Assembly: GCF_036689815.1 (NCBI RefSeq)
Contig: NZ_JBAHUR010000005.1
Coordinates: 47,501-111,500 of the forward strand
Origin: Magnetovibrio sp. PR-2
GTDB taxonomy: Bacteria > Pseudomonadota > Alphaproteobacteria > Rhodospirillales > Magnetovibrionaceae
Reading direction: 5' to 3'
Length of the DNA stretch: 64,000 nt
This document shows, piece after piece, positions 1-64,000 of the stretch; position 1 is the first letter of the stretch, and every line of letters begins with the position of its first letter. Position numbers and translations under genes: made by a program. Below the pieces are notes generated by a model. It had not been told where the DNA came from and did no database searches. It saw only the letters and a program-made list of their open reading frames with translations.

Positions 1-2404
<2,404 letters not shown>

Positions 2405-2646
2405 ATCTCTCCATGTGCAGGTGAAAACCTGCGAACCCTTTAATGGGAAGTGGACGATGTGTTCCAAGCGGAAAATAGAAAACTAAATATGCCCCTCAAG
2501 CGCCGGGCGGAAGCGAAGCTTCCTTGGCTTACGACCATTCGGTCGGCGGCCCTTGGCCTTGCCTCAGGACTTCGTCCTTCGGATTGGTGGCATATATAAA
2601 ATTGAGTGTTTGCTTTACGGCAAACAAACCTTTACCGATTTTGACG
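2405..2646 (+). other. 23S-5S transcribed spacer
   Basis: About 240 bases with no gene. The middle holds several perfect mini-hairpins, for example GGAAGCGAAGCTTCC at about 2509-2523 and GGACTTCGTCC at about 2568-2578. The same style of hairpin recurs around the tRNA. Function beyond rRNA processing is unknown. Confidence 0.6.
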
Positions 2647-2763
2647 ATCTGGTGGTTATGGCGAGAGTGAACCACCCGATCCCATCTCGAACTCGGCCGT
2701 GAAACCTCTTAGCGCTGATGGTACTGCATCTTAAGGTGTGGGAGAGTAAGTCGCCGCCAGATC
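2647..2763 (+). rRNA. rrf: 5S ribosomal RNA
   Basis: Complementary ends (ATCTGGTGG and CCGCCAGAT) close a 5S-sized RNA. The core CCCATCTCGAACTCGG is the conserved 5S loop region. It follows the 23S and precedes tRNA-fMet, the usual alphaproteobacterial rrn order. Confidence 0.93.
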
Positions 2764-2811
2764 TTCAAAGTCGGTAAAAGTTAAAAATCAAATATCTGAC
2801 ACACAGTATCG

Positions 2812-2847
2812 AAAACCCCGTCCCACCTCCATCGGGGCGGGGTTTTT
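2812..2847 (+). terminator. Intrinsic terminator after 5S rRNA
   Basis: AAAACCCCG and CGGGGTTTTT form a GC-rich stem that ends in a T run. It sits 50 bases after the 5S gene, so the tRNA-fMet downstream may need its own promoter or partial read-through. Confidence 0.75.
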
Positions 2848-2870
2848 ACTTCAAAGAACGCAACACATGA

Positions 2871-3002
2871 ACGCGGGGTGGAGCAGCCCCGTCCCGAAGG
2901 AGCGAAGCTCCGTGGGACAAACAGCGAAGGGCAAAGCCCGTAGCGAAAAAGCTCCCGGGCATAATAGCCCCGGTAAAACATTGACGCGGGGTGGAGCAGC
3001 CC
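2871..3002 (+). repeat. Two partial copies of the tRNA-fMet 5' end
   Basis: ACGCGGGGTGGAGCAGCCC occurs at 2871-2889 and 2984-3002, and again as the genuine tRNA start at 3078-3096. The first two copies run into unrelated, hairpin-rich sequence and have no anticodon or T arm, so they are not functional tRNAs. Spacings are 113 and 94 bases. They look like scars of repeated insertion or slippage within the 5' half of the tRNA gene. Confidence 0.8.
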
Positions 3003-3078
3003 GCCCGCGTTTGCAAAGCGCAGCGTCGCAACGCAAACAAAACAGGGCTACCGGGCTAACGCTCGGTTCTACATTTAA

Positions 3079-3153
<75 letters not shown>

Positions 3154-3155
<2 letters not shown>

Positions 3156-3193
3156 CTAAAAAAGGTCCACCTTGTGTGGGCCTTTTTTAGTGG
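3154..3193 (+). terminator. Intrinsic terminator after tRNA-fMet
   Basis: CACTAAAAAAGG and CCTTTTTTAGTG pair around a short loop immediately after the tRNA CCA end. The symmetrical A and T tracts would let it work in both directions, also ending transcription of the response-regulator gene that reads towards it. Confidence 0.85.
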
Positions 3194-3444
3194 CTTTCGA
3201 GGTCTAGGACTTGATCCTCGCAAGCCAGGCCTTAGCCTGGATTGCCAAGGTTCGTCACGAGGAGCGCACGCGACGAAGTCGACGGAGCAACGCGACGGTC
3301 CGCAGGAGCTTTGCTCCAAGGATGAAGGCAAAGCCTTCACAAATACGACCCCTGCAACCATTTTTACCGAACGTCGGTAAACATCAGGAACAGCCACATC
3401 ACTTGAGGCGGCTGCTTTTGTCGTGTTGGGATTGCTTTGCTTGC
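3194..3444. other. Intergenic stretch with a repeat shared with 19866-19902
   Basis: No gene is seen. Positions 3217-3253 match 19866-19902 in 34 of 37 bases (core CAGGCCTTAGCCTGGATTGC, itself containing the inverted repeat CAGGC-CTTA-GCCTG). The rest carries mini-hairpins such as GGAGCTTTGCTCC at about 3305. Both shared copies lie just downstream of a tRNA-fMet 3' end. Confidence 0.55.
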
Positions 3445-4644
3445 TCAGCCCCATTCCTTCAGCCAATCTTGGAGGTCTGGGCCCGGCAATGGGCGACAGA
3501 CGAAATACCCTTGGATCAAATCGATCCCTAGGCTTTCGACCAAATCCCAGTCTTCTTGATCCTCGACCCCCTCCGCAACGATGGTCATACCAAGTTTTTT
3601 GGCGAGCGTGACGCTGGATTCCAAGATGGAACGGGCCGTATCGTCATTGTGTGCGCCGTTCACAAAAGCGCGGTCGATTTTCAACTCGGTGAACGGAATG
3701 CGTTTCAGCTGCTCCATAGATGAATGACCGGTGCCAAAATCGTCAATGCTGAGCGCCAAACCTTTTAGTCTGAGGCGCGTCAGGATTTCCAACGGCTTGA
3801 CGATGTCTTGCATCAAACGGCTTTCGGTGACTTCCAAGACGACGTGGCTTGGGTTCATTCCGGCATGCTGGGCTGTTTCTATAATGAATTCCGGCAAGTC
3901 CAATCGGTTCAAGTTATCCACGGATAAGTTGACGGCGATCTTGATGTCGAGGCCGCTGGCGAGCCATGCTGCACCTTGATCCATGGCGACGTTGAGGACC
4001 GTGTTAGTCAGTTGGTCGATCAGGCCATTTTCTTCGGCGACAGAAATAAAGGCATCCGGGGGGATAAAGCCTTTGTCCGGGTCAATCCAGCGCACCAATG
4101 TTTCCACACCAATGAGTTCTTTGGTTTGGACCGACACCTTCGGTTGAAAATGCGCGGTGATTTTTCCACCGTCCAGCGCGGCTTTGAGTTCTTCCGGTAA
4201 GACTGTGATGCCGGGGCGCGGACCGTGCGTCTTGGCCTCGTGACTAAACTGATCGAGCAGTTTGGTAAGCTCCGGTGGTGTGATGGGCTTGGACAGGGCG
4301 CCTAAGATATTGAGGTTTTGGGCTTTGCCCAGTTCCTGTGCCGTTTCCAAAATGCGTTTATCTTCGCCACTGATCATTGCGATACCACCCTTGAACTCGC
4401 GTTCGACCAAGTGGCGCAAGAATTCGATCCCGTCCATTTCAGGCATGTTGAGATCACAGAGAACGATGTCCGGTGCACCATCCGCATCAATAGTTTGCAG
4501 GGCCGCTTTGCCGCCTTCAGCGGTGCGGATATTTTCTGCGCCTAAGCTTTTGAGAATGCGTTCAACCAACGTACGGATGAATTCTTCGTCATCAACGACA
4601 AGATATGAATAACCGGAAATGGCTGTTTTGAGAGTATCAGACAT
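3445..4644 (-). CDS. Receiver-EAL protein, cyclic-di-GMP phosphodiesterase
   Basis: A 399-residue cytoplasmic response regulator. The N-terminal receiver domain has the acidic pair at residues 18-19 and the phospho-accepting Asp64 in LCDLNMPEMDG. From about residue 155 follows an EAL domain. The signature is ETLVRW rather than EALLRW, but the metal and catalytic residues look present: Asn in NLSVDNLN, Glu in EVTES, DDFGTG, the Lys of ELKIDRAF, Glu in VAEGVED, and QGY. I infer phosphorylation-controlled hydrolysis of c-di-GMP. It lies 8 bases downstream of a single-domain receiver and follows the giant hybrid kinase, all on one strand, so it is the likely output of that system. Confidence 0.92.
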   Translation of the reverse strand: MSDTLKTAISGYSYLVVDDEEFIRTLVERILKSLGAENIRTAEGGKAALQTIDADGAPDIVLCDLNMPEMDGIEFLRHLVEREFKGGIAMISGEDKRILETAQELGKAQNLNILGALSKPITPPELTKLLDQFSHEAKTHGPRPGITVLPEELKAALDGGKITAHFQPKVSVQTKELIGVETLVRWIDPDKGFIPPDAFISVAEENGLIDQLTNTVLNVAMDQGAAWLASGLDIKIAVNLSVDNLNRLDLPEFIIETAQHAGMNPSHVVLEVTESRLMQDIVKPLEILTRLRLKGLALSIDDFGTGHSSMEQLKRIPFTELKIDRAFVNGAHNDDTARSILESSVTLAKKLGMTIVAEGVEDQEDWDLVESLGIDLIQGYFVCRPLPGPDLQDWLKEWG

Positions 4645-4652
4645 GAAATATC

Positions 4653-5087
4653 CTATCCGTTTGGAATGAGCGCGGGATCAATCATTGGCGCGGTCAGTGC
4701 ATGTTTAAGTTTTTTATCCAACATGGTTTTGGAAACCGGTTTAACCAAAAACCCGTGAATGCCAAGCTTTGCGGCCTGGATAATATTGTCACGGTTGGAA
4801 TGCCCCGTCAGGACCACAATGGGAATTTTTTTGTTGGGAACCTCTTGTGCGTTTCGCACAAATTTTAAAAATTCGAAGCCGCCGACGTTGGGCATTTCCA
4901 AATCCAAAATGATGGCCGCTATGGGCGGGGTGGCACTCAGCAATGCTTTGGAGGCTTCTACACCGTCGGCGGCCTGGGTGATCTTTTGATAGCCCATTTC
5001 ATTGAGCATGCGCATCACCAGCGAGCGAATGAACGCTTCGTCGTCCACCAGTAAAATAGGAAGGTTTGATAAGTCCAATGTCGTCAT
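4653..5087 (-). CDS. CheY-like single-domain response regulator
   Basis: 144 residues made of one receiver domain: acidic residues in VDDE near 15-17, Asp62 in LDLEMPN, Thr in VLTGH and Lys in VKPV. No output domain is attached. It sits 21 bases after the kinase gene and 8 before the receiver-EAL gene, so it probably belongs to the same operon. It may shuttle phosphate from the kinase HPt domain, or act through a protein partner as CheY does. Which role applies cannot be read from sequence. Confidence 0.88.
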   Translation of the reverse strand: MTTLDLSNLPILLVDDEAFIRSLVMRMLNEMGYQKITQAADGVEASKALLSATPPIAAIILDLEMPNVGGFEFLKFVRNAQEVPNKKIPIVVLTGHSNRDNIIQAAKLGIHGFLVKPVSKTMLDKKLKHALTAPMIDPALIPNG

Positions 5088-5108
5088 GGTTTTGATCCGC
5101 TTGTATCC

Positions 5109-8100
5109 TTATAGGTTTTCAATATATGCGGTGACGTCGGCCACAATGCCGGCCAAGCTGGGATGAAGCTCTTCGATACGGCCCCAATCACCACCTTTGC
5201 CGGCCGTTTCCAACTCTAAACACAGGTCAGCCAAAGAGTGTGCGCCGACAGCACGTGACGATGATTTGAGCTTGTGTGCTGCAGCCCCGATTTCAGATGG
5301 GTTCTTCGCTTCAAATGCAGCATCGATTTCACCTTTGATGACGCGGGCAGGCTCGACAAAGTCTTTCAAGATGCCATTGATCAAATCATCATCATCACCG
5401 AAGGTGTCGCGCAAGTAGCTTGGATCGACAATGGCTGTTTCTGTGTCTTGGCTGTCCATGTTTTGCTCCTCGGCTTGGGCCTCTTCGGCTTCATGGGTTT
5501 CAGGTGCGATTGCGACACTTGCGTCTCCCGACGCCGCCGGCATCCATTTGGCCAAAGTACGTTTCAGTTTCGCCATCTCCAACGGTTTAGAGAGGTAATC
5601 ATCCATCCCTGCCGACAAGCAACGGTCCGCTTCGCCTTGCAATGCGTTGGCCGTGATGGCGACGATGGGGGTGTGATCGATCCCGCCGTCCTCTTCTTCC
5701 AGCTTGCGGATAGCCCCGGTCATTTCATAACCATCCATGTTTGGCATGTGGCAATCCGTCAAGATCAGGCTGTACCGGCCACGCTGCCAGCCTTGCAGGC
5801 CTTCGGCCCCATCTTCATAAATCTCACAGGCATAACCCAACGAATTGAGTTGACGCTTGATCACGTCTTGGTTGGTGGGGTTGTCTTCTGCGATCATGAT
5901 TAGGCGACCAAGGGCAGCGGCTTCGTCGGGGGTTGGGGCTTTGCCGGCACCGGCTGTGAGTTTTTCGTGGGTGTCTTCCACATCCGGGCTGGCACGGCCA
6001 CTGGCGACCCCGAGACCGCGCATGAACGAGGAGCGCTTCATCGGGTTGGCATCGACCACCACCATGTCTGGGGTGATCATGCCTTTTTTGGTTTTGCGTT
6101 CTGCCGTCAGAATGACGTAGCGCAGGTCTTTGGTCTGATCGTTTTGGCGCAAAATGTTGATGATCATATCGACCATGGAGCGTTCAGCCTCGACCCCAAA
6201 GACAACGATGTTAAAGGGTTTGCCAGCCTCGGCTGCGCCGACCACGGCTTGCTCGATATCGAACAATTCGCTGACGCTGTCGTAGGTACCGTCCCGTCCC
6301 GTGATGTAGGGCGGGATGTGTTCGAAAAAATGTTCGTCATTGCTGACCAACAAGATATGTAGACCGTCCAAGCTGGGCTCATCAGCGGGCGGATTGTAGT
6401 CGAAGTTCACTTCGAACGGTAAGGTGACGGTAAAGGTCGAACCTTGGCCTTCTACGCTGGTGACCGCAACCTCGCCGCCCATGATGTCGCTCAAGCTTTT
6501 GCAAATGGATAAGCCTAAGCCCGTACCGCCGAAGCGTCGTGTGGTGGAACTTTCTGCCTGGGTGAAGGGTTTGAACAAATTGTTTACCGCGTTTTGCGAC
6601 ATGCCGATGCCGTTATCAATGATGGAAAATTTGACGTTGGCAACACCGTCTGTGATCTCGCCCACCAAGTCAGCACGTAATTTCACCAGACCTTGATGGT
6701 CGTCTGTGGTTTCGGTGAACTTGATGGCATTCCCCAACAAATTGAACATAACTTGGCGCAAGCGCACTTGATCGCTCATGACCCAGTGCGGGATGGCCGG
6801 GTCAATAAAGTTCATAAACCGGACTTTTTTCGCGCTGGCGTTGGGGACCAAGGTTTCCGATACGCCTTCAGCCACATCGCGGATGGAAATGGGCACGGAT
6901 TCGATTTGCAGTTTACCCGCTTCGATTTTGGAGAAGTCCAAGATGTCGTTGATGATCTGCAACAACGCAAAAGCACTGTCGCGCACAGTCTTCATCATTT
7001 GGCGCTGTTCGGTGTCCAGGCGGGTTTCGCGCAGCAGATCTATCATGCCCACGACGCCGTTCATAGGCGTGCGGATTTCGTGGCTCATGGCTGCCAAGAA
7101 CGAAGACTTCGCGCGTGTCGCACTTTCCGCCTTTTCTTTGGAGAGCATCAGTTCGACTTCCATGCGCTTGCGTTCGGTAATGTCGGTCGACATGCCGCAC
7201 AGCCCATCCACTTTTCCACTCACATCGAATAATGGAACTTTAAGGCTTAGGAAGGTCCGGTTGCCCATTTCGCCTTCGACGGTTTCTTCGAACTCTTGTG
7301 GGGCTTTGCTTGCCATGATTTTTACGTCGTTAGCAATGAGATCTTTGGCTATATCATCTGGGAAGACGTCAAAATCTGTTTTGCCAATGGTTTCATCACG
7401 CGACATTCCCGTGAGCTGTTCCCACTCCTTGTTCACTAATGTATAGCGCCCTCCGGCGTCTTTGGCGAAGATGACGGCGGTGGAATTGTCGATGACGCTG
7501 TCCAACAATTGCTGGCTTTCACGCAAGGTCTCTTCGGCTTCCTTGCGTTCGGTAATGTCGCGGATCGACCCGGTAAAGATGCGCCGTCCATTGGCTTCGG
7601 CTTCACCCACGGCCAGCTCCAACGGGAAGACCGAACCATCTTTGCGTTTGCCTTCGACTTCGCGGTTGGTGCCCAGAATTTTTCGCTCACCTGTGAGGAA
7701 ATAGTTCTGCAAATAACCGTCGTGCTCACTGTGATAGGGCTCGGGCATCAACATGTTGAGGTTTTGACCCAGAACCTCTTCTTCGGACCAACCGAAGATA
7801 CGCTCAGCCGCCGGGCTGAAGCTTTCAATGGTGCCGGCCTCGCTGATGACAATGATGCCATCGGCTGCATTTTCAAAGATGGACCGGATACGGCTTTCGT
7901 TGGCCCGAAGAGCTTCTTCGGCTTGTTTACGCTTGGTGATGTCGCTGACCGAACCACTGGTGCGGTACGCCTTGCCGTTTTCATCACGCAAAGATTTGCC
8001 CCGCGCACGGAACCACATGAATTGGCCGTTGCGCGTGATCATGCGGTATTCGATATCGTAAGGAACGTCTTTGTCCAGGTGATCGATAAACGCTTGGGTC

Positions 8101-11100
8101 GCGCGTTGCAGGTCATCGGGATGGACCAGCTCTTGCCATGTGTCCAGCGTGAAGGTCAAATCACCTTCATCGAAACCGAGCATTTCTGTGAAGCGCGGGG
8201 AGAACCAGTTTTCGCCCGTGCGTGCATCGTATTCCCACAGCCCGTCGCCGCTGCCCCGCGTGGTCAGCTCGAAACGTTCTTGGCTTTCACGAAGCGCTTC
8301 TTCAGCATGCTTGCGTTCGGTCACGTCACTGAACGTCACCACCGCACCCAGCAGCTCCTCACCTTTGCGAATGGGTGTGGAGGTATACTCCACCGGGAAA
8401 CATGTGCCGTCTTGACGCCACAGAACTTCGTCTTCAACCCTATGGATTTCGCCATCGGTGAAGGCCTTGCGCATATAACAGTCTTCAATGGGGTACGCGT
8501 CGCCGTTCGCGTGGGTGTGGTGAATCAGAGTATGAATGGACTGACCAATGAGATCCTCGGGTGAGAAACCCAACATTTGACACGCCGCACGGTTCACAAA
8601 CGTGGTGGTGCCGTCGACGTCCAATCCAAACACACCTTCACCGGCGGATTCCAAAATTAGGCGGTTGTGCTCTTCCGCCTCACGGATGGCTTCTTCGGCA
8701 AGCTTACGGTCGGTGATGTCCATGACGGTGCCGACCATGCGCGTTGGCGTACCGTCGTCGGCATAGTCCACCGTTGCACCTTTTGACGTCATCCAGCGAA
8801 TATCACCGCTTTTGGTCACGGCCCGGTATTCGACTTCGTACGTGTTGAGTTGGCCATGACGGTAATTATGACCTGTGTCCAAAACGGTTTGTAGATCGTC
8901 TGGATGAATGGATATGTGCCACAGATCTTGAACGTTTTCGACCTCTTCACGTGTGTAGCCCAACATTTCCAAGTAGCGATCGTTGACCACCGTCTCACGG
9001 TTGACGAGATCAACGTCCCAAGAGCCCAAATCGCCGCCTTTCAGGGCCAAGTCAAAGCGTTCGCCACTACGTTTGAGCTCTTCTTCATTGCGCTTCATGT
9101 TGGTGATGTCGTTGAACACCACTACAGTGTCACCATTTTCAGTGCGGCGATTGCGGAACTCCAACACGCGCCCGGTGGGGGCGGTTATGACGATGGATGT
9201 GTATTTGCCTTCACGAAGGCTTTCAAGGCGGTCTTGCACGGCAGTATCGATGTCATCAATTGGCCCGTAATCACCGCGTTCAGACATAAAGCGAATGACG
9301 GCCTCTACCGGATAGCCCGGCTGGATCAACTCACCGGGTAAGTCCAGCGCCGTTTGATAGTAGCTGTTGGAAATGATGTAATTCATATCCTTGTCGAGCA
9401 CATACAGCCCGTTGGACATGTTATCCATGGCCAGGGTTAACTGGTCCGTGGCCGAAGCCAATTCTTGGGTGCGGTCATGGACGCGGTCTTCCAACTCTTC
9501 TTTCGCTTGCAGCAACGACCCACTGGCGCGTTCGCCCAAGGCCAACGTGAACAAGGTTGCACCGGCAGACAGTGTAAGCGTCAGACCTAAGATCGTAATT
9601 AAGGTGTAGCCTAAGGTTTCGACAGGACCGTGTGCTTCGTGGGCATCAATTTCCGTGGTGATACCGATGTTGAGCTCATCATCCCATTTCCACGCACCGT
9701 AGACTTCGATGCCACGATAGTCTTCATAGCCCGACACATTCACACCGTTCCGGCCCGACAAGGCGCTGTCTGCCATGGCGGTCAACGCCCGTGCATCACT
9801 GTTGCGCTTGGTCTTCGCGGGAACACGGATGAGGGTGTGCATGGCGCTGGGAAGTCCCTTGGCCAGCAACCCCATTTCCACGAGTTGGTCGTCAAAGCGC
9901 GAGCCGGAAATCATCATGGCTGTGTCGCTGAAGGCGTAACTTTCACCCGTTTCACCGACGTTACCGGTTTGCATGATACGGGTGAAATCTCCGCTCGGGT
10001 CAATGCGCTTCGTCACAACCGCCAGCACAGATCCGTCTATGTCGACGATGGGCGCTGCAAAAAACATGGTCATCGGTTTTTTGTCATTGCGCTGCGAACC
10101 GCTCAAATGAACATCGGACTGGATCGGAGAAACAAAGCTCGGTTGTCCGGCGACAACGCGTTTGAACACGTTCGGTTTTGTCTGCGCGATCAAGTTTTGT
10201 GAGCCTAAATTTTCATCGCGCATCGATCCGATGGAACGGCCATCTTTGGTGATGATGAAAAAGCCCTGCGCGCCCCTCATATGATCGACATCGCGGAAAT
10301 AACGGCGCATGTCTTCAAGTTCGGCCGATGATTTCAAGGCTTGTTTGTCGACGGGAACGGTGAGCAGTTTTTTGGTCAGGCTCACCAGTTGTTGATCGTG
10401 ACCCAGAAGAGAGATGTTGTCCTTTTCATCTTCGACCCAAATGCGCAGACGTTCGTCGGTACTGTTGAGCACGGTCTGAAGGTTCACACCGACCACATTC
10501 AAAATTCGGCCCCGGTTGTAGTCGTAGGCCAGCCACGTCACGGCGGACACGAATACCACCAACAGGCCTAAGCTGGTCATGATCAGCATGCGAAAGCGGC
10601 GCGAACCCATTTGCAAAGCTAGGCCTTCGGTCTTTTGCGAGCGCATCAACAAACGCACACCCAGGGCAATGGCCGCGAACAACAGAACCGTTGCCCCCAA
10701 CAACATCCAAAAACTCAGTGTGGATTGCTCGGTCGTCACATCCACGTTGTTGGATGCATTGATCAAAGCATTGTCGAGGGAAATCCATTGCGATTGCAGT
10801 TCACGGTGTTCGTCTGCCGAAATCGAATTGAGGCCCTTTTGCAAGATGCTTTGCAAAACCGGCCAGTCGTCGCGAGAAAAGAGGTGGATCGGCGAAGCGT
10901 CGAAGGACCTTTGATTGATGCCCTTCAGGCCGACGATGGCGTTTTCGCGCAGAGCCTGTTCAACCACGATCTGCGCTTCGAGCAGGGCATCCGCATCCCC
11001 GTTCAACACCGCGTTGATGGACCCTGCCAAATCTTTTGTCTCAAGGATTTGGGCGTCGGGGAAGCGTTCGCGCAACATCGGAATGGTGCCATACCCCTTA

Positions 11101-13811
11101 ACCACAGCAATGCGGCCTTCGGAAATATCGTCGAAGCTTTGGATGTCCGTGTTGTCGCTTTTGATATACAGGAATTCACGCATTTGGAAATACGGCGTGG
11201 TGTATAAGCCATACGTGGCGCGCTCGTCGGTGTAATAGGTCGCGGGCAGCAGATCGACTTCTTTATGCTCCAGCCCCGTCAGCAGCGTCGCCCATTCATC
11301 GGACACAATTTTAAACCGCAGTCCGGTTTTTTCAGACAATAGGTCTAAATACCCACCAGCCAATCCCCCGGCGTTGCCGTCAGATTGGGTGTAAACCACC
11401 GGGGCCCATTCTTCCACGCCGACACGCACGACATTTTGCACGACCCATCTGCGTTCGTCGGCCGTCAACTCAGCGACCGGTTTTTTCATCAAAGACTTAC
11501 TGGTTTGCTTGTCGACGTAAGTGCGCAACAAGCCGTTCCATTCTTTGTCGGAAATGGACGCCAAAGCTTTTTCAAGAATACTGTTCAAGATGGGCTGGTC
11601 TTTGCGCGATCCAATCGCCAAGACCGAACCGGGGCCCAGTCGGCGCCCATGCACACTCAGGTTGGTGAACAAATCGCGCTGAATAATATATGCCGCAACG
11701 GCACGGTTTCCGATATAGGCATCCGCAAGCCCGGTGCTCACAGCTTCAAGAGCCGCCACTGTATTTTTTACTTCGGTGATTTGAATGTCGGGATACTTCT
11801 CGCGCAGGGTTTGCACAGTGCCAAACCCCTTTTCCAAAGCAACGGTTTTACCAGCCAAGGCGTCCAGAGTTTCAAACTGCGGACCGTTGGTTTTGGCGAC
11901 GATGGAATGCGGTACGGACAAATAGGGCGTGGTAAAATTGAAGTAAGGCTCACGCTCAGGCTTTGGCGTTAAATCCATCACCGCGTCCAGCCGTGAGGCT
12001 TTAACCTCTTCCAGCAAGTCTTTCCATTTTCCGGGCACGGGTCGCAGTTGTCCGTTCAGGCGCTCATTGATCAAAGCCAATACATCCATGGTGATACCGC
12101 GTCGTTCACCATGGATGCCCTTAACGTGAAACGGTGGCCAGTCTTCCATCACACCGACAGAGATGGCTGGGTTCTCACTCAGCCAGCGCTGCTCGCGTGT
12201 TGTTAGCGTATCGACTTTTGCGATCTTCGGCGTATAGACCAGCCAGCGTGTGCGCATGTCAGTGAGTTCATCGCGGCTGATGGCTTCCAGGCCCTTTTTG
12301 ATGATCGAAAACAAAATTGGGTTGGATTTGTGGATGCCGATGCGCAACGCACCACCTTCGAGGTTACGGCTAGCCGCAATTTTCAAGTTTGGAACGTACG
12401 TTTTGCGTTGGGCATTGCCATAGAGAATCTGTGCCGACACATGGGCTTCGATGTCCCCCGCAGCCAACTTCTTTAGGGCGGTGGGATCGTCGTTGATTTC
12501 AACCACACGCCCGTTTGGACCAACCAGTTCCAACAACTCCGTCTTAAACGCCAAGTCCTTCAAAATGCCGACGGTGCGCCCGCTTAAGTCCGAAAATCTA
12601 TTTATCTCTGTATTCCCGCTTTGGGTAATCACAATCACGGGATCGTACGCGTAGGGGGCTGTGAACAAGACATGTTGTTCGCGTTCGGGCGTGCGGGACA
12701 GGCTCAGCCCGCCTTCTACGTTTCCGGACAAAACATTGTCCACCACGTCTGTCCACCGCGGATAGAATTCCGGCTTGATGGAGGTGCCCAGTTTTTGATT
12801 GAGCATGCTGATCAAGTCTGCGTTTAGGCCTGAGAAATTGCCTTGGTCATCGACAATATCTACAGGGGTGATAAACGTGGTCACCGCCAAGCGGATCAGC
12901 GGATTGTTTTTAAGCCACTGTTCTTCGGCATATGACAGTTTAACTTTGCTTCCGGCGGGGCGGTAGAATCGGTCCTGCAGGTCCGTCAACCAGCGCTCAT
13001 CCATGCGGATCAGTTTGTCCACGGGGATTTGGCGAAAGCCTTCGTTGATTTCGCGGGCAAGGTCGGGCCGGTCAATGGCAACTGCGGCGTGCACAGCATT
13101 GCTGAGCAAATCTTCGGGGCTGCGCATTACCGCACCGCGAAGCCCCATGGCGTCAATGAGGGAATAAGTGTAGGGGACTTCGTTCACGACAGCTTCGAGC
13201 TGACCGTTGAACAGACCGCGTAACATTTCGTCACCGTCTTCATAGGGCACAATGATTAGCTTGGGAAAATGTTCCACCAAATAGCGGTGTTGAAAGGTGT
13301 TGCCCATGACGCCGACCCGCTGACCCGCCATGTCGGACAGCGGCTGAACGCCATTTTCATGATTTGACCGAAAAAACACACCGGTTTTAATGGAATGGAT
13401 GGGGTCGGAAAACGCCAGCCATTGGGTGCGTTCGGGGTTTTCGAACAGGCCGGAATGAATGTCGGCTTGGCCGGAGCGCACATTATCCAGAGTTTGGGTC
13501 CAGCCGGAGACCACAAATTCAATATCGCGCCCCGTGGTTTCTGACCAGGCATTCCACAGGTCAATCAACAGGCCGGCAGGCTGACCGTCCGGCCCCAACA
13601 CCGTGAACGGGGCATAATTCCCATAAACCGCGATCTTTAAGGGAGGCTTTGGATCGTCCGCGGCCTGAGAAAGGGTTGCCGGCAGGACAATTGCCATTGC
13701 CACAATAAGCAATCGGCTAAATGCGATAACGCTCTTCAGCAACGCGAGAGGCTTGCCTTCGCGTTGACAAAACCAAGGAAAACTCTGTCCCGGAGTAGTC
13801 TTCGCTCCCAT
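5109..13811 (-). CDS. Giant hybrid sensor histidine kinase with four solute-binding domains, dCache, six PAS, REC and HPt
   Basis: About 2900 residues. I place the start at the ATG at 13811, preceded by AAAGGTGG and followed by a signal sequence ending near SQAADD; an upstream frame extends to 13856 without an ATG. Order (approximate residues): four tandem SBP_bac_3-type periplasmic domains (55-285, 305-535, 550-785, 795-1030), a membrane segment near 1045, a second near 1095, a dCache-like periplasmic sensor (1115-1400), a third membrane segment near 1410, six PAS domains (1470-2225), a HisKA domain with MSHEIRTPMNG (His near 2245), an ATPase domain with NLLGNAIKFT and GTGLGLSI, a receiver with the Asp of LTDCHMPNMDG near 2685, and a C-terminal HPt with HKLKSSS near 2845. 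The layout extends the BvgS/EvgS plan. It should pass phosphate His-Asp-His to the two receivers downstream. The ligands are unknown. Confidence 0.93.
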   Translation of the reverse strand: MGAKTTPGQSFPWFCQREGKPLALLKSVIAFSRLLIVAMAIVLPATLSQAADDPKPPLKIAVYGNYAPFTVLGPDGQPAGLLIDLWNAWSETTGRDIEFVVSGWTQTLDNVRSGQADIHSGLFENPERTQWLAFSDPIHSIKTGVFFRSNHENGVQPLSDMAGQRVGVMGNTFQHRYLVEHFPKLIIVPYEDGDEMLRGLFNGQLEAVVNEVPYTYSLIDAMGLRGAVMRSPEDLLSNAVHAAVAIDRPDLAREINEGFRQIPVDKLIRMDERWLTDLQDRFYRPAGSKVKLSYAEEQWLKNNPLIRLAVTTFITPVDIVDDQGNFSGLNADLISMLNQKLGTSIKPEFYPRWTDVVDNVLSGNVEGGLSLSRTPEREQHVLFTAPYAYDPVIVITQSGNTEINRFSDLSGRTVGILKDLAFKTELLELVGPNGRVVEINDDPTALKKLAAGDIEAHVSAQILYGNAQRKTYVPNLKIAASRNLEGGALRIGIHKSNPILFSIIKKGLEAISRDELTDMRTRWLVYTPKIAKVDTLTTREQRWLSENPAISVGVMEDWPPFHVKGIHGERRGITMDVLALINERLNGQLRPVPGKWKDLLEEVKASRLDAVMDLTPKPEREPYFNFTTPYLSVPHSIVAKTNGPQFETLDALAGKTVALEKGFGTVQTLREKYPDIQITEVKNTVAALEAVSTGLADAYIGNRAVAAYIIQRDLFTNLSVHGRRLGPGSVLAIGSRKDQPILNSILEKALASISDKEWNGLLRTYVDKQTSKSLMKKPVAELTADERRWVVQNVVRVGVEEWAPVVYTQSDGNAGGLAGGYLDLLSEKTGLRFKIVSDEWATLLTGLEHKEVDLLPATYYTDERATYGLYTTPYFQMREFLYIKSDNTDIQSFDDISEGRIAVVKGYGTIPMLRERFPDAQILETKDLAGSINAVLNGDADALLEAQIVVEQALRENAIVGLKGINQRSFDASPIHLFSRDDWPVLQSILQKGLNSISADEHRELQSQWISLDNALINASNNVDVTTEQSTLSFWMLLGATVLLFAAIALGVRLLMRSQKTEGLALQMGSRRFRMLIMTSLGLLVVFVSAVTWLAYDYNRGRILNVVGVNLQTVLNSTDERLRIWVEDEKDNISLLGHDQQLVSLTKKLLTVPVDKQALKSSAELEDMRRYFRDVDHMRGAQGFFIITKDGRSIGSMRDENLGSQNLIAQTKPNVFKRVVAGQPSFVSPIQSDVHLSGSQRNDKKPMTMFFAAPIVDIDGSVLAVVTKRIDPSGDFTRIMQTGNVGETGESYAFSDTAMMISGSRFDDQLVEMGLLAKGLPSAMHTLIRVPAKTKRNSDARALTAMADSALSGRNGVNVSGYEDYRGIEVYGAWKWDDELNIGITTEIDAHEAHGPVETLGYTLITILGLTLTLSAGATLFTLALGERASGSLLQAKEELEDRVHDRTQELASATDQLTLAMDNMSNGLYVLDKDMNYIISNSYYQTALDLPGELIQPGYPVEAVIRFMSERGDYGPIDDIDTAVQDRLESLREGKYTSIVITAPTGRVLEFRNRRTENGDTVVVFNDITNMKRNEEELKRSGERFDLALKGGDLGSWDVDLVNRETVVNDRYLEMLGYTREEVENVQDLWHISIHPDDLQTVLDTGHNYRHGQLNTYEVEYRAVTKSGDIRWMTSKGATVDYADDGTPTRMVGTVMDITDRKLAEEAIREAEEHNRLILESAGEGVFGLDVDGTTTFVNRAACQMLGFSPEDLIGQSIHTLIHHTHANGDAYPIEDCYMRKAFTDGEIHRVEDEVLWRQDGTCFPVEYTSTPIRKGEELLGAVVTFSDVTERKHAEEALRESQERFELTTRGSGDGLWEYDARTGENWFSPRFTEMLGFDEGDLTFTLDTWQELVHPDDLQRATQAFIDHLDKDVPYDIEYRMITRNGQFMWFRARGKSLRDENGKAYRTSGSVSDITKRKQAEEALRANESRIRSIFENAADGIIVISEAGTIESFSPAAERIFGWSEEEVLGQNLNMLMPEPYHSEHDGYLQNYFLTGERKILGTNREVEGKRKDGSVFPLELAVGEAEANGRRIFTGSIRDITERKEAEETLRESQQLLDSVIDNSTAVIFAKDAGGRYTLVNKEWEQLTGMSRDETIGKTDFDVFPDDIAKDLIANDVKIMASKAPQEFEETVEGEMGNRTFLSLKVPLFDVSGKVDGLCGMSTDITERKRMEVELMLSKEKAESATRAKSSFLAAMSHEIRTPMNGVVGMIDLLRETRLDTEQRQMMKTVRDSAFALLQIINDILDFSKIEAGKLQIESVPISIRDVAEGVSETLVPNASAKKVRFMNFIDPAIPHWVMSDQVRLRQVMFNLLGNAIKFTETTDDHQGLVKLRADLVGEITDGVANVKFSIIDNGIGMSQNAVNNLFKPFTQAESSTTRRFGGTGLGLSICKSLSDIMGGEVAVTSVEGQGSTFTVTLPFEVNFDYNPPADEPSLDGLHILLVSNDEHFFEHIPPYITGRDGTYDSVSELFDIEQAVVGAAEAGKPFNIVVFGVEAERSMVDMIINILRQNDQTKDLRYVILTAERKTKKGMITPDMVVVDANPMKRSSFMRGLGVASGRASPDVEDTHEKLTAGAGKAPTPDEAAALGRLIMIAEDNPTNQDVIKRQLNSLGYACEIYEDGAEGLQGWQRGRYSLILTDCHMPNMDGYEMTGAIRKLEEEDGGIDHTPIVAITANALQGEADRCLSAGMDDYLSKPLEMAKLKRTLAKWMPAASGDASVAIAPETHEAEEAQAEEQNMDSQDTETAIVDPSYLRDTFGDDDDLINGILKDFVEPARVIKGEIDAAFEAKNPSEIGAAAHKLKSSSRAVGAHSLADLCLELETAGKGGDWGRIEELHPSLAGIVADVTAYIENL

Positions 13812-13937
13812 CGAGCACCACCTTTTTTTAAGCATCCCAGTTGTATTATATTGCAATTACTTAAAGGATAGAACAGGCTTATTCTATAAACAGCATGTAA
13901 AGGTTGTAAGGGTGCGACAAAGCAGAGGGATTGGGCT

Positions 13938-15392
13938 ATGCGCCGTGTTCTCATAATTGACGATGATACCTTTTACGGCGGCTTGGTCGCCAAGACCTTC
14001 GGTCAACGCCGCTGGCTTCCGGTGACGTGCCTGAATATGGAAGACGCCTTAAAAGAGATAGAGGCCTTAAAGGTCGATCTCATCGTTACCGACATTTTCA
14101 TGCCCGGAATCGGCGGAATTGAAGGCATTCCGTTTTTGAAATCCAAAGCACCAGACGTTCCGATCATCGCCATTTCCGGCGGGTGGGATAAGTTGCCGCC
14201 CGACGAAGCGGTCAAAGCCGCCGTTAAGGTTGGCGCGAACGGTGGTTTGTCGAAACCCATTAAAGGCGACCTTCTAGACAAACTTTTGGCGGACCTAAAC
14301 CTCGGCGGCACCAGCATGGGCGAGCCCAACTGGCCGCAAACCTTTGATGAAACCACCGATTGGGATGAGGTTTTCGACGCTCCCACCAATGGCTTGATCG
14401 CGTGGATCGGAAACGCCGACACCTTCGAAGTTTTGAAAGTCAGTGCCGTGAATATGTTCGCGCATCTGTTTCAAAACACCCGCTCAACTTTGGATTCCAA
14501 GGCTTATATAGAGCGTCTCAAAGACATCTTGGCCCAAGACACGTCTTTGACCCGCGACGACACCTTAAAGCAAATCCAGTCGTTATTGAACGAGATCAAG
14601 ACCAAGTTCAAACAAGAAGACGCAAAATTCATTGCTGAAAAACGTTTGGAAAAATTCGAACAGCACCGCGCCAAACGCATGGCTGTGCCCAAAGCCCCTA
14701 AGAAAAAACCCTGGTATGAAAAGTACGCCCTGCCCATCGGCGGAGGCGTTGTCGCGTGCCTTGTGGCGATCGGCGTATTGCTGATGGTGCAAGAAGAGCC
14801 GCCCCAAGAGCCTAAAGAAGATAAAATCACCCAAACGGAAAAGAAACTCATCACCCGCACCCCCATGGGCACGACGGAGCGCAGCACGCTAGACGGTCCG
14901 CGCCAAGACCCGGACAAGCTTTACCGTGCGCCTGAACGGGGCGGCAAAGCGTGGCGCGCGCCTTCGCAAAATTTCGAAAAGCCTGCCGATGCCCCACCCG
15001 ACATGCCTGCCGTTTTGGCCTTGGGCGCGGTGCAGTGGGCATCTTCGCCTTATCGGTCAGAACGTGCATTGCTGCGCATGGCCCCTCTTTTGACCGTAAA
15101 AGATTGGGAGAGCATGCCCATCATCTGTGACCGTGTGCCGGCGATCACTGACTTGATCAACACCGAACTGTCGCAACTTGCCAGTGCTACACGGGTGCCC
15201 AGTGCCCAAGAGCTTGATCAATTCAGCCAAAGCTTGCAGCCTGCCATCAATCGGGTATTGGATCTGGAATTGGTGCAAAAGGTGAGCATGGTCTACGGAA
15301 CACCATTGCAACAAATGGACTTCATCAACGACCCTTGCCGACCTCTTTCACCAAAGGAAATAGATGCTTTAAACCTGCTGTCCTTGCGATAG
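13938..15392 (+). CDS. Membrane-anchored receiver-domain protein
   Basis: 484 residues. The N-terminal receiver has the acidic cluster IIDDD at 6-10 and the likely phospho-accepting Asp52 in VTDIFMPG. A middle region (about 150-250) is charged and helical. One membrane segment follows near 262-283, and then a C-terminal part of about 200 residues that I do not recognise and that would lie in the periplasm. It is divergent from the giant kinase gene with only about 125 bases between the two starts, so shared control is likely. A receiver covalently tied to a periplasmic domain is unusual; it may signal outwards or tether a complex. The ATG is preceded by AGAGGGA. Confidence 0.8.
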   Translation: MRRVLIIDDDTFYGGLVAKTFGQRRWLPVTCLNMEDALKEIEALKVDLIVTDIFMPGIGGIEGIPFLKSKAPDVPIIAISGGWDKLPPDEAVKAAVKVGANGGLSKPIKGDLLDKLLADLNLGGTSMGEPNWPQTFDETTDWDEVFDAPTNGLIAWIGNADTFEVLKVSAVNMFAHLFQNTRSTLDSKAYIERLKDILAQDTSLTRDDTLKQIQSLLNEIKTKFKQEDAKFIAEKRLEKFEQHRAKRMAVPKAPKKKPWYEKYALPIGGGVVACLVAIGVLLMVQEEPPQEPKEDKITQTEKKLITRTPMGTTERSTLDGPRQDPDKLYRAPERGGKAWRAPSQNFEKPADAPPDMPAVLALGAVQWASSPYRSERALLRMAPLLTVKDWESMPIICDRVPAITDLINTELSQLASATRVPSAQELDQFSQSLQPAINRVLDLELVQKVSMVYGTPLQQMDFINDPCRPLSPKEIDALNLLSLR

Positions 15393-15600
15393 ATTTTATG
15401 TTCTGAGCTCTTTAGCACGGAGTTGCAACAGTTCTGATTTGGGTGTGAAGCGGCTGTTAACGCTAATCCCAATGCTGTTCCGCTACACACCTATCAGCGG
15501 ATGTCAGCTCAAATACAGTGCGTCTAAAGCTCTGAAGTCGTTGTCATTTCGAGGTGAGATGTTCGGTATGTTACGGAAGTTCGGTAAAGGTGGCCTCGAG

Positions 15601-15675
15601 CCCCCGCAACCAAACGTCAAAGGTCGCCCTTCGGGGGCGGTCTTTTGCGTTTAGCTGTCGGGGACTAGGACTTTG
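15601..15675 (+). repeat. tRNA-fMet 3' remnant plus terminator, copy 1
   Basis: CCCCCGCAACCA equals the last 12 bases of tRNA-fMet (3144-3155). The following bases (AAACGTCAAAGG, a GC hairpin, GGTCTTTTGCGTTTAGCTG, CGGGGACTAGG) are nearly identical to 19799-19854. The hairpin with its TCTTTT run looks like an intrinsic terminator, at about 15609-15652. Confidence 0.75.
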
Positions 15676-15750
15676 ACGTGCGACCCAAGTTCCCTCCAGT
15701 TATGAGGAGAGCCCGGTTTCTAAACTTTGCCCTTTATGGGCGCTTTGTAC

Positions 15751-15782
15751 AAGCCGATATGGGGCATGCCCCATATCGGCTT
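15751..15782. terminator. Perfect 32-bp palindrome, probable hairpin terminator
   Basis: The 16 bases AAGCCGATATGGGGCA are followed directly by their exact reverse complement, then TTTT. As RNA it would fold into a long stem with a CATG tetraloop. It may terminate transcription or bind a dimeric protein as DNA. No gene ends immediately before it. Confidence 0.55.
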
Positions 15783-16074
15783 TTCTCGTGAATTCAATCG
15801 GTGTCATGCCGCCATGTGCAGAATCGGGTCGCACGTCACAGCGCGGGCGGTCGTTTCCCTTCGAGGGAGTCGGGTTTGGTGTGTGCACGATTGGCTTATG
15901 GACGGGCCACAGCCATCATTGAAAGGAGAGAAAAGATAAAACAACAGACCATGAAAAACCGCCGGTTGAACCATCAAAACAAAGCGGCTTAAACTAAAAC
16001 TGGATGAACCAGAGCCTCTGTTAACTCAAATGCTCAGGTAGACCATATGTTTTGACGATGGACAGTTTCAGGTG

Positions 16075-16743
16075 ATGAATAAGATTAAGAAGAAGTATGC
16101 AATTGGGCATGTTTGCGCGTTGTTGGTCGTCGTTGTGATGTCTGGCTGTTTGATGGGGGCTGATCGAGAGGTGTACAGCGGCCCACATCAAGTTCAACAT
16201 GAAGAAACTGTTCCCGAGCATAAGATTTCGCAAACAATATCTTTAAAGAGCGCACATCAGATCATCATAAATCTAGAGTTGTTGACACGCAATGTCACTC
16301 GTATAGGAACAACTCAATACCTAGAGTATACACATTACAAAGGCATTGCTCGGATCTACGGGTTTCGGAATTTTATATGGCCGTTTAAATGTGATCACTG
16401 TGAATTGCCTCAGTTTTCGCGTCATTGTGATGACTGTGAGAAATATGCAAATACATATATTTCCTACGAGAAGCCTTATCTTGAGAACAAAGTAACTGTC
16501 AAAACTTCGCCGTGGCTGAAAAGCAAAGCACCTGACTTTGATATCAGTTACAACAAGAGCCTCATTTCAATTCGTGAAACCATCATCGAAGATGGTGTTG
16601 TTCAGTTGGAGATCGTGGCCAAACCCGGCGCGTATCTATCCCCACCAGATAATGGTCATGTCAAAGAAACGAGAACGGATATCATGATCAAACATCACAG
16701 CGCCAGTCTTACCTCTGCAATCGCTGTGTGGATTGCGAACTAA
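16075..16743 (+). CDS. Predicted lipoprotein with paired CxxC motifs, unknown function
   Basis: 222 residues. The N terminus is basic and then hydrophobic, ending in a lipobox (VVMSGC), so the protein should be lipidated and face the periplasm. In the middle, CDHC and CDDC lie about 15 residues apart, separated by ELPQFSRH; four cysteines in that pattern could bind a metal ion or form disulfides. I recognise no family. The gene is lower in G+C than the signalling genes to its left. I use the ATG at 16075 (a GTG precedes it directly). Confidence 0.7.
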   Translation: MNKIKKKYAIGHVCALLVVVVMSGCLMGADREVYSGPHQVQHEETVPEHKISQTISLKSAHQIIINLELLTRNVTRIGTTQYLEYTHYKGIARIYGFRNFIWPFKCDHCELPQFSRHCDDCEKYANTYISYEKPYLENKVTVKTSPWLKSKAPDFDISYNKSLISIRETIIEDGVVQLEIVAKPGAYLSPPDNGHVKETRTDIMIKHHSASLTSAIAVWIAN

Positions 16744-16844
16744 ATTATCTTCGCAATAAAGGGCAAACACGAAGATCTTGTTGTTATTTAGGCCGCAGGA
16801 AGATTTTGGTCCTCTCTAAACGGGCAAAGACGGATTTTGCCAAA

Positions 16845-17852
16845 CTAATCTCTAGCTCCAACGGAAATGAGATAGTCGGTAATATCCTGCACCCCCTTTT
16901 CTTTGGCTATCGAGAGAGCCGTATAGTTTTCCCTTGTCGAGATATTCACATCTGCACCGCCCTCACAGAGCAGGCGTATGATCGGAAGGTTGCCATAACT
17001 GCAGGCCATCATGAGAGCTGTCATTCCATGTTTTTTTTCTTGTTGGTCAAGCTCGGATTGATGTTGGATCAAAACCTTAACAACCTCTTTGTGTCCTTTC
17101 GCAGAGGCAAACATCAAACTGTTGTAGACATTTTCGTTTAAGAAATTGACGTCAGCACCGTGCTGGATCAGAAGTTCAACGATGTCCAATTGACCACTCA
17201 TTGCGGCGAGCATGAGGGGGGACGTGTTTAATCCATCATGATTGATCTTTGCGCCGTGATCGATCAGGGATGTGACAGTTTCGATATGCCCTTCTTGAGC
17301 GGCATTTGTTAAGGCTGTTGAGCCATGTCGTGAAGTGCGGTTAATTTCGGCACCTTTGGACAGCAGGAAATTGACGAGTTCTGTGTAACCTTCTGCTGCT
17401 GCGAGCATCAACGACGTATGATCATCACTGTCAATTTCATCAACCTCATCACCTAAATCAATCAAGTAATTAACAACATTGAGATGCCCGTTTTGCGCTG
17501 CAAGGATCAGGGCTGTTTGTCTGGTGTATTCAGTTGAATATACCTTGCTGCCGTGCTCGACCAGATACTGAACGACATCCAATTGACCGTGTTCGGCGGC
17601 AAGCAACATTGCTGTTTTGCCGTGCCTATCGATCTCATCAATCTCAGCACCGTTGGACAATAAGGATTTGACCTCATCCAGCAGGCCTCCAATTGCGGCC
17701 GTTATCAAAGGTGTTTGATTATCTTTTTGCATGAAATCCATGTTACAGCCTGCCCCCAGAAGGAACAGAATTACAGCCCACTTTCGTGGAGCAGTCAATT
17801 TTCCTGCTTTCACAGTAGAACAGTCCCTGAACCATGGAAATCGTTTACACAC
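16845..17852 (-). CDS. Ankyrin-repeat lipoprotein
   Basis: About 335 residues with some eight ankyrin repeats of 33 residues; the TALMLAA-type turns and the GADVN or GAEIN ends are plain. Near the N terminus FLLGAGC looks like a lipobox, so the repeat array probably sits in the periplasm, anchored in a membrane. The frame begins with a GTG and has no strong ribosome binding site, so a start nearer the signal sequence is possible. Ankyrin arrays bind proteins; no partner is implied here. The next gene to the right also encodes an exported ankyrin protein. Confidence 0.82.
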   Translation of the reverse strand: MCKRFPWFRDCSTVKAGKLTAPRKWAVILFLLGAGCNMDFMQKDNQTPLITAAIGGLLDEVKSLLSNGAEIDEIDRHGKTAMLLAAEHGQLDVVQYLVEHGSKVYSTEYTRQTALILAAQNGHLNVVNYLIDLGDEVDEIDSDDHTSLMLAAAEGYTELVNFLLSKGAEINRTSRHGSTALTNAAQEGHIETVTSLIDHGAKINHDGLNTSPLMLAAMSGQLDIVELLIQHGADVNFLNENVYNSLMFASAKGHKEVVKVLIQHQSELDQQEKKHGMTALMMACSYGNLPIIRLLCEGGADVNISTRENYTALSIAKEKGVQDITDYLISVGARD

Positions 17853-17982
17853 TCATATTCGTTCTAACTTTTGTTTTATATTTCAATAAAATACCCTCCA
17901 TCACAACAATACGATATTCAATATATATCGACACGCCTACCGGGCATAAAGTTTCGAAAACAATATCTTCTAGGAACACACA

Positions 17983-18849
17983 TCAGTCTTTAATATAATC
18001 TGATGCATTTCTCAGTATCTCAACTATCTCCGCATGACCTCGCTCTTGAGCAAAAGAAAGTGCCGTGTCACCCTTATCGTTACGCGTAATCACGTCAGCT
18101 CCCGCTGAAATCAGTTCTTTGGTCACATCATGATGGCCTGAGAGGGAGTTGTACATTAAAGCCGTAACACCTGTATCGTTACGCGCATTCACATCAGCTC
18201 CCGCTGAAATCAGCTCTTTGACCACATCTAGTTTGCCTGCAACGGAGCTGAGCATCAAAGCCGTATCACCCTCATCGTCACGCGCATTCACATCAGCACC
18301 CGCTGAAATCAGCTCTTTGACCACATCAAGTTCGCCCATATAGGAACAGCTGGTAATCAAAGGCGTTAAGCCCTCATCGTCACGCGCATTCACATCAGCA
18401 CCCGCTGAAATCAGCTCTTTGACCACATCAAGTTGGCCCATATAGGAGCCGATCATCAAAGCCGAGGAATTCTTATAGTCATGCGTATTCACGTCAGCAC
18501 CCGCTGAAATCAGCTCTTTGACCACGTCAAGTCCGCCCATATAGGCGCTGAACATTAAAGCCGTAGACCCCTCATAGTCATGTGCATCCACGTCAGCACC
18601 CGCTGAAATCAGCTCTTTGACCACGTCAAGTTCGCCCATATAGGCGCTGAGCATTAAAGCCGTAGAACCCTCATAGTCATGCGCATTCACGTCAGCACCC
18701 GCTGAAATCAGCCCTTTAACCTCATTAAGGTCGCCCTCTTGCGCCGCAGCAAAGAGCATGATTTCATAATCGACCTCATTGGCATAAGCCGTGTCGAAGA
18801 GAGCAAGCCCAAAACAAAAAGATAAGAAAATAGCAACTAATCGTTTCAT
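17983..18849 (-). CDS. Secreted ankyrin-repeat protein with near-identical repeats
   Basis: About 288 residues: a signal peptide (MKRLVAIFLSFCFGLALF, cleavage near AYA-NE) and then about eight ankyrin repeats built on DVVKELISAGADVNARDDEG. The repeats are nearly identical at DNA level with a 99-base period (about 18080-18740), which points to recent expansion or gene conversion. I chose the ATG at 18849 because the signal peptide begins there; one at 18864 with GAGG upstream is an alternative. The product probably works in the periplasm or outside the cell. Confidence 0.85.
   Translation of the reverse strand: MKRLVAIFLSFCFGLALFDTAYANEVDYEIMLFAAAQEGDLNEVKGLISAGADVNAHDYEGSTALMLSAYMGELDVVKELISAGADVDAHDYEGSTALMFSAYMGGLDVVKELISAGADVNTHDYKNSSALMIGSYMGQLDVVKELISAGADVNARDDEGLTPLITSCSYMGELDVVKELISAGADVNARDDEGDTALMLSSVAGKLDVVKELISAGADVNARNDTGVTALMYNSLSGHHDVTKELISAGADVITRNDKGDTALSFAQERGHAEIVEILRNASDYIKD
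18080..18740 (-). repeat. 99-bp tandem repeats inside ankyrin gene
   Basis: The string CCCGCTGAAATCAGCTCTTT (or close variants) recurs every 99 bases through the gene, joined by more variable stretches. Each unit encodes one ankyrin repeat. Confidence 0.85.
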
Positions 18850-19163
18850 ATCTAGATCTCTCATCCAGCCTCAATGAATTACTGAATAATATTAAGATTA
18901 TAGTTTTGAGGATGTAAATTTTCTCATTAATGAAAGAAAGTTCTTTCGCACTTTGCTAAACCCGGGTTTTAGCCACATGACGATTATGCCCGTAATTTGG
19001 GGAAAAGCGGAAGTGAAATGCCGACTTTCCCGAAGTCGTATTGAGGGTGTGAACGCTACTTAACATTGAGGAACGAAATTCATGGTTTTAAGATGAATGT
19101 CAATTGGGGAAAATTCTTGTAGAATTTGGATGCCATTTGGGAAATGTTAAAGAGGAGGAATAC
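18850..19163. other. Intergenic region
   Basis: About 310 AT-rich bases between two divergent genes for exported proteins. It presumably holds their promoters. No RNA gene or repeat is evident. Confidence 0.5.
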
Positions 19164-19658
19164 ATGAAACCCACGAAAATGTTGAAAAGCGTATCAATGG
19201 GTTTTGGCATTATGGCCTTAGGCTTCATCACAGATACCGCCACCAACGAAGCCCACGCCACATGCGTACCCGAACCTTATATAGGGTCGGTCTGCATCAC
19301 GGCAGGCCCCTACTGCCCGCGCGATTATGTTGAACTCAACGGTGGTGTTTTGCCGATCTCCGAGTACATGGCCCTGTTCGCTTTGATTAACACGTCCTTT
19401 GGCGGCAACGGCACAACCACCATGGGCATTCCCGACCTTCGAGGTCGTTCGCCCATTCACCACGGTACGGGCCCAGGTTTATTACCCGCAGATTTTGGTG
19501 TTGCCCGTGGCGGCGGCACGGTCACCGTGGCGAACACTGGTGAAGGCGAGCCCATAACTAACCTTCCCCCGCAGTTGTCCATGCGCTTTTGCATGGCGGT
19601 CGATGGTGTGTTCCCGCCGCGCGGTGATACTACCGTGTGGTTGGGTCCTTCAAAGTAG
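19164..19658 (+). CDS. Exported tail-collar-domain (microcystin-dependent-like) protein
   Basis: 164 residues from the ATG at 19164, which follows a strong GAGGAGG; the open frame begins earlier without one. A signal peptide ends near EAHA-TC. The rest matches the phage tail collar fold used by MdpB-type bacterial proteins: the GSVCITAG start, DYVELNGG, a middle TSFGGNG, and PDLRGRSPIHHGTG. Such proteins stand outside phages too and their role is unclear. A short region near the C terminus carries two cysteines or aromatic residues that could be surface exposed. Confidence 0.78.
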   Translation: MKPTKMLKSVSMGFGIMALGFITDTATNEAHATCVPEPYIGSVCITAGPYCPRDYVELNGGVLPISEYMALFALINTSFGGNGTTTMGIPDLRGRSPIHHGTGPGLLPADFGVARGGGTVTVANTGEGEPITNLPPQLSMRFCMAVDGVFPPRGDTTVWLGPSK

Positions 19659-19966
19659 AACGGTTATGCGGCCCTGACATATCAATATGTTGCGGTTGTT
19701 TAGAATAAGTGGCACTGGGCCCCTGAAACCACTTTTTTCGAACATTTAAACACGCATTGAAATTGTAGGGTCTTGAACAAATCCTACCCCCGCAACCAAA
19801 CGTCAAAGGCCGCCACCTCGGGGCGGTCTTTTGCGTTTAGCTGACGGGGACTAGGCTTTAAAACTCGCAAGACAGGCCTTAGCCTGGATTGCAAAGGTTA
19901 ATTGCCTGCAAAGCTCCAGAACCATTGAAGGAAAAATGACTGCTCGGATTGCCTCCCCCCGCCTCA
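19659..19966. other. Intergenic region with tRNA 3' remnant and repeats
   Basis: No gene is seen. It carries the tRNA-fMet 3' remnant with terminator (19778-19857) and the 37-base repeat shared with 3217-3253. Confidence 0.6.
19778..19857 (+). repeat. tRNA-fMet 3' end duplicate plus terminator, copy 2
   Basis: CAAATCCTACCCCCGCAACCA (21 bases at 19778-19798) is identical to tRNA-fMet positions 3135-3155. Bases 19761-19770 still resemble the other side of the T arm (TTGTAGGG). The terminator-like sequence that follows matches the copy at 15613. This pattern suits an attachment-site scar or a segmental duplication of the rrn tail. Confidence 0.78.
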
Positions 19967-20653
19967 TTAAGTTGAAGCCGCGTGCTTGCACTTGGGTTCG
20001 GGCGGTGTGCTCACTTGACCATCGTGTAGATGTAAACGCCGCGTTTCAATGCGCCGGCGAAAGTGCGGGTCGTGGGAGACGAGAATCATGGATTGCGGTA
20101 AATCGTTTAAGATTTCGATGAGGCGTTCCGTGACGGCTTCATCCAAAGCATTGCTGGGTTCGTCTAACAATAAAACTTTGGGTTCCATGGCCAAGACGGC
20201 GGCTAAGGTCACCAGACGCTTTTCCCCCCCCGATAATTTGTGCGTGATTCGGTCATGAAAACCTGTGAGATGTAAACGCGCCAAAACATCGTCGACGATG
20301 GCCATGGTTTCGTCGCGTGTTTTCCCTAAGTTCAGGGGGCCAAAAGCCACGTCTTCGGCAACCGTGGGACAAAACAATTGATCGTCCGGGTCTTGGAAGA
20401 CATAACCCGCAAGGCGCCGGACTTCGTGGAAGTCTTTTTCTTCGCGTCGCTCTTGGCCGAACGCACACACGCTGCCGAGCGAAGGTTTAAGCAAGCCCAC
20501 AGCGATGCGCAACAAGGTGCTTTTGCCCGCGCCATTGGCACCCGTCAACGAAAGCCGCTCGCCTTCGTTTAAGGTCAAACATGCCCCGTTCAAAACGGGT
20601 GCGTGGGCGGGGTAGGAAAAATGAATGTTGTTGAGTTCAATAAGCGACGGCAT
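19967..20653 (-). CDS. cbiO: Cobalt ECF transporter, ATP-binding subunit
   Basis: 228 residues from the ATG at 20653. ABC ATPase with Walker A GANGAGKST (38-46), Q loop in VFQDPDDQLF, signature LSGGEKR (139-145), Walker B VLLLDEP and the switch His in VSHDPH. The VFQDPDDQLF stretch is typical of CbiO/EcfA. It powers cobalt (or nickel) uptake through the CbiM/CbiQ membrane parts. It is the last gene of a five-gene operon and its start overlaps the end of cbiQ by 17 bases. Confidence 0.92.
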   Translation of the reverse strand: MPSLIELNNIHFSYPAHAPVLNGACLTLNEGERLSLTGANGAGKSTLLRIAVGLLKPSLGSVCAFGQERREEKDFHEVRRLAGYVFQDPDDQLFCPTVAEDVAFGPLNLGKTRDETMAIVDDVLARLHLTGFHDRITHKLSGGEKRLVTLAAVLAMEPKVLLLDEPSNALDEAVTERLIEILNDLPQSMILVSHDPHFRRRIETRRLHLHDGQVSTPPEPKCKHAAST

Positions 20654-21437
20654 AGGCCCACTCCACTGACAGCAGGGCCACAACCGTGGACGCGCCAATT
20701 GCACTGAACCAAACATCACGCACAGAAAAGGTGAGATGATCAATCACATGAATTTGTCCGGAAAAGCCACGGCACTTCATGGCGGCGAGGACGCGCTCGG
20801 ACCGTTCCATCGCCCGCACCAACATCATCCCCACTAAGTAGCCAAAGCTCACATATGTATGGCGGGAATTTTGCGGGCGAAAGCCCCGTGCCTTCATGGC
20901 TGTGCGCAGGCGTTGGTATTCTTGGTGCAAGACATCAATATAGCGCACCGTAAACATAAGCAAATGGACCAAAGTGTCGGGTGTGCGCAGGCGGTATAAG
21001 CTGTGGCACAAGGTGGTGGATTCCATTGTGCCCACCAACGCCATCAGCATCAAAACGATGGCGTTCGCTTTCAACGCAATGCGTGCCGCCTGTAAAAAAC
21101 CTTCCCAGCTGGCGGGGAAACCGAACACATGAAACATGGCCTCGCCGGGTACGGTAAACGGTAACATGGCCAGCATGAAAATGATGAAGCTGTCCATGGC
21201 AATCATGCGTTTGAGTGTACGGCGGATGGGCATGCGCGCCGTCGCCATGACCAGCACGGATGCCCCAACGGCGGCTGCCAAAGCGACAAACTGGTGCAGG
21301 GCCACGACCGTGACGGCAAACACAACGGACCCGATGATGCGGGCACGGGGATCAATCCCGCGTACCGCATTGGGTGCGTGGGAAAAACCGTTGAGCGTAC
21401 TGACAGCACGCCCGCTACCGCCGAGAAGGTGACTCAC
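20637..21437 (-). CDS. cbiQ: Cobalt ECF transporter, transmembrane coupling subunit
   Basis: 266 residues, several membrane helices. The two cytoplasmic coupling motifs of the T subunit are present, AMKARGF and AMKCRGF (Ala-Arg-Gly type), which dock on the ATPase. It joins the metal-binding CbiM to CbiO. Its ATG overlaps the stop of the preceding gene by four bases (ATGA), so translation is probably coupled. Confidence 0.92.
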   Translation of the reverse strand: MSHLLGGSGRAVSTLNGFSHAPNAVRGIDPRARIIGSVVFAVTVVALHQFVALAAAVGASVLVMATARMPIRRTLKRMIAMDSFIIFMLAMLPFTVPGEAMFHVFGFPASWEGFLQAARIALKANAIVLMLMALVGTMESTTLCHSLYRLRTPDTLVHLLMFTVRYIDVLHQEYQRLRTAMKARGFRPQNSRHTYVSFGYLVGMMLVRAMERSERVLAAMKCRGFSGQIHVIDHLTFSVRDVWFSAIGASTVVALLSVEWAYAVAY

Positions 21438-22021
21438 GCAGAGGCCTCCTTCAGCTTTTGACGCGCCGCCACATACATGCCCATTCCAAAGATGCCGACG
21501 ATGTAACCAATACCGCCCAAGATGGTTTGCAAATCGTTCTTCTCTTTGTAGGCCGAAATCTCACGCCGCAAAGGGCGCAATTCGTCGCGGATCATTTTCG
21601 CCAACGCGGCTTTGTCGACCGAAGCGCCTGTTGCGATAGGTGCGGCGGCAGCCATTTGTGTGGGCGCAGGTGCATCTGTTTCAGGCTGTCCGATTCCGGT
21701 CACTGCTGCGACGTCCTCTGCACTCATGGACGTTGTCGCGATGTGGCCGGCTCCCAGGTCCGCTTGGAAGATATGGGCGACGGACTGGGTGGGCTTAAAG
21801 GTGAAGAAACCGTCCTCGTCGGTTTTGGTTTCCCCCAGTTTGTTTTGGTTTTCATCAAAGACTTCGATCAATTGATCGACGGACATAACGCCGTTGGAAA
21901 AGCCAAGTTCCCCTTCGATAACGTCGCCGCTCTCGAAAACCGCCATGATCACTTTGTGTGCGCTGGCTGGTGAAGTTGCCAAAAACACCGCCACAACGGC
22001 CACCGCAAGAAACTTATGCAT
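21434..22021 (-). CDS. CbiL/NikL-like accessory protein of the cobalt/nickel transporter
   Basis: 195 residues: signal peptide cleaved at about SPASA-HK, a periplasmic beta-type domain that would begin with His, a Pro/Ala-rich linker, and a C-terminal membrane helix (about 168-187). This plan is that of the CbiL/NikL component which stands in for CbiN in some cobalt and nickel ECF systems. A mature N-terminal His may help metal hand-over; that is inference. The gene lies between cbiM and cbiQ with overlaps on both sides. Confidence 0.82.
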   Translation of the reverse strand: MHKFLAVAVVAVFLATSPASAHKVIMAVFESGDVIEGELGFSNGVMSVDQLIEVFDENQNKLGETKTDEDGFFTFKPTQSVAHIFQADLGAGHIATTSMSAEDVAAVTGIGQPETDAPAPTQMAAAAPIATGASVDKAALAKMIRDELRPLRREISAYKEKNDLQTILGGIGYIVGIFGMGMYVAARQKLKEASA

Positions 22022-22649
22022 TTTGCGTTCCTTCCAGGGTGTTGGGGGTCAGGGCGTAGAACAGCTCTGGCTTGACGCGGTGCGCCAACAAAACCGCTGC
22101 GCCCGTCAAAATGCCTTCGATGGCCATGACTGGGATGTGCGCAAAGAATACGAGTTTCGCGGCTGCAAAAAACTCTTCGCCGGATAGCATCAAGGCAACC
22201 GCAACGAACACCGTCGTTAAAGCAATGGCCAATGCGCCGCCGAACGCTCCCCAGGCGGCGGCGATTTTTGCAGACCCCTGGTTCAAGCCCGGGCGGCAGA
22301 TGTAAGACACCAACACAGCAGGCAAGGCAATGGCAACCGTATTGACACCCAAAACCGTAATGCCCCCAAATCCAAAAAATATGGCTTGCAATAAAAGACC
22401 AACGAACAAAGCCGGGAAGGCCGCCCATCCGAGGATAACTCCAGCCATGCCGTTGAGGATCAGGTGAACGCTCGACGGTCCGATGGGCACATGAATAAGT
22501 GATGCGATAAAGAACGTGGCGCTTAAAACCCCAGCGGCCGGGATGCGGTCCACATCGAGCTTTTTCAAACCCAGTCCAAGGCCTGCAACAGCTAAGATGC
22601 CGCCGCCAATGACGACTTCAGTTGCCAGTGCTCCGTCAACAATGTGCAT
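22014..22649 (-). CDS. cbiM: Cobalt ECF transporter, metal-binding membrane subunit
   Basis: 211 residues, multi-spanning. It begins MHIVDGAL, the N-terminal Met-His motif whose His2 binds the metal in CbiM/NikM, and contains HVPIGPSSVHLILNG, a conserved family block with a second His pair. It confers substrate specificity in the inner membrane. The cobalamin riboswitch upstream of the operon favours cobalt over nickel. Confidence 0.93.
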   Translation of the reverse strand: MHIVDGALATEVVIGGGILAVAGLGLGLKKLDVDRIPAAGVLSATFFIASLIHVPIGPSSVHLILNGMAGVILGWAAFPALFVGLLLQAIFFGFGGITVLGVNTVAIALPAVLVSYICRPGLNQGSAKIAAAWGAFGGALAIALTTVFVAVALMLSGEEFFAAAKLVFFAHIPVMAIEGILTGAAVLLAHRVKPELFYALTPNTLEGTQNA

Positions 22650-22680
22650 GGTTGGTCACTCCCTGTTTGTGCATCACGGC

Positions 22681-23475
22681 TTATTTCACGTCGTAGGCGC
22701 GAATCCACAAGACGGCGTCTTGGGACAATTCTTTGCCTTGGTGTTCAGTTTTTGGGCCGGAGCCCAACGCGGCGAATCCCCAGAAACCGGCACGCGGAAT
22801 ACCGAATGTGAAGTAGCCATTTTCATCGCTGATGGCGACGACGGAACCGCCCGGCATTGGACCTGCAACAGGTTGCTTGGCGGTGTTTGAAGTCATATCC
22901 GGTTCTGCCGCCATGAACTCAATTTCGATTTCACCACCCGCGACGGGTTTGCCTTCGGACAACAAGCGGCCCGTAAACGTTGAACCTGCCAAAATATTGG
23001 TGGGCTTATTCAGAGGCACGATTTCGGTCGGCAAGCCCAACGGTTCGTTCCATCCCCCCGGAATGCCACCGCGGTTGACGTAGCTTTTGGTGATTTGTTG
23101 GATGTAGGTATCTTCGCTGCCCTCAAGATACGGTGCGGGGGTCAACGCGAAGATGTAATCACCGGTGCGCTTCAATGGTACGGTGGCTTCATAGGCGGCA
23201 GCGACATTGTCTTTGCCCTGGAACGTGATCGGTTTCAGCGCTCCCCGTAAATCTTTCTTTTTGCCTTTGAGCACATAATAGAATTCTTCCGGCTGCCCCA
23301 TATCCATGACATGAGCGTTTTCGAACGGATGCCAGAAAATCAGCTTGAACGGGACATTGCCGGCTTTTTCCAGGTTAACGTCCGGGGTGTAGATCAACTG
23401 AAAGTGTGCGAGAGCGGGTAAAGAAATGGTCGCGCCCAAGCATAGGCCGGCAGCTGCTGCGAGAATTTTTTTCAT
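22681..23475 (-). CDS. DUF4198 periplasmic protein linked to cobalt/nickel uptake
   Basis: 264 residues from the ATG at 23475, preceded by AAGGAA. A signal peptide is cleaved near PALA-HF, so the mature protein starts with His, as in NikK-type proteins. The body is a DUF4198 beta-sandwich with repeated GDYIFAL and GYFTFGI strands. It is the first gene of the operon and lies about 200 bases downstream of a cobalamin riboswitch. It probably binds metal in the periplasm and feeds CbiM; direct evidence is lacking. Confidence 0.85.
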   Translation of the reverse strand: MKKILAAAAGLCLGATISLPALAHFQLIYTPDVNLEKAGNVPFKLIFWHPFENAHVMDMGQPEEFYYVLKGKKKDLRGALKPITFQGKDNVAAAYEATVPLKRTGDYIFALTPAPYLEGSEDTYIQQITKSYVNRGGIPGGWNEPLGLPTEIVPLNKPTNILAGSTFTGRLLSEGKPVAGGEIEIEFMAAEPDMTSNTAKQPVAGPMPGGSVVAISDENGYFTFGIPRAGFWGFAALGSGPKTEHQGKELSQDAVLWIRAYDVK

Positions 23476-23664
23476 GAACTTCGGTTCCTTAAACAGCAAT
23501 AAACTTTGCGCCAAAGCAGGGAGCAAGAACCGAGATTTCGAGTGTTTGAAATTTCTAAACCCCATAACGGCAGACTCCGCAGTTCAGCGCACGATTAAAA
23601 TCGCCACCGAAGACGGAACAATCCGCACCACCAGCTTTCCCCGGCTGGAAGTAGAGGTGACGCG

Positions 23665-23842
23665 TCCTAAGGCAGGTCTCCTGGCTCGCGGGTCGTTAAC
23701 GCTCGGTCCGTCTTCCCTGAAAACACCTCTTGGGATGTTCGCAAGTGACTATAAGGACTGGCGTCTCGCCGCTCACAGTTGCGGGGACAGCCGCAGATTA
23801 CATCCCCCTGATGGGTAAGACGCTTCTGCAGTTCCCTTTTAA
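23665..23842 (-). promoter_or_regulatory. Cobalamin riboswitch controlling the cobalt-uptake operon
   Basis: Read on the minus strand, this element has the AGGGAA near its 5' end, the core GCTGTCCCCGCAACTG, and the 3' signature GAGCCAGGAGACCTGCC. These are the conserved elements of AdoCbl/B12 riboswitches. It lies upstream of the DUF4198-cbiM-cbiL-cbiQ-cbiO operon, which would be shut off when B12 is plentiful. Confidence 0.93.
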
Positions 23843-24017
23843 TCCCCCGGATCTTCTCCGTTTATGGGGAACCAAAGGCCACGGGGGGCATACTACTGTT
23901 GCACTGCGAAAATTCAATAGCGAAATTGAATTGGATGGGCCGAAGGCACGGGCGTTTTTCTCAGACAAATTGACCAAGGTGTTTGAATTGTTAGCGTATT
24001 ACGCTTGCGTCAGACAT

Positions 24018-24050
24018 AAAAAAAACCGCCCCAGTTGGGCGGCTTTTTTG
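24018..24050. terminator. Intrinsic terminator, active in both directions
   Basis: CCGCCC-CAGTT-GGGCGG flanked by A and T runs. It ends the DUF302 gene on the minus strand and separates it from the riboswitch leader. Confidence 0.85.
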
Positions 24051-24064
24051 TTAGAGAAACGTGA

Positions 24065-24547
24065 TCAGTTTCCTGTGGCCTCTTGCGCAATGGTGTCGAG
24101 CAAGTTTTCAATCGCCAATAAAGCTTGGCGGGACTCGATGGAGCCGCCCCGCTTGGGAACGCGATAGCCAACATGAACGGTGCCGGGTTCGTCGGCCAGT
24201 TCAAACACCATCATGGAATACGGGCAGAACATGATGTTGGTCGGGTCCGCTTCGACCGCTTCGCGGGTGTATTTGGCGGAACAAAACATCAGCATTTTGG
24301 CGTTGTTGTAGACCTTTTTCTTGCCACCCACATCCTTCATGGTGCGCGCCAGCATTTCGCCCACATCGGCGCGAAAATCAATCACCAGGCCTTGGTTGAT
24401 AACGGCGTTTTCAGCGTCGCTGACGACATCGTCAAACGCGGCTTTGACGCTGTAGGTTTTAAACGGGCCGTGGGCTGAAGCCGTACCCGCGTTGACTAGA
24501 AAAATCAGAGTAAAAACAGATAGTGTCGTGAACAAAAAGTGTCTCAT
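24065..24547 (-). CDS. DUF302 domain exported protein
   Basis: 160 residues from the ATG at 24547, which follows GGGAGG at good spacing. A signal peptide ends near TASA-HG. The rest fits DUF302, with the typical FCSAKYT segment and FCPYSMMVFE, each holding a cysteine. DUF302 proteins are often found with sulfur or metal genes; the biochemical role is not known. It stands alone between two terminators. Confidence 0.82.
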   Translation of the reverse strand: MRHFLFTTLSVFTLIFLVNAGTASAHGPFKTYSVKAAFDDVVSDAENAVINQGLVIDFRADVGEMLARTMKDVGGKKKVYNNAKMLMFCSAKYTREAVEADPTNIMFCPYSMMVFELADEPGTVHVGYRVPKRGGSIESRQALLAIENLLDTIAQEATGN

Positions 24548-24652
24548 GAAACCCTCCCAGTATTTCACCTTGCTTTCGCAATATAGCATGCCTGATTAGA
24601 CATTTGTTTTCCCAAGGCTGAGGACAAGCTTTTTTATGTCTAATTCCGCAAG

Positions 24653-24680
24653 AAAAGGGCCCCCAGCCGGGGCCCTTTTG
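24653..24680 (-). terminator. Intrinsic terminator of the TsoY-like gene
   Basis: AAAAGGGCCCC and GGGGCCCTTTT pair around a short loop, directly after the stop codon at 24685 on the minus strand. Confidence 0.8.
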
Positions 24681-24684
24681 GGAT

Positions 24685-25448
24685 TTAAGCGCGAAGCAGT
24701 TTGTTGTACAACTTGAACAGGGTCAAGATTGTTTTGGCCTGAACCAAGACCAAGGGCAACAACACAATGAAATACATTGGCGAGAACTTGTCCATTAAAC
24801 CCGTTTTCACCAGACCGAGGGTCAGGAAAAACATGCCGAAGACAAACAAGCCCACGCCAGGGCAAATCAGAGCATAGCTGCCGGGGCTTTGCTCCGGTCC
24901 GCGCAGGAAGTCGGTGAAATAACCGACTTTGCGCATGGCCACGAATCCAAGCATGCCAAACATGACTTGCAGGCCCAAAAAGCTCGACGTCAGCAAGAAC
25001 CGCAAGGAATCGCTGCTTTCGGAATGAAACAGCGTGTGCATGCCGCGAAAGCCCAACACAATTTTGACTAGGCCTAAGAAAATGGCGGCGCTGAGAAACA
25101 ATATCGAACCCAATGCGCCAACCACAATGGTCGCCGTCACATGGCTCATGGCCGTGGAGGCCGCGAAGCCGACACCGACCATGGCAAAGGCAAAGATTGC
25201 CAACATCTGACTAAGATTGTTGTTGCTCGTGCAATCAAAATGGCCTTTGGACAAAACACGCCAAAAAACGCCATGGCGGCCATCGCCAAGACGATCAAAA
25301 TCTGCACGGGCAAACTCGCGTTGAAAAAATAAGGGGACAGCACATCAAAAGTGATGATCGGTGTGCCTGGGTGCGGAACCATAAACATCAAATAGACGAA
25401 AAAGGTTACGGCTAAGCTACCGTTGCCAAGGGCGACGAGAAAATACAA
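24685..25448 (-). pseudogene. TsoY-like multi-pass membrane protein gene, frameshifted
   Basis: Two overlapping minus-strand frames encode consecutive parts of one membrane protein. The first (about 25490 to 25146) has SPLYFLVALGNGSLAVTFF and VPHPGTPI. The second (25254 to 24685) continues with HFDCTSNNNLSQML and four or five more membrane helices. A one-base shift near the T6 run at about 25268-25273 would join them. Upstream coding similarity reaches past the first frame's TTG to about 25490, yet no ATG or GTG is present there, so the start may be lost as well. From memory this resembles the TsoY (seleno)protein family; that name is tentative. It lies directly behind an SQR-like gene. Either a pseudogene or a sequencing error. 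Confidence 0.6.
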
Positions 25449-25492
25449 AGGCGAATAGTCTTGGCCTAAGTGTTGTTCGCTGAATTTTCGCT

Positions 25493-26632
25493 TTAGCGAA
25501 ACGCTTTGAGGTAGTGCTTCTCAAACCAGCGTTTCGACCAGTGGCCGAGCTTGGACATGGGCACCATCATGGTGCGTTTGGGATCGCGATAAACCATGGT
25601 GCCGGACGTGAGCGTATCGACAATACAGATCAATTCGACGCGGAATGTATCGTCGGCTTTTTGCCCTGACATCTCTGCCATAAGGTTGGTTGCCGCCGTG
25701 TTGGCTTGCAAATCTGCCATGTGGGCTTGCTTGGGCATCCAATCTGGACCGCCTTGATACGATCCGGTGTCGCCAACCACATATGTTTTGTCCCAACTGT
25801 CAATCTTGCAGGTCATGTCGGCTTGCACCATGCCGCCGGGGGACAGGGGCAGGCCGCTGTCTTGCACCCACGCGGGACCTGTGAGGCCCGGCATAAACAA
25901 AATCAGGTCGGTGGCAAATTCGCCGCCTTCGGTAATCACTTTGTCCGCTTCGAATTTTTTCATCTTGTTGCCAAGGTGCGTTTCGATGCCGCAGGTTTTC
26001 ATTTTTCCCAACAGGCGTTCAACCGCCTTTTCCCCCATGCGGATGCCCGGCTTGGGCGCGGGGGAGAAAAACACCAGCTTGAACTTGTCGCGCTTGCCCT
26101 GTTGGCGCAGGTAAGTGTCGATGCCGAACAGGAATTCGAACATCGGTCCGCCGCGCACGCCGCTGGGTTCTTTGGGATTGCCGCCAAAACCCATGGCAAT
26201 GGTACCCCCACTGCCGTCCATCATGGCGTGGAGCTTGTCGTGGATTTCTTGCGCTTCCTTGACCCCGGAGCACGGCACGATGGCGTTTTCAATGCCTGGC
26301 AGTTTGCGGATGAAGCGTCCGCCCGACGCGATGATTAAACCGTCGTTGGCAACCTTGCCGTTGTCGGTCACCACTGTCCGTCCGCCATCTTCCAAGCCCG
26401 TGACCCCGCCTTGGTGAAAGTCTACGCGGTTGGCGTTCAAGAAGTGATCCAACGGAACGACTAAGTCTTCGGCCTTGCGCAGCTTGGTCGGCACCCAAAT
26501 GAGGCTCGGGTAATACACGAACTCTTTTTTCGGGGCGATGAGGGTGATGGACGCGTTCGGGTCGCGTTTGCGCAAAGCTTTGGCGGCGGTCAGCGCGCCG
26601 AATCCTGCGCCGATGACGGCAAATTGAACCAT
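25493..26632 (-). CDS. SQR/FCSD-type FAD-dependent pyridine nucleotide-disulfide oxidoreductase
   Basis: 379 residues from the ATG at 26632, preceded by AAGGAA. The N-terminal Rossmann motif is VIGAGFGALTAAKAL; a second FAD block is TYVVGDTGSY. Family-typical features are YYPSLIWVP, VPCSGV and a late Cys in ELICIVDT, with a further one in KTCGIE. This is the sulfide:quinone oxidoreductase / flavocytochrome c sulfide dehydrogenase flavoprotein group, which oxidises sulfide and reduces quinone or cytochrome. Whether the cysteines suffice for sulfide oxidation is uncertain. It is followed closely by the TsoY-like gene. Confidence 0.85.
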   Translation of the reverse strand: MVQFAVIGAGFGALTAAKALRKRDPNASITLIAPKKEFVYYPSLIWVPTKLRKAEDLVVPLDHFLNANRVDFHQGGVTGLEDGGRTVVTDNGKVANDGLIIASGGRFIRKLPGIENAIVPCSGVKEAQEIHDKLHAMMDGSGGTIAMGFGGNPKEPSGVRGGPMFEFLFGIDTYLRQQGKRDKFKLVFFSPAPKPGIRMGEKAVERLLGKMKTCGIETHLGNKMKKFEADKVITEGGEFATDLILFMPGLTGPAWVQDSGLPLSPGGMVQADMTCKIDSWDKTYVVGDTGSYQGGPDWMPKQAHMADLQANTAATNLMAEMSGQKADDTFRVELICIVDTLTSGTMVYRDPKRTMMVPMSKLGHWSKRWFEKHYLKAFR

Positions 26633-26860
26633 GGTCGTTCCTTTTCGGAAATTCATTTTCCCCGACGTTATCAAGGCTTGGACGGTTTTTCAAACCTTCT
26701 CCAAATTTGCTGAAAAAAGCAGCATTTGGAATGTGGTCTTTGCGACAATTATAAGCAGAGGGAAAAGCTAATGCCTTGAATTCATGGAAAAAAGGTTTTG
26801 GCACAGGGTTTGCTCATATTCGCAGAGAAAACCGCCAACCGCCAAAGGAAGCGTACCGTC

Positions 26861-27610
26861 GTGTCGGCCAAACGCCTTTTACTCGTGCTCGCCCTGATTT
26901 TCGTGCCCCTGAATGCCTGGGCCGCAAAGACCACCATTGCGGTCGCGGCCAATTTTACGGCAGCGGCCAAAGACATCGCCAAGGCGTTCGAAGCCCAAAC
27001 CGGACACAAAGCCGTGTTGGCTTTTGGCTCCACCGGAAAGTTGTTTGCACAAATCGCCTATGGTGCGCCGTTTGATGCATTTTTGGCGGCAGACGTGGTT
27101 CGGCCGGGCAAAGCGGTGCAAGACGGTTTCGCGGTGCAAGGGTCACAGTTCACCTACGCCCTGGGCAAAATTGTTTTGTTCAGCGCGGATGAAAGCTTGG
27201 TCGATGGAAATGGTGATGTGTTGGGTAAAGGCGATTTATTTAACAAAATCGCCATCGCCAACCCCAAAACGGCACCGTATGGTGCGGCCGCTGTTGACGT
27301 GCTGCAAAAGCTTGGCCTCTACGTGCAAGCACGAACGAAGCTCGTCAAAGGTGACAACATCGCGCAGACCTATCAGTTTGTGATGACGCAAAATGCCCAA
27401 CTGGGTTTTGTGGCGTACGCGCAAGTGATCTTTGCCGAGGGTGGCTCGACGTGGGTGGTTCCTGAAAACCTCTACACCCCCATTCGCCAAGACGCCGTCT
27501 TGTTGGACCAGGGCAAAGACAATCCGGCGGCCAAAGCGTTTCTTGAGTTTCTCAAATCCGATCAAGGCCGCGCGATCATTCAAAAGTACGGCTATGGGGT
27601 GGATGAGTGA
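26861..27610 (+). CDS. modA: Molybdate ABC transporter, periplasmic binding protein
   Basis: 249 residues from a GTG at 26861 that follows AAAGGAAG; the frame runs further upstream without a usable start. A signal peptide ends near AWA-AK. The ModA body is clear: [54 protein letters not shown] and the C-terminal [11 protein letters not shown]. It captures molybdate or tungstate in the periplasm. First gene of modABC, with the next start overlapping its stop. Confidence 0.93.
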
Positions 27611-28278
27611 TGTTCGACCCCGCCATCTGGCTGACCTTAAAACTCGCCACCGTGGTGACCATCGTGCTGATGATCATCGGCACGCCCTTGGCGTGGTGGC
27701 TGGCGCGGTCCAAAGCGTGGTGGAAAGAAGCGGTGGGCGCGGTGGTGGCCCTGCCTTTGGTGTTGCCGCCAACTGTGCTGGGCTTTTATTTGCTGATCGC
27801 CATGGGCCCGCAAAGTCCCTTGGGCGCGTTTGTCAAAGACGTGTTTGGACAAACGCTGCCGTTCACGTTTGAAGGTCTGGTGGTGGGCTCGGTCATATAT
27901 TCATTACCGTTTGTGGTCCAACCCATCCGCAATGCGTTTGAGGCCTTTGGGGAGCGGCCGTTGGAAGTCGCTGCCACCCTGCGGGCTTCCCCCCTAAATA
28001 CATTTTTTACCGTGGCACTTCCTCTTGCGCGCCCGGGCATGCTCACAGGCGCGGTGTTGGGCTTTGCCCACACGGTGGGTGAGTTCGGCGTTGTGTTGAT
28101 GATCGGCGGTAACATTCCCGGCGAAACCAAAGTGCTCTCGGTCGCCATTTATGACCATGTGGAAGCCCTGGAATGGGGCCAAGCCCACATTCTTGCGGGC
28201 GGCATGTTGGCGTTTTCCTTTGCGGTCATCTTAGCCATGATGGTGATTGAAAAGCGCTGGAGGAATAGGCTCGCATGA
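27610..28278 (+). CDS. modB: Molybdate ABC transporter, permease
   Basis: 222 residues, five or so membrane helices. The ABC permease EAA loop is seen in [20 protein letters not shown]-type sequence with a conserved Gly, and [12 protein letters not shown] is typical of ModB. The ATG at 27610 shares a base with the modA stop (TGATG), and its stop overlaps modC by four bases, so all three are translationally coupled. Confidence 0.93.
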
Positions 28279-29345
28279 CTATCCGCACGCGCTTTGGCGA
28301 AACCTTGGGTGACTTTGAACTGGATGTGGAATTCAGCTTCCCCGAACGCGGTGTGACAGCGCTGTTCGGGCCGTCGGGCTGTGGTAAGACATCCGTTCTG
28401 CGCTGCATGGCGGGCTTGAACCGTGTCGGGCTGGGTCAATTCGGCGTGGATGGTGAAGTCTGGCAAGACGATTATAAGTTCGTGCCGCCGCACAAACGCG
28501 ACGTGGGTTACGTCTTTCAAGAAGCCAGCCTGTTTCCCCACATGAATGTGCGCGAAAATCTGTTGTTTGGGGCAAAGCGCTCCAGGGCCAAGCACAGCCT
28601 TGTGCCCTTTGATGAGTTGGTAGGTTTGTTGGGCTTGACGGAGATGTTGGACCGCTCCCCCTTAAAGCTGTCGGGTGGTGAACGTCAACGCGTCGCCATT
28701 GGCCGGGCACTGTTAAGCTCGCCTAAAATCTTGTTGATGGACGAGCCGCTCTCCGCGCTTGATCACAAGAACAAGAACGAAATTTTGCCCTATCTGCAAA
28801 AGCTCCACGACACGTTATCCATTCCTGTGGTCTACGTCACACACGATCCTGACGAGGTCGCGCGCTTGGCCGATCACTTAGTCGTGTTGGACAAAGGCAA
28901 GGTCGTGGCCTCTGGCCCCGTGACGCAAACCATGTCGCGTATGGACGTGTCCGTGCAGCAAGGCGAGGACTTAGGTGTCCCCATCAAAGCACACGTGGTG
29001 GAAAAGGACGAAGACTGGCACTTGGCCCGTGCCGAGTTTGTCGGTGGGGCCTTGTGGGTGCGGGACACTGGGTTTGAAATCGGCCAACAAATTCGACTTT
29101 ACGTTCTGGCCCGTGATGTCAGCTTGGCGCTGAGCCCGGCTGAAGACGCCAGCTTCATGAACGTGATGAAGGCAACCGTCACCGCCATGGGTGACAGCAA
29201 TCACCCGGCGGTTAAGGTCGTGCGCATCCAAGTCGGCACCACGCCTTTGTTGGCGCGCTTAACGGCGCGCTCAGCCGATGCTTTGGGCTTGGAAACCCGC
29301 AAAGAGGTCTGGGCGCAAATCAAAACCGTGGCAGTGGTTGATTAA
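28275..29345 (+). CDS. modC: Molybdate ABC transporter, ATP-binding protein
   Basis: 356 residues. Walker [10 protein letters not shown] (32-40), Q loop in [10 protein letters not shown], signature LSGGERQ (132-138), Walker [12 protein letters not shown] and switch His in VTHDPDE. The C-terminal third is a TOBE/Mop-like molybdate-binding regulatory domain with [15 protein letters not shown]. It energises ModB. Its last four bases overlap the end of the convergent helicase gene, with no terminator between them. Confidence 0.93.
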
Positions 29346-31348
29346 TCGCCTTTGGGTTTTTTTCGTTTCAAAGGACGAGAGCCCGGCTTGCCGCCCGCAA
29401 AGGACTTGCCGGATTTGAACTTTCCAGATTTTGTCTTGCCTGCGTGGGGCTTGTCCCCTTTGGGCTTGAAGGACGGTTTCTTTTTCTTTTTGAACTTAGA
29501 CGGTTCATCCGCAGACGGTGAGCGGTCAACCAGATCGTTGACGTCAATGGGGCCGCCGGAAAACGGCTTGTCCGCATGGCGCTTGCTCGCGGGCTTGCCT
29601 TTGTTTTTCCCTTTGTACTTGTCCTTGTCATAAGGCTTTCTGGGGCCAAAGGGTTTGCGCCGACCTTCGTCATCGCCGTCTTTGAAGTTGCCTTTGAATT
29701 TATCTTTATGGCCGTGCTTGTCTTTGGGCGCTTCAGGCACGCCTTTCATGCGGTCAACGGTGATGGATTTTTCTACCTTGCGCGATGGGCCGATGGCTTC
29801 CATGAACTTTTCGGAAGCTTCAGGCGTCAATTCCACGTGGGTTTCATCGCCATGAATTTTAATGGCGCCAATGTCACGCTTGGTGATGTGTCCGGCGCGG
29901 CACAACATGGGCAGCAACCAACGCGGTTCGGCCTGGTGCTTGCGGCCAACGGACAGGCGGAACCAAACACCGTTGTCAAAGTCTTGGCGCTGGGCGCGGG
30001 GGCCGCGGTCTTGTTTGTCGTTAAAATCGCGCGGATTGCCTTCGATCAGTTCTTCGGCGGCAGGCTTGCCGGCGTTGTGCAAACGCAAGAACGCCACGGC
30101 CAGCTGTTCGGCGCTGAATTTTTGCAAAAGGTCTTGGGCATCGGCAACTTCGTCAACGCTCAACGGTTCGCTTAAGCGCGGGTCGTCCATGATGCGTTCT
30201 TTGTCGAGCTTAGCGATGTCTTCGACAGACGGGGGCTTGGCCCAGTCGGCTGTGATCTTGGCATTTTCCAACAGACGTTCGGTGCGTTTGCGCCAGTTGA
30301 ACGGTACGATCAACGCGCTGACACCTTTGCGGCCCGCGCGGCCCGTGCGGCCACTGCGGTGCAAGAGCGATTCTTTCCCCTTCGGGATGTCGGCGTGAAT
30401 GACCAAGTCCAAGTTCGGCAAGTCGATACCGCGTGCAGCTACATCGGTGGCAACGCACACACGCGCACGTCCGTCACGCATGGCTTGCAGCGCGTGGGTG
30501 CGTTCGTTCTGGCTGAGTTCACCCGACAAGGCCACGACCGAGAACCCCCGGTTGTTGAGGCGGCTGGTCATGTGGTTCACATTGGCGCGGGTGCCGCAAA
30601 AGATGATGGTGTTTTTCGCATCATAATAACGCAGCACGTTGATGATGGCGTTTTCACGATCGTTGGGGGCCACCATGAACGAACGGTATTCGATGTCTAA
30701 GTGCTGACCTTTTTCGCCTTGGGTGGTGATGCGCACTGCGTCGTTTTGATAACGCTTGGCCAAGTTGGCGATGGTGCGGCCAACGGTTGCGGAAAACATC
30801 AAGGTGCGGCGGTCTTTGGGTGCGGCGTCCAAGATGTATTCCAAGTCATCGCGAAAGCCCAAGTCCAGCATTTCGTCCGCTTCGTCGAGGACTACAGCTT
30901 TAAAGGCAGAGGTGTCGAGGGATCCGCGCTCGATATGATCGCGCAAACGGCCCGGCGTGCCGACCACGATGTGTGCACCCCGGTCCAGGGCGCGGCGTTC
31001 TTGGCGCATGTCCATGCCACCCACGCAAGACGCTACGCGCGCCCCTGTTTCGGCGTAAAGCCATTCCAGCTCGCGCTTGACCTGCAAGGCTAGTTCGCGT
31101 GTCGGCGCGACAGCCAGGGCAAGCGGGGCGTCGGGGCCGGAGAAGCGCTCGGCTCCACCCAGCAGCGTTGGGGCCAAGGCCATGCCAAACGCGACGGTTT
31201 TGCCCGACCCGGTTTGTGCCGACACCAGGGCGTCTGCATTTTCCAGTTCAGGGGCCAAGACAGCTTCTTGGACTTGGGTCAGTTGGGTGTAGCCGCGTTT
31301 CGTCAACGCTTGGGCCAGCGGCGCTAATACGCCTGCAAAATCGGTCAT
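29342..31348 (-). CDS. DEAD-box RNA helicase with DbpA-type RNA-binding domain
   Basis: 668 residues. Helicase motifs in order: Q motif TQVQEAVL, Walker A AQTGSGKT, PTRELA, VLDEADEM, SAT, and HRSGRTGRAGR. After the helicase core comes a DbpA/CsdA RNA-binding domain with FRLSVGRKHQAEPRWLLPML, and then a long Lys/Gly/Pro-rich tail. It probably acts in ribosome assembly or mRNA remodelling, as CsdA and DbpA do. The tail may add non-specific RNA binding. Monocistronic, convergent with modC. Confidence 0.92.
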   Translation of the reverse strand: MTDFAGVLAPLAQALTKRGYTQLTQVQEAVLAPELENADALVSAQTGSGKTVAFGMALAPTLLGGAERFSGPDAPLALAVAPTRELALQVKRELEWLYAETGARVASCVGGMDMRQERRALDRGAHIVVGTPGRLRDHIERGSLDTSAFKAVVLDEADEMLDLGFRDDLEYILDAAPKDRRTLMFSATVGRTIANLAKRYQNDAVRITTQGEKGQHLDIEYRSFMVAPNDRENAIINVLRYYDAKNTIIFCGTRANVNHMTSRLNNRGFSVVALSGELSQNERTHALQAMRDGRARVCVATDVAARGIDLPNLDLVIHADIPKGKESLLHRSGRTGRAGRKGVSALIVPFNWRKRTERLLENAKITADWAKPPSVEDIAKLDKERIMDDPRLSEPLSVDEVADAQDLLQKFSAEQLAVAFLRLHNAGKPAAEELIEGNPRDFNDKQDRGPRAQRQDFDNGVWFRLSVGRKHQAEPRWLLPMLCRAGHITKRDIGAIKIHGDETHVELTPEASEKFMEAIGPSRKVEKSITVDRMKGVPEAPKDKHGHKDKFKGNFKDGDDEGRRKPFGPRKPYDKDKYKGKNKGKPASKRHADKPFSGGPIDVNDLVDRSPSADEPSKFKKKKKPSFKPKGDKPHAGKTKSGKFKSGKSFAGGKPGSRPLKRKKPKGD

Positions 31349-31541
31349 GTTTTTACTTTCGGGAGTGTGCAGCGCGTCACAGCGCGCGCGGGCAACCTGA
31401 CATCAGGCCGCTCAAATCTCATTTGGGGGTGTTGTATAGGGCCAAAGCGGGGGCGTAAAGCGAATAAAACCGCCAAACCCTTCCGTTTTTTGCAAATAGG
31501 CATATATCCTTTGAAGTGCAATTGGGACCAAAGGTGATGTG

Positions 31542-31979
31542 ATGAGCACGAACGCAGGCCAACCGGAGCCGGAAATTATTCCGCCAGGCCAAAAATCTTC
31601 TTCAGAAACAAAGTCTTCCGTGAATTTTGATGACGTCACAGATGTCTTGGGCCATCCGCTCACTATGCCGCGCATTGCCTATGCCTTGTTTGCCATAGCC
31701 TCCATTAGCGGCTTTCCCATGCTGATCGGCTTAATCGCCGCTTATTTGGCGCGCGGAGAAGCGCCCGACTGGTTGGAAGGGCATTATACCTTCCTGATCT
31801 ACACGTTTTGGGGGGGATTGCTGCTGATCGGCATCGGTTTGGTGACGTGGATTATCGGCATCGGCATGTTGTTGCTGTGGCTTTTGCCGCTGTGGTACGT
31901 GATTCGCGTCGTGCGGGGCTGGATTTTGTTGGAAAATCGCCGCCCGGTGCCCAACCCGCAAAGCCTTCTATTCGGCTAG
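31542..31979 (+). CDS. Small membrane protein (DUF4870-like)
   Basis: 145 residues from the ATG at 31542 (AAAGG upstream). An acidic, disordered N terminus of about 50 residues leads to three membrane helices. The segment LIAAYLARGEAPDWLEGHY and the later RVVRGW ... NRRPVPNP are characteristic of a widespread proteobacterial membrane protein resembling DUF4870. Function unknown. It is the last intact host gene before the prophage. Confidence 0.7.
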   Translation: MSTNAGQPEPEIIPPGQKSSSETKSSVNFDDVTDVLGHPLTMPRIAYALFAIASISGFPMLIGLIAAYLARGEAPDWLEGHYTFLIYTFWGGLLLIGIGLVTWIIGIGMLLLWLLPLWYVIRVVRGWILLENRRPVPNPQSLLFG

Positions 31980-32030
31980 TTTCCGCTTAAGTCCTGATTT
32001 TCCCTTGCCATTTTGTGTGACAACGCAAAA

Positions 32031-32177
32031 ATGAAGGATGGGCAAGTGCGTTGGGGAACTGCAAGACGTTATTTAATATTAGGTCCAGACGGTGTGATAT
32101 TGCGGGTTTGGGAGAAGGTTCGGGTCAAAGGACATGCACAGGAAGTGTTTGATTTCGTTAAAGAAATCCAATCCTGA
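32031..32177 (+). pseudogene. C-terminal fragment of a Bcp-type peroxiredoxin gene
   Basis: A 48-residue frame whose sequence (WGTARRYLILGPDGVILRVW, then VRVKGHAQEVFDFV) matches the C terminus of thiol peroxidase Bcp, where the RxTFLIDPDGxIxxVWPKVKVKGHAxEVL pattern is standard. The catalytic N-terminal two thirds are absent: the frame is closed by a stop at 31995 and no other part occurs in the window. I read it as the remainder of a gene lost when this locus was rearranged, perhaps by the phage. Expression is not implied. Confidence 0.7.
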
Positions 32178-32263
32178 CGGTGATCGACCAACGGTAATTA
32201 AAAATTTTCTGACGAAAGTTTTGCGGTGATTTTATTCCCGTGAATTCCCCCCATTCTGACCAT

Positions 32264-32327
32264 TCTGAGACTAGATTGAGACTGGAATGAGACTGGATTG
32301 AGACTAGAGACGATCCTAGTCTCACTT
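32264..32327. repeat. Short degenerate direct repeats at prophage left end
   Basis: TGAGACTAGA, TGAGACTGGA, TGAGACTGGA and TGAGACTAGA follow at 10-11 base spacing, then an inverted partner in CTAGTCTCA. Their position just inside the phage end suggests recombination-protein arm sites, but the region also lies just behind the holin stop. Function not determined. Confidence 0.5.
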
Positions 32328-32348
32328 TGGAACATGATCTGATCTGAT

Positions 32349-32762
32349 CTATTTGGATTTGCCGCCAAGCTTTTCGATGGTCCGCAAACCGCCAAGCCCG
32401 AGCATCCCCAACAGGACGGGCATCATCACGGACAGGTCCAGGGCGGGGAGCGTCGGGGTGTCGATACCGGCGACGGCCATCACGAACAACACGACGGGCT
32501 GACCTACGTAGGTCCATGCCAATGCAGAACCACAGGTCCAGCCGATGAACGGACGCCACCCGGCCACGAATATGCTTCGATGCCCGGCTTCGATCTGGTT
32601 GATCCCGGCCTGGACCTGGGTCTCGTTCATGGCAAGTTTGATCTTGAGGGACTCGAACGCGCGTTTCTCGTCATCGGTCTCGACGAATTGATCCACGATG
32701 TCCGCAACACCTTTGGCCGCTGATACGACCCCACCCCCGAGAAGTTTACCCAAGAAACTCAT
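32349..32762 (-). CDS. Holin of the 3TM type
   Basis: 137 residues from the ATG at 32762, which overlaps the endolysin stop (ATGA). The sequence has an amphipathic N-terminal part (DIVDQFVETDDEKRAFE), then ARHRS-like GHRSIFVAGWRPFIGW followed by two or three membrane helices, as in phage 3TM holins (PF11351). It should form the inner-membrane lesion that releases the endolysin. Second gene of a two-gene lysis operon on the minus strand. Confidence 0.82.
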   Translation of the reverse strand: MSFLGKLLGGGVVSAAKGVADIVDQFVETDDEKRAFESLKIKLAMNETQVQAGINQIEAGHRSIFVAGWRPFIGWTCGSALAWTYVGQPVVLFVMAVAGIDTPTLPALDLSVMMPVLLGMLGLGGLRTIEKLGGKSK

Positions 32763-33112
32763 TTCCCGTTCCACCTTGCTGATCGTTTGCGGGTGTCCAC
32801 GTGAATGAAGCTCGGATATTTCCCGATCCCTCGGAACCCGGCCCGGATCGCGTTCGCGATCAACACGTCCGGAACACGGCCATCAAGTCGGATATCGAAC
32901 GCTTTCCCGTACAGGTGTTGAGATCGTTCACCCCCGCCCACGGCCCGGTTGTGGTCCTCGCACCGGACGGCGCTGTTCAGGACCATGGGACGGCCATCGA
33001 TTTCGCGCAGTCGCTGCAACGCCGAAATCGATTCCGTCTGGACGTGGTCCGTCCCACACCCGCACTGGCAGACAATTTCGTGACGAGAAAAATTCTTAGT
33101 TAGATCACCCAT
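32759..33112 (-). CDS. Endolysin, peptidase M15 family
   Basis: 117 residues, no signal peptide. The zinc ligands of the M15 (D,D-carboxypeptidase/L,D-endopeptidase) fold are present: His66 and Asp73 in SQHLYGKAFD and His104 in FIHVD. It cuts peptidoglycan cross-links at the end of infection. The ATG lies exactly six bases after a minus-strand TAAATA, so if that is the promoter the message is leaderless, and the next internal Met (residue 43) is too late to serve. Confidence 0.88.
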   Translation of the reverse strand: MGDLTKNFSRHEIVCQCGCGTDHVQTESISALQRLREIDGRPMVLNSAVRCEDHNRAVGGGERSQHLYGKAFDIRLDGRVPDVLIANAIRAGFRGIGKYPSFIHVDTRKRSARWNGK

Positions 33113-33117
33113 ACGGG

Positions 33118-33123
33118 TATTTA
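33118..33123 (-). promoter_or_regulatory. TAAATA late-type promoter for the lysis operon
   Basis: Minus-strand CCGTAAATACCC. By T4 late-promoter geometry (transcription starting six bases after the element) the start falls on base 33112, the A of the endolysin ATG. Confidence 0.6.
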
Positions 33124-33149
33124 CGGTCAGTCCCCCGACACCTATCTGG

Positions 33150-33155
33150 TAAGTA
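33150..33155 (+). promoter_or_regulatory. TAAGTA variant element upstream of the sigma gene
   Basis: GGTAAGTAG. It sits 22 bases before the sigma-factor start, at the place a -10 element would take. The same GGTAAGTA occurs at about 36659 and 39296, both intergenic. It may be a weaker relative of the TAAATA element or a separate promoter class. Confidence 0.4.
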
Positions 33156-33177
33156 GATAAAACAGGGTGGAAGGTGC

Positions 33178-33726
33178 GTGCCGGATTACATCAACAACGA
33201 AGAATTTTTTGAAGAAATTTGCCGATGCAAGGCGAACTTCGATCCGGACAATCCCGGCGCGGCAATGTCCCCTCGGTTGTCCGAGATGTTCATCACACTG
33301 GTCGAGCAGATCGGGAAAAAGAAAAATTGGTATTGGTATTCGTATCTATCAGAAATGAAAGGCGAAGCCTTGATCATCCTGGTTCGGACTTGGCACAAGT
33401 TTGATCCCGAAAGAACCCACAATCCGTTTGGCTATTTCACCACCACAGTCGAGCGGGCGTTCCTGACCTACATGGAAAAGGAAAAAAAACAAGTCCGGGT
33501 CGGACAGGAAATTACCAAACTGGAATCCGCCAACATGTTGGCGACCGGTCAAGTCAGCAAGACCACAATCGACGCGATCAAAGATATGACCGGGGAGAGC
33601 AAGCACATTTCGACCCAACTGGATCAAGACTTGGACGGGACCAAGACGATCAAGTCGGATGGCAGAATTTTACGCGGGAACAAAGCTCGTGGTCGTCGCC
33701 TTGCCAAACTGAGGGCCCGATCATGA
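33178..33726 (+). CDS. T4 gp55-like late sigma factor
   Basis: 182 residues from a GTG at 33178 (GGTGGAAGG upstream). The alignment with T4 gp55, from memory of that protein, is collinear: YINNEEFFEEI against YVNNKELLQAI; a middle block with SEMKGEALIILVRTWHKFDP against the gp55 EMIADGIEASIKGLHNFD region; then NPFGYFTTTVERAFLTYMEK against [20 protein letters not shown]. This is the sigma region-2 type core that binds RNA polymerase and reads the -10 element. The C terminus is basic and lacks the gp55 clamp-binding tail (hydrophobic/acidic SLDFLYE). No phage sliding clamp is seen. It would redirect host RNA polymerase to the TAAATA promoters listed here. Confidence 0.82.
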   Translation: MPDYINNEEFFEEICRCKANFDPDNPGAAMSPRLSEMFITLVEQIGKKKNWYWYSYLSEMKGEALIILVRTWHKFDPERTHNPFGYFTTTVERAFLTYMEKEKKQVRVGQEITKLESANMLATGQVSKTTIDAIKDMTGESKHISTQLDQDLDGTKTIKSDGRILRGNKARGRRLAKLRARS

Positions 33727-33791
33727 TGGATAAGTTCCGCAAGTCCCAACCCGATCCCGAGACTAAACCCATGGCTTGCCCGGATCATTGA
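33723..33791 (+). CDS. Possible 22-residue coupled peptide
   Basis: A tiny frame whose ATG overlaps the sigma stop (ATGATGG). It encodes a charged, Pro-rich peptide of no known type. Only the coupling supports it; it may be chance. Confidence 0.2.
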   Translation: MMDKFRKSQPDPETKPMACPDH

Positions 33792-33805
33792 CGAGATGAT
33801 CGGGA

Positions 33806-33811
33806 TAAATA
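33806..33811 (+). promoter_or_regulatory. TAAATA late-type promoter
   Basis: GGGATAAATACCCC. The predicted start (33817) coincides with the GGAG ribosome binding site, leaving an 11-base leader before the ATG at 33828. Confidence 0.65.
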
Positions 33812-33827
33812 CCCCTGGAGAACAATC

Positions 33828-34295
33828 ATGAATCAAATTGATCCGGCTTTCATCCGGGACCAACAAGAGCAAGCGGTTGCGCTTCGGAAGCAAGCCGTCG
33901 CCGACACGTTCCGTCCGTTTGTCGAACTGGTCAATGACCGGCTGAACCCGCACCCGTTTTTCGTCAAGGTCGAGTTGTTCATCAAAACAGACGAGACGTT
34001 CTATGTGAACCCGGGTGAGCGCACTCGGGTCCTAAACGAGTTGGACACGGACCTCGAACAGATCGCGGCCAAACTTGACGACGAGTTGTACGCCGCTGTG
34101 ACACAGGTCCGGTTGGCCTACATGCGCCCGATCAGTTATAGGAAGACCCGTGACGATGAACCCGCTTTCGCGCTTCGCGTCGTGTTGGAGTTCGCCGTGG
34201 TTAGTGCGGATGCGATTGATGAGGTCCGAGCCGCGTTGACCCCGGATGATCCGGTCGAGATCGACCCGTCCAAGACAACTGAGGTGAACATGTAA
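33828..34295 (+). CDS. Phage protein of unknown function
   Basis: 155 residues, acidic, no signal or membrane segment. Two parts can be seen: a helical start (DPAFIRDQQEQAVALRKQ) and a mixed alpha/beta body. It begins shortly after a TAAATA element and its stop overlaps the next gene (TAATG). Its place between sigma and a structural protein fits either a virion component or a transcription partner; nothing in the sequence decides. Confidence 0.75.
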   Translation: MNQIDPAFIRDQQEQAVALRKQAVADTFRPFVELVNDRLNPHPFFVKVELFIKTDETFYVNPGERTRVLNELDTDLEQIAAKLDDELYAAVTQVRLAYMRPISYRKTRDDEPAFALRVVLEFAVVSADAIDEVRAALTPDDPVEIDPSKTTEVNM

Positions 34296-35218
34296 TGGTT
34301 TACGTACAAGGTGGGTTGATTGAAGCCTCGGATTTCAATGGGTTCCGCAACACTGTGATGGACGTCTATGGGACCGGCAACGGCGACCGTGGATACGGCC
34401 AAACCGCAATCACGGTTCCGACCGTGTCGGGTGGTTCTGTTGAACTGGTCAAGTCATCGGAGTGGACCAACTTGCGCGCGGCCATAGTCGTGTGTGGGGA
34501 CCATCAAGGATCGGTGCTCTCTCTCCCCCCATCAGTCGAACAAGAACAAGACGACCTGATCCAGTCCCACCCCACGGGTACCGGTGATATTCCGGTCTCG
34601 GTTTCTCTGATCGACACCAACCGCCAAGTCCAAGACCCCGGATCGTTGACCTTGTTCACGTCTGCGTTGACCAGCACCCGTGCGGTGGCGTGGTCCACAC
34701 AGATTCAGCACGAGTTCACGGTGACCTTCGGTGACGGTGATGATGCCCGTTACTTTTTCAACTCCGGCGGTGATATTCAGGTCCGCGCTAGTCGCGCCGG
34801 TGGATCAGCCAGTTCCCAGAACACGGCTTGGACCAACCTGTTGACTTCCATGGGAACGGTCCGGTTCGGTCCCACTCAGACCACCCCGACGGGCTCAGGT
34901 ACGGGTTCGGCTATCGGGTACTGGGGTGCGACTGGTGCGTGGCAACAAATCTATTCGATCTCGGACGCCGGTGCATATTCGGCCAACAACGCGACCATGT
35001 ATGTCCGTCGTGACACCTCCTCGGACACCAGTGGGAACGGGGATAATGGATTCCGGTTCTCGTTTCGGATCGACTTCAACGACGCCCACGCGAACGGCTG
35101 GTTTGATTCCGTTGATGGCACATTCAGCTCGATCATCGATTACAACTTGGCGACCACCCATTTGAGTGTTGCCGGACCAACCCTGTCCACCACGACCGAA
35201 CTGACGGTGGGCTCATAA
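34295..35218 (+). CDS. Putative virion structural protein
   Basis: 307 residues, rich in Ser, Thr and Gly, with beta-type sequence throughout. The segment DDARYFFNSGGDIQVRASR is similar to repeated blocks I know from structural proteins of marine phages, and the N terminus MVYVQGGLIEASDFNGF also recalls that group. No enzyme motif. It ends six bases inside the convergent radical SAM gene. A tail or head decoration role is inference. Confidence 0.65.
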   Translation: MVYVQGGLIEASDFNGFRNTVMDVYGTGNGDRGYGQTAITVPTVSGGSVELVKSSEWTNLRAAIVVCGDHQGSVLSLPPSVEQEQDDLIQSHPTGTGDIPVSVSLIDTNRQVQDPGSLTLFTSALTSTRAVAWSTQIQHEFTVTFGDGDDARYFFNSGGDIQVRASRAGGSASSQNTAWTNLLTSMGTVRFGPTQTTPTGSGTGSAIGYWGATGAWQQIYSISDAGAYSANNATMYVRRDTSSDTSGNGDNGFRFSFRIDFNDAHANGWFDSVDGTFSSIIDYNLATTHLSVAGPTLSTTTELTVGS

Positions 35219-36103
35219 GCCTGATTTGGTCAACGCGATGTTCGCGGCACAATTACACGTGGCCTGATCGCAGATGACCGGATCGGTAAACCTTACAAGT
35301 CCCTGTTCGACCAGTCGGGTCCCGTCCTTGATCCCGCACCCGGCCCGCTTGAGCACCCCGCCCGAGATCGACACCCCATCACAGCCCGCCCGACAAGACC
35401 AACCCCGATACCGGTTCTGACCCTGTTGGAGTACGACTTCGGGATTGGTATCGATCCACCCGTCCGGACCCAACACCCTGATAGAGGTGAAATTGGTCAC
35501 GTCCAGTTCGGTCAGCCATCTCTCTTGCTGGTCCGTGTAAGCGCGTCCATCGGGAAACTGAATTCGGCGCACACAGTAGCGAAGACCGTGCCGGTTGCAG
35601 TAGTCGATCCCCCGGAGAATATCCTGTTCGTGTCCGGGCAAATACATGAACGTGATAACGACCCGACCGGCCCCGTCCTGGTCCACGTGCCGGACCCGTT
35701 CCAGTAAGACACGTTGTTGATCGAACTCAGTCAGATGTTCGTAATGGACCGAGAAGAACATCACACGCATGATCCGGGACAGGTCCAGATAATACTGATC
35801 CGAACGGGTCCCATTCGTGACCACCCCTTGCATGAACCCGTTCTGGTGTGCCCGCTCGACCCAGTCCGTGAACCAGGGAATCACACACGGCTCCCCACCG
35901 GCGTAAAAGATGAACCCCTCAGAATAAACCCGGGTGATCTCGTCGATCAGGTCCAACCCGTACTGACGATCCATCAACGAGGACACCTGATCGGACTGCG
36001 TACAGTACGTACAGGCGTAATTGCACCGATCACCGGTGTTCAGGTCGATCCGAAAGGTCCGATAACTGGGCTGACACGCCCGAATGTCCGGTAACGCAGC
36101 CAT
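35213..36103 (-). CDS. Radical SAM protein with C-terminal auxiliary-cluster cysteines
   Basis: 296 residues. CNYACTYC gives the iron-sulfur ligands Cys27, Cys31 and Cys34 (CxxxCxxC) and YAGGEP (67-72) is the SAM-binding motif. The C-terminal third has six further cysteines (237, 241, 256, 278, 283, 285) spaced as in SPASM/twitch domains, which hold extra iron-sulfur clusters in peptide-modifying enzymes. The substrate is not evident. It is coupled by ATGA to a small membrane protein and converges on a structural gene. A phage-encoded enzyme of this kind could modify a virion or host peptide. Confidence 0.88.
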   Translation of the reverse strand: MAALPDIRACQPSYRTFRIDLNTGDRCNYACTYCTQSDQVSSLMDRQYGLDLIDEITRVYSEGFIFYAGGEPCVIPWFTDWVERAHQNGFMQGVVTNGTRSDQYYLDLSRIMRVMFFSVHYEHLTEFDQQRVLLERVRHVDQDGAGRVVITFMYLPGHEQDILRGIDYCNRHGLRYCVRRIQFPDGRAYTDQQERWLTELDVTNFTSIRVLGPDGWIDTNPEVVLQQGQNRYRGWSCRAGCDGVSISGGVLKRAGCGIKDGTRLVEQGLVRFTDPVICDQATCNCAANIALTKSGL

Positions 36104-36405
36104 CAGAACAGCTTCCCCGCGATCCGGGCCAAAGTCTCCTTTATGTCGGACAGGGTATGGGTGATGCTGGAACGATCCTCGTGGTACCGATCCAACAGTG
36201 CCATTAAAGTTTCCGTCTGTTCGTCATGGTGCTGGTGTTGGTGCTGGATCATCTCTTCGAGCTGACGGATTAGCGTGTTCCTATCGGTCCACATCCGCCT
36301 GATCACATAGGCCAGTGCGACAACCAGCAACAGAAGGATCGCAGCGACCGATCCGGTCCCGCCCGCGATGATGATTCCAAAAGATTGATTAAGTACGTCC
36401 CACAT
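36103..36405 (-). CDS. Small single-pass membrane protein with coiled coil
   Basis: 100 residues from the ATG at 36405. One hydrophobic helix (about 10-35, IIIAGGTGSVAAILLLLVVA) is followed by a long charged coiled coil with a His-rich patch (HQHQHHDE). The size and topology fit a spanin-like or holin-associated protein, but it could also tether the radical SAM enzyme encoded next, whose ATG overlaps this stop. Confidence 0.7.
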   Translation of the reverse strand: MWDVLNQSFGIIIAGGTGSVAAILLLLVVALAYVIRRMWTDRNTLIRQLEEMIQHQHQHHDEQTETLMALLDRYHEDRSSITHTLSDIKETLARIAGKLF

Positions 36406-36436
36406 ATCCGGTCCCCTTTGCGTCCCACACAAGTAG

Positions 36437-36592
36437 TTATCCGATTGGGGTCTTGCGGGTGAACCGCGCGGATATCATATAGGTGGTATCGAACCGGAAT
36501 GTGTGTTTTGAGGGTGCGTCCCGAACACGGGCTACCATTGCGGTTCGGTATGTCCCTGACGGGGCTTGTGCATGTAGGTTGAATACGGTCAT
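36437..36592 (-). CDS. Possible small phage protein
   Basis: A 51-residue frame (MTVFNLHAQAPSGTYRTAMV...) lying upstream of the membrane protein on the same strand. Composition is protein-like but no strong ribosome binding site is seen, and the open frame continues upstream, so the start is a guess. Confidence 0.3.
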   Translation of the reverse strand: MTVFNLHAQAPSGTYRTAMVARVRDAPSKHTFRFDTTYMISARFTRKTPIG

Positions 36593-36660
36593 CGGGTCTT
36601 GAACACGCCCGGTGGCCGTACTCGTTTCCACCCTGGTGCACCAAACCGATCCTGTTCGGG

Positions 36661-36666
36661 TAAGTA
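36661..36666 (+). promoter_or_regulatory. TAAGTA variant element
   Basis: GGGTAAGTAAG, 26 bases before the ATG of the first gene of the small-gene run at 36692. See the like element before the sigma gene. Confidence 0.4.
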
Positions 36667-36691
36667 AGAACAGAGCAACCGGAGAACCCGA

Positions 36692-36895
36692 ATGTACGTG
36701 GTCAAATTCCCGAATGGCGAATACCAATATCACAGGAGACCAACCCGAACCCAGTACGAGTCCCGAATGGCTCGAGGACCCGACCTGAATCAGGCCCGCG
36801 TGTTCACCACACGTACAGCCGCCAAGAACAGCGATGGTATCCGCGAGCAGGGCGTTCCGGTCGAGATCGAAATCAAGGAGAAAGTATCATGCTGA
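36692..36895 (+). CDS. Small phage protein, unknown
   Basis: 67 residues, basic, with a YxxF/PNGEYQYHRR start and a KxxVxVEIEIKEK end that suggest a small beta fold. Good ribosome binding site (GGAG). Its stop overlaps the next start. First of four close-packed genes. Confidence 0.65.
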   Translation: MYVVKFPNGEYQYHRRPTRTQYESRMARGPDLNQARVFTTRTAAKNSDGIREQGVPVEIEIKEKVSC

Positions 36896-36993
36896 CCGTG
36901 TTGTCCCTGACCATGCTGACCCTGTCCGTGATCTGCGCGTTGACCGAGCTGGGTCGATCCGTCTGGTTCACGATCAAGGAGTACGCACAGTGA
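36889..36993 (+). CDS. 34-residue membrane peptide
   Basis: Short frame with an AAGGAG ribosome binding site eight bases upstream. It is nearly all one hydrophobic segment (MLTVLSLTMLTLSVICALTE) and then a short charged tail. Both ends overlap neighbours (ATGCTGA and GTGA), so translation looks coupled through the run. Possibly a small holin-like or accessory membrane peptide. Confidence 0.55.
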   Translation: MLTVLSLTMLTLSVICALTELGRSVWFTIKEYAQ

Positions 36994-37454
36994 CATTACC
37001 TCGTACAGCCACCCAACCGGACCGTCCCTATGACAGGACCGAAGTCTTGAACCGGTCCGAGGAAATGGCGCATCGGATGGACCCGACCTATGAACGGTTA
37101 CAGTCGGGCTTTCTGTCCCCGTTGATCGAACGCACCTATGCGATATTGCTGTCCACGTACACGATCTGCCCCCTGGAATGGGTCGAGGTGAAAGACGACC
37201 TGTTCGAATCCGAAACCTGTGGAGTCCATTATCAGGTGTGGGACAACCAGACGTTCCCCCCAACCGGACCCAATGGGGCACGTTATCTGACCCCACCCGC
37301 GCCGGGATGGTGCGCAAGCGGTAATGAGATCGAATGCACCCTACACGAGACCCAGGCCCAGGCCATGGCGGTGTGCGAGGCGGACTGGCACAAGCGTATC
37401 CTTCCGGCCCTGAAAACGACCGGGACCCGACCTGAATCCGTGGAGACCAGATAG
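36990..37454 (+). CDS. Phage protein of unknown function
   Basis: 154 residues from a GTG at 36990 that overlaps the preceding stop and follows AAGGAG. The open frame extends further upstream but there overlaps two other genes. The product is mixed and soluble, with four or five cysteines. No family recognised. Confidence 0.65.
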   Translation: MTLPRTATQPDRPYDRTEVLNRSEEMAHRMDPTYERLQSGFLSPLIERTYAILLSTYTICPLEWVEVKDDLFESETCGVHYQVWDNQTFPPTGPNGARYLTPPAPGWCASGNEIECTLHETQAQAMAVCEADWHKRILPALKTTGTRPESVETR

Positions 37455-37456
37455 AA

Positions 37457-37816
37457 ATGGAACTGAACATAGATTTCGCAAACACTGATTCAAACTGGGC
37501 AGAAGCGAAGGAATGGGAAACCTGGATCAACCAAGACAAGGGAGGTTCTCACGAAGAACCAAATTGGTCATTTGATTGCAGCTTCAAACTCGATTTTGAT
37601 GGCCCAATCTTGTCGTTCTCATCCCGGTTTTATCCGCCCGCTCGACATTACGGTGATGGCTGGGACGGGTCTGTAACTGTGTATCACAAGGATGAGGTCC
37701 TAGCCGTAACAGAGTTTCAAGCAGAGACGCTAAACGGTCTTGTTGAAATGGTTGAAACGCATTGCCGTGACTATGAGCGCAAGGTGGTTGCCGCCATTAA
37801 AGATTACGTTAGCTAA
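37457..37816 (+). CDS. Phage protein of unknown function
   Basis: 119 residues, acidic, Trp-rich (EWETWIN, NWSFDCSF, DGWDGSV). Two bases separate it from the preceding stop. It resembles small phage proteins of undefined role and has no membrane segment. Confidence 0.65.
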   Translation: MELNIDFANTDSNWAEAKEWETWINQDKGGSHEEPNWSFDCSFKLDFDGPILSFSSRFYPPARHYGDGWDGSVTVYHKDEVLAVTEFQAETLNGLVEMVETHCRDYERKVVAAIKDYVS

Positions 37817-37925
37817 GAAACCAACCCGATCAAAGGACGTGCCCGGTCGATGTTCTCAGAGATGTTGCAGTTCCCCAATACCCAATAGCCGATATGGGAG
37901 ACCGTGGACTCAATTTGTCCATAAC

Positions 37926-38348
37926 CTAATCACATTTTCCGCGTTTAATCGTTAGGGTGTTTATGTCAAAGTCAGTAAACGTTTTGTCTACCGGAAAATA
38001 ATGAATTCCATGCACCACGCTATCGATATAATAACCGATTAAGTCGCTATACTCATCATGGTACTGTTGAATATAGAAGGGGATCAAACCAGCTCCTCTT
38101 GAGAGATTGTTTTCTATATACCCCTGTCCCAGTTTTATTCGTGAATTGGGTATCATTTTGTCGTTGTCAAACACTCCCCAAATCAAGTCGGTTCGACGGT
38201 TTGGTAAAATTATTTTGTATTTTTCAGTTGTGTTGCGGCCTGTCCATGGGTCTTTATAGCTGGTAGTGCACTCGATCACCTCTCCATGTGAGGGAGAGGC
38301 AATTAGGGTAAGAGCAAGGGCAAGTAATATATTTTTTACTCGAAACAT
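37926..38348 (-). CDS. Exported protein, probable moron
   Basis: 140 residues from the ATG at 38348; an upstream ATG at 38378 has AGGATG before it and is also possible. A signal peptide (FRVKNILLALALTLIASPSHG) precedes a soluble domain with two cysteines near the ends. The gene is clearly lower in G+C than the phage genes around it and lies opposite to them. That is typical of a lysogeny-expressed cargo gene. Function unknown. Confidence 0.6.
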   Translation of the reverse strand: MFRVKNILLALALTLIASPSHGEVIECTTSYKDPWTGRNTTEKYKIILPNRRTDLIWGVFDNDKMIPNSRIKLGQGYIENNLSRGAGLIPFYIQQYHDEYSDLIGYYIDSVVHGIHYFPVDKTFTDFDINTLTIKRGKCD

Positions 38349-38525
38349 AACGAATTCCAATCGTTCACTTTTATGCATTGCATCCTAATTTTATAATAGC
38401 TTCACTTTTTAGGTGCAACACCAGGGCGTGGACTCAACTTGTCCATCCTGATCGGTGTCCGCCCTAGTCGATGTTGCAGCCCATGACGTGACCATGTTGG
38501 GCCCACCCTGAATCCATGTTGATCT

Positions 38526-38615
38526 CAGGTTCACATCCAGGTTCACATCCAGGTTCACATCCAGGTTCACATCCAGGTTCACATCCAGGTTCACATCCAG
38601 GTTCACATCCAGGTT
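38526..38615. repeat. 12-bp minisatellite
   Basis: CAGGTTCACATC is repeated seven times without change, followed by a partial eighth copy. Because 12 is a multiple of three, it keeps frames open on both strands, which explains the Gly-Ser-His-Pro and Leu-Asp-Val-Asn peptides that appear there. Confidence 0.9.
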
Positions 38616-39134
38616 TGCTTGATTCGACAGCGAAAATGACCAAGGGCAAACTCGTCCCATTTCGGCCCTATTCCACTGACGATGCCAAGTTGATTTCGTC
38701 AGCGAGCCCGAAAAGATCAATGATTTCAAAGTGTTGAAAATCCATGGATCAGGCTAGGCTCAGAACAGGCTCAAAAATCGTTCACCCGCGTTGCATCCGG
38801 GTGGGCATCCGGTGGGGTCCCTTGGACCCCCCATGGGGGGGATTCTTCGCGCCGGAATCCTTTACTTGGCAAATATCGCGGCGGAAAATTTTTGGCACTA
38901 ATCGAGGTCATGATGGCCCCATTCTGTGTCCCACAACACACCCCACAGCCCCCCACAGCGCCCCCATGATGGACCCGCCCTGCGCAACCCCACTCTGATC
39001 CCCACCATGATCCAGTATGGGCCTCGCTGAACGCTCGGTCAGTTCGTTCCCCCGGTCATCATCCCACAGCACCCCGACATCATCCTGTACGCATCCTGGT
39101 CCCGATCCTGGACACCCATTTCGGTGTACCCGCG

Positions 39135-39140
39135 TAAATA
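39135..39140 (+). promoter_or_regulatory. TAAATA late-type promoter before a terminator
   Basis: CGCGTAAATACCAG. A predicted start at 39146 and the terminator at 39215-39257 would bound an RNA of about 110 bases with no reading frame. Confidence 0.5.
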
Positions 39141-39145
39141 CCAGT

Positions 39146-39257
39146 GTTGAGTTTACATCATCAACGAATCTCCTCGAACCGGTCTTGGCATAGCGCCGTT
39201 TCGAATGGCATGGACCCCTGATCAGTTTGTCAGTTTTCTGATCAGGGGTTCTTTTTT
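39146..39257 (+). ncRNA. Candidate phage late small RNA
   Basis: Bounded by the TAAATA element upstream and a strong intrinsic terminator downstream, with no likely coding frame. It is a prediction from signals only; no family or target is known. Confidence 0.35.
39215..39257 (+). terminator. Intrinsic terminator
   Basis: CCCCTGATCA and TGATCAGGGG form a perfect 10-bp stem around a 14-base loop, followed by TTCTTTTTT. Confidence 0.85.
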
Positions 39258-39297
39258 GTCCAGACCGAACCTGTGCACGATTCCGAGCTTGTCCCGG

Positions 39298-39303
39298 TAA
39301 GTA
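39298..39303 (+). promoter_or_regulatory. TAAGTA variant element
   Basis: CGGTAAGTAG, 40 bases after the terminator. The nearest gene downstream begins at 39489, after another TAAATA element. Confidence 0.3.
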
Positions 39304-39454
39304 GTAGAGATCGGTTGCTCATCGATCACTCCCGTGTGTTCGAACCATATGGGATGTACACCTCGGGTGGCTTTGCCATTGTCCCCCGGTACCTTGTCGG
39401 GTCGGCCTTCGGGTCGGCCCGTTTTGGTTCAGTCCGGAAATCATCGTCGATCCG

Positions 39455-39460
39455 TAAATA
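39455..39460 (+). promoter_or_regulatory. TAAATA late promoter with ribosome-site hairpin, head module
   Basis: CCGTAAATACCTCT. TACCTCT (39459-39465) pairs with AGAGGTA (39477-39483), which contains the ribosome binding site GAGAGG of the gene at 39489. The predicted start, 39466, lies directly after the left arm, so promoter-born RNA cannot form this hairpin and read-through RNA can. Confidence 0.7.
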
Positions 39461-39488
39461 CCTCTAGCCGCTAATGAGAGGTAACGAG

Positions 39489-39782
39489 ATGGCCTTGAAC
39501 AATTCTTTCACTTTCACCGCCGCTGGGGAGACCAGTGACCCGATTGGGGTTCGATCCACATCGATCCCGATGACCATTCACGGGGCTGGTCCGACCTGGA
39601 CGGCTGGATCAACCACGGTCCGGATCGAAGCCAGTACCGATTTGACCGATTGGGTACCGCTGATGGACGCCGACGATCTGTTTCAGGAATCCTATTCCGG
39701 GACACTTTCTGGTTCGCACATTCGCGCCCGCGTACTCACGCTCAACCCTGGTGATCAGATCACGATCACCTTTAGCCGTTAA
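39489..39782 (+). CDS. Small putative virion protein
   Basis: 97 residues from the ATG at 39489 (GAGAGG upstream). All-beta character (ITIHGAG, TTVRIEASTDLTDWVPL, DQITITFSR). First gene of the rightward virion module. A head-decoration or fibre-like protein is plausible but not shown. Confidence 0.6.
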   Translation: MALNNSFTFTAAGETSDPIGVRSTSIPMTIHGAGPTWTAGSTTVRIEASTDLTDWVPLMDADDLFQESYSGTLSGSHIRARVLTLNPGDQITITFSR

Positions 39783-39793
39783 GGGGGTCGATC

Positions 39794-40009
39794 ATGTGTG
39801 GTAATCCGTTTTCCCCTCCTAAGCCGCCCGCACCGCCCCCGGTTCCCGATCCGGATACTGCGATCCGCGAACGCGAGGCCAAGGCCAAATCCGAAGCATT
39901 GACCGAGCGTAATAAGCGCGGCAAGTCCATTGCTGGTTCCCAGACCATCAATCAGAAGACTGGTTTTTTGGGCGTGGCTGATCTCCTCGGGGGGTCGCCG
40001 AAAGTCTAA
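39794..40009 (+). CDS. Small Pro-rich protein preceding portal
   Basis: 71 residues: MCGNPFSPPKPPAPPPVPDP, then a charged helix and a C-terminal LLGG segment. Small Pro-rich proteins in this place are common in podoviruses. Its stop overlaps the portal start (TAATGG). Confidence 0.65.
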   Translation: MCGNPFSPPKPPAPPPVPDPDTAIREREAKAKSEALTERNKRGKSIAGSQTINQKTGFLGVADLLGGSPKV

Positions 40010-41508
40010 TGGATAATGATCTTCTCAAACAACGCTGGTCCGAGGCCAAGACTCGTCGGGACGAATGGTTTTCCGAGATCGACGAGTCATTCCTGTACAC
40101 GTACCCGGAACTATCCGTGTACCGGGAAGAGGGACAATTGCCGGTCGAGGATGTGTTATTCGATTCCACACCGGCTGATGCTGTGTCCACCTTGGTCAGC
40201 AACGTACTCAATTATGGGATTCCGATTTCATCTCAGTGGGCCAAGGTCCAACCGGGCGAGATCATGCGCTCCCAGGGCGTCCCCGGTGATGTCGAGATCA
40301 TGCTGGACCATCTCAACCGGTCTTTGTTTGACGAGTTGAACCGGTCCAACTTCTATGTCGCGGCTGGTGATGCCATTCGCAACGCTGTGGTTTGCGGTAC
40401 CGGTGCGATGTCTGTCCGGCTTGAGCGCGACAACACGTTGCGGTTCACCTCTATCCCGATCAAGAACCTGTACGTGTTGGAGTCCCCGTCCGGTGTGCTG
40501 GATACCTTCTTTATCCAGAAGCGTGTCCGCGTTCACACCCTGGTTGATCAATACGAGAATCTGCCCAAATGGCTGAACGACTTGGCTCGGGACAAACCCG
40601 ATCAACGTGTATCCGTGTTGGAGGTGAGCTTGCCCACTCCGGACGGGTACGATCATCAATTCCTGCTCGAAAAGGACATGCATGTTCTCGAACAGCACAC
40701 ACGGGAATTCCCCTACATTCTGGGGTTCCGTTGGGAACGGATCGACGGCGAAGCCTGGGGCACAAGCCCGGTCCGGCACGCGTTGAACGACATCCGTGTA
40801 CTCAACAAGATGGTCGAGAACCAATTGAAAGCTTCCGACTTTGCCGCGTTCGGTGCGTGGTACGGCGATGATGAGCTGATCGCCGAGAATGGAATCACTC
40901 CGGGCTCGTACAATGTGACCCAGGGTACGATTCATCCTATTTCGTTTCCCGGAAACTTCGCAATAACCGAAAAAACGATTGGGTCGTATCAGAACCGAAT
41001 TCGTCGTCAACTGCTTGACGTCCAACTTCCCCCGGTAGACACCAATCGGGATCGGATCACCTCGACCGAGATTCAGGTCCGTCAAGGTGAATTCTTGCGC
41101 CGGATCGGTCCCGCCGCGTTGCGGCTTGAGCGAGAGTTTTTCCGTCCCGCTGTGAAGCTGGCCTTGGACTTGCTGATCGGGGTCGGGGTCCTACCGGACG
41201 TCCGCGTTGACGGCAAGGCGTTCCACATCGATGTCCAATCAGTCATCCGAAAGGGACACGTACTCGAACAGGTCGATAACTCGCTCCGGACCCTGTCGAT
41301 GTTGGCCCCGTTCGGTCAGATCGCGTTCCAGGGGATCGATTTGCAGGGGTGGATCAATTGGGTTTTGAAGGAAACCGATTTTCCGGCTGAGTTCATCCAA
41401 CCCGCTCAGGACGACAACCCGGATCAGATCACCACGATCATGAACATGCTGATGCAACAACAGGGCGTCTCGGGTGGACCGGCACAGCCCCCACCGGTTG
41501 AGCCGTAA
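40009..41508 (+). CDS. Portal protein (T7 gp8-like head-tail connector)
   Basis: 499 residues. Family features of podoviral portals are visible: an N-terminal DEWFSEIDESFLYTYPE block, VLFDSTPADAVSTLVSNVLN, the GTGAMSV segment with YVLESPSGVLDTFFIQ, and the late TSTEIQVRQGEFLRRIGPAALRLEREF region. It forms the dodecameric ring through which DNA enters and leaves the capsid. The stop codon TAA is itself part of a TAAATA element. Confidence 0.9.
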   Translation: MDNDLLKQRWSEAKTRRDEWFSEIDESFLYTYPELSVYREEGQLPVEDVLFDSTPADAVSTLVSNVLNYGIPISSQWAKVQPGEIMRSQGVPGDVEIMLDHLNRSLFDELNRSNFYVAAGDAIRNAVVCGTGAMSVRLERDNTLRFTSIPIKNLYVLESPSGVLDTFFIQKRVRVHTLVDQYENLPKWLNDLARDKPDQRVSVLEVSLPTPDGYDHQFLLEKDMHVLEQHTREFPYILGFRWERIDGEAWGTSPVRHALNDIRVLNKMVENQLKASDFAAFGAWYGDDELIAENGITPGSYNVTQGTIHPISFPGNFAITEKTIGSYQNRIRRQLLDVQLPPVDTNRDRITSTEIQVRQGEFLRRIGPAALRLEREFFRPAVKLALDLLIGVGVLPDVRVDGKAFHIDVQSVIRKGHVLEQVDNSLRTLSMLAPFGQIAFQGIDLQGWINWVLKETDFPAEFIQPAQDDNPDQITTIMNMLMQQQGVSGGPAQPPPVEP

Positions 41509-41511
41509 ATA
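41506..41511 (+). promoter_or_regulatory. TAAATA late-type promoter overlapping the portal stop
   Basis: GCCGTAAATAAACC. The predicted start is 41517, giving a leader of 39 bases that is rich in A and C with no obvious ribosome binding site. It would serve the scaffold operon. Confidence 0.5.
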
Positions 41512-41555
41512 AACCTGAACGCGAAACCAAACCCAAACCAGATCAGATCAAATCA

Positions 41556-41813
41556 ATGTCCGACACCTATTCGAAAAGGTTGACCCGTAAAGCGGTCACC
41601 ACATCCCAGTCCAGTAATGATCTCGTGCGAGCTTACGCCAGTGTGTTTGATACACCCGCTGGTGAACAGGTCATGCTTGATCTGCTTACCCAACTCAACC
41701 ACCCCAAGATCGACAACACCGCACCGGACCCGACCGCGATAGCGATCCGTCACGGACGTCGCGAGATCGTCGAGTACATCCTGAAAAAGGTCGATAAATC
41801 CGAGGAGCTTTAA
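41556..41813 (+). CDS. Bbp19-like phage protein
   Basis: 85 residues. YASVFDTPAGEQVMLDLLTQL and AIAIRHGRREIVEYILKKV match the pattern of small Bbp19-type proteins found beside portal genes in podoviruses. Function unknown. Two bases before the next gene. Confidence 0.7.
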   Translation: MSDTYSKRLTRKAVTTSQSSNDLVRAYASVFDTPAGEQVMLDLLTQLNHPKIDNTAPDPTAIAIRHGRREIVEYILKKVDKSEEL

Positions 41814-41815
41814 TC

Positions 41816-42109
41816 ATGGCTGCAAAACCAAAAACCAAAACCCCGGCCAAGACCAAACCGGTCGAGCCCCAAACCGATACCCCAGTCCAAGAACAAGAAC
41901 CGGCCCGGCCCAAGACCCCGACCAAACTGGAAAAGCTTGCGGCTGACCTACACGGGTTGATGGCTGAGCAGAAGATCGCTGTGCAACGGGCGGAAGACGC
42001 AAACGCGTCCCTGATTAAAGCACGGTCGGAAGTCACCCGATTGGATCAAGCCGTGAAACGCGGACAGACGATCTTGCTCGAACAAGTACGCCAAGGAGAA
42101 CCGAAATGA
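41816..42109 (+). CDS. Small helical phage protein
   Basis: 97 residues: a Lys/Pro/Thr-rich, disordered first half and a predicted coiled coil (LEKLAADLHGLMAEQKIAVQ). Overlaps the scaffold start by four bases. It may be a capsid-assembly helper. Confidence 0.6.
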   Translation: MAAKPKTKTPAKTKPVEPQTDTPVQEQEPARPKTPTKLEKLAADLHGLMAEQKIAVQRAEDANASLIKARSEVTRLDQAVKRGQTILLEQVRQGEPK

Positions 42110-42996
42110 CCGAAACCACCACGACCGATACCCAGACCCCAGAACACAAACAAGAACAAGCACCGGCCACGACCCAGGACGACACCGGGCTGGCCGGTAT
42201 GATTTCTGATCCGGGCCCGTCCCAGGACCAGACCCAAACCGATACAACTGTCACCGATACAACTGTCACCGAAACGACTGACACCACGATGGACGTCAGC
42301 ATGGGTGAACTTGATATCGCGGCGGTTCCTGAAAAGTTCATCGACAAGGATACCGGCACGTTGAAGATCAACGAACTGGTTGACTCGTATAAGAACGCCG
42401 AGTCCGAACTGGGAAAAGCCCGCCGCAACCCCCAGGGTGAAGTCCCCGACTCGTATGATTTCGAGTCCACGTTTGACGAGATCAACGCCCGGATGGATCA
42501 AGACGGAACCGGGTTCAAGATGGAACTGTTGGGCGAACAAGAACGTGCGGAATGGCAAGATACGTTCCGCGATCTCAATCTGCCCCAGGACACCGTCAAC
42601 GTGTTGCTGAACAAGTACGCGGATCGTGTCACTCAAATGATGGCCTCTATGGGTCCGCACGTCGATGCCCAACACGAAATCGGCACGCTCCAACGTGAAT
42701 GGGGACCCGAAGCGAAAAACCGCGCCGATCAGGTGGTTGACTTCGCCCGCACGTTACCGCCCGAGGTTTTCAACATGCCCCTCAAGAGCACGGCTGAGGG
42801 AATGAAGTTTTTGGAAACCGTCATGGCTACGAAGCGCGGACCGGGTGACGGTCCGGTCGATGCTGGTGCGGCCAACCCGACCGATATCAAGGCGGAAATT
42901 CAAACTCTCATGGACGACCCCGCGTACTGGACCGATACGGATCGCGGTCGTCAACTCCAATCCAAAGTCCAAAAACTATCTGCCCGGATCAGCTAA
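42106..42996 (+). CDS. Capsid scaffolding protein
   Basis: 296 residues, strongly acidic, with a low-complexity Thr/Gln/Asp-rich N-terminal third and helical remainder, directly before the major capsid gene. Position and composition are those of T7 gp9-like scaffolds. TVPEKFIDKDTGTLKINELV-type sequence (near 75-95) is common in this family. A 15-base repeat (GATACAACTGTCACC, twice) underlies part of the Thr-rich segment. Confidence 0.82.
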   Translation: MTETTTTDTQTPEHKQEQAPATTQDDTGLAGMISDPGPSQDQTQTDTTVTDTTVTETTDTTMDVSMGELDIAAVPEKFIDKDTGTLKINELVDSYKNAESELGKARRNPQGEVPDSYDFESTFDEINARMDQDGTGFKMELLGEQERAEWQDTFRDLNLPQDTVNVLLNKYADRVTQMMASMGPHVDAQHEIGTLQREWGPEAKNRADQVVDFARTLPPEVFNMPLKSTAEGMKFLETVMATKRGPGDGPVDAGAANPTDIKAEIQTLMDDPAYWTDTDRGRQLQSKVQKLSARIS

Positions 42997-43020
42997 TCCG
43001 GATCACCTGACACCCGTTTC

Positions 43021-43063
43021 GGGGCTCTTCCGTAAATACTTTTAGAACGACAAGAAGAGCCCC
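43021..43063 (+). promoter_or_regulatory. TAAATA late promoter inside a 10-bp inverted repeat, major capsid leader
   Basis: GGGGCTCTTC (43021-43030) and GAAGAGCCCC (43054-43063) are exact inverted repeats and enclose TAAATA (43033-43038). The predicted start, 43044, falls between the arms, so only read-through RNA would form the hairpin. The capsid leader is then about 130 bases and carries AGGAGG at 43160. Confidence 0.7.
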
Positions 43064-43172
43064 GCCAAACGAGGCCCAATCCCGCTCGGGACCCCTCCTA
43101 CTACGCGGCTTAACTCGCAACCGGTCGTCATAGCCAACGCGATTTAACCCGACAACATAGGAGGTATCCCCG

Positions 43173-44009
43173 ATGTCGAATACCGTTGATCAATCCTTCA
43201 TTACTCAGTTCCAATCCGAAGTCGTACACACGTTCCAACAGAACGGCTCAAAACTTCGCGACACCGTCTTTTACAAACCGAATGTGACCGGCTCCAGTGT
43301 GGAGTTCCCGGTCCTGGGTCAATCTGGTTCCCAAAAGAACCGTTCCCGACACGCCGATCTGGTCCCTCAGAACATCGGTCACAGCAACGCGACCGCACAG
43401 ATGGACAACTACGAAGCCATCGAACTCGTCGATGCCCTTGACGAATTCAAGACCAACATTGCGGTCCGTCAGGCGTACTCCAAATCAATTGTCCGACAAC
43501 TCGGTCGTGATATGGACAACATCATCATCGAAGCCGCGATTAATGGCGCGGGCCTGACCACGGGTGCTGCCGCTGCTTTTGACTTGGCGATGATGACCGA
43601 GATCAAAGCCATGGCCGGATCGAACGACTGGGACGAGGGCGACGATGACCGCTGGCTCGTTGTGACCCCGACCGTGATGAAACAACTCGACTCTCTCGAG
43701 CAGTTCATCAGCGCGGATTACGGCACATCCGACGCGGCACGAGCCGCACGTTACCCGAAACTTTACGGGTTCAACGTTGTGGAAAGTTCCCGTCTGGAAG
43801 ACGCCACCTTGTTCCAGACCACGGGTGGTCAGCACACCTGTCTGGCCTACCACAAGAACGCGCTTGGCCTGGGTACGGCACGCGACATCAACATTGTTGG
43901 TCCGGAACGGGTCCCGATGAAAAACGCGTGGTCCGTGATCGGCGAAATGTCCGCCGGTGGCACTGCGATCCTCTCGACCGGTGTGATCACGGTAGACGTG
44001 ACCATCTAA
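43173..44009 (+). CDS. Major capsid protein
   Basis: 278 residues, follows AGGAGG. Sequence fits an HK97-fold podoviral capsid: TVFYKPNVTGSSVEFPVLGQ, NATAQMDNYEAIELVDALDE and WLVVTPTVMKQLDS, with a C-terminal beta region. It follows the scaffold gene and is followed by a terminator, as expected for the most abundant transcript. Confidence 0.9.
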   Translation: MSNTVDQSFITQFQSEVVHTFQQNGSKLRDTVFYKPNVTGSSVEFPVLGQSGSQKNRSRHADLVPQNIGHSNATAQMDNYEAIELVDALDEFKTNIAVRQAYSKSIVRQLGRDMDNIIIEAAINGAGLTTGAAAAFDLAMMTEIKAMAGSNDWDEGDDDRWLVVTPTVMKQLDSLEQFISADYGTSDAARAARYPKLYGFNVVESSRLEDATLFQTTGGQHTCLAYHKNALGLGTARDINIVGPERVPMKNAWSVIGEMSAGGTAILSTGVITVDVTI

Positions 44010-44033
44010 GCGGTCTGAGCACATCAAGCTGAT

Positions 44034-44064
44034 AGGGCGGTCTTCGGACCGCCCTTTCCTTTTG
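44034..44064 (+). terminator. Intrinsic terminator after major capsid gene
   Basis: AGGGCGGTC-TTCG-GACCGCCCT with a UUCG tetraloop, followed by TTCCTTTT. It separates the capsid unit from the tail unit, which has its own TAAATA element 16 bases on. Confidence 0.85.
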
Positions 44065-44070
44065 GATCGG

Positions 44071-44076
44071 TAAATA
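44071..44076 (+). promoter_or_regulatory. TAAATA late promoter with ribosome-site hairpin, tail module
   Basis: TCGGTAAATACCTCT. CCTCT (44077-44081) pairs with AGAGG (44086-44090), the ribosome binding site of the gene at 44099. The predicted start is 44082, one base after the left arm. Confidence 0.7.
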
Positions 44077-44098
44077 CCTCTAAAGAGAGGAACCGTCG

Positions 44099-44683
44099 AT
44101 GTCTCAGACAAAGTTCGATATCGCATCCGGGGCGCTAACCCGGCTTGGCGGAAACACAATCCAGGATTTTTCCGAAGACTCGCACGAGGCGACGGTGGTC
44201 GCGAACATTTATGACTCGCTCTTCGAACAGGCCCTCACCGAATACAATTGGAACTTCGCGAAGAAAAACACCCAACTGAGCAAGACCACATCGACCCCGG
44301 TTGATCCAAATTGGTCGTACGAGTATGCGCTCCCGTCCGATTATCTCCGCGCGGTCCAGGTCATGAACACGGCGGGTGGTGGTCTGACCTACGCGTCGGA
44401 CTATTCGATTGAACAGCAATTCGTGTACGCGAACCAAGACGGTTTGCTGATGAAATATCTGTACAAACCGGACGAGTCCAATCTGCCCCCGTGGTTTGTC
44501 TATTACTTCCAATCTGCACTGGCCTATCACATTTGCGAACCGATCACCGGGGTGGGATCGACCAAAGAGGTGCTTTGGCGCGAACTCGACGACTACCGCC
44601 GCAAAGCCACAGTTCAGGACAAGCTTGAGAACCCGGCCCAATCCGCGTTCCCGATCAGCTCGCTGATTCTGGCTCGGAGGTAA
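44099..44683 (+). CDS. Tail tubular protein A (T7 gp11-like)
   Basis: 194 residues. The start SQTKFDIASGALTRLGGNTI, the block ALTEYNWNFAKKNTQL and the later WFVYYFQSALAYHI are characteristic of podoviral gp11-type proteins, which form the ring beneath the portal. It is followed five bases on by the gp12-like gene. Confidence 0.9.
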   Translation: MSQTKFDIASGALTRLGGNTIQDFSEDSHEATVVANIYDSLFEQALTEYNWNFAKKNTQLSKTTSTPVDPNWSYEYALPSDYLRAVQVMNTAGGGLTYASDYSIEQQFVYANQDGLLMKYLYKPDESNLPPWFVYYFQSALAYHICEPITGVGSTKEVLWRELDDYRRKATVQDKLENPAQSAFPISSLILARR

Positions 44684-44688
44684 CCGGG

Positions 44689-46596
44689 ATGCCTCGTTTC
44701 AAGATCGCGCAATTCAGTTTCAACGCCGGAGAGTTCGGCCCGTACGTAGACGGTCGATCCGATTTGGAGTCGTACTCGAAGGGCGCACAACAGATCGACA
44801 ACTACATGGTGATGTTGCAGGGCGGGCTCAGTCGTCGCCCCGGCTTCAAATACATTGATGACGCGGCTGACGCGGTCCGGTTGACCCGGTTTAGTTTCTC
44901 GGACGAACAACAGTACCTGTTCGTGTTGTTTGATCAAAACATCAAGATTTACCGCAACGATGTCGAGGTGTTTGACTTCAACCTCGACGGTCAGTCCGTC
45001 CCATATGTGGAGGATGACATTCCGAGTTTGCGGTTCGCTCAGTCGTACGACACCATGTATGTGTTCCACAAGGATTATCCGGTCCGTCAGATCGTCCGTA
45101 ATGGCGCACACGACGACTGGACCATCTCAGAGGTGAGCTGGTCGAACGAACCGTTCAACCGGATCAACAAGACGGACGGGTGTACCCCTTCGGGCACATC
45201 CGGGACGATCACCCTGACCCTGACCGGGGTTTGGTGGACTTCGGACCACGTCGGGAAACGGGTCAAGATCAACGACGGTGTCGTTCTGATTACGGGGTAT
45301 TCCAGCCCGACCCAGATCACCGGTACGGTCGAGACCAATCTGATCAACTCGAACCAGTCGTACGAATGGTCCGAAAACCCTTGGCAACCCCAGTTCGGGT
45401 ATCCCCGCTCCGGTACGATCCATCAAGATCGCCTCGTAATTGGCGGGTCCGCCTACTTGCCCCAAACCGTTTGGGGGACACGAACCGGCTCGTATGGGGA
45501 TTTCGACCAGTCCAAAACCGATGACGATTACGCATGGACCTTTGATATCAGTTCGAACGAGGTCGCGGTGATCCGGGACGTGTTCAGCATCAAGGGGGCT
45601 TTGCAGATTTTCACCAACACGACTGAGTTCGTCGATGACAGCACCCCGATCACCCCGTCCAACGTGAACCCGAAACCCCAGACCACCCATGGTGTGGGGG
45701 ATGTTCCGGTCCTATCTGTCGCGGGTGAAACCCATTTCATTTCCGGCAACCGGGATATGTTGCGGTCAATGTACTACTCGTTCGAGAACGACACATTCTT
45801 GGCGAAAAACTACACCGCGTTTGCCCACGACATTCTGTCCGGGGTGAACTCGCTCAGCTTTATCCGGACCTTTTCGGACTACCAGAGTTCGTTTTTGTTT
45901 CTCACACAGGACGACGGGGAGATGCGTTGCCTGATGCTGGAGCCGTCCCAACAAGCGTTCGGGTGGTCCCGTATCGTCTCCGATGGTACTTTTCTGGACA
46001 GTCAGGTCGTCGATGATGAACTGTACGTGTTGGTCCGCCGCAACGGTGTGATCCGGATTGAGGAGCTTATCCCGGACGCGTTCTGTCTGGACAGTTGGGT
46101 CGAGGACACAGATGTGTCTAAAACCAATTGGGGCCCGTACGCGCACTTGGCAGACCGAGAGGTACAAGTCGTCGTGTACAACGACGATGATGTCCCCCTC
46201 GAACATGGAACGGTCACGGCTGACCCCAGTGGAAACATCGTGCTGGACGAGGCGTACGCACGGATCGTGGTCGGGCTCCCTTACACGAGTACGGTAACCA
46301 CAATGCCGTTGCAGTTCGCGATCCGTCAACAACCCATGCGGGGTGAACGCATCCGGAAGATTCGCGCTTGGGTGAACGTGTACAACACACAGGACCTAGC
46401 CGTGGACGGGAAGGATATCCCGTTACGCCAATTCGGTGATGAACTTCTGGATCAAGGTGTCCCGGCCCAATCCAAGAACATTTCGGTTCGCATGGGCGGG
46501 ATCAGTACCGATCCGGTCGTGACCCTGTCCAATGAATCCGTATTCCCGGCCACCATTTTGAACCTCTCGACCGAGGTCAAGGTAGGTATGCCATGA
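44689..46596 (+). CDS. Tail tubular protein B (T7 gp12-like)
   Basis: 635 residues, mainly beta. QFSFNAGEFGPYVDGRSDLE, GGLSRRPGFKYIDD and FSFSDEQQYLFVLF are typical openings of gp12-like nozzle proteins. Middle blocks such as SYGDFDQSKTDDDYAWTFDI are also family features. It forms the tail nozzle. Its last four bases overlap the next start. Confidence 0.9.
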   Translation: MPRFKIAQFSFNAGEFGPYVDGRSDLESYSKGAQQIDNYMVMLQGGLSRRPGFKYIDDAADAVRLTRFSFSDEQQYLFVLFDQNIKIYRNDVEVFDFNLDGQSVPYVEDDIPSLRFAQSYDTMYVFHKDYPVRQIVRNGAHDDWTISEVSWSNEPFNRINKTDGCTPSGTSGTITLTLTGVWWTSDHVGKRVKINDGVVLITGYSSPTQITGTVETNLINSNQSYEWSENPWQPQFGYPRSGTIHQDRLVIGGSAYLPQTVWGTRTGSYGDFDQSKTDDDYAWTFDISSNEVAVIRDVFSIKGALQIFTNTTEFVDDSTPITPSNVNPKPQTTHGVGDVPVLSVAGETHFISGNRDMLRSMYYSFENDTFLAKNYTAFAHDILSGVNSLSFIRTFSDYQSSFLFLTQDDGEMRCLMLEPSQQAFGWSRIVSDGTFLDSQVVDDELYVLVRRNGVIRIEELIPDAFCLDSWVEDTDVSKTNWGPYAHLADREVQVVVYNDDDVPLEHGTVTADPSGNIVLDEAYARIVVGLPYTSTVTTMPLQFAIRQQPMRGERIRKIRAWVNVYNTQDLAVDGKDIPLRQFGDELLDQGVPAQSKNISVRMGGISTDPVVTLSNESVFPATILNLSTEVKVGMP

Positions 46597-47060
46597 CTCT
46601 AGAACAGTTTGAAATCCGAGAAGTCCGCGAATCCGATATCCACTACATGTGGGCGAACATGCGCGCATCTGATCGGGCCGAAATGTCCGTGAGCGGGCTG
46701 ACCCCGGATAACTACTTAGACCGGATGTCTCGAACATTCCAAGAGGTCGTCTTGCACGAGGGCGTCCCCATGGTGCTGTACGGGGCAAACCCTTCGGTTG
46801 CCGCTCTGATCTTTGCCCTGATCGGTACTGATCAGCTTGATCGGTTTCCCAAGACGTTCACCCGGTCCAGTCGTTCGTATGTGCGCAACCGTCTGCGCGA
46901 ACACTTCCCGATGACCGGGCTGGTGTTTCCAGACGTGGAGAATACGAAAACTATCCGTTGGCTTGATCGGATCGGATTCGAACAGGTCCGCCCGGTTAAA
47001 GCCCCAAACGGGGCATTCATGCTGATGGAATACAAGGGAGTACGATCTGATGTGTTTTGA
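46593..47060 (+). CDS. Internal virion protein A-like (T7 gp13-type, GNAT-like)
   Basis: 155 residues. REVRESDIHYMWANMRASDR and TKTIRWLDRIGFEQ suggest a degenerate GNAT fold, as in T7 gp13-type proteins. It may help package the internal core rather than acetylate. It overlaps the next gene by 11 bases. Confidence 0.75.
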   Translation: MTLEQFEIREVRESDIHYMWANMRASDRAEMSVSGLTPDNYLDRMSRTFQEVVLHEGVPMVLYGANPSVAALIFALIGTDQLDRFPKTFTRSSRSYVRNRLREHFPMTGLVFPDVENTKTIRWLDRIGFEQVRPVKAPNGAFMLMEYKGVRSDVF

Positions 47061-47517
47061 TCCGATCACAATTGGTGCTTTGACGATCACCGCAATGGAC
47101 GCGGTGATGGTTGGGGCCGGTTTGGCAGCAACCATGCAAGGGATGAACAGCGCCAAAGCCCAAGCAAAAGCCCAGGCACAACAGTACGAATATCAAGCCC
47201 AAGTCACGGAATTGGATTCCGCACTACGCGTGGACGAACAACGTCGTAAAGCCGCTGCCCTGACCTCGACCCAACGGGCCCTATACGGGGCGTCGGGTGC
47301 ATCGGGCGGTTCTGCAACGGTTCTTGACGTCCTTGGGTCCACCCATGAGAACGCCGGTTTTAACATCTACAACGAACAACTTGCCGGACAACTTGGGGCC
47401 GGAGCAAGTCGTACCAGTGCGGGTGCGGCCATTGCGAACGGTCACAATAGTGCGGTTGGGTCAATGATGAACTTCGGGGTCGGCTTGGCTACCCAAATGA
47501 ACTCGAAAAAAGCATAA
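47050..47517 (+). CDS. Internal virion protein B-like (T7 gp14-type)
   Basis: 155 residues: a hydrophobic start, then an Ala/Gln-rich coiled coil (KAQAKAQAQQYEYQAQ) and a Gly/Ala-rich end with ALYGASGASGGSATVLDVL. These features are shared by gp14-like proteins, which are ejected and form the outer-membrane pore. Confidence 0.82.
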   Translation: MCFDPITIGALTITAMDAVMVGAGLAATMQGMNSAKAQAKAQAQQYEYQAQVTELDSALRVDEQRRKAAALTSTQRALYGASGASGGSATVLDVLGSTHENAGFNIYNEQLAGQLGAGASRTSAGAAIANGHNSAVGSMMNFGVGLATQMNSKKA

Positions 47518-47531
47518 GGAGGGAGGCCCAC

Positions 47532-49766
47532 ATGGTAAAAATTCCGCGCTCAGAAACTGGTGCCCGTTCGCTCCCGCGTGTCCGTTGGGCTGTCGCATCC
47601 GATCAGACTTCGATGTGGAACGGGCTGACCAGCACCGCGCTCAGTCACGTCGGGAAAGGACGCGACCACGAGATGATCATCAAGCAGGCTCAGGATCAAG
47701 CAGCCGCTGACGCAGCCGCCGATGCTGAACGTGTCGCCCAAGAGGGTGGCGATCCTTTGATGGCCCTCAAGGATGGTGATTCCGTCTGGGGGACCACCAA
47801 AGCGGACGACGCCTATAATGAGGCGCGCAGGATGTACTTCGCGGTTCAGAAAGAAAATCAACTCGCTCAGACCCTGACCCAGCTACACCAGGACAATCCC
47901 AACGATATCGAGGCTTATCAAAAAGCAGTCCGCGATCACCGCAAGACGTTTTTGGAATCGGTTCCGGCTGAACAGATCGTCGCATTGGGGGCCAAGTACG
48001 ACGCACAAGCCACCAATTTGGGCGCAAAGGTCCAGGCCGAACAGGAACGCGTATTCCATGCAGGACGACTGGGCGAATACACACAGACCCTGGAAACGTT
48101 GGAGTCCGAAATCACCAATGCGATTTTGCACGGGGACACCATGACGGGTTCCGGGGAAAGCCTGGAATCCGCAACCAGCCGGACACACACGATCTTGATG
48201 AACATGTTCGAGCAAAAACTGATCGGGGCTAAAAGTTTGCGCAGTCAGGAACTTGCGATCCGGACCAAGATGCGTCGGGCAGAATGGCGTCGTTCATTCC
48301 GGGGGCTGGTCGAACAGAATCCCGAACAGGCCCAAGACGTGATTGACGCGATGAAATCCGGGGACGCATCCACGATGCGTGATCTGGGCATTGACCCGAA
48401 TGAGTTTCGCGGGACCCCGTTGGATTCGGACGAACGTATTCGTTTGGCGAACACGTTGGAGACCGAGCTGACCCAAGGTAAAGCCAGTCAAACCGTGGCG
48501 AAAGGACGCGTGCGTTCGGCCATGCGCGACCAACTCAGTTCGGCCCGCAACACCGGAGAGTTCAACCCGGACATCATCGATCAGGCCGGGACCATGTTCG
48601 GGCCTGAGGTTGCCGAAGACTTCCGTCAGGACATCTCTATCGCGCAAGCCGGACATCAGGCGTTTAAGATGGTCCTGAACGATCCCGCACGCACCCGCGA
48701 GATTTTCGACCAGCTCAAACCGGAACCGGGTGGTGAAAATTATGATGCACGGATGTCCGCGTACGAGACCGCCCGCAAGCAGTTCGAAACGTTCCAGACC
48801 ATGATCGACCCGTTTGACAAGAAGTTTGATCCGGTCGGGGCGATCCAGTCCGCCTATGGTACGGATGACCCCGACACGATTTTGGGTATCCAAGAAAAGT
48901 GGGGGCTTCGCACACACCAACGGTCAATCCTGACCCGTGGGGATGCTGAGCGTCGGGTCGATGCGATTGACCAATTGGAGCCCGGCCAACGGATCGCGGC
49001 CCTGAACGCGCTTCGGGGTGAATACCAGGATGACCAGTTCAAGCTGGTCTACAACGATCTGGTCCGTGCAGGAATGAACCCGTCCACCTCTATCTTGATG
49101 AACACGCAAAAGTTCCCCCAACTGAATCGTGCGATGTCCCAGGCCCTTATGATCGACCGTAAGGACCTGAACGAGGAGTACAAGAAACGGTCCGAGGGCG
49201 GCAAAAGTTTGCGTCAACTGGTCGAGAAGGTTGATCAGGAAATGTCCGCGTACAAGTTGACGATCACGGGCCCGCTCAGTCAGCACAACACGAACGCGTT
49301 CAATTCGGCCCGCTATCGTTCATATCAGGCGTACCGCGACACACTTTCACACACCGCGTTGTTCTTGATGAACTCGGGAATGTCCGCTTCGGATGCGGTC
49401 GATGCGACCGTGGGCAAGTTCACCTCGCAATGGGCACTTGAGGGATCATATCGGGTCCCGGCCCAACACAACGCGAACCACGTCCGCGATACCGCCGAAA
49501 CGTTTTTGAACGACATCGGCTCGCTCATTTCGGATCGTGATCAAGCGGATGCGCTTCGCCGGTCCGGCTATTGGATGACAAACGAGGACGAAACCGGTCT
49601 GATCTTGATGACCGAGTTCGGTATGCCCGCGCACGGGAAGGACGGACGGATTGAGATCAAGTTTGAAGACGCCGCCAAGGTCGGACGCAAGGCCGAACGC
49701 GATGATCTGAACGATGTCGAGGATGAGGTCCACGACATTCTCCTAGAAAAGGGGATTCCTCATTAA
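47532..49766 (+). CDS. Internal virion protein, T7 gp15-like
   Basis: 744 residues, mostly helical and soluble, following GGAGGGAGG. In size, order and composition it corresponds to the second ejected core protein of T7-type phages. I see no catalytic motif. It shares a base with the next gene (TAATG). Confidence 0.8.
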   Translation: MVKIPRSETGARSLPRVRWAVASDQTSMWNGLTSTALSHVGKGRDHEMIIKQAQDQAAADAAADAERVAQEGGDPLMALKDGDSVWGTTKADDAYNEARRMYFAVQKENQLAQTLTQLHQDNPNDIEAYQKAVRDHRKTFLESVPAEQIVALGAKYDAQATNLGAKVQAEQERVFHAGRLGEYTQTLETLESEITNAILHGDTMTGSGESLESATSRTHTILMNMFEQKLIGAKSLRSQELAIRTKMRRAEWRRSFRGLVEQNPEQAQDVIDAMKSGDASTMRDLGIDPNEFRGTPLDSDERIRLANTLETELTQGKASQTVAKGRVRSAMRDQLSSARNTGEFNPDIIDQAGTMFGPEVAEDFRQDISIAQAGHQAFKMVLNDPARTREIFDQLKPEPGGENYDARMSAYETARKQFETFQTMIDPFDKKFDPVGAIQSAYGTDDPDTILGIQEKWGLRTHQRSILTRGDAERRVDAIDQLEPGQRIAALNALRGEYQDDQFKLVYNDLVRAGMNPSTSILMNTQKFPQLNRAMSQALMIDRKDLNEEYKKRSEGGKSLRQLVEKVDQEMSAYKLTITGPLSQHNTNAFNSARYRSYQAYRDTLSHTALFLMNSGMSASDAVDATVGKFTSQWALEGSYRVPAQHNANHVRDTAETFLNDIGSLISDRDQADALRRSGYWMTNEDETGLILMTEFGMPAHGKDGRIEIKFEDAAKVGRKAERDDLNDVEDEVHDILLEKGIPH

Positions 49767-51403
49767 TGTCTGATTTTAACTTTTTGATCCCGATGGACTA
49801 CGAGGATGATCCGGACCACTGGGATCGGATGAAACACCTCTCGATCACCTCTACTGGTGACGCAATGGACGCGGCTGTAGACCGGGCTTGGTACTACAAC
49901 CCGATGCAATCGGTTCGACGCATGTGGGAATTCGATGACGCTCGATCCGAGACGTCCCGTTTCCTGACCGAGGACGAGTACAAGGAGTCGGAATATGCCC
50001 GTCCAGGTGTGTTCTTTGACGACGGTGTCAAAGAGAGCGTTGCCGCGATCACCGCAAAACGGTTTGATGAGCGGGCACAGTTCAACGACGTTATCAATCG
50101 GGCCCCGGACGGGTTTTGGACCCAGGCCGGAATCATCGGTACGGAATTCGCGGTCAGCATGGCTGACCCGTTCAACTTGGCAACCGCACTGATTCCCGGC
50201 CTGGGTCTGGGCTTGCGTGCCGGTTCATTTGGTGCAGCCGCCGCACGTGGTGCGACTGCGGGTGTGATCGGTGCAGCCGCTGTTGAACCGTTGATCTATA
50301 CCGCTGCCCGTCAAGAGCAAGACAACGATTACACCGCGTTGGACTCGTTGATGAACATGACCGTGGGCGGTGTCTTGGGTGGATCGTTTGGTGTGGCGGG
50401 TAAAAAGTTTTCGGACTGGCGTGCAAGCCGGGCCAAGACCGATCCCGAAGCGCGCCAACTCAATCCGCTTGATTTTCGTGAATCGATCACCCCGGACACA
50501 CACATCGGTGCATTCCGAACCGCCCTGGCACAAATCGCCTCAGATCGTGCCGTCGATGTCAGCACAGTATTGGAGTTAGACCCGATTAGTGGTGCACATG
50601 CCCGTTCGGGTGCTACCGGCAACCCCAAACGGTTTGTCCCGATTGATGCTGAATTTGAGACCGAGATCGGTGCTAAGCGTGCACTGACGGCACTTCGGGG
50701 AAACGGTATCAAACTGGGGGGTTCTGGAACGGTTCGCGTATCTGGTGATCGTGCCGTACGTATCCAACAGACCCCAGGCGGCAAGTGGACCATACAGGTC
50801 GAGACCGCAAGCCAACCCGTAACCAACACGAACGGAAAAATCCGCGCATTCACCACGGAAGAACAAGCCGTGAAATTCGTTCGTGAATCCGGTGAACGTG
50901 GTTTGCGTCACGTCGAAATGGGCGACGGCTTGTGGATGGTTCTTCGTAACAGCACCCCGGACGATGCCCGTGTTCAGGTTGATCTCAACCGGACGGTTCG
51001 GGCAAAAGCCAATTTGGACGAACCGGTTGACGTCGCATACGAACGGATCGTTCAGGAAGCCGGTGGGGAACCCGTATTGAGCCAAACAGGTTCACCGAAA
51101 CACGTTCTGGGTCCAGATGAAATTCGTGAACGCGCGCGGGCCAACCACGCGAGTCGTGTTGGTCCGGGTGCAATGGACGACGATCCGGTTGAACTTCATT
51201 CCGTAGATAACAGCATGGATGAATTGGTCAAACAGGTCGAACAGGTCGATGCTGATCTAGCCGCGATTGAACGAAGCAATCCGGAATTTCTTGACGAAAT
51301 TCGCGACGAGATGACTGAGGTCGATCTCGAATTGAAACGATTGGACGATTTTGAACAAGCCGCGTCGATTGCGATTGCGTGCGGTATTGGGAAACAAATA
51401 TGA
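49766..51403 (+). CDS. Internal virion protein with Gly/Ala-rich hydrophobic segment
   Basis: 545 residues. A hydrophobic Gly/Ala-rich stretch (about 130-205, with AAAARGATAGVIGAAAVEPL) could cross a membrane upon ejection, a property of gp16-like core proteins. The end is an acidic coiled coil. It overlaps the next gene by four bases. T7 gp16 counterparts are much larger; here the role seems divided between this and the next product. Confidence 0.72.
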   Translation: MSDFNFLIPMDYEDDPDHWDRMKHLSITSTGDAMDAAVDRAWYYNPMQSVRRMWEFDDARSETSRFLTEDEYKESEYARPGVFFDDGVKESVAAITAKRFDERAQFNDVINRAPDGFWTQAGIIGTEFAVSMADPFNLATALIPGLGLGLRAGSFGAAAARGATAGVIGAAAVEPLIYTAARQEQDNDYTALDSLMNMTVGGVLGGSFGVAGKKFSDWRASRAKTDPEARQLNPLDFRESITPDTHIGAFRTALAQIASDRAVDVSTVLELDPISGAHARSGATGNPKRFVPIDAEFETEIGAKRALTALRGNGIKLGGSGTVRVSGDRAVRIQQTPGGKWTIQVETASQPVTNTNGKIRAFTTEEQAVKFVRESGERGLRHVEMGDGLWMVLRNSTPDDARVQVDLNRTVRAKANLDEPVDVAYERIVQEAGGEPVLSQTGSPKHVLGPDEIRERARANHASRVGPGAMDDDPVELHSVDNSMDELVKQVEQVDADLAAIERSNPEFLDEIRDEMTEVDLELKRLDDFEQAASIAIACGIGKQI

Positions 51404-53922
51404 GCACAAAGAAAAAATGTCGCGTCATGATCCAGAACGCTGGATTGGACCTGTCCGAAAAAGACATCAATGATCTCGTCACGAAACTTGACCGTGACGC
51501 GCAACGTGCGCGCCATTTCGGGGACACCCGCACGTTCGAAGAGGTCGCAATGGAACGGTTCGAAGAGCGGATCAGCGAAAAGCGAAAGGAAGTTTTCGTC
51601 AAGAAGCGTCGTGTCCAGTTCAAGGCGTTGGCCCAAAAGCGCGCGTTCGATTATATCGACCGATACCGCGAAGGTGTTTATGAACAGACCGGACAAGAGG
51701 CCAACTATTACGACGCGTTCAAAGCGTACTTGGTCGGCACAGAGGACGGGATGGCGTTTGGCTCTCGTCAATCCGTGGATGCGCGCCAAAAAGCATTGGA
51801 GCGAGAATTCGCGGGCCGATTTCTGAACGACCTTGAGAAAGCCGACTTGACCGAGATTGCGGTCCGAGGTGACTTGGATCGGGATGTCGCACGTGAAATG
51901 TTTGGCGGACTTGACGAGTCTGTAACCGGCAACAAGCAGGCGTTCGAGTACGCGAAGATTCTACGCCGGTCCCAGGATCACATTCTGGCTCGGATGAACC
52001 GGGCCGGTGCATGGATCGATCAGGACCCCAGCTACATCATCCGTCAACAGCATGACCGCCAAAAGATGTTCAAGCATGGCGAACAGGCTTGGATCGACCA
52101 CATCAAAGGTAAACTGGACTGGAACCGGATCGCCCGTGAACAAGATTTGCTCCCGGAAGAGTACGACCGGTTCCTCTCGAATGTTTGGAAAAACCTGACC
52201 ATCGGGAAAAAATTCGAGGGCCGGTCCATGGCTGGTTCCGGTAACCTTGCGGAACGCGTATCGGCGGAACGGATTCTCCATTTCAAGGACGCGTACTCGT
52301 TTTTGGACTACCACATGGGCGATCAGTTTGGTGCACAGACCACATTGTCCCAGACCAGCACGCACGCGATTTATCAGGCCGCGAACAACACCGGCTTGAT
52401 GGAATCGTTCGGGACCAACCCGGATGATTTGTTCGAGACCATCGTGGGGAAAATCGGAAACGCGTTGCGTGATGATCCCACAAGTGCCCGTGCGTTCAGC
52501 CGGAAACGGGGACAGCTTGACGACTATTGGAACCAGATCACCGGTAAGGTCAACCAGACCAACAACCCGACCAGGGCCGCGATTGGTTCGGACATTCGCG
52601 CGCTCCAATCCATGAGCAAATTGGGCGGGGCGTTGTTGGCGTCGTTCGCGGACTTCGGCACGAAAGCCTCAGAGTTGAATTTCCAGGGCATGGGGCTGAC
52701 CCAATCTTGGGCTAAGTCGCTCACTGGTTTCACTCGTAACCTTGGGGATGGCGAACGCGACGAGGCGTTGCGTTTGATCGGTATCGGGATGGACGGAATC
52801 CTCGGTCGTATTCATGCGCGCTTTCACGGGGTTGATGAGGTCCCCGGTCGGATGTCGCGCCACCTGAATACGTTCTTTCGGTTGAATGGTCTGCAATGGT
52901 GGACCGAGGCACAACAGGCCGGTACGGTCAAAATTTTATCCGCGCACCTGGGCAATCACGCGGACAAGCCCATGGCTGAACTAAACCAGAGTATGCAGCG
53001 AGTCATGCGCATGTACGGGTTTGATGAGGCCGAATGGAATCTACTCCGGACGCAAGCCGTCAAAACAATCGACGGTCAAAAGTATTTGGTGACCGATCCG
53101 CTACGCAAACTGTCCAGTCAAAAGATTCGCACTCACTTGGTCGAACAACGCGGTCTTGATCCCAAAGAGGTCAGCCCGGCTGAAATTGCGCGGTATCGTG
53201 ACGACCTGGAAACTCGCGTCCGTTCGTACTTTGAAGACTCCGCAACACACACGATCCCGGAGCCGAGCGCGAAAGAGCAAGCTTGGCTGACCCAGGGGAC
53301 CGATCCCGGTTCGATTGTGGGCATGGCGATGCGGTTTATAACTCAATTTAAAGCGTTCCCGGTCAGCTACACCAGCAAGACCCTGGGACGTCAAATTCGC
53401 GGTCGTGGCCTGCAATACGGGCCAAAGGTTTGGCTCCAGAATGGGGGGGCGTCCGGTGTTGCTCACCTGATCGCGGCCAGTACCGTCATGGGTTACCTGA
53501 GTATGACCGCAAAAGATTTTGTAGCCGGTCGTACCCCGCGCGACCTGAGCAAGCCAGAGACTTGGCAGGAGTCCCTATTGAGGGGTGGCGGACTGGGCAT
53601 TTACGGAGATTTCCTGTTCGGGCAATTCAACCGGTACGGATCGAGCCCGCTTGAGGTGCTCACCGGTCCGACCATCGGAATGGGCTCGCAATTGCTCCGG
53701 GCCTACGGGAAGGTCCTCGAAGGTGATCCCGAAGGTGGGGCCGAACTCGGATTCAAGACCGGTGTCGGAATGGTCCCATATGGGAATATGTTTTACACAA
53801 AGTTGGCTGTGGATTATTTGATCCTGAACGAGATCAACGAGATGATCAATCCCGGTTACAAGACACGGATGCAACTTCGCGCGCAAGATCGGGGTCAAGA
53901 CTATTGGCTCCCGCCAAACTGA
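51400..53922 (+). CDS. Large internal virion protein
   Basis: 840 residues from the ATG at 51400, which overlaps the preceding stop. Strongly helical; the N-terminal 100 residues are very charged. A later part (about 620-700) has GSIVGMAMRFITQFKAFPVS and VAHLIAASTVMGYLSMTAKD, which suggest membrane-active segments. Position between core proteins and tail fibre makes it an ejected core protein, comparable to the C-terminal part of T7 gp16. Confidence 0.78.
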   Translation: MSTKKKCRVMIQNAGLDLSEKDINDLVTKLDRDAQRARHFGDTRTFEEVAMERFEERISEKRKEVFVKKRRVQFKALAQKRAFDYIDRYREGVYEQTGQEANYYDAFKAYLVGTEDGMAFGSRQSVDARQKALEREFAGRFLNDLEKADLTEIAVRGDLDRDVAREMFGGLDESVTGNKQAFEYAKILRRSQDHILARMNRAGAWIDQDPSYIIRQQHDRQKMFKHGEQAWIDHIKGKLDWNRIAREQDLLPEEYDRFLSNVWKNLTIGKKFEGRSMAGSGNLAERVSAERILHFKDAYSFLDYHMGDQFGAQTTLSQTSTHAIYQAANNTGLMESFGTNPDDLFETIVGKIGNALRDDPTSARAFSRKRGQLDDYWNQITGKVNQTNNPTRAAIGSDIRALQSMSKLGGALLASFADFGTKASELNFQGMGLTQSWAKSLTGFTRNLGDGERDEALRLIGIGMDGILGRIHARFHGVDEVPGRMSRHLNTFFRLNGLQWWTEAQQAGTVKILSAHLGNHADKPMAELNQSMQRVMRMYGFDEAEWNLLRTQAVKTIDGQKYLVTDPLRKLSSQKIRTHLVEQRGLDPKEVSPAEIARYRDDLETRVRSYFEDSATHTIPEPSAKEQAWLTQGTDPGSIVGMAMRFITQFKAFPVSYTSKTLGRQIRGRGLQYGPKVWLQNGGASGVAHLIAASTVMGYLSMTAKDFVAGRTPRDLSKPETWQESLLRGGGLGIYGDFLFGQFNRYGSSPLEVLTGPTIGMGSQLLRAYGKVLEGDPEGGAELGFKTGVGMVPYGNMFYTKLAVDYLILNEINEMINPGYKTRMQLRAQDRGQDYWLPPN

Positions 53923-53929
53923 TCCAGCC

Positions 53930-53968
53930 CGATAAATACCCTTGAATCAAAATTGAGGGTATTTATCG
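53930..53968 (+). promoter_or_regulatory. TAAATA late promoter with 13-bp hairpin over the tail-fibre ribosome site
   Basis: CGATAAATACCCT (53930-53942) is the exact reverse complement of AGGGTATTTATCG (53956-53968), leaving a 13-base loop. The right arm holds the ribosome binding site GAGGGT of the tail-fibre gene (ATG at 53969). The predicted transcription start after TAAATA (53933-53938) is 53944, inside the loop, so the left arm is missing from promoter-born RNA. Confidence 0.78.
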
Positions 53969-54994
53969 ATGTCCGTACTTTCCCAGGACCCGCGCCTGCA
54001 ATATACAGCCGCTGTTGATCAGACCATATTCACAATCGCATTCCGTTTCCTACAGGATGACGACGTGGACGTGTATGTGGACGGCACTCTACAGACCGAT
54101 GGTGTCGATTACAATCTGAGCGGTGCGGGTGACGTCACCGGGGGCGAATGCACATTTGTGTCCCCGATGACCGGCGGGGAAGAGGTTACGATCTATCGCA
54201 ACATGGACCTTTCGCGTTCCGCTGATTACCAGCAAAAGGGGCCCTTCCGGTCATCTGTGGTGAACAACGATCTTGACCGTATATGGATGGCAATGCAGGG
54301 GCTGGACGAGTCGATCACGCGGACGATTAATTTCGCGGTGACCTCTCGCCTGGATTTGCCGATTGATTTCCCTGACCCGCTAGCGGATCACTATATCGGG
54401 TGGGATCACGCCGGGGAAAACTTGGTCAATAAAGATTTGAATGGTCTGGTTCAAGTCCCGGTAAGTGAATTTTTCGAACCCGTGTTGTTGGCGAATGACT
54501 ACGCGGATTTCCTCGATCTGGTCGGCGCATCCCCGTTCATGCAAACCCTTTTACAAGCCAACAACACTACTGAGTTCCAAGGCGCTGTAGGTACGATCAA
54601 TGCGTACTACGCGGATTTGGCCGAAATGTACCGCGCACAATTCGAGATCAAACCCGGCACAGTCGTGCGGTTGTCAGATCATGATGTGTACGAGATCGAG
54701 CCCACCAACGGGTACGCAGATGACGCGGTGTTCGGGGTGATCAGTACCGAACCGCACACGATCATGAACCATATGAAAGACCGGTCAGAGCATTGGTTGC
54801 CGGTCGCCCTTACCGGACGGGTTCCGTGTCGCGTGATCGGTCCTGTGAAGAAAGGTGATCGACTGGTCCCCAGTCAACATCCGGGTGTTGGTCAATCCGG
54901 TCAACCGGGACGAGGTGTGTTCGCCCGCGCGCTTGAGACCAAAACATCAGGCGAAGTTGGTCTTATTGAGGTCGCCATCGTCACCACAAACTAA
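53969..54994 (+). CDS. Tail fibre protein with T7-tail N-terminal domain
   Basis: 341 residues. The first 150 fit the phage T7 tail-fibre attachment domain (QYTAAVDQTIFTIAFRFLQD, TVYRNMDLSR-like IYRNMDLSRSADYQ, NNDLDRIWMAMQGLDESI). The C-terminal third, with VFGVISTEPHTIMN and VPCRVIGPVKKGDRLV, resembles a beta-rich terminal domain of phage tail proteins, sometimes linked to self-cleavage. It should anchor to the tail and reach the host. It is short for a complete fibre; the protein at 56914 may be its partner. Confidence 0.85.
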   Translation: MSVLSQDPRLQYTAAVDQTIFTIAFRFLQDDDVDVYVDGTLQTDGVDYNLSGAGDVTGGECTFVSPMTGGEEVTIYRNMDLSRSADYQQKGPFRSSVVNNDLDRIWMAMQGLDESITRTINFAVTSRLDLPIDFPDPLADHYIGWDHAGENLVNKDLNGLVQVPVSEFFEPVLLANDYADFLDLVGASPFMQTLLQANNTTEFQGAVGTINAYYADLAEMYRAQFEIKPGTVVRLSDHDVYEIEPTNGYADDAVFGVISTEPHTIMNHMKDRSEHWLPVALTGRVPCRVIGPVKKGDRLVPSQHPGVGQSGQPGRGVFARALETKTSGEVGLIEVAIVTTN

Positions 54995-55003
54995 CTCGCT
55001 CGG

Positions 55004-55009
55004 TAAATA
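55004..55009 (+). promoter_or_regulatory. TAAATA late promoter with start-codon hairpin, terminase
   Basis: TCGGTAAATATAGATA. ATAGATA (55009-55015) pairs with TATCTAT (55035-55041), which covers the first two bases of the ATG at 55040. The predicted start is 55015, so most of the left arm would be missing from promoter-born RNA. Confidence 0.62.
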
Positions 55010-55039
55010 TAGATAAACCTGAGTGAGGTGCATCTATCT

Positions 55040-55381
55040 ATGCCACGACTACGCGACCCCGGAAAGCTACTCGACGATGAACTAAAACAAAACATTCGTG
55101 ATGAGATTCACGAGTATGCCCGGCTATACGAGTTCACCGCTGCGATCCCGAAACCGGAAATTCCCGAAAATCCGACCGAGTCAGACTTTGACAAACTCGT
55201 CGCCTACTCAAAGGTGCGGACGTTTTATTCGAACAGCAAACGCGCTCAACTTCGCTTGATCACGGATATGGACAAAATCTCCGGTGGTCAACTCTTGGGC
55301 GGAAACAAAGTTCCGAATCCGGATCGAGAAGCCGACGAACTCGACGCGATGTTGAAAGACGTCGAGGACCGCCTCGGATGA
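55040..55381 (+). CDS. Terminase small subunit candidate (T7 gp18-like)
   Basis: 113 residues from the ATG at 55040 (GAGGTG upstream). Helical, charged, directly before and four bases overlapping the large subunit, as T7 gp18 is before gp19. Sequence similarity is not obvious by eye, so the call rests on size and place. It would recognise concatemeric DNA for packaging. Confidence 0.72.
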   Translation: MPRLRDPGKLLDDELKQNIRDEIHEYARLYEFTAAIPKPEIPENPTESDFDKLVAYSKVRTFYSNSKRAQLRLITDMDKISGGQLLGGNKVPNPDREADELDAMLKDVEDRLG

Positions 55382-56883
55382 AACTAGCTGAGATCGACTT
55401 CCCCCGGTTCGTCGCGATTTACCAAAAGATGATCGGCTATGACACCCCGGATATTCACATCGAAATTGCCCGCTGGTTGGAGGCGACCGATGGACAAGAT
55501 CAACGTCTCTTACAAGTGTTCCGCAACGCAGGCAAATCAAATCTGGTTTGTCTTTATGTGGCTTGGAAGCTGGTGCGAGACCCGAACACGACCATCCTGG
55601 TGATGTCCGCGAAGTATCCACTGGCTGTGAAGAACGCAGAATTCATTAAAAAGATTATCGAAGAACACCCCATTTGTCAGAAGGTGCTCAAGCCGGACCA
55701 GAAAAACTGGGCTAAGGAAAGTTTCTCGGTTCAGCGCCCGGTTGCGCGACGTGATCCGTCTGTCTGCGTGAGTTCAGTTGATTCCGGGTTTACCGGGTAT
55801 CACGCCGATTTGATCTTGGCCGATGACATCGAGATTCAAAATAACGTCGAAAATGAAGAAATGCGCGCGAAGCTGCGCAAACGGGTTCAGGATTTTGACT
55901 CGGTTGCACCCGCGACATTGTTTGTGGGGACACCACACTGTGTGGAGACGATCTACAATGATATCCAGGAATGGGACGGAATTGAGATTCTTCGGATTCC
56001 GTTTTGGACCGAATTACCCAATGGGGTGAAAAAACTGGCTTGGCCGGAACGGTTTCCGATGGACTGGTACAAACGGTACAAGTCAAAGAAAACATTGAAT
56101 TATGTGAACAGTCAGTTGTTCTTGATCCCGTCTGATGTCCGGGAAACCCTGATTGATCCTGATTTGGTTGACACTGTCGATTGCGAACTTGAGACCGTTG
56201 AGATTTTTGCACCCCTGGGTAAGCTATCGAAGCCCGAGCTGCGTTTACGGATCGGTGATGAAACCGTTCGCGTGACCGGGTACGGCACATACTATGATCC
56301 GGCCTTGGGTATTGAAGGTCGCGACAACGCGGTGTTCGCGTTTGCGGTCCGGACCGAACACGGTGACATCATTGTGTTGCATTGCGAGACCCTTCCCGCG
56401 ACCTCACCTCAAACCGGCTGGCAACCTCAACTTGACAGAATTATTGATATCGCTCTGGAGTACGGACTGCCCTCGGTCACGGTCGAGGGCGGTAACACAA
56501 ATGTCACGTTGGACACGGACCTGAAAGCAGCCGCGTCCCGTCGGGGTATCCGGTTGGGCACGAACAAAGTCAGCCGTAACAAGATCAACAAAAAGGTCCG
56601 TATCGCGGAAACGTTGGAGCCGTTGGTCCGGGGCAAACGGCTTAAGGTTCACCCACGGGTACACGAGCACGGACGGTTCAACGGGGAGCTTGGGGAGTTT
56701 CCGGGCGGGAAAAGGGATGACCACATTGACGCCACCACGGGCGCACTCAATCAGATGGACTTGAATCCGTCCGTGCTGACCAAGGGGCTAAAAAAGATCA
56801 AGTCCGCACTGTCCGGGATGTCCGCCCCCCGCCAAGTCGTTGGTAAGCCCGGTTTGGGCAGACGGCTGCGCGGTCACCGATAA
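55378..56883 (+). CDS. Terminase large subunit (T7 gp19-like)
   Basis: 501 residues. ATPase part: Walker A variant VFRNAGKSNL (near 48-57), like the FRGVGKS form of T7 gp19, and Walker B with ADLILADDIE. Nuclease part: RIGDETVRVTGYGTYYDPALG and later acidic residues in GKRDDHIDATTGAL, which are RNase H-like metal ligands. It pumps and cuts DNA at the portal. The stop TAA is part of the next TAAATA element. Confidence 0.92.
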   Translation: MKLAEIDFPRFVAIYQKMIGYDTPDIHIEIARWLEATDGQDQRLLQVFRNAGKSNLVCLYVAWKLVRDPNTTILVMSAKYPLAVKNAEFIKKIIEEHPICQKVLKPDQKNWAKESFSVQRPVARRDPSVCVSSVDSGFTGYHADLILADDIEIQNNVENEEMRAKLRKRVQDFDSVAPATLFVGTPHCVETIYNDIQEWDGIEILRIPFWTELPNGVKKLAWPERFPMDWYKRYKSKKTLNYVNSQLFLIPSDVRETLIDPDLVDTVDCELETVEIFAPLGKLSKPELRLRIGDETVRVTGYGTYYDPALGIEGRDNAVFAFAVRTEHGDIIVLHCETLPATSPQTGWQPQLDRIIDIALEYGLPSVTVEGGNTNVTLDTDLKAAASRRGIRLGTNKVSRNKINKKVRIAETLEPLVRGKRLKVHPRVHEHGRFNGELGEFPGGKRDDHIDATTGALNQMDLNPSVLTKGLKKIKSALSGMSAPRQVVGKPGLGRRLRGHR

Positions 56884-56886
56884 ATA
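56881..56886 (+). promoter_or_regulatory. TAAATA late promoter with ribosome-site hairpin, last virion gene
   Basis: ACCGATAAATACCTTC. ATACCTTC (56884-56891) pairs with GAGGGTAT (56901-56908, one G-U), which holds the ribosome binding site of the gene at 56914. The predicted start is 56892, one base after the left arm. Confidence 0.68.
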
Positions 56887-56913
56887 CCTTCGTAATCTTT
56901 GAGGGTATCCCAC

Positions 56914-57765
56914 ATGACTGTCACTATCTATTCGAACACGATCATTGCGTCTAATCCGTCCGAGTCCGATCCCGAATTTGACTCAATCACGCTGAACTTG
57001 CCCGATGGTAATGCTGCCGGGATCACCGCGACGGGACAATCCGGGTCCGGCTTGGGCGCACGACCGCACATTTTCGAGATTGGTTCCGGTGTATCATTAG
57101 CGGATGATGGCGGTGCGCTTGATTTTTATTCGCGGGTTGGCTCGGGATTTGGTACCTCTTTTGAATATCGGTTCCGAGGTGGCGATAGCTCGACCAATGA
57201 TAATGACGTTTTTTTCTATGATGGTCATATCACGCACGGCCAAGGGTGGCGCGCAGTCGTTGCCCCGTTCACGTACCCAGGGACCGGCGCAAACGCGCCG
57301 ACTGAGGTCGTTGCCTCGAACGGAATCACCCGGTTGTCCTTCGATAATGGTGATCACATATCAACTAAACTGGTCATCGGCCATGACTACGCGGAAGGCA
57401 CTAACGTGTACCCGCAAATCCACATGGCCCCGACCACAGCTATGAGCGCGGGCGAAGTCGTCGTGTGGGAATTCAGCTATGTCGTGGCACGTGGTAATCA
57501 GGGCGATAGTTCGACCGGGTCAGCCAACATCATCACGATGACGTATACCGCCGATGGTACAGAATTGGCCGGGGATCATTTGATTGTTGAGGCCGCTGAT
57601 GTGGACGCGTTCGACGCGCTGGAACCAAACAGCATGATTTATGCACATTGCTCTCGTGGTGGGCTCGGCGACACATATGGTTCACCCGTGTATGGGGATG
57701 CTACCAATATCCACTATTTGAGTGACCGTGAAACAACCCGCAATCGTGTTTATCCGTTCACGTAA
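56914..57765 (+). CDS. Putative fibre-tip or structural protein
   Basis: 283 residues from the ATG at 56914 (GAGGG upstream). Beta-rich, with Gly/Asp/Asn turns. The C terminus (NIHYLSDRETTRNRVYPFT) resembles a tail seen in marine-phage structural proteins. It has its own late promoter and comes after the terminase, where T7-like phages often hold host-range genes. No enzyme motif seen. Confidence 0.65.
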   Translation: MTVTIYSNTIIASNPSESDPEFDSITLNLPDGNAAGITATGQSGSGLGARPHIFEIGSGVSLADDGGALDFYSRVGSGFGTSFEYRFRGGDSSTNDNDVFFYDGHITHGQGWRAVVAPFTYPGTGANAPTEVVASNGITRLSFDNGDHISTKLVIGHDYAEGTNVYPQIHMAPTTAMSAGEVVVWEFSYVVARGNQGDSSTGSANIITMTYTADGTELAGDHLIVEAADVDAFDALEPNSMIYAHCSRGGLGDTYGSPVYGDATNIHYLSDRETTRNRVYPFT

Positions 57766-57776
57766 TCGGTGACAGT

Positions 57777-57950
57777 ATGAGACCGCCCAACAACAAGCAG
57801 ATCGCGGACGCCCTAGAACAGACCCTGCTTGACCTCGGTACGGACTGGGTCAACGATCCCGATCTGGCTTTGTACCGGTTGCAAGAGTTGGTCTCTGAAC
57901 TGCACTTGATGCATCGAGAGATTCTCGGTCAGGATGTTCGTGTACACTAA
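57777..57950 (+). CDS. Small helical phage protein
   Basis: 57 residues, beginning 12 bases after the previous stop. Two amphipathic helices (QIADALEQTLLDLGTDW and LYRLQELVSELHLMH). Unknown function. Its 3' end overlaps a weaker minus-strand frame. Confidence 0.5.
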   Translation: MRPPNNKQIADALEQTLLDLGTDWVNDPDLALYRLQELVSELHLMHREILGQDVRVH

Positions 57951-58038
57951 CCGCGCCCCGGCTCATCTGGGGGACCGGACCCAAGTTCGCTGAGGCCCGG
58001 ATATGGGCTTGAACGGCTTTCATCAGTTGTTCATTCAT
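57850..58038 (-). CDS. Possible small minus-strand protein
   Basis: 62 codons starting with MNEQLMKAVQAHIRASANLG, after a good GAGGTG. The second half overlaps the 57-residue plus-strand gene and looks less protein-like, so only the beginning is persuasive. Confidence 0.3.
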   Translation of the reverse strand: MNEQLMKAVQAHIRASANLGPVPQMSRGAVSVHEHPDRESLDASSAVQRPTLATGTKPDRDR

Positions 58039-58099
58039 GGGTCACCTCATCAACGTATAGCTTGCGCACGTCCAAGACGTCGCCTTCATTGCAAATCCA

Positions 58100-58351
58100 C
58101 TAACGACAAGGTGGAGTCGGTAGGGCCATCCAATGTGTTGGCGTGTGATGCCCCTCCAGCTTTGTCTGTGTGATGCTGTTCTCTATGTAAGACCACCATC
58201 CGGTGTCATCATCTGTCCAGCCCATTGACTTGTCGTTGTTGTCAACTTCACGCCAGAATGCGACGTGTACCACCCACACCGTACCAAAGTCATATCCGAC
58301 AATAATATCTGTCTCATCCTTCGGTGCTGATTCAATTGGTTGCCAATTCAT
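58100..58351 (-). CDS. DUF551 domain protein
   Basis: 83 residues. The start NWQPIESAPKDETDIIVGYD and the end THWMALPTPP are the family pattern of DUF551, small proteins common in phages and of unknown role. AAGGTG lies before the ATG. Member of a minus-strand group of small genes that reads from the excisionase-like gene leftwards. Confidence 0.85.
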   Translation of the reverse strand: MNWQPIESAPKDETDIIVGYDFGTVWVVHVAFWREVDNNDKSMGWTDDDTGWWSYIENSITQTKLEGHHTPTHWMALPTPPCR

Positions 58352-58369
58352 GGGACACCTTACCCTTTT

Positions 58370-59011
58370 CTAATTCAGTACCGGATAAAAGTCACATTCC
58401 CGGTCTGGTAGGTCGGCTTCGATCCGCGCGTCCAACTCGTCCATTGATCTCCACGACTTCGGCTTTTTCAGACTACTAAGACGGATACGGCTAAACCGGG
58501 TCGGCTTCGGTTCCGGCTTCGGCTCTGGTTTTTTGAACATCCCCCGGATGTCCTCGACCGTATACTTGAGTTCGGTCCGGGCGGGTTTTTGTTTTTGATC
58601 ACGGTACTTCGCCATATACTCTTTTACAGATAGCTCGCCGTCCTCGACCACCTGATCCAAATCGACCCCGACGCGGTCGAACGCGGTTCGGAAAATACGA
58701 TCGGTATCGATCTTGCGAATATCGTCATAGGTGCGGTGTGAGGTCGAGATGATCTCGTTCAGGTCGCGGGAGTCGCCAACCATATCAGTCGCCATTTCAA
58801 AGTATTTGCAGATGTTGTCCTTGAACTGGCTCAGATACAAGTCGCCCTCTTTCAGGACAAGCCGTCTGGTGTACCGGGAGAGAGCGCCCGTCTTGTGGTT
58901 GTCGCCATGAAAGTGATCGATTAAATGCGCGATAGTCTCCGCCATCAAAACAATTTCTTCCCTGGTCATTTTCAAATAAAATGTGGTCCCAGCTTTGAAG
59001 ATGTTAGCCAT
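58370..59011 (-). CDS. Phage protein of unknown function
   Basis: 213 residues from the ATG at 59011, overlapping the preceding stop by eight bases. N-terminal two thirds helical (TREEIVLMAETIAHLIDHFH); a central KPEPKPEPKP linker; a basic C-terminal part. The arrangement suggests two domains joined by a rod. It may act in lysogeny or early infection given its neighbours. Confidence 0.68.
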   Translation of the reverse strand: MANIFKAGTTFYLKMTREEIVLMAETIAHLIDHFHGDNHKTGALSRYTRRLVLKEGDLYLSQFKDNICKYFEMATDMVGDSRDLNEIISTSHRTYDDIRKIDTDRIFRTAFDRVGVDLDQVVEDGELSVKEYMAKYRDQKQKPARTELKYTVEDIRGMFKKPEPKPEPKPTRFSRIRLSSLKKPKSWRSMDELDARIEADLPDRECDFYPVLN

Positions 59012-59588
59012 GATCGTCACCCCCTTGATCTTGATGACGTTCGACAAAGTCAGGCGCGATCAGATCGATCAATTCGGGATCGTCCAACGCCTCGACCAGA
59101 AGAGACGAGCCCGAACGGCTTGCTTCATTGATCAGCTTTGCGATCAGGTGGTCCGCGTCGATCCGCGCGTTATCGGTTGGGCTGAGGTCACGATTGTACA
59201 CAGTCTCACCCGCACCTTCGCGGATTTCGAAATAATCAACATCGTTGTCGTCGTTGAACCAACGAGCGAGGAGACCGCGCCAATTGTTATTTGAATACTG
59301 GTCCGGTAATTCGTTGTCTTCACGCATCAAGGTCAGCACGAACTTGATGTCAGATTGGACAAGTTCATCCATGGCCGCGTTGGTGTACCGGACGAACTTG
59401 TCGTACCAGGACAGAAATGCGTCGGGGTTTGAAGTGATGTGTTCGAAAAAGCGGCGCTCGTTCGCGCACTTCGGGGTGTCATCTTCGAACCGTGAGATGA
59501 TCGATGTGCTGATCCGCGATCCACACACCTCACTAATGTAGTAGCCCCGCGTATCGTCGGGGGCCGGACGTTTGGGATAGCTTGGCAT
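59004..59588 (-). CDS. Phage protein of unknown function
   Basis: 194 residues, acidic. Helical with a DNNDVDYFEIREGAGETVYN stretch. The first gene after the excisionase-like gene, in the same direction and coupled to the gene at 58370. No motif recognised. Confidence 0.68.
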   Translation of the reverse strand: MPSYPKRPAPDDTRGYYISEVCGSRISTSIISRFEDDTPKCANERRFFEHITSNPDAFLSWYDKFVRYTNAAMDELVQSDIKFVLTLMREDNELPDQYSNNNWRGLLARWFNDDNDVDYFEIREGAGETVYNRDLSPTDNARIDADHLIAKLINEASRSGSSLLVEALDDPELIDLIAPDFVERHQDQGGDDHG

Positions 59589-59608
59589 AGCTGAGGACCT
59601 CGTCTGTT

Positions 59609-59830
59609 TTAATTACTTACACGAGGACGATCAAAACCGTGCACCGGCTCGACACGCATGGCTTCGATATACGCGTCTAGGTCGTCTTGTCGTACCCTGT
59701 ACCGGCGGTCAAATTTGTAGTAGGGAAAGGGTGTGTTACCCGCGCCGATCTTTGCGTATAACGTCTTAACGGGTAAGCCAAGTTGTTCAGCCGCTTGGCT
59801 GAGGGTGATCCAGTGGAATGAGTCTTTCAT
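59609..59830 (-). CDS. Excisionase-like HTH protein
   Basis: 73 residues from the ATG at 59830. The core ITLSQAAEQLGLPVKTLYAK and YRVRQDDLDAYIEAM is the winged helix of the AlpA/Xis (MerR-like) group. It may direct excision, act as a transcription regulator, or both. It lies 90 bases from a perfect 19-base inverted repeat and near the direct repeats at 60006-60096, both likely binding sites for it or the integrase. Confidence 0.8.
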   Translation of the reverse strand: MKDSFHWITLSQAAEQLGLPVKTLYAKIGAGNTPFPYYKFDRRYRVRQDDLDAYIEAMRVEPVHGFDRPRVSN

Positions 59831-59897
59831 TGTTTTAGTCTCGATTAGTGTCCGGGCAACTGCCCGCACTGACTAGATGATATCGACACAGCGCGCC

Positions 59898-59916
59898 GTC
59901 AATAGACTCTATTGAC
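59898..59916. promoter_or_regulatory. 19-bp inverted repeat, probable operator
   Basis: GTCAATAGA-C-TCTATTGAC, nine-base arms around one centre base, perfect. It lies upstream of the minus-strand excisionase-like gene and of a short plus-strand frame, so it could control both directions. Confidence 0.65.
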
Positions 59917-59929
59917 AAAAATCATTTAT

Positions 59930-60031
59930 ATGGACAAATCACAAAAAGATCGTGACGAAATTAATTTGATCGACTGGTTCATTTCGCATCCTGTCCCCAG
60001 AACAACCGCCTCTAACAGGACCCGCCTCTAA
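59930..60031 (+). CDS. Possible 33-residue peptide
   Basis: MDKSQKDRDEINLIDWFISH followed by residues encoded within the repeats. Divergent from the excisionase-like gene, right after the palindrome. No ribosome binding site, so it would be leaderless or not a gene. Confidence 0.2.
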   Translation: MDKSQKDRDEINLIDWFISHPVPRTTASNRTRL

Positions 60032-60096
60032 CAGTGCACCGCCCCTAACGTCAAACCGCCTCTAACAAATGTCGCCCCTAACGAGGACCGCCCCTA
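60006..60096. repeat. Six iteron-like direct repeats
   Basis: CCGCCTCTAAC or CCGCCCCTAAC at 60006, 60022, 60039, 60056, 60072 (first base T) and 60088 (end changed to CTATT), spaced 16-17 bases. AT-rich sequence follows. This pattern suits a replication initiator, excisionase or repressor binding array. No matching replication gene is found, so the excisionase-like protein is the nearest candidate. Confidence 0.8.
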
Positions 60097-60222
60097 TTAA
60101 ACATTAACACACACACCCCTATCCTTGGGAGGTGAACTGGACAGTTGACTGAACCCAGGACGGGAAGTAACACGAACTCCGTTCTGTTGGTTGACCCATT
60201 CAATGTTCAGCTTCGCAATCAA

Positions 60223-60263
60223 TCTTTGAATCCTCAATCGCTTCGCTCAATCGGATTCAAAGA
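60223..60263. repeat. 11-bp inverted repeat
   Basis: TCTTTGAATCC and GGATTCAAAGA are exact inverted repeats separated by 19 bases. No T run follows, so a protein-binding site or RNA structure is more likely than a terminator. Confidence 0.5.
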
Positions 60264-60500
60264 CGGACCGTCTCGTATCTCGCGAGTATCTTCGATACGT
60301 CGCATCGGTGTGGGCGGTCATTTTTGTTTTGATTCGAATTCAAATGAAATGGATCGAATTGATGAATTGGTGAACTCGCTCCGCTCGACCTCTCATCTCG
60401 TGATGCCCATTGTCGTGTCGAATCAGAACGGCCCCCCAGTACGCCACAGAGACGCGCCAGGAGGCCGTTGAGAAGTCGAGGGTCAGTTAGACGCCCGGAA

Positions 60501-61739
60501 CTAAACAGGGCCGTCCTCGGTTGATTCTGGACCGGGGTATACCCCGATCATAGAGCCAATTCCGTTGCCGACCGCGTCGTATTTATCACTGCTAGGAGTC
60601 ATGTAATATTTGCTGGTCGTGTTCGTGTCAGCGTGCCCAACCAAACCGGCTGCATCACTCAGGGTCAACCCTACCCGGTTCGCATACGAAATCAGTCCGG
60701 CTCTGAAGTTATGCACGATTAAACCAGGATACCCGGCCCGTTGTTTGACCATATTCCAGGTCCAAAACATTCGCGTCAAAGGTTTGTGCGGGTCCCGACG
60801 CATATGCGCGGTACAATTCGACAGGAAGAAATGCTCAGCCTCATCTCGACCCTCTTCGGCTTGAATCTCCAAAACCCGTTTCAGGATCATCATGGCCGCG
60901 TCAGACAAATTTATTACTTTCACGCCGGTGTCATGCCCGGTCTTGTGCTGGTCCGGTTGGAAAGTGATCGTTTTGTGACTGAAATCAACCTGATCTTTTC
61001 TGAGTGCCATACATTCGCGGTTGCGCATCCCGGTCACCATCACCAACAAGATCGCATGATGCTCATAAATGTTGCCCTCACCAGCCGCGATCATCTCATG
61101 AATGATCGCCCCGAATTGCGCATATGCCTCGTCTGGGACAATTTGTTTTCGTGTCTGAATATTGTACCGCTTTGTTAGCTTAACCGGACATGGCCGCTCC
61201 CACGGGATATCCCCGCGCTCTTGGCTGAATGTCCAAGCGGAAATCATTATTGATCGCAAATTATTCCAGGTGGATCGGTTGCAGCTTAACTGGTCTCGCC
61301 ACTCGAAGAACATCGGCGGTGAAAGGTCGGTCCACTTAAGTCGGCCAAGCTTGTCCGTGATCCGACCATCCAGTTGTCGTTGGCATGATTGTTTAGAAGA
61401 GGGAGTCTTCCTTCGGGTGTCGATATAATTCTGGATCAGATCAACGAATGCCATGGCATCTTGATCGAACTTGGTCGGGTCCTCGATTGTGCCGGTGCGT
61501 TGGTACTCAAGTAAGTAGTCGCGCGCAGATTGTCGAATCTGTTCGAGGCTCGTGTGCACACCGGGCCAATCGGTTATCTTTTTCTTCGATCTCTTCGGCC
61601 CGTATTGAAGGAAGAACGACTTGGACCCCTTGGGGGTCACCTTCAAATACAATCCGGGTACCATAGTGTCGCCGACAAGGCGGACCTTGTCGGCGGGTTC
61701 AATCTGCTCTATGAATGTTTTTGTCAGTTTCTTTTTCAT
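60501..61739 (-). CDS. Tyrosine-type integrase
   Basis: 412 residues. N-terminal arm-binding region with the VPGLYLKVTPKGSKSFFLQY pattern of P4-type integrases, a core-binding domain, then a catalytic domain with Arg239 (TGMRNRE), Lys266 (HKTG), His343 and Arg346 (HNFR), His369 (GHAD) and the nucleophile Tyr378. It should integrate and, with the excisionase-like protein, remove the prophage. Its start lies at the right edge of the element. Confidence 0.93.
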   Translation of the reverse strand: MKKKLTKTFIEQIEPADKVRLVGDTMVPGLYLKVTPKGSKSFFLQYGPKRSKKKITDWPGVHTSLEQIRQSARDYLLEYQRTGTIEDPTKFDQDAMAFVDLIQNYIDTRRKTPSSKQSCQRQLDGRITDKLGRLKWTDLSPPMFFEWRDQLSCNRSTWNNLRSIMISAWTFSQERGDIPWERPCPVKLTKRYNIQTRKQIVPDEAYAQFGAIIHEMIAAGEGNIYEHHAILLVMVTGMRNRECMALRKDQVDFSHKTITFQPDQHKTGHDTGVKVINLSDAAMMILKRVLEIQAEEGRDEAEHFFLSNCTAHMRRDPHKPLTRMFWTWNMVKQRAGYPGLIVHNFRAGLISYANRVGLTLSDAAGLVGHADTNTTSKYYMTPSSDKYDAVGNGIGSMIGVYPGPESTEDGPV

Positions 61740-61939
61740 GGTGGTCTCCTTGACCTTTTCTCAAGTTACCCTCCATCACATGATTGTGATCTGAATATCT
61801 CCAGTACGAAAGTCAACCCCAAAAAAGAGATTATACGAGATTGAGATATTTCACGGATCACTAAGTCATTGATAAGAAGGCTTCTTCCTAAACAGTAACA
61901 CTGCCGTTGGGGAACGTCGGCCAGACGGAAGGAAATTGC

Positions 61940-63895
61940 ATGCACGCCAGCGCGACAGCCGCCGCGGATTTTCAAATGTGGGTGACGTTTTTTGTCATCA
62001 TCTCTGCTTTTGCTCTCTACGCCTGGGAAAAGGTTGCCATTGAGGTCACCAGCCTGGGCGTGTTGTGCGTGCTCATGGTTTTTTTCTATTTATATCCGGT
62101 CGCGGGCACCACTCAGCACGGTGGCAGCGTGCCCAATGTCTTATCCCCGGAAATTTTGCTCGCCGGTTTTTCCAACCCAGCCTTGATCACCGTGTTAGCT
62201 CTGCTGGTCATCGGCCAAGGCATGGTGCGCACGGGTGTGTTGGATTTGGTCGCACACGGTGTGCTGAAGTGCTGTGGCGCGACCAATTGGTTAGCGATTT
62301 TGGCGGTGCTGTTCATCGCCACCGTGGTCAGCGGCTTTTTGAACAACATCCCCGTGGTGGTGATTTTCATCCCCATCATGCAGGCCTTGGCGGATCGTTT
62401 CGATATGTCGCCCAGCAAGCTGATGATGCCGCTGAGCTTTGCGGCCATCTTGGGTGGAATGACGACGCTGATCGGGTCGGGTTCGAACCTGTTGGTGAAC
62501 TCGGCTTTGTTGGGGATTGATCAGCAGCCCTTCGACTTTTTTGACTTTACTATTCCAGGTCTCGTTCTGGCGGGGGTGGGGCTGGTTTATTTGTTGTTGA
62601 TCGCACCGCATTTGCTGCCGGACCGCGAAGGCATGGCCGAAACCTTGGCTGGTAGCAAAGGCACCGGCGGCAAGCAATACATTGCGCAAGTTACGGTCGG
62701 GAAATCTTCGCACTTGGTTGGCAAAAAAGCCGTCGGCGGTATCTTTCCCGCACTTGGCAATATGACGCTGCGTATGGTTCAGCGCGAAGAAGAAGCCATC
62801 TTGCCACCGTTCGAAGATTACGAAGCCCAGCGTGGTGATGTTTTGGTGGTGGCGGCGACCCGTTCAGAAATCCAAGACGCCTTGGCGCGCGATCCCGAAG
62901 GTCTCTATCCCGACTTGGAAGAAGCGGGGGGCGGGGCCGTGCTGAAGCGCGACGGCCACCGCATTCAGGAAATGGAAGAAAGCGAAGGCAACTACGACGA
63001 AGGTGAATTGGACGACGATGGCATGCCGTGGCACGGCGGCGAACGGGTTCTGGCCGAAGCCATGATCCCGCCCGCGTCGCGTATCATCGGTCAAACGCTG
63101 CCCCAAGTGGGCTTTCGCTTTCGAACGCATTGCATCGTGCTGGGTGTGCAGCGCCGTTCGCGCATGATCCGCACCCGCTTGACCGAGATCCGGTTGCAGG
63201 CCGGCGATGTGTTGTTGGTCCAAGGGCGTCCGCGCGACGTGCAAGCCTTGCGCACCAACCAAGACGTTTTGTTGATCGAATGGTCGGCGTCTGAGCTGCC
63301 CGCCCACCATCACGCCAAGCGTGCGGGCACGATTTTGTTGTCTGTGGTGTTGCTGGCGGCGTCGGGCTTGATGCCCATTGTGATTGCCGGGCTCAGCGGT
63401 GCTGCGGCCATGGTGGCGTTGGGTGTGCTCAACGTGCGCCAAGCGTTTCGGGCCGTGGACACCAAGATTCTCACCATGATTCCGGCGGCCCTTGCCATGG
63501 GGGCGGCGATGCACGCCACGGGTGGTGCGCACTTTGTCGCCGAGGCCGTCATGGGCCTCTTCGACGGTATGGGCCCGTGGGTCATCTTGTCGACGTTCTT
63601 CATCACCATGGTGGTGCTCACCAACATCATCAGCTCCAAAGCCATGGCGGTGCTGTTCACCCCCATCGCGGTGGACTTGGCGATTTCCATCAACGCCCCG
63701 GTGGAGGCCTTTGCCGTCGCCGTGGTGTTCGCCGCCAACTGTTCGTTCGCGTCGCCCATCGGCTATCAAACCAACTTGCTGGTGATGGCCCCCGGCCACT
63801 ACCGCTTCATCGACTTCGCCCGCGCAGGCATACCGCTGATCTTGATTTTATGGGCGGTGTTTAGTGTGTTTGTGCCGTGGTGGTATGGGGTTTGA
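61940..63895 (+). CDS. SLC13-type permease with TrkA-C domains
   Basis: 651 residues from the ATG at 61940 (GAAGGAA upstream; the open frame begins earlier). About five or six membrane helices, then a soluble central part with two TrkA-C-like domains (around 250-330 and 380-450, with GDVLVVAATRSE and AGDVLLVQGRPRDV), then more helices. GGMTTLIGSGSNLLVN and ASPIGYQTNLLVM are the paired SLC13/DASS transport motifs. Related proteins move sulfate, dicarboxylates or other anions by sodium symport; the substrate is undetermined. First host gene to the right of the prophage. Confidence 0.9.
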   Translation: MHASATAAADFQMWVTFFVIISAFALYAWEKVAIEVTSLGVLCVLMVFFYLYPVAGTTQHGGSVPNVLSPEILLAGFSNPALITVLALLVIGQGMVRTGVLDLVAHGVLKCCGATNWLAILAVLFIATVVSGFLNNIPVVVIFIPIMQALADRFDMSPSKLMMPLSFAAILGGMTTLIGSGSNLLVNSALLGIDQQPFDFFDFTIPGLVLAGVGLVYLLLIAPHLLPDREGMAETLAGSKGTGGKQYIAQVTVGKSSHLVGKKAVGGIFPALGNMTLRMVQREEEAILPPFEDYEAQRGDVLVVAATRSEIQDALARDPEGLYPDLEEAGGGAVLKRDGHRIQEMEESEGNYDEGELDDDGMPWHGGERVLAEAMIPPASRIIGQTLPQVGFRFRTHCIVLGVQRRSRMIRTRLTEIRLQAGDVLLVQGRPRDVQALRTNQDVLLIEWSASELPAHHHAKRAGTILLSVVLLAASGLMPIVIAGLSGAAAMVALGVLNVRQAFRAVDTKILTMIPAALAMGAAMHATGGAHFVAEAVMGLFDGMGPWVILSTFFITMVVLTNIISSKAMAVLFTPIAVDLAISINAPVEAFAVAVVFAANCSFASPIGYQTNLLVMAPGHYRFIDFARAGIPLILILWAVFSVFVPWWYGV

Positions 63896-63896
63896 T

Positions 63897-64000
63897 ATGG
63901 GGGAAGGCGGTTTAATCCCCTGGCAAGACCTCACCCCTGAGCGCCAGCTCGAACTTCGCGAGGCTTACGGCCATTACCTCGACACTCTGCCGCCGACATG
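63897..64000 (+). CDS. Start of a hypothetical protein (cut by window end)
   Basis: An open frame starting two bases after the permease stop (MGEGGLIPWQDLTPERQLEL...), running off the end of the window. An in-frame ATG at 63885 is an alternative start that would overlap the permease. Close spacing suggests an operon. Too short to identify. Confidence 0.6.
   Translation, partial: MGEGGLIPWQDLTPERQLELREAYGHYLDTLPPT

Follow-up and report, generated by a model that had tools for sequence, protein, structure and literature searches.

Can the translation of a single gene be poor or good according to where its RNA began? This is predicted for several genes in a 64-kb stretch of the Magnetovibrio sp. 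PR-2 genome (the window), within which an integrated podovirus (a short-tailed prophage) is present. The best overall explanation, which we hold to be marginally on the probable side, is that this podovirus has a gp55-type sigma factor and about five TAAATA late leaders that would lock themselves when transcribed from further upstream.

One clue is a single open reading frame of the prophage:
33178 to 33726, + strand: late sigma factor of gp55 type, 182 aa with a GTG start
Among PHROGs profiles this frame matches phrog_234, a late sigma, at 5.4e-25 and phrog_12791 at 3.1e-18. It also matches PDB 7d7c 'gp55' (E 3e-6) and, under the Pfam cut-off, Sigma70_r2 (1.7e-4). Judged by these profiles the prophage carries a gp55-type late sigma, which explains why TAAATA promoters are found in it. 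A T4-like late-gene switch, with both sigma and promoter, thus seems to be present in a short-tailed prophage, suggesting that this T4-type device has a place in a T7-like podovirus. The likeness to T4 lies in the sigma factor and the TAAATA core. In contrast to T4, the structural genes are podoviral, the T4 octamer TATAAATA is absent and neither a gp33 co-activator nor a gp45 sliding clamp was recognised among 27 distinct ORFs, 26 of them in the prophage (20 were compared with PHROGs, 10 with Pfam and 3 with both). No 12-base direct repeats are shared between 31350-32760 and 61740-62400, no Rfam family reaches gathering score in 31000-62000 and a 73-base piece of the gp55 gene has no match among plasmids.

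The promoter motif has a form of its own. Bare TAAATA is not in excess in 32701-61800 (12 occurrences, and 12 of the reversed word), whereas TAAATAC occurs 10 times versus 3 and TAAATACC 8 times versus 0. The usual form is C(G)(G/A)TAAATAC. The sole match to TATAAATA in the window is at 62087-62094 on the minus strand, outside the prophage. Therefore, the late promoter is T4-like rather than the T4 consensus. Ten of the 12 TAAATA words were treated as promoter-like sites. After TAAATA, all ten have a pyrimidine at base 5 and a purine at base 6, a pattern that fits an RNA start just past each left arm described below. Two TAAATA words, both on the minus strand, were omitted. The one at 53965 lies inside the palindrome at 53933 and obeys the base 5/6 rule; the one at 60585 lies inside the integrase gene and breaks it.

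A search for the longest stems paired each promoter, taken from 4 nt upstream of TAAATA as far as the inferred start, with the region reaching to the start codon. Five sites, with TAAATA 28-36 nt upstream of the start codon, have the following parts:
39455 to 39460, + strand: TAAATA late promoter core, inferred start 39466
39459 to 39465, + strand: left arm TACCTCT in the promoter spacer, 7 bp with 39477-39483
39477 to 39483, + strand: right arm, including the Shine-Dalgarno sequence (SD) of the gene with presumed start 39489
44071 to 44076, + strand: TAAATA late promoter core, inferred start 44082
44077 to 44081, + strand: left arm CCTCT, 5 bp with 44086-44090
44086 to 44090, + strand: right arm AGAGG, the SD of the tail protein gene 44099
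53933 to 53938, + strand: TAAATA late promoter core, inferred start 53944
53930 to 53944, + strand: left arm spanning the whole of TAAATA, 15 bp with 2 GU, 13 perfect
53954 to 53968, + strand: right arm, beginning at the SD and ending directly before the ATG of tail-fibre gene 53969
55004 to 55009, + strand: TAAATA late promoter core, inferred start 55015
55008 to 55015, + strand: left arm TATAGATA, 8 bp with 1 GU
55035 to 55042, + strand: right arm, covering start codon 55040 of the gene that precedes TerL
56881 to 56886, + strand: TAAATA late promoter core, its TAA being the TerL stop codon, inferred start 56892
56884 to 56892, + strand: left arm ATACCTTCG, 9 bp with 2 GU
56900 to 56908, + strand: right arm, including the SD of gene 56914
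All five arm pairs lie where the preliminary description had placed them, with stems of 7, 5, 15 (13 perfect), 8 and 9 bp. Its claim that transcription begins at or just past the left arm agrees with the starts inferred here from the sequence, since each arm ends on the last base before the start or on its first base. The hairpin results hold when the start is set anywhere between bases 3 and 9 after TAAATA.

Folding both predicted transcripts, as that description had suggested, makes read-through RNA dearer to open at all five sites. The predicted cost of opening the ribosome site falls from 16.4 kcal/mol in read-through RNA to 8.1 in late RNA at 39489, from 20.4 to 5.4 at 53969, from 13.0 to 6.5 at 55040 and from 14.7 to 4.7 at 56914. 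At 44099 the predicted probability that the SD is unpaired rises from 0.05 to 0.65-0.90. One of these results depends on the choice of start codon. An in-frame ATG without an SD lies at 39474, and a start there makes the difference -1.5, so the 39455 gene is gated only if it starts at 39489.

The picture of read-through RNA folded shut and late RNA open agrees with the predicted folding in its first half. Across the five sites the predicted unpaired probability of the SD rises from 0.00-0.14 to 0.22-0.90, but in late RNA it is only 0.22-0.53 at four of the five, so that the late leader is opened only in part. Late RNA at 39489 and 44099 still costs about 8 kcal/mol to open. Folding does not free the start codon of late RNA at 44099 or 55040, and at 53969 two settings disagree, one giving 0.70 to 0.74 and the other 0.67 to 0.07.

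Does this pairing exceed chance? It does, more weakly when no SD filter is applied. The extra cost of opening read-through as opposed to late RNA averages 4.7-6.5 kcal/mol at eight late-promoter genes and 1.6-2.5 at 26 background genes of the window (17 prophage and nine host genes, the MCP gene being counted here and not among the eight). This difference is reached by 0 or 1 of 5000 resamplings in each of six settings. Summed over nine sites, the extra cost is 47.0 with the cognate upstream sequences versus 24.1 (sd 6.9) with upstreams permuted among the sites (p 0.0004; p 0.0019 without the fibre site). The summed stem score of six sites is 44.5, versus a shuffle mean of 32.5, and is reached by none of 2000 shuffles. 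With automatic gene choice and the SD filter, five of six genes reach 4 kcal/mol (background p 0.00035). Without the filter the 39455 gene is assigned the start 39474, with a score of -1.5, and four of seven do (background p 0.078). Taken singly, 53933 and 55004 have p < 0.05 by stem length, 55004 and 56881 in the SD-filtered opening-cost test and 53933, 55004 and 56881 in the upstream permutation.

What if the stems are an unselected by-product of pyrimidine-rich promoter spacers that face purine-rich ribosome sites? Much of the composition would fit. The mean at the locked genes is 7.6 kcal/mol. Permuting the spacer and shuffling the flank still leaves 4.7, about half of the excess over the 1.9 of background genes, and 48% of such shuffled sets still reach 4 kcal/mol. 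Upstreams taken from other promoters give 3.0, also above background genes. Base 1 after TAAATA is C in 8 of 10 sites and base 2 is C in 7 of 10, including sites without pairing, and neither 39455 nor 44071 is significant singly by stem length, opening cost or permutation. However, the cognate pairs exceed both shuffled and swapped promoters (z 3.0 and 6.5 with the SD filter, 2.4 and 3.4 without it), as they do the permuted upstreams. In addition, the 55004 stem uses TATAGATA over a start codon and the 53933 stem the whole of TAAATA, so CCTCT-type spacers alone account for neither. We hold a mere by-product to be rather unlikely. For the proposal that spacer bases double as anti-ribosome-site sequence the outcome is mixed: cognate spacers do better than shuffled ones, yet the shuffled ones retain most of the cost.

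Self-locking leaders are not found at every late promoter. Four gene-linked promoters are of another kind:
33806 to 33811, + strand: TAAATA promoter of gene 33828, without a clear lock
41506 to 41511, + strand: TAAATA promoter of gene 41556 (no SD seen), without a clear lock, its TAA being the portal gene stop
43033 to 43038, + strand: MCP gene promoter TAAATA, lying within the loop of the inverted repeat 43020-43029/43056-43065
33118 to 33123, - strand: TAAATA promoter of the M15 endolysin-like gene 32759-33112(-), with the inferred RNA start on the A of its ATG
Folding found no read-through-specific lock at the MCP promoter. Elsewhere the gating cost varies with flank length, from -0.3 to 2.5 kcal/mol at 41556, from 0.1 to 4.9 at the endolysin gene and from 0.4 to 5.2 at 33828; the upper values of the last two come from one setting, the others giving 0.1-3.0 and 0.4-2.7 respectively. 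The promoters at 41506, 43033 and 33123(-) were dropped by the SD and ORF filter and are counted as ungated. A further promoter-like site, at 39135, has no gene. Five of the nine gene-linked promoters look gated in predicted folding, and with little gating at the other four a 'genome-wide' device, as first proposed, is too broad a description.

Where the locks are located bears on what they might do. The three strongest hairpins (53933, 55004 and 56881) lie at cistron borders inside the late cluster, and on the plus strand a scan found no terminator-like site before any of them. The other two stand behind such sites:
39398 to 39421, + strand: terminator-like site upstream of the 39455 promoter
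44034 to 44055, + strand: terminator-like site upstream of the 44071 promoter
Individual calls are weak, as the scan returned 24 sites where 21.2 are expected by chance. Since no terminator-like site precedes the inner three, the read-through reaching them would be mostly late RNA, and little long RNA is expected across 39455 and 44071 because such sites precede them. This speaks against the purely early/late clock that had been suggested. The inner three hairpins were also considered as terminators and rejected, as none scored on the plus strand.

The mechanism that we propose has several steps. By homology and motif, the gp55-type sigma would direct host RNA polymerase to the TAAATA late promoters. 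At about five of these, the promoter bases as far as the RNA start can pair with the ribosome site or start codon a little way downstream. RNA from further upstream carries both arms and is predicted to fold shut; RNA started at the promoter, without most or all of the left arm, would have a ribosome site that is cheaper to open. Each locked gene may thus be translated mainly from its own promoter. At the first structural cistrons the lock would add to the terminator-like sites and help to silence these genes in the lysogen and at early times. Within the late cluster it may shield the fibre, packaging and last genes from long late RNA, in which case it would set dose, not time.

Intercistronic hairpins of the T7 type act in RNA processing, stability or pausing, and the hairpins described here might do the same between late cistrons, closure of the ribosome site being incidental. 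Their position at late-cluster borders would suit this role, as would the 16 predicted pairs of the 53933 hairpin. However, 5-9 bp, the length of all the stems but one, is short for RNase III, no hairpin scored as a terminator on the plus strand and every right arm lies on an SD or a start codon. We consider this role quite improbable. Another possibility is that the 53933 palindrome is a two-way promoter without any translation lock, given that TAAATACCCTY-R is found on both strands there, the second TAAATA at 53965(-) being followed by CCCTC and A. A start on the minus strand would make RNA antisense to the gene ending at 53922, and the other four hairpins lack a second, minus-strand TAAATA, so that this reading has very little probability.

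Self-locking leaders have a precedent. In two papers, the leaders of T4 gene e, soc, 49 and I-TevI are ribosome-site hairpins, with the left arm in the late-promoter region, the right arm on the ribosome site, long RNA that is closed and late RNA that lacks the left arm; the experiments described concern e and I-TevI (PMC3014915, PMC2988022). The appeal to gene e was thus well founded, and I-TevI can be added to it. The prophage leaders resemble those of e and I-TevI in that the left arm lies within or beside the promoter and the right arm on the ribosome site. They differ in that T4 locks single genes of a large virulent myovirus, whereas here the locks are by prediction only and affect five of the nine gene-linked late promoters in a small podovirus. 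Moreover, unlike T4 leaders, three of the prophage locks sit inside the late cluster.

Sequence comparison with close relatives could help, but no close relative was found. There are no near DNA relatives among phages, and none in genome_contigs; TerL and the 847-aa virion protein have no match in viral_contigs. The 847-aa protein has 112 phage relatives, all below 60% identity (25.6-34.2% among the best 40 of the 112), which is too low for a comparison of arms. The gp55 protein matches one viral contig (L046, 35% identical). An alignment of gp55 confirms at least 287 relatives among 600 viral stretches, from which 80 loci were kept. None of these partial loci of at most about 20 kb has a tblastn match (E 1e-3) to 18 other prophage proteins. 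The pattern GTAAATACCTCT-N(3,20)-AGAGG occurs in 97 stretches of viral_contigs, which on a rough estimate without a control is near chance. Among its loci with podoviral matches, L060, L078, L092, L103, L110 and L138 have one stretch in common and L094 has a different site. As to podoviral prophages of the host order, MCP relatives occur in 149 of 297 genomes (about 24-40% identity among the matches listed) and TerL relatives in 11 of 18 genomes of the host family, its own included in both counts. By contrast, 2 genomes out of 317 in the order have a strong gp55 match: its own, and another in which the match lies in a siphovirus-like contig. No promoter-like TAAATA array was seen by eye around the other TerL genes (stretches of 2.4-4.4 kb).

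Do other gp55-type phages lock their late genes? By the same opening-cost measure T4 I-TevII scores 13.0 and soc only 0.6, while the T4 gene e site, at what we take to be its position, scores 10.4-10.9. T4 as a whole exceeds shuffled promoters (z 3.2) and swapped promoters by only z 1.7, with background p of 0.17, 0.031 and 0.016 in three settings; Phi1 gives z 2.2 over shuffled promoters and background p 0.22. In the 194.7-kb Sinorhizobium phage phiM12 (CTAAATA 26 versus 9 reversed) the upstream arms close the ribosome site above shuffles in two settings (z 3.7 and 5.7), and 4 of 10 or 5 of 12 genes reach 4 kcal/mol. The translation lock of a few T4 genes may thus recur in other gp55-type phages, where it is countable from sequence. 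It is enticing to suppose that in part of these phages the spacers of late promoters double as anti-ribosome-site sequence, this prophage having gone furthest by tying inner late cistrons to their own promoters, but this is doubtful. Our confidence was lowered because cyanophage MA10, whose motif excess is the clearest (CTAAATA 45 versus 3), has no excess of locks over the 32 genes that its 45 sites yield without the SD filter (5 of 32, p 0.75, z 1.3); with the filter 1 of 5 genes is locked. The phage G428 has no significant excess either (1 of 9 genes at 4 kcal/mol or more, p 0.52), nor does G677 (L117; 0 of 7, p 0.88), in which TAAATACC occurs 15 times versus 0 for the control. The G677 fragment has no match to phrog_234, but control genomes likewise gave none, so that the gene may nevertheless be present. 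At 5186 on its minus strand G677 has a CCTCT..AGAGG site, followed by an ATG that opens just three codons.

The window comes from contig C5 of a bacterial genome of 3.75 Mb, and by our own bounds an integrated phage occupies about 32.7-61.8 kb of it. No attachment repeats were found at these bounds. Its main features are as follows.

33178-33726, ORF of 182 aa, with matches to the gp55 late sigma family (phrog_234, 5.4e-25) and to a solved chain, 7d7c, that bears the name gp55 (3e-6)
40009 to 56883, portal/head-tail adaptor, major capsid protein (MCP), tail proteins, internal virion proteins, tail fibre and large terminase (PHROGs)
60501-61739, minus strand, integrase (Pfam)

The gene order resembles that of T7-like podoviruses. 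Promoters of the T4 kind had been recognized here in the preliminary description, which named no sigma gene to match; the gp55-type ORF would be that gene and is the natural reason for such promoters. A protein search of 385 genomes of the class found a gp55-type gene only in this one, and a family search gave a strong match in 2 of 317 genomes of the order, this one included, with 2 further weak matches. A gp55 match occurs in 721 records of the phage collection, and among the matches listed (100 rows, some records repeated) all are in records longer than 150 kb. Among the papers listed in literature searches, no title or abstract opening reports a podovirus or a prophage with a late system of the gp55 type. 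The prophage also encodes a radical SAM protein (35213-36103, minus strand; Pfam PF04055, 3.6e-10), and two more elements with related TerL and MCP lie on contigs C12 and C8 of the same genome.

Within 32701-61800 bare TAAATA is not in excess (12 vs. 12 for the reversed word). TAAATAC occurs 10 times vs. 3, and TAAATACC 8 times vs. 0. Ten of the 12 TAAATA precede genes or, at 39135, a likely small RNA; eight of these ten are TAAATAC. Since base 5 after TAAATA is a pyrimidine and base 6 a purine at all ten, the RNA start is probably base 6. T4 late RNA likewise starts a few bases 3' of the promoter octamer TATAAATA. The two sites left out are 53965 (minus strand), which lies within the 53933 palindrome and obeys this rule, and 60585 (minus strand), which lies within the integrase gene and breaks it. 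At 33112-33123 (minus strand) TAAATACCCGT directly abuts the ATG with which an M15 endolysin-like gene begins; its late mRNA would therefore be leaderless.

Our main reading, towards which we lean by a little, is that promoter-embedded arms shut the ribosome binding site (SD) of read-through RNA, which arrives from upstream with both arms. The five arm pairs proposed earlier are all present. With the start at base 6, the left arm would end, much as described, one base before the RNA start at 39455 and 44071 and on the first base of the RNA at 53933, 55004 and 56881. The measure used compares read-through RNA with late RNA begun at the promoter by what it costs to open -16 to +3 of each gene. 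When the fold takes in 25 nt upstream and 30 nt of the coding region, read-through RNA costs more by 8.3 kcal/mol at gene 39489, 4.5 at 44099 (tail protein), 15.0 at 53969 (tail fibre), 6.4 at 55040 (the gene before TerL) and 10.0 at 56914. The difference is 1.5 at 33828 in this setting, -0.3 to 2.5 at 41556 and -0.1 to 0.2 at the MCP gene. Placing the start anywhere from base 3 to 9 changes little. Behind 39455 two ATGs lie in frame, one at 39489 that is preceded by the SD AGAGG and one at 39474 that has none; we prefer 39489, and with 39474 the difference becomes -1.5.

When the upstreams of nine sites are permuted, p is 0.0004, or 0.0019 if the fibre gene is left out. Mean differences are 4.7-6.5 kcal/mol at eight late-promoter genes, whereas 26 other genes average 1.6-2.5 (p at most 0.0002, six settings). 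With genes picked automatically and shuffles that preserve TAAATA and spacer composition, the excess has z 3.0 over shuffles and 6.5 over other genes' promoters (SD filter, six genes). Without the filter (seven genes) z falls to 2.4 and 3.4, respectively, and the comparison with background genes is weaker (p 0.078). Only some sites are individually significant. In the filtered set shuffles retain 4.7 of 7.6 kcal/mol vs. 1.9 in background genes; therefore about half of the excess comes from composition alone, with TAAATA fixed, and the remainder from specific pairing.

Late RNA had been expected to be open, and this holds in part for the SD, whose predicted unpaired probability rises at all five sites from 0.00-0.14 to 0.22-0.90. 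It does not hold for the start codon at 44099 (0.01 to 0.03) or 55040 (0.25 to 0.14), and at 53969 the two settings differ, one giving 0.70 to 0.74 and the other 0.67 to 0.07. The predicted lock would thus act mainly via the SD and be graded, not all-or-none.

Would such a lock be a timing device, as first proposed? Two of the locked genes, 39489 and 44099, also lie behind terminator-like sites (39398-39421 and 44034-44055), the two best-paired plus-strand sites of a scan that found about as many sites as expected by chance (24 vs. 21.2). The same scan finds no such site before 53969, 55040 and 56914, and all three directly follow other late genes, so the RNA reaching them would be mostly late. 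At these genes the lock would tie each to its own promoter and not serve as a clock. On sequence, either role may be the one that matters.

Two reviews give the T4 precedent explicitly. Long early transcripts of gene e fold into an inhibitory structure and lysozyme synthesis drops 100-fold, whereas the 5' portion is missing from late transcripts (PMC3014915); I-TevI, I-TevII, I-TevIII, segB and mobE have a similar arrangement (PMC2988022). Our measure gives 13.0 kcal/mol for I-TevII and 0.6 for soc. The two promoters of the putative gene e give 10.4-10.9. Genes behind TATAAATA in T4 reach at least 4 kcal/mol in 7 of 22 cases (background 0.15, p 0.17). Under a stricter filter 6 of 20 do so (p 0.031), with z 3.2 over shuffles and 1.7 over swaps. 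The counts are 3 of 13 in Phi1 (p 0.22; z 2.2 and 3.2, respectively) and 4 of 10 in phiM12 (p 0.031; z 3.7 and 4.5), or 5 of 12 without the SD filter (p 0.0061, z 5.7). Cyanophage MA10 has the clearest motif among the compared phages (CTAAATA, 45 vs. 3), and it shows no significant lock excess (1 of 5 genes with the SD filter; 5 of 32 without, p 0.75, z 1.3). The threshold is reached by 1 of 9 genes on a siphovirus-like contig of G428, a second genome of the order, whose gp55 shares 40.5% identity over 111 aa, and by 0 of 7 in the viral contig G677. The lock is therefore in excess in some gp55-type phages and not in others, with its highest density in the window. Perhaps late-promoter spacers are double-coded as anti-ribosome-site sequence in part of these phages, furthest in this prophage, although we think this rather unlikely. 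Confidence in both this and the main reading is tempered by the start-codon unpairing values, by the alternative start of the gene behind 39455 and by what MA10 shows.

Arms that close the ribosome site are seen at several phiM12 TAAATA, e.g., L263 12743 (minus), L265 13264 (plus), L268 3791 (minus) and L266 1160 (plus), all within stretches L260-L269. The G428 contig (C52:84000-123999, L247-L248) has TAAATA sites and matches to gp55, clamp loader, polymerase, portal and tape measure; one site (L248:5987) is a palindrome adjoining an SD-like GGAGG. The GC-rich G677 contig (L117) has TAAATACC 15 times vs. 0 for a control word, and behind its site 1735 a long, perfectly paired hairpin extends to an ATG.

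At 39135-39257 (plus strand) a TAAATA promoter stands without a gene. RNA begun at 39146 and ended by a strong terminator hairpin, with TCTTTTTT at its end, would be a late small RNA of 112 nt, with a predicted fold of -40.2 kcal/mol and the anti-SD-like word TCTCCTC. AACCGGTC and GGACCCCT are common to this predicted RNA and the MCP leader (43044-43172, plus strand, 129 nt). In that leader the gene's own SD, TAGGAGG, is paired with CCTCCTA and hidden equally in late and read-through RNA, opening at about 15 kcal/mol. The MCP promoter (43033) itself lies within the loop of a 10-bp inverted repeat, CGGGGCTCTT/AAGAGCCCCG (43020-43065, plus strand).
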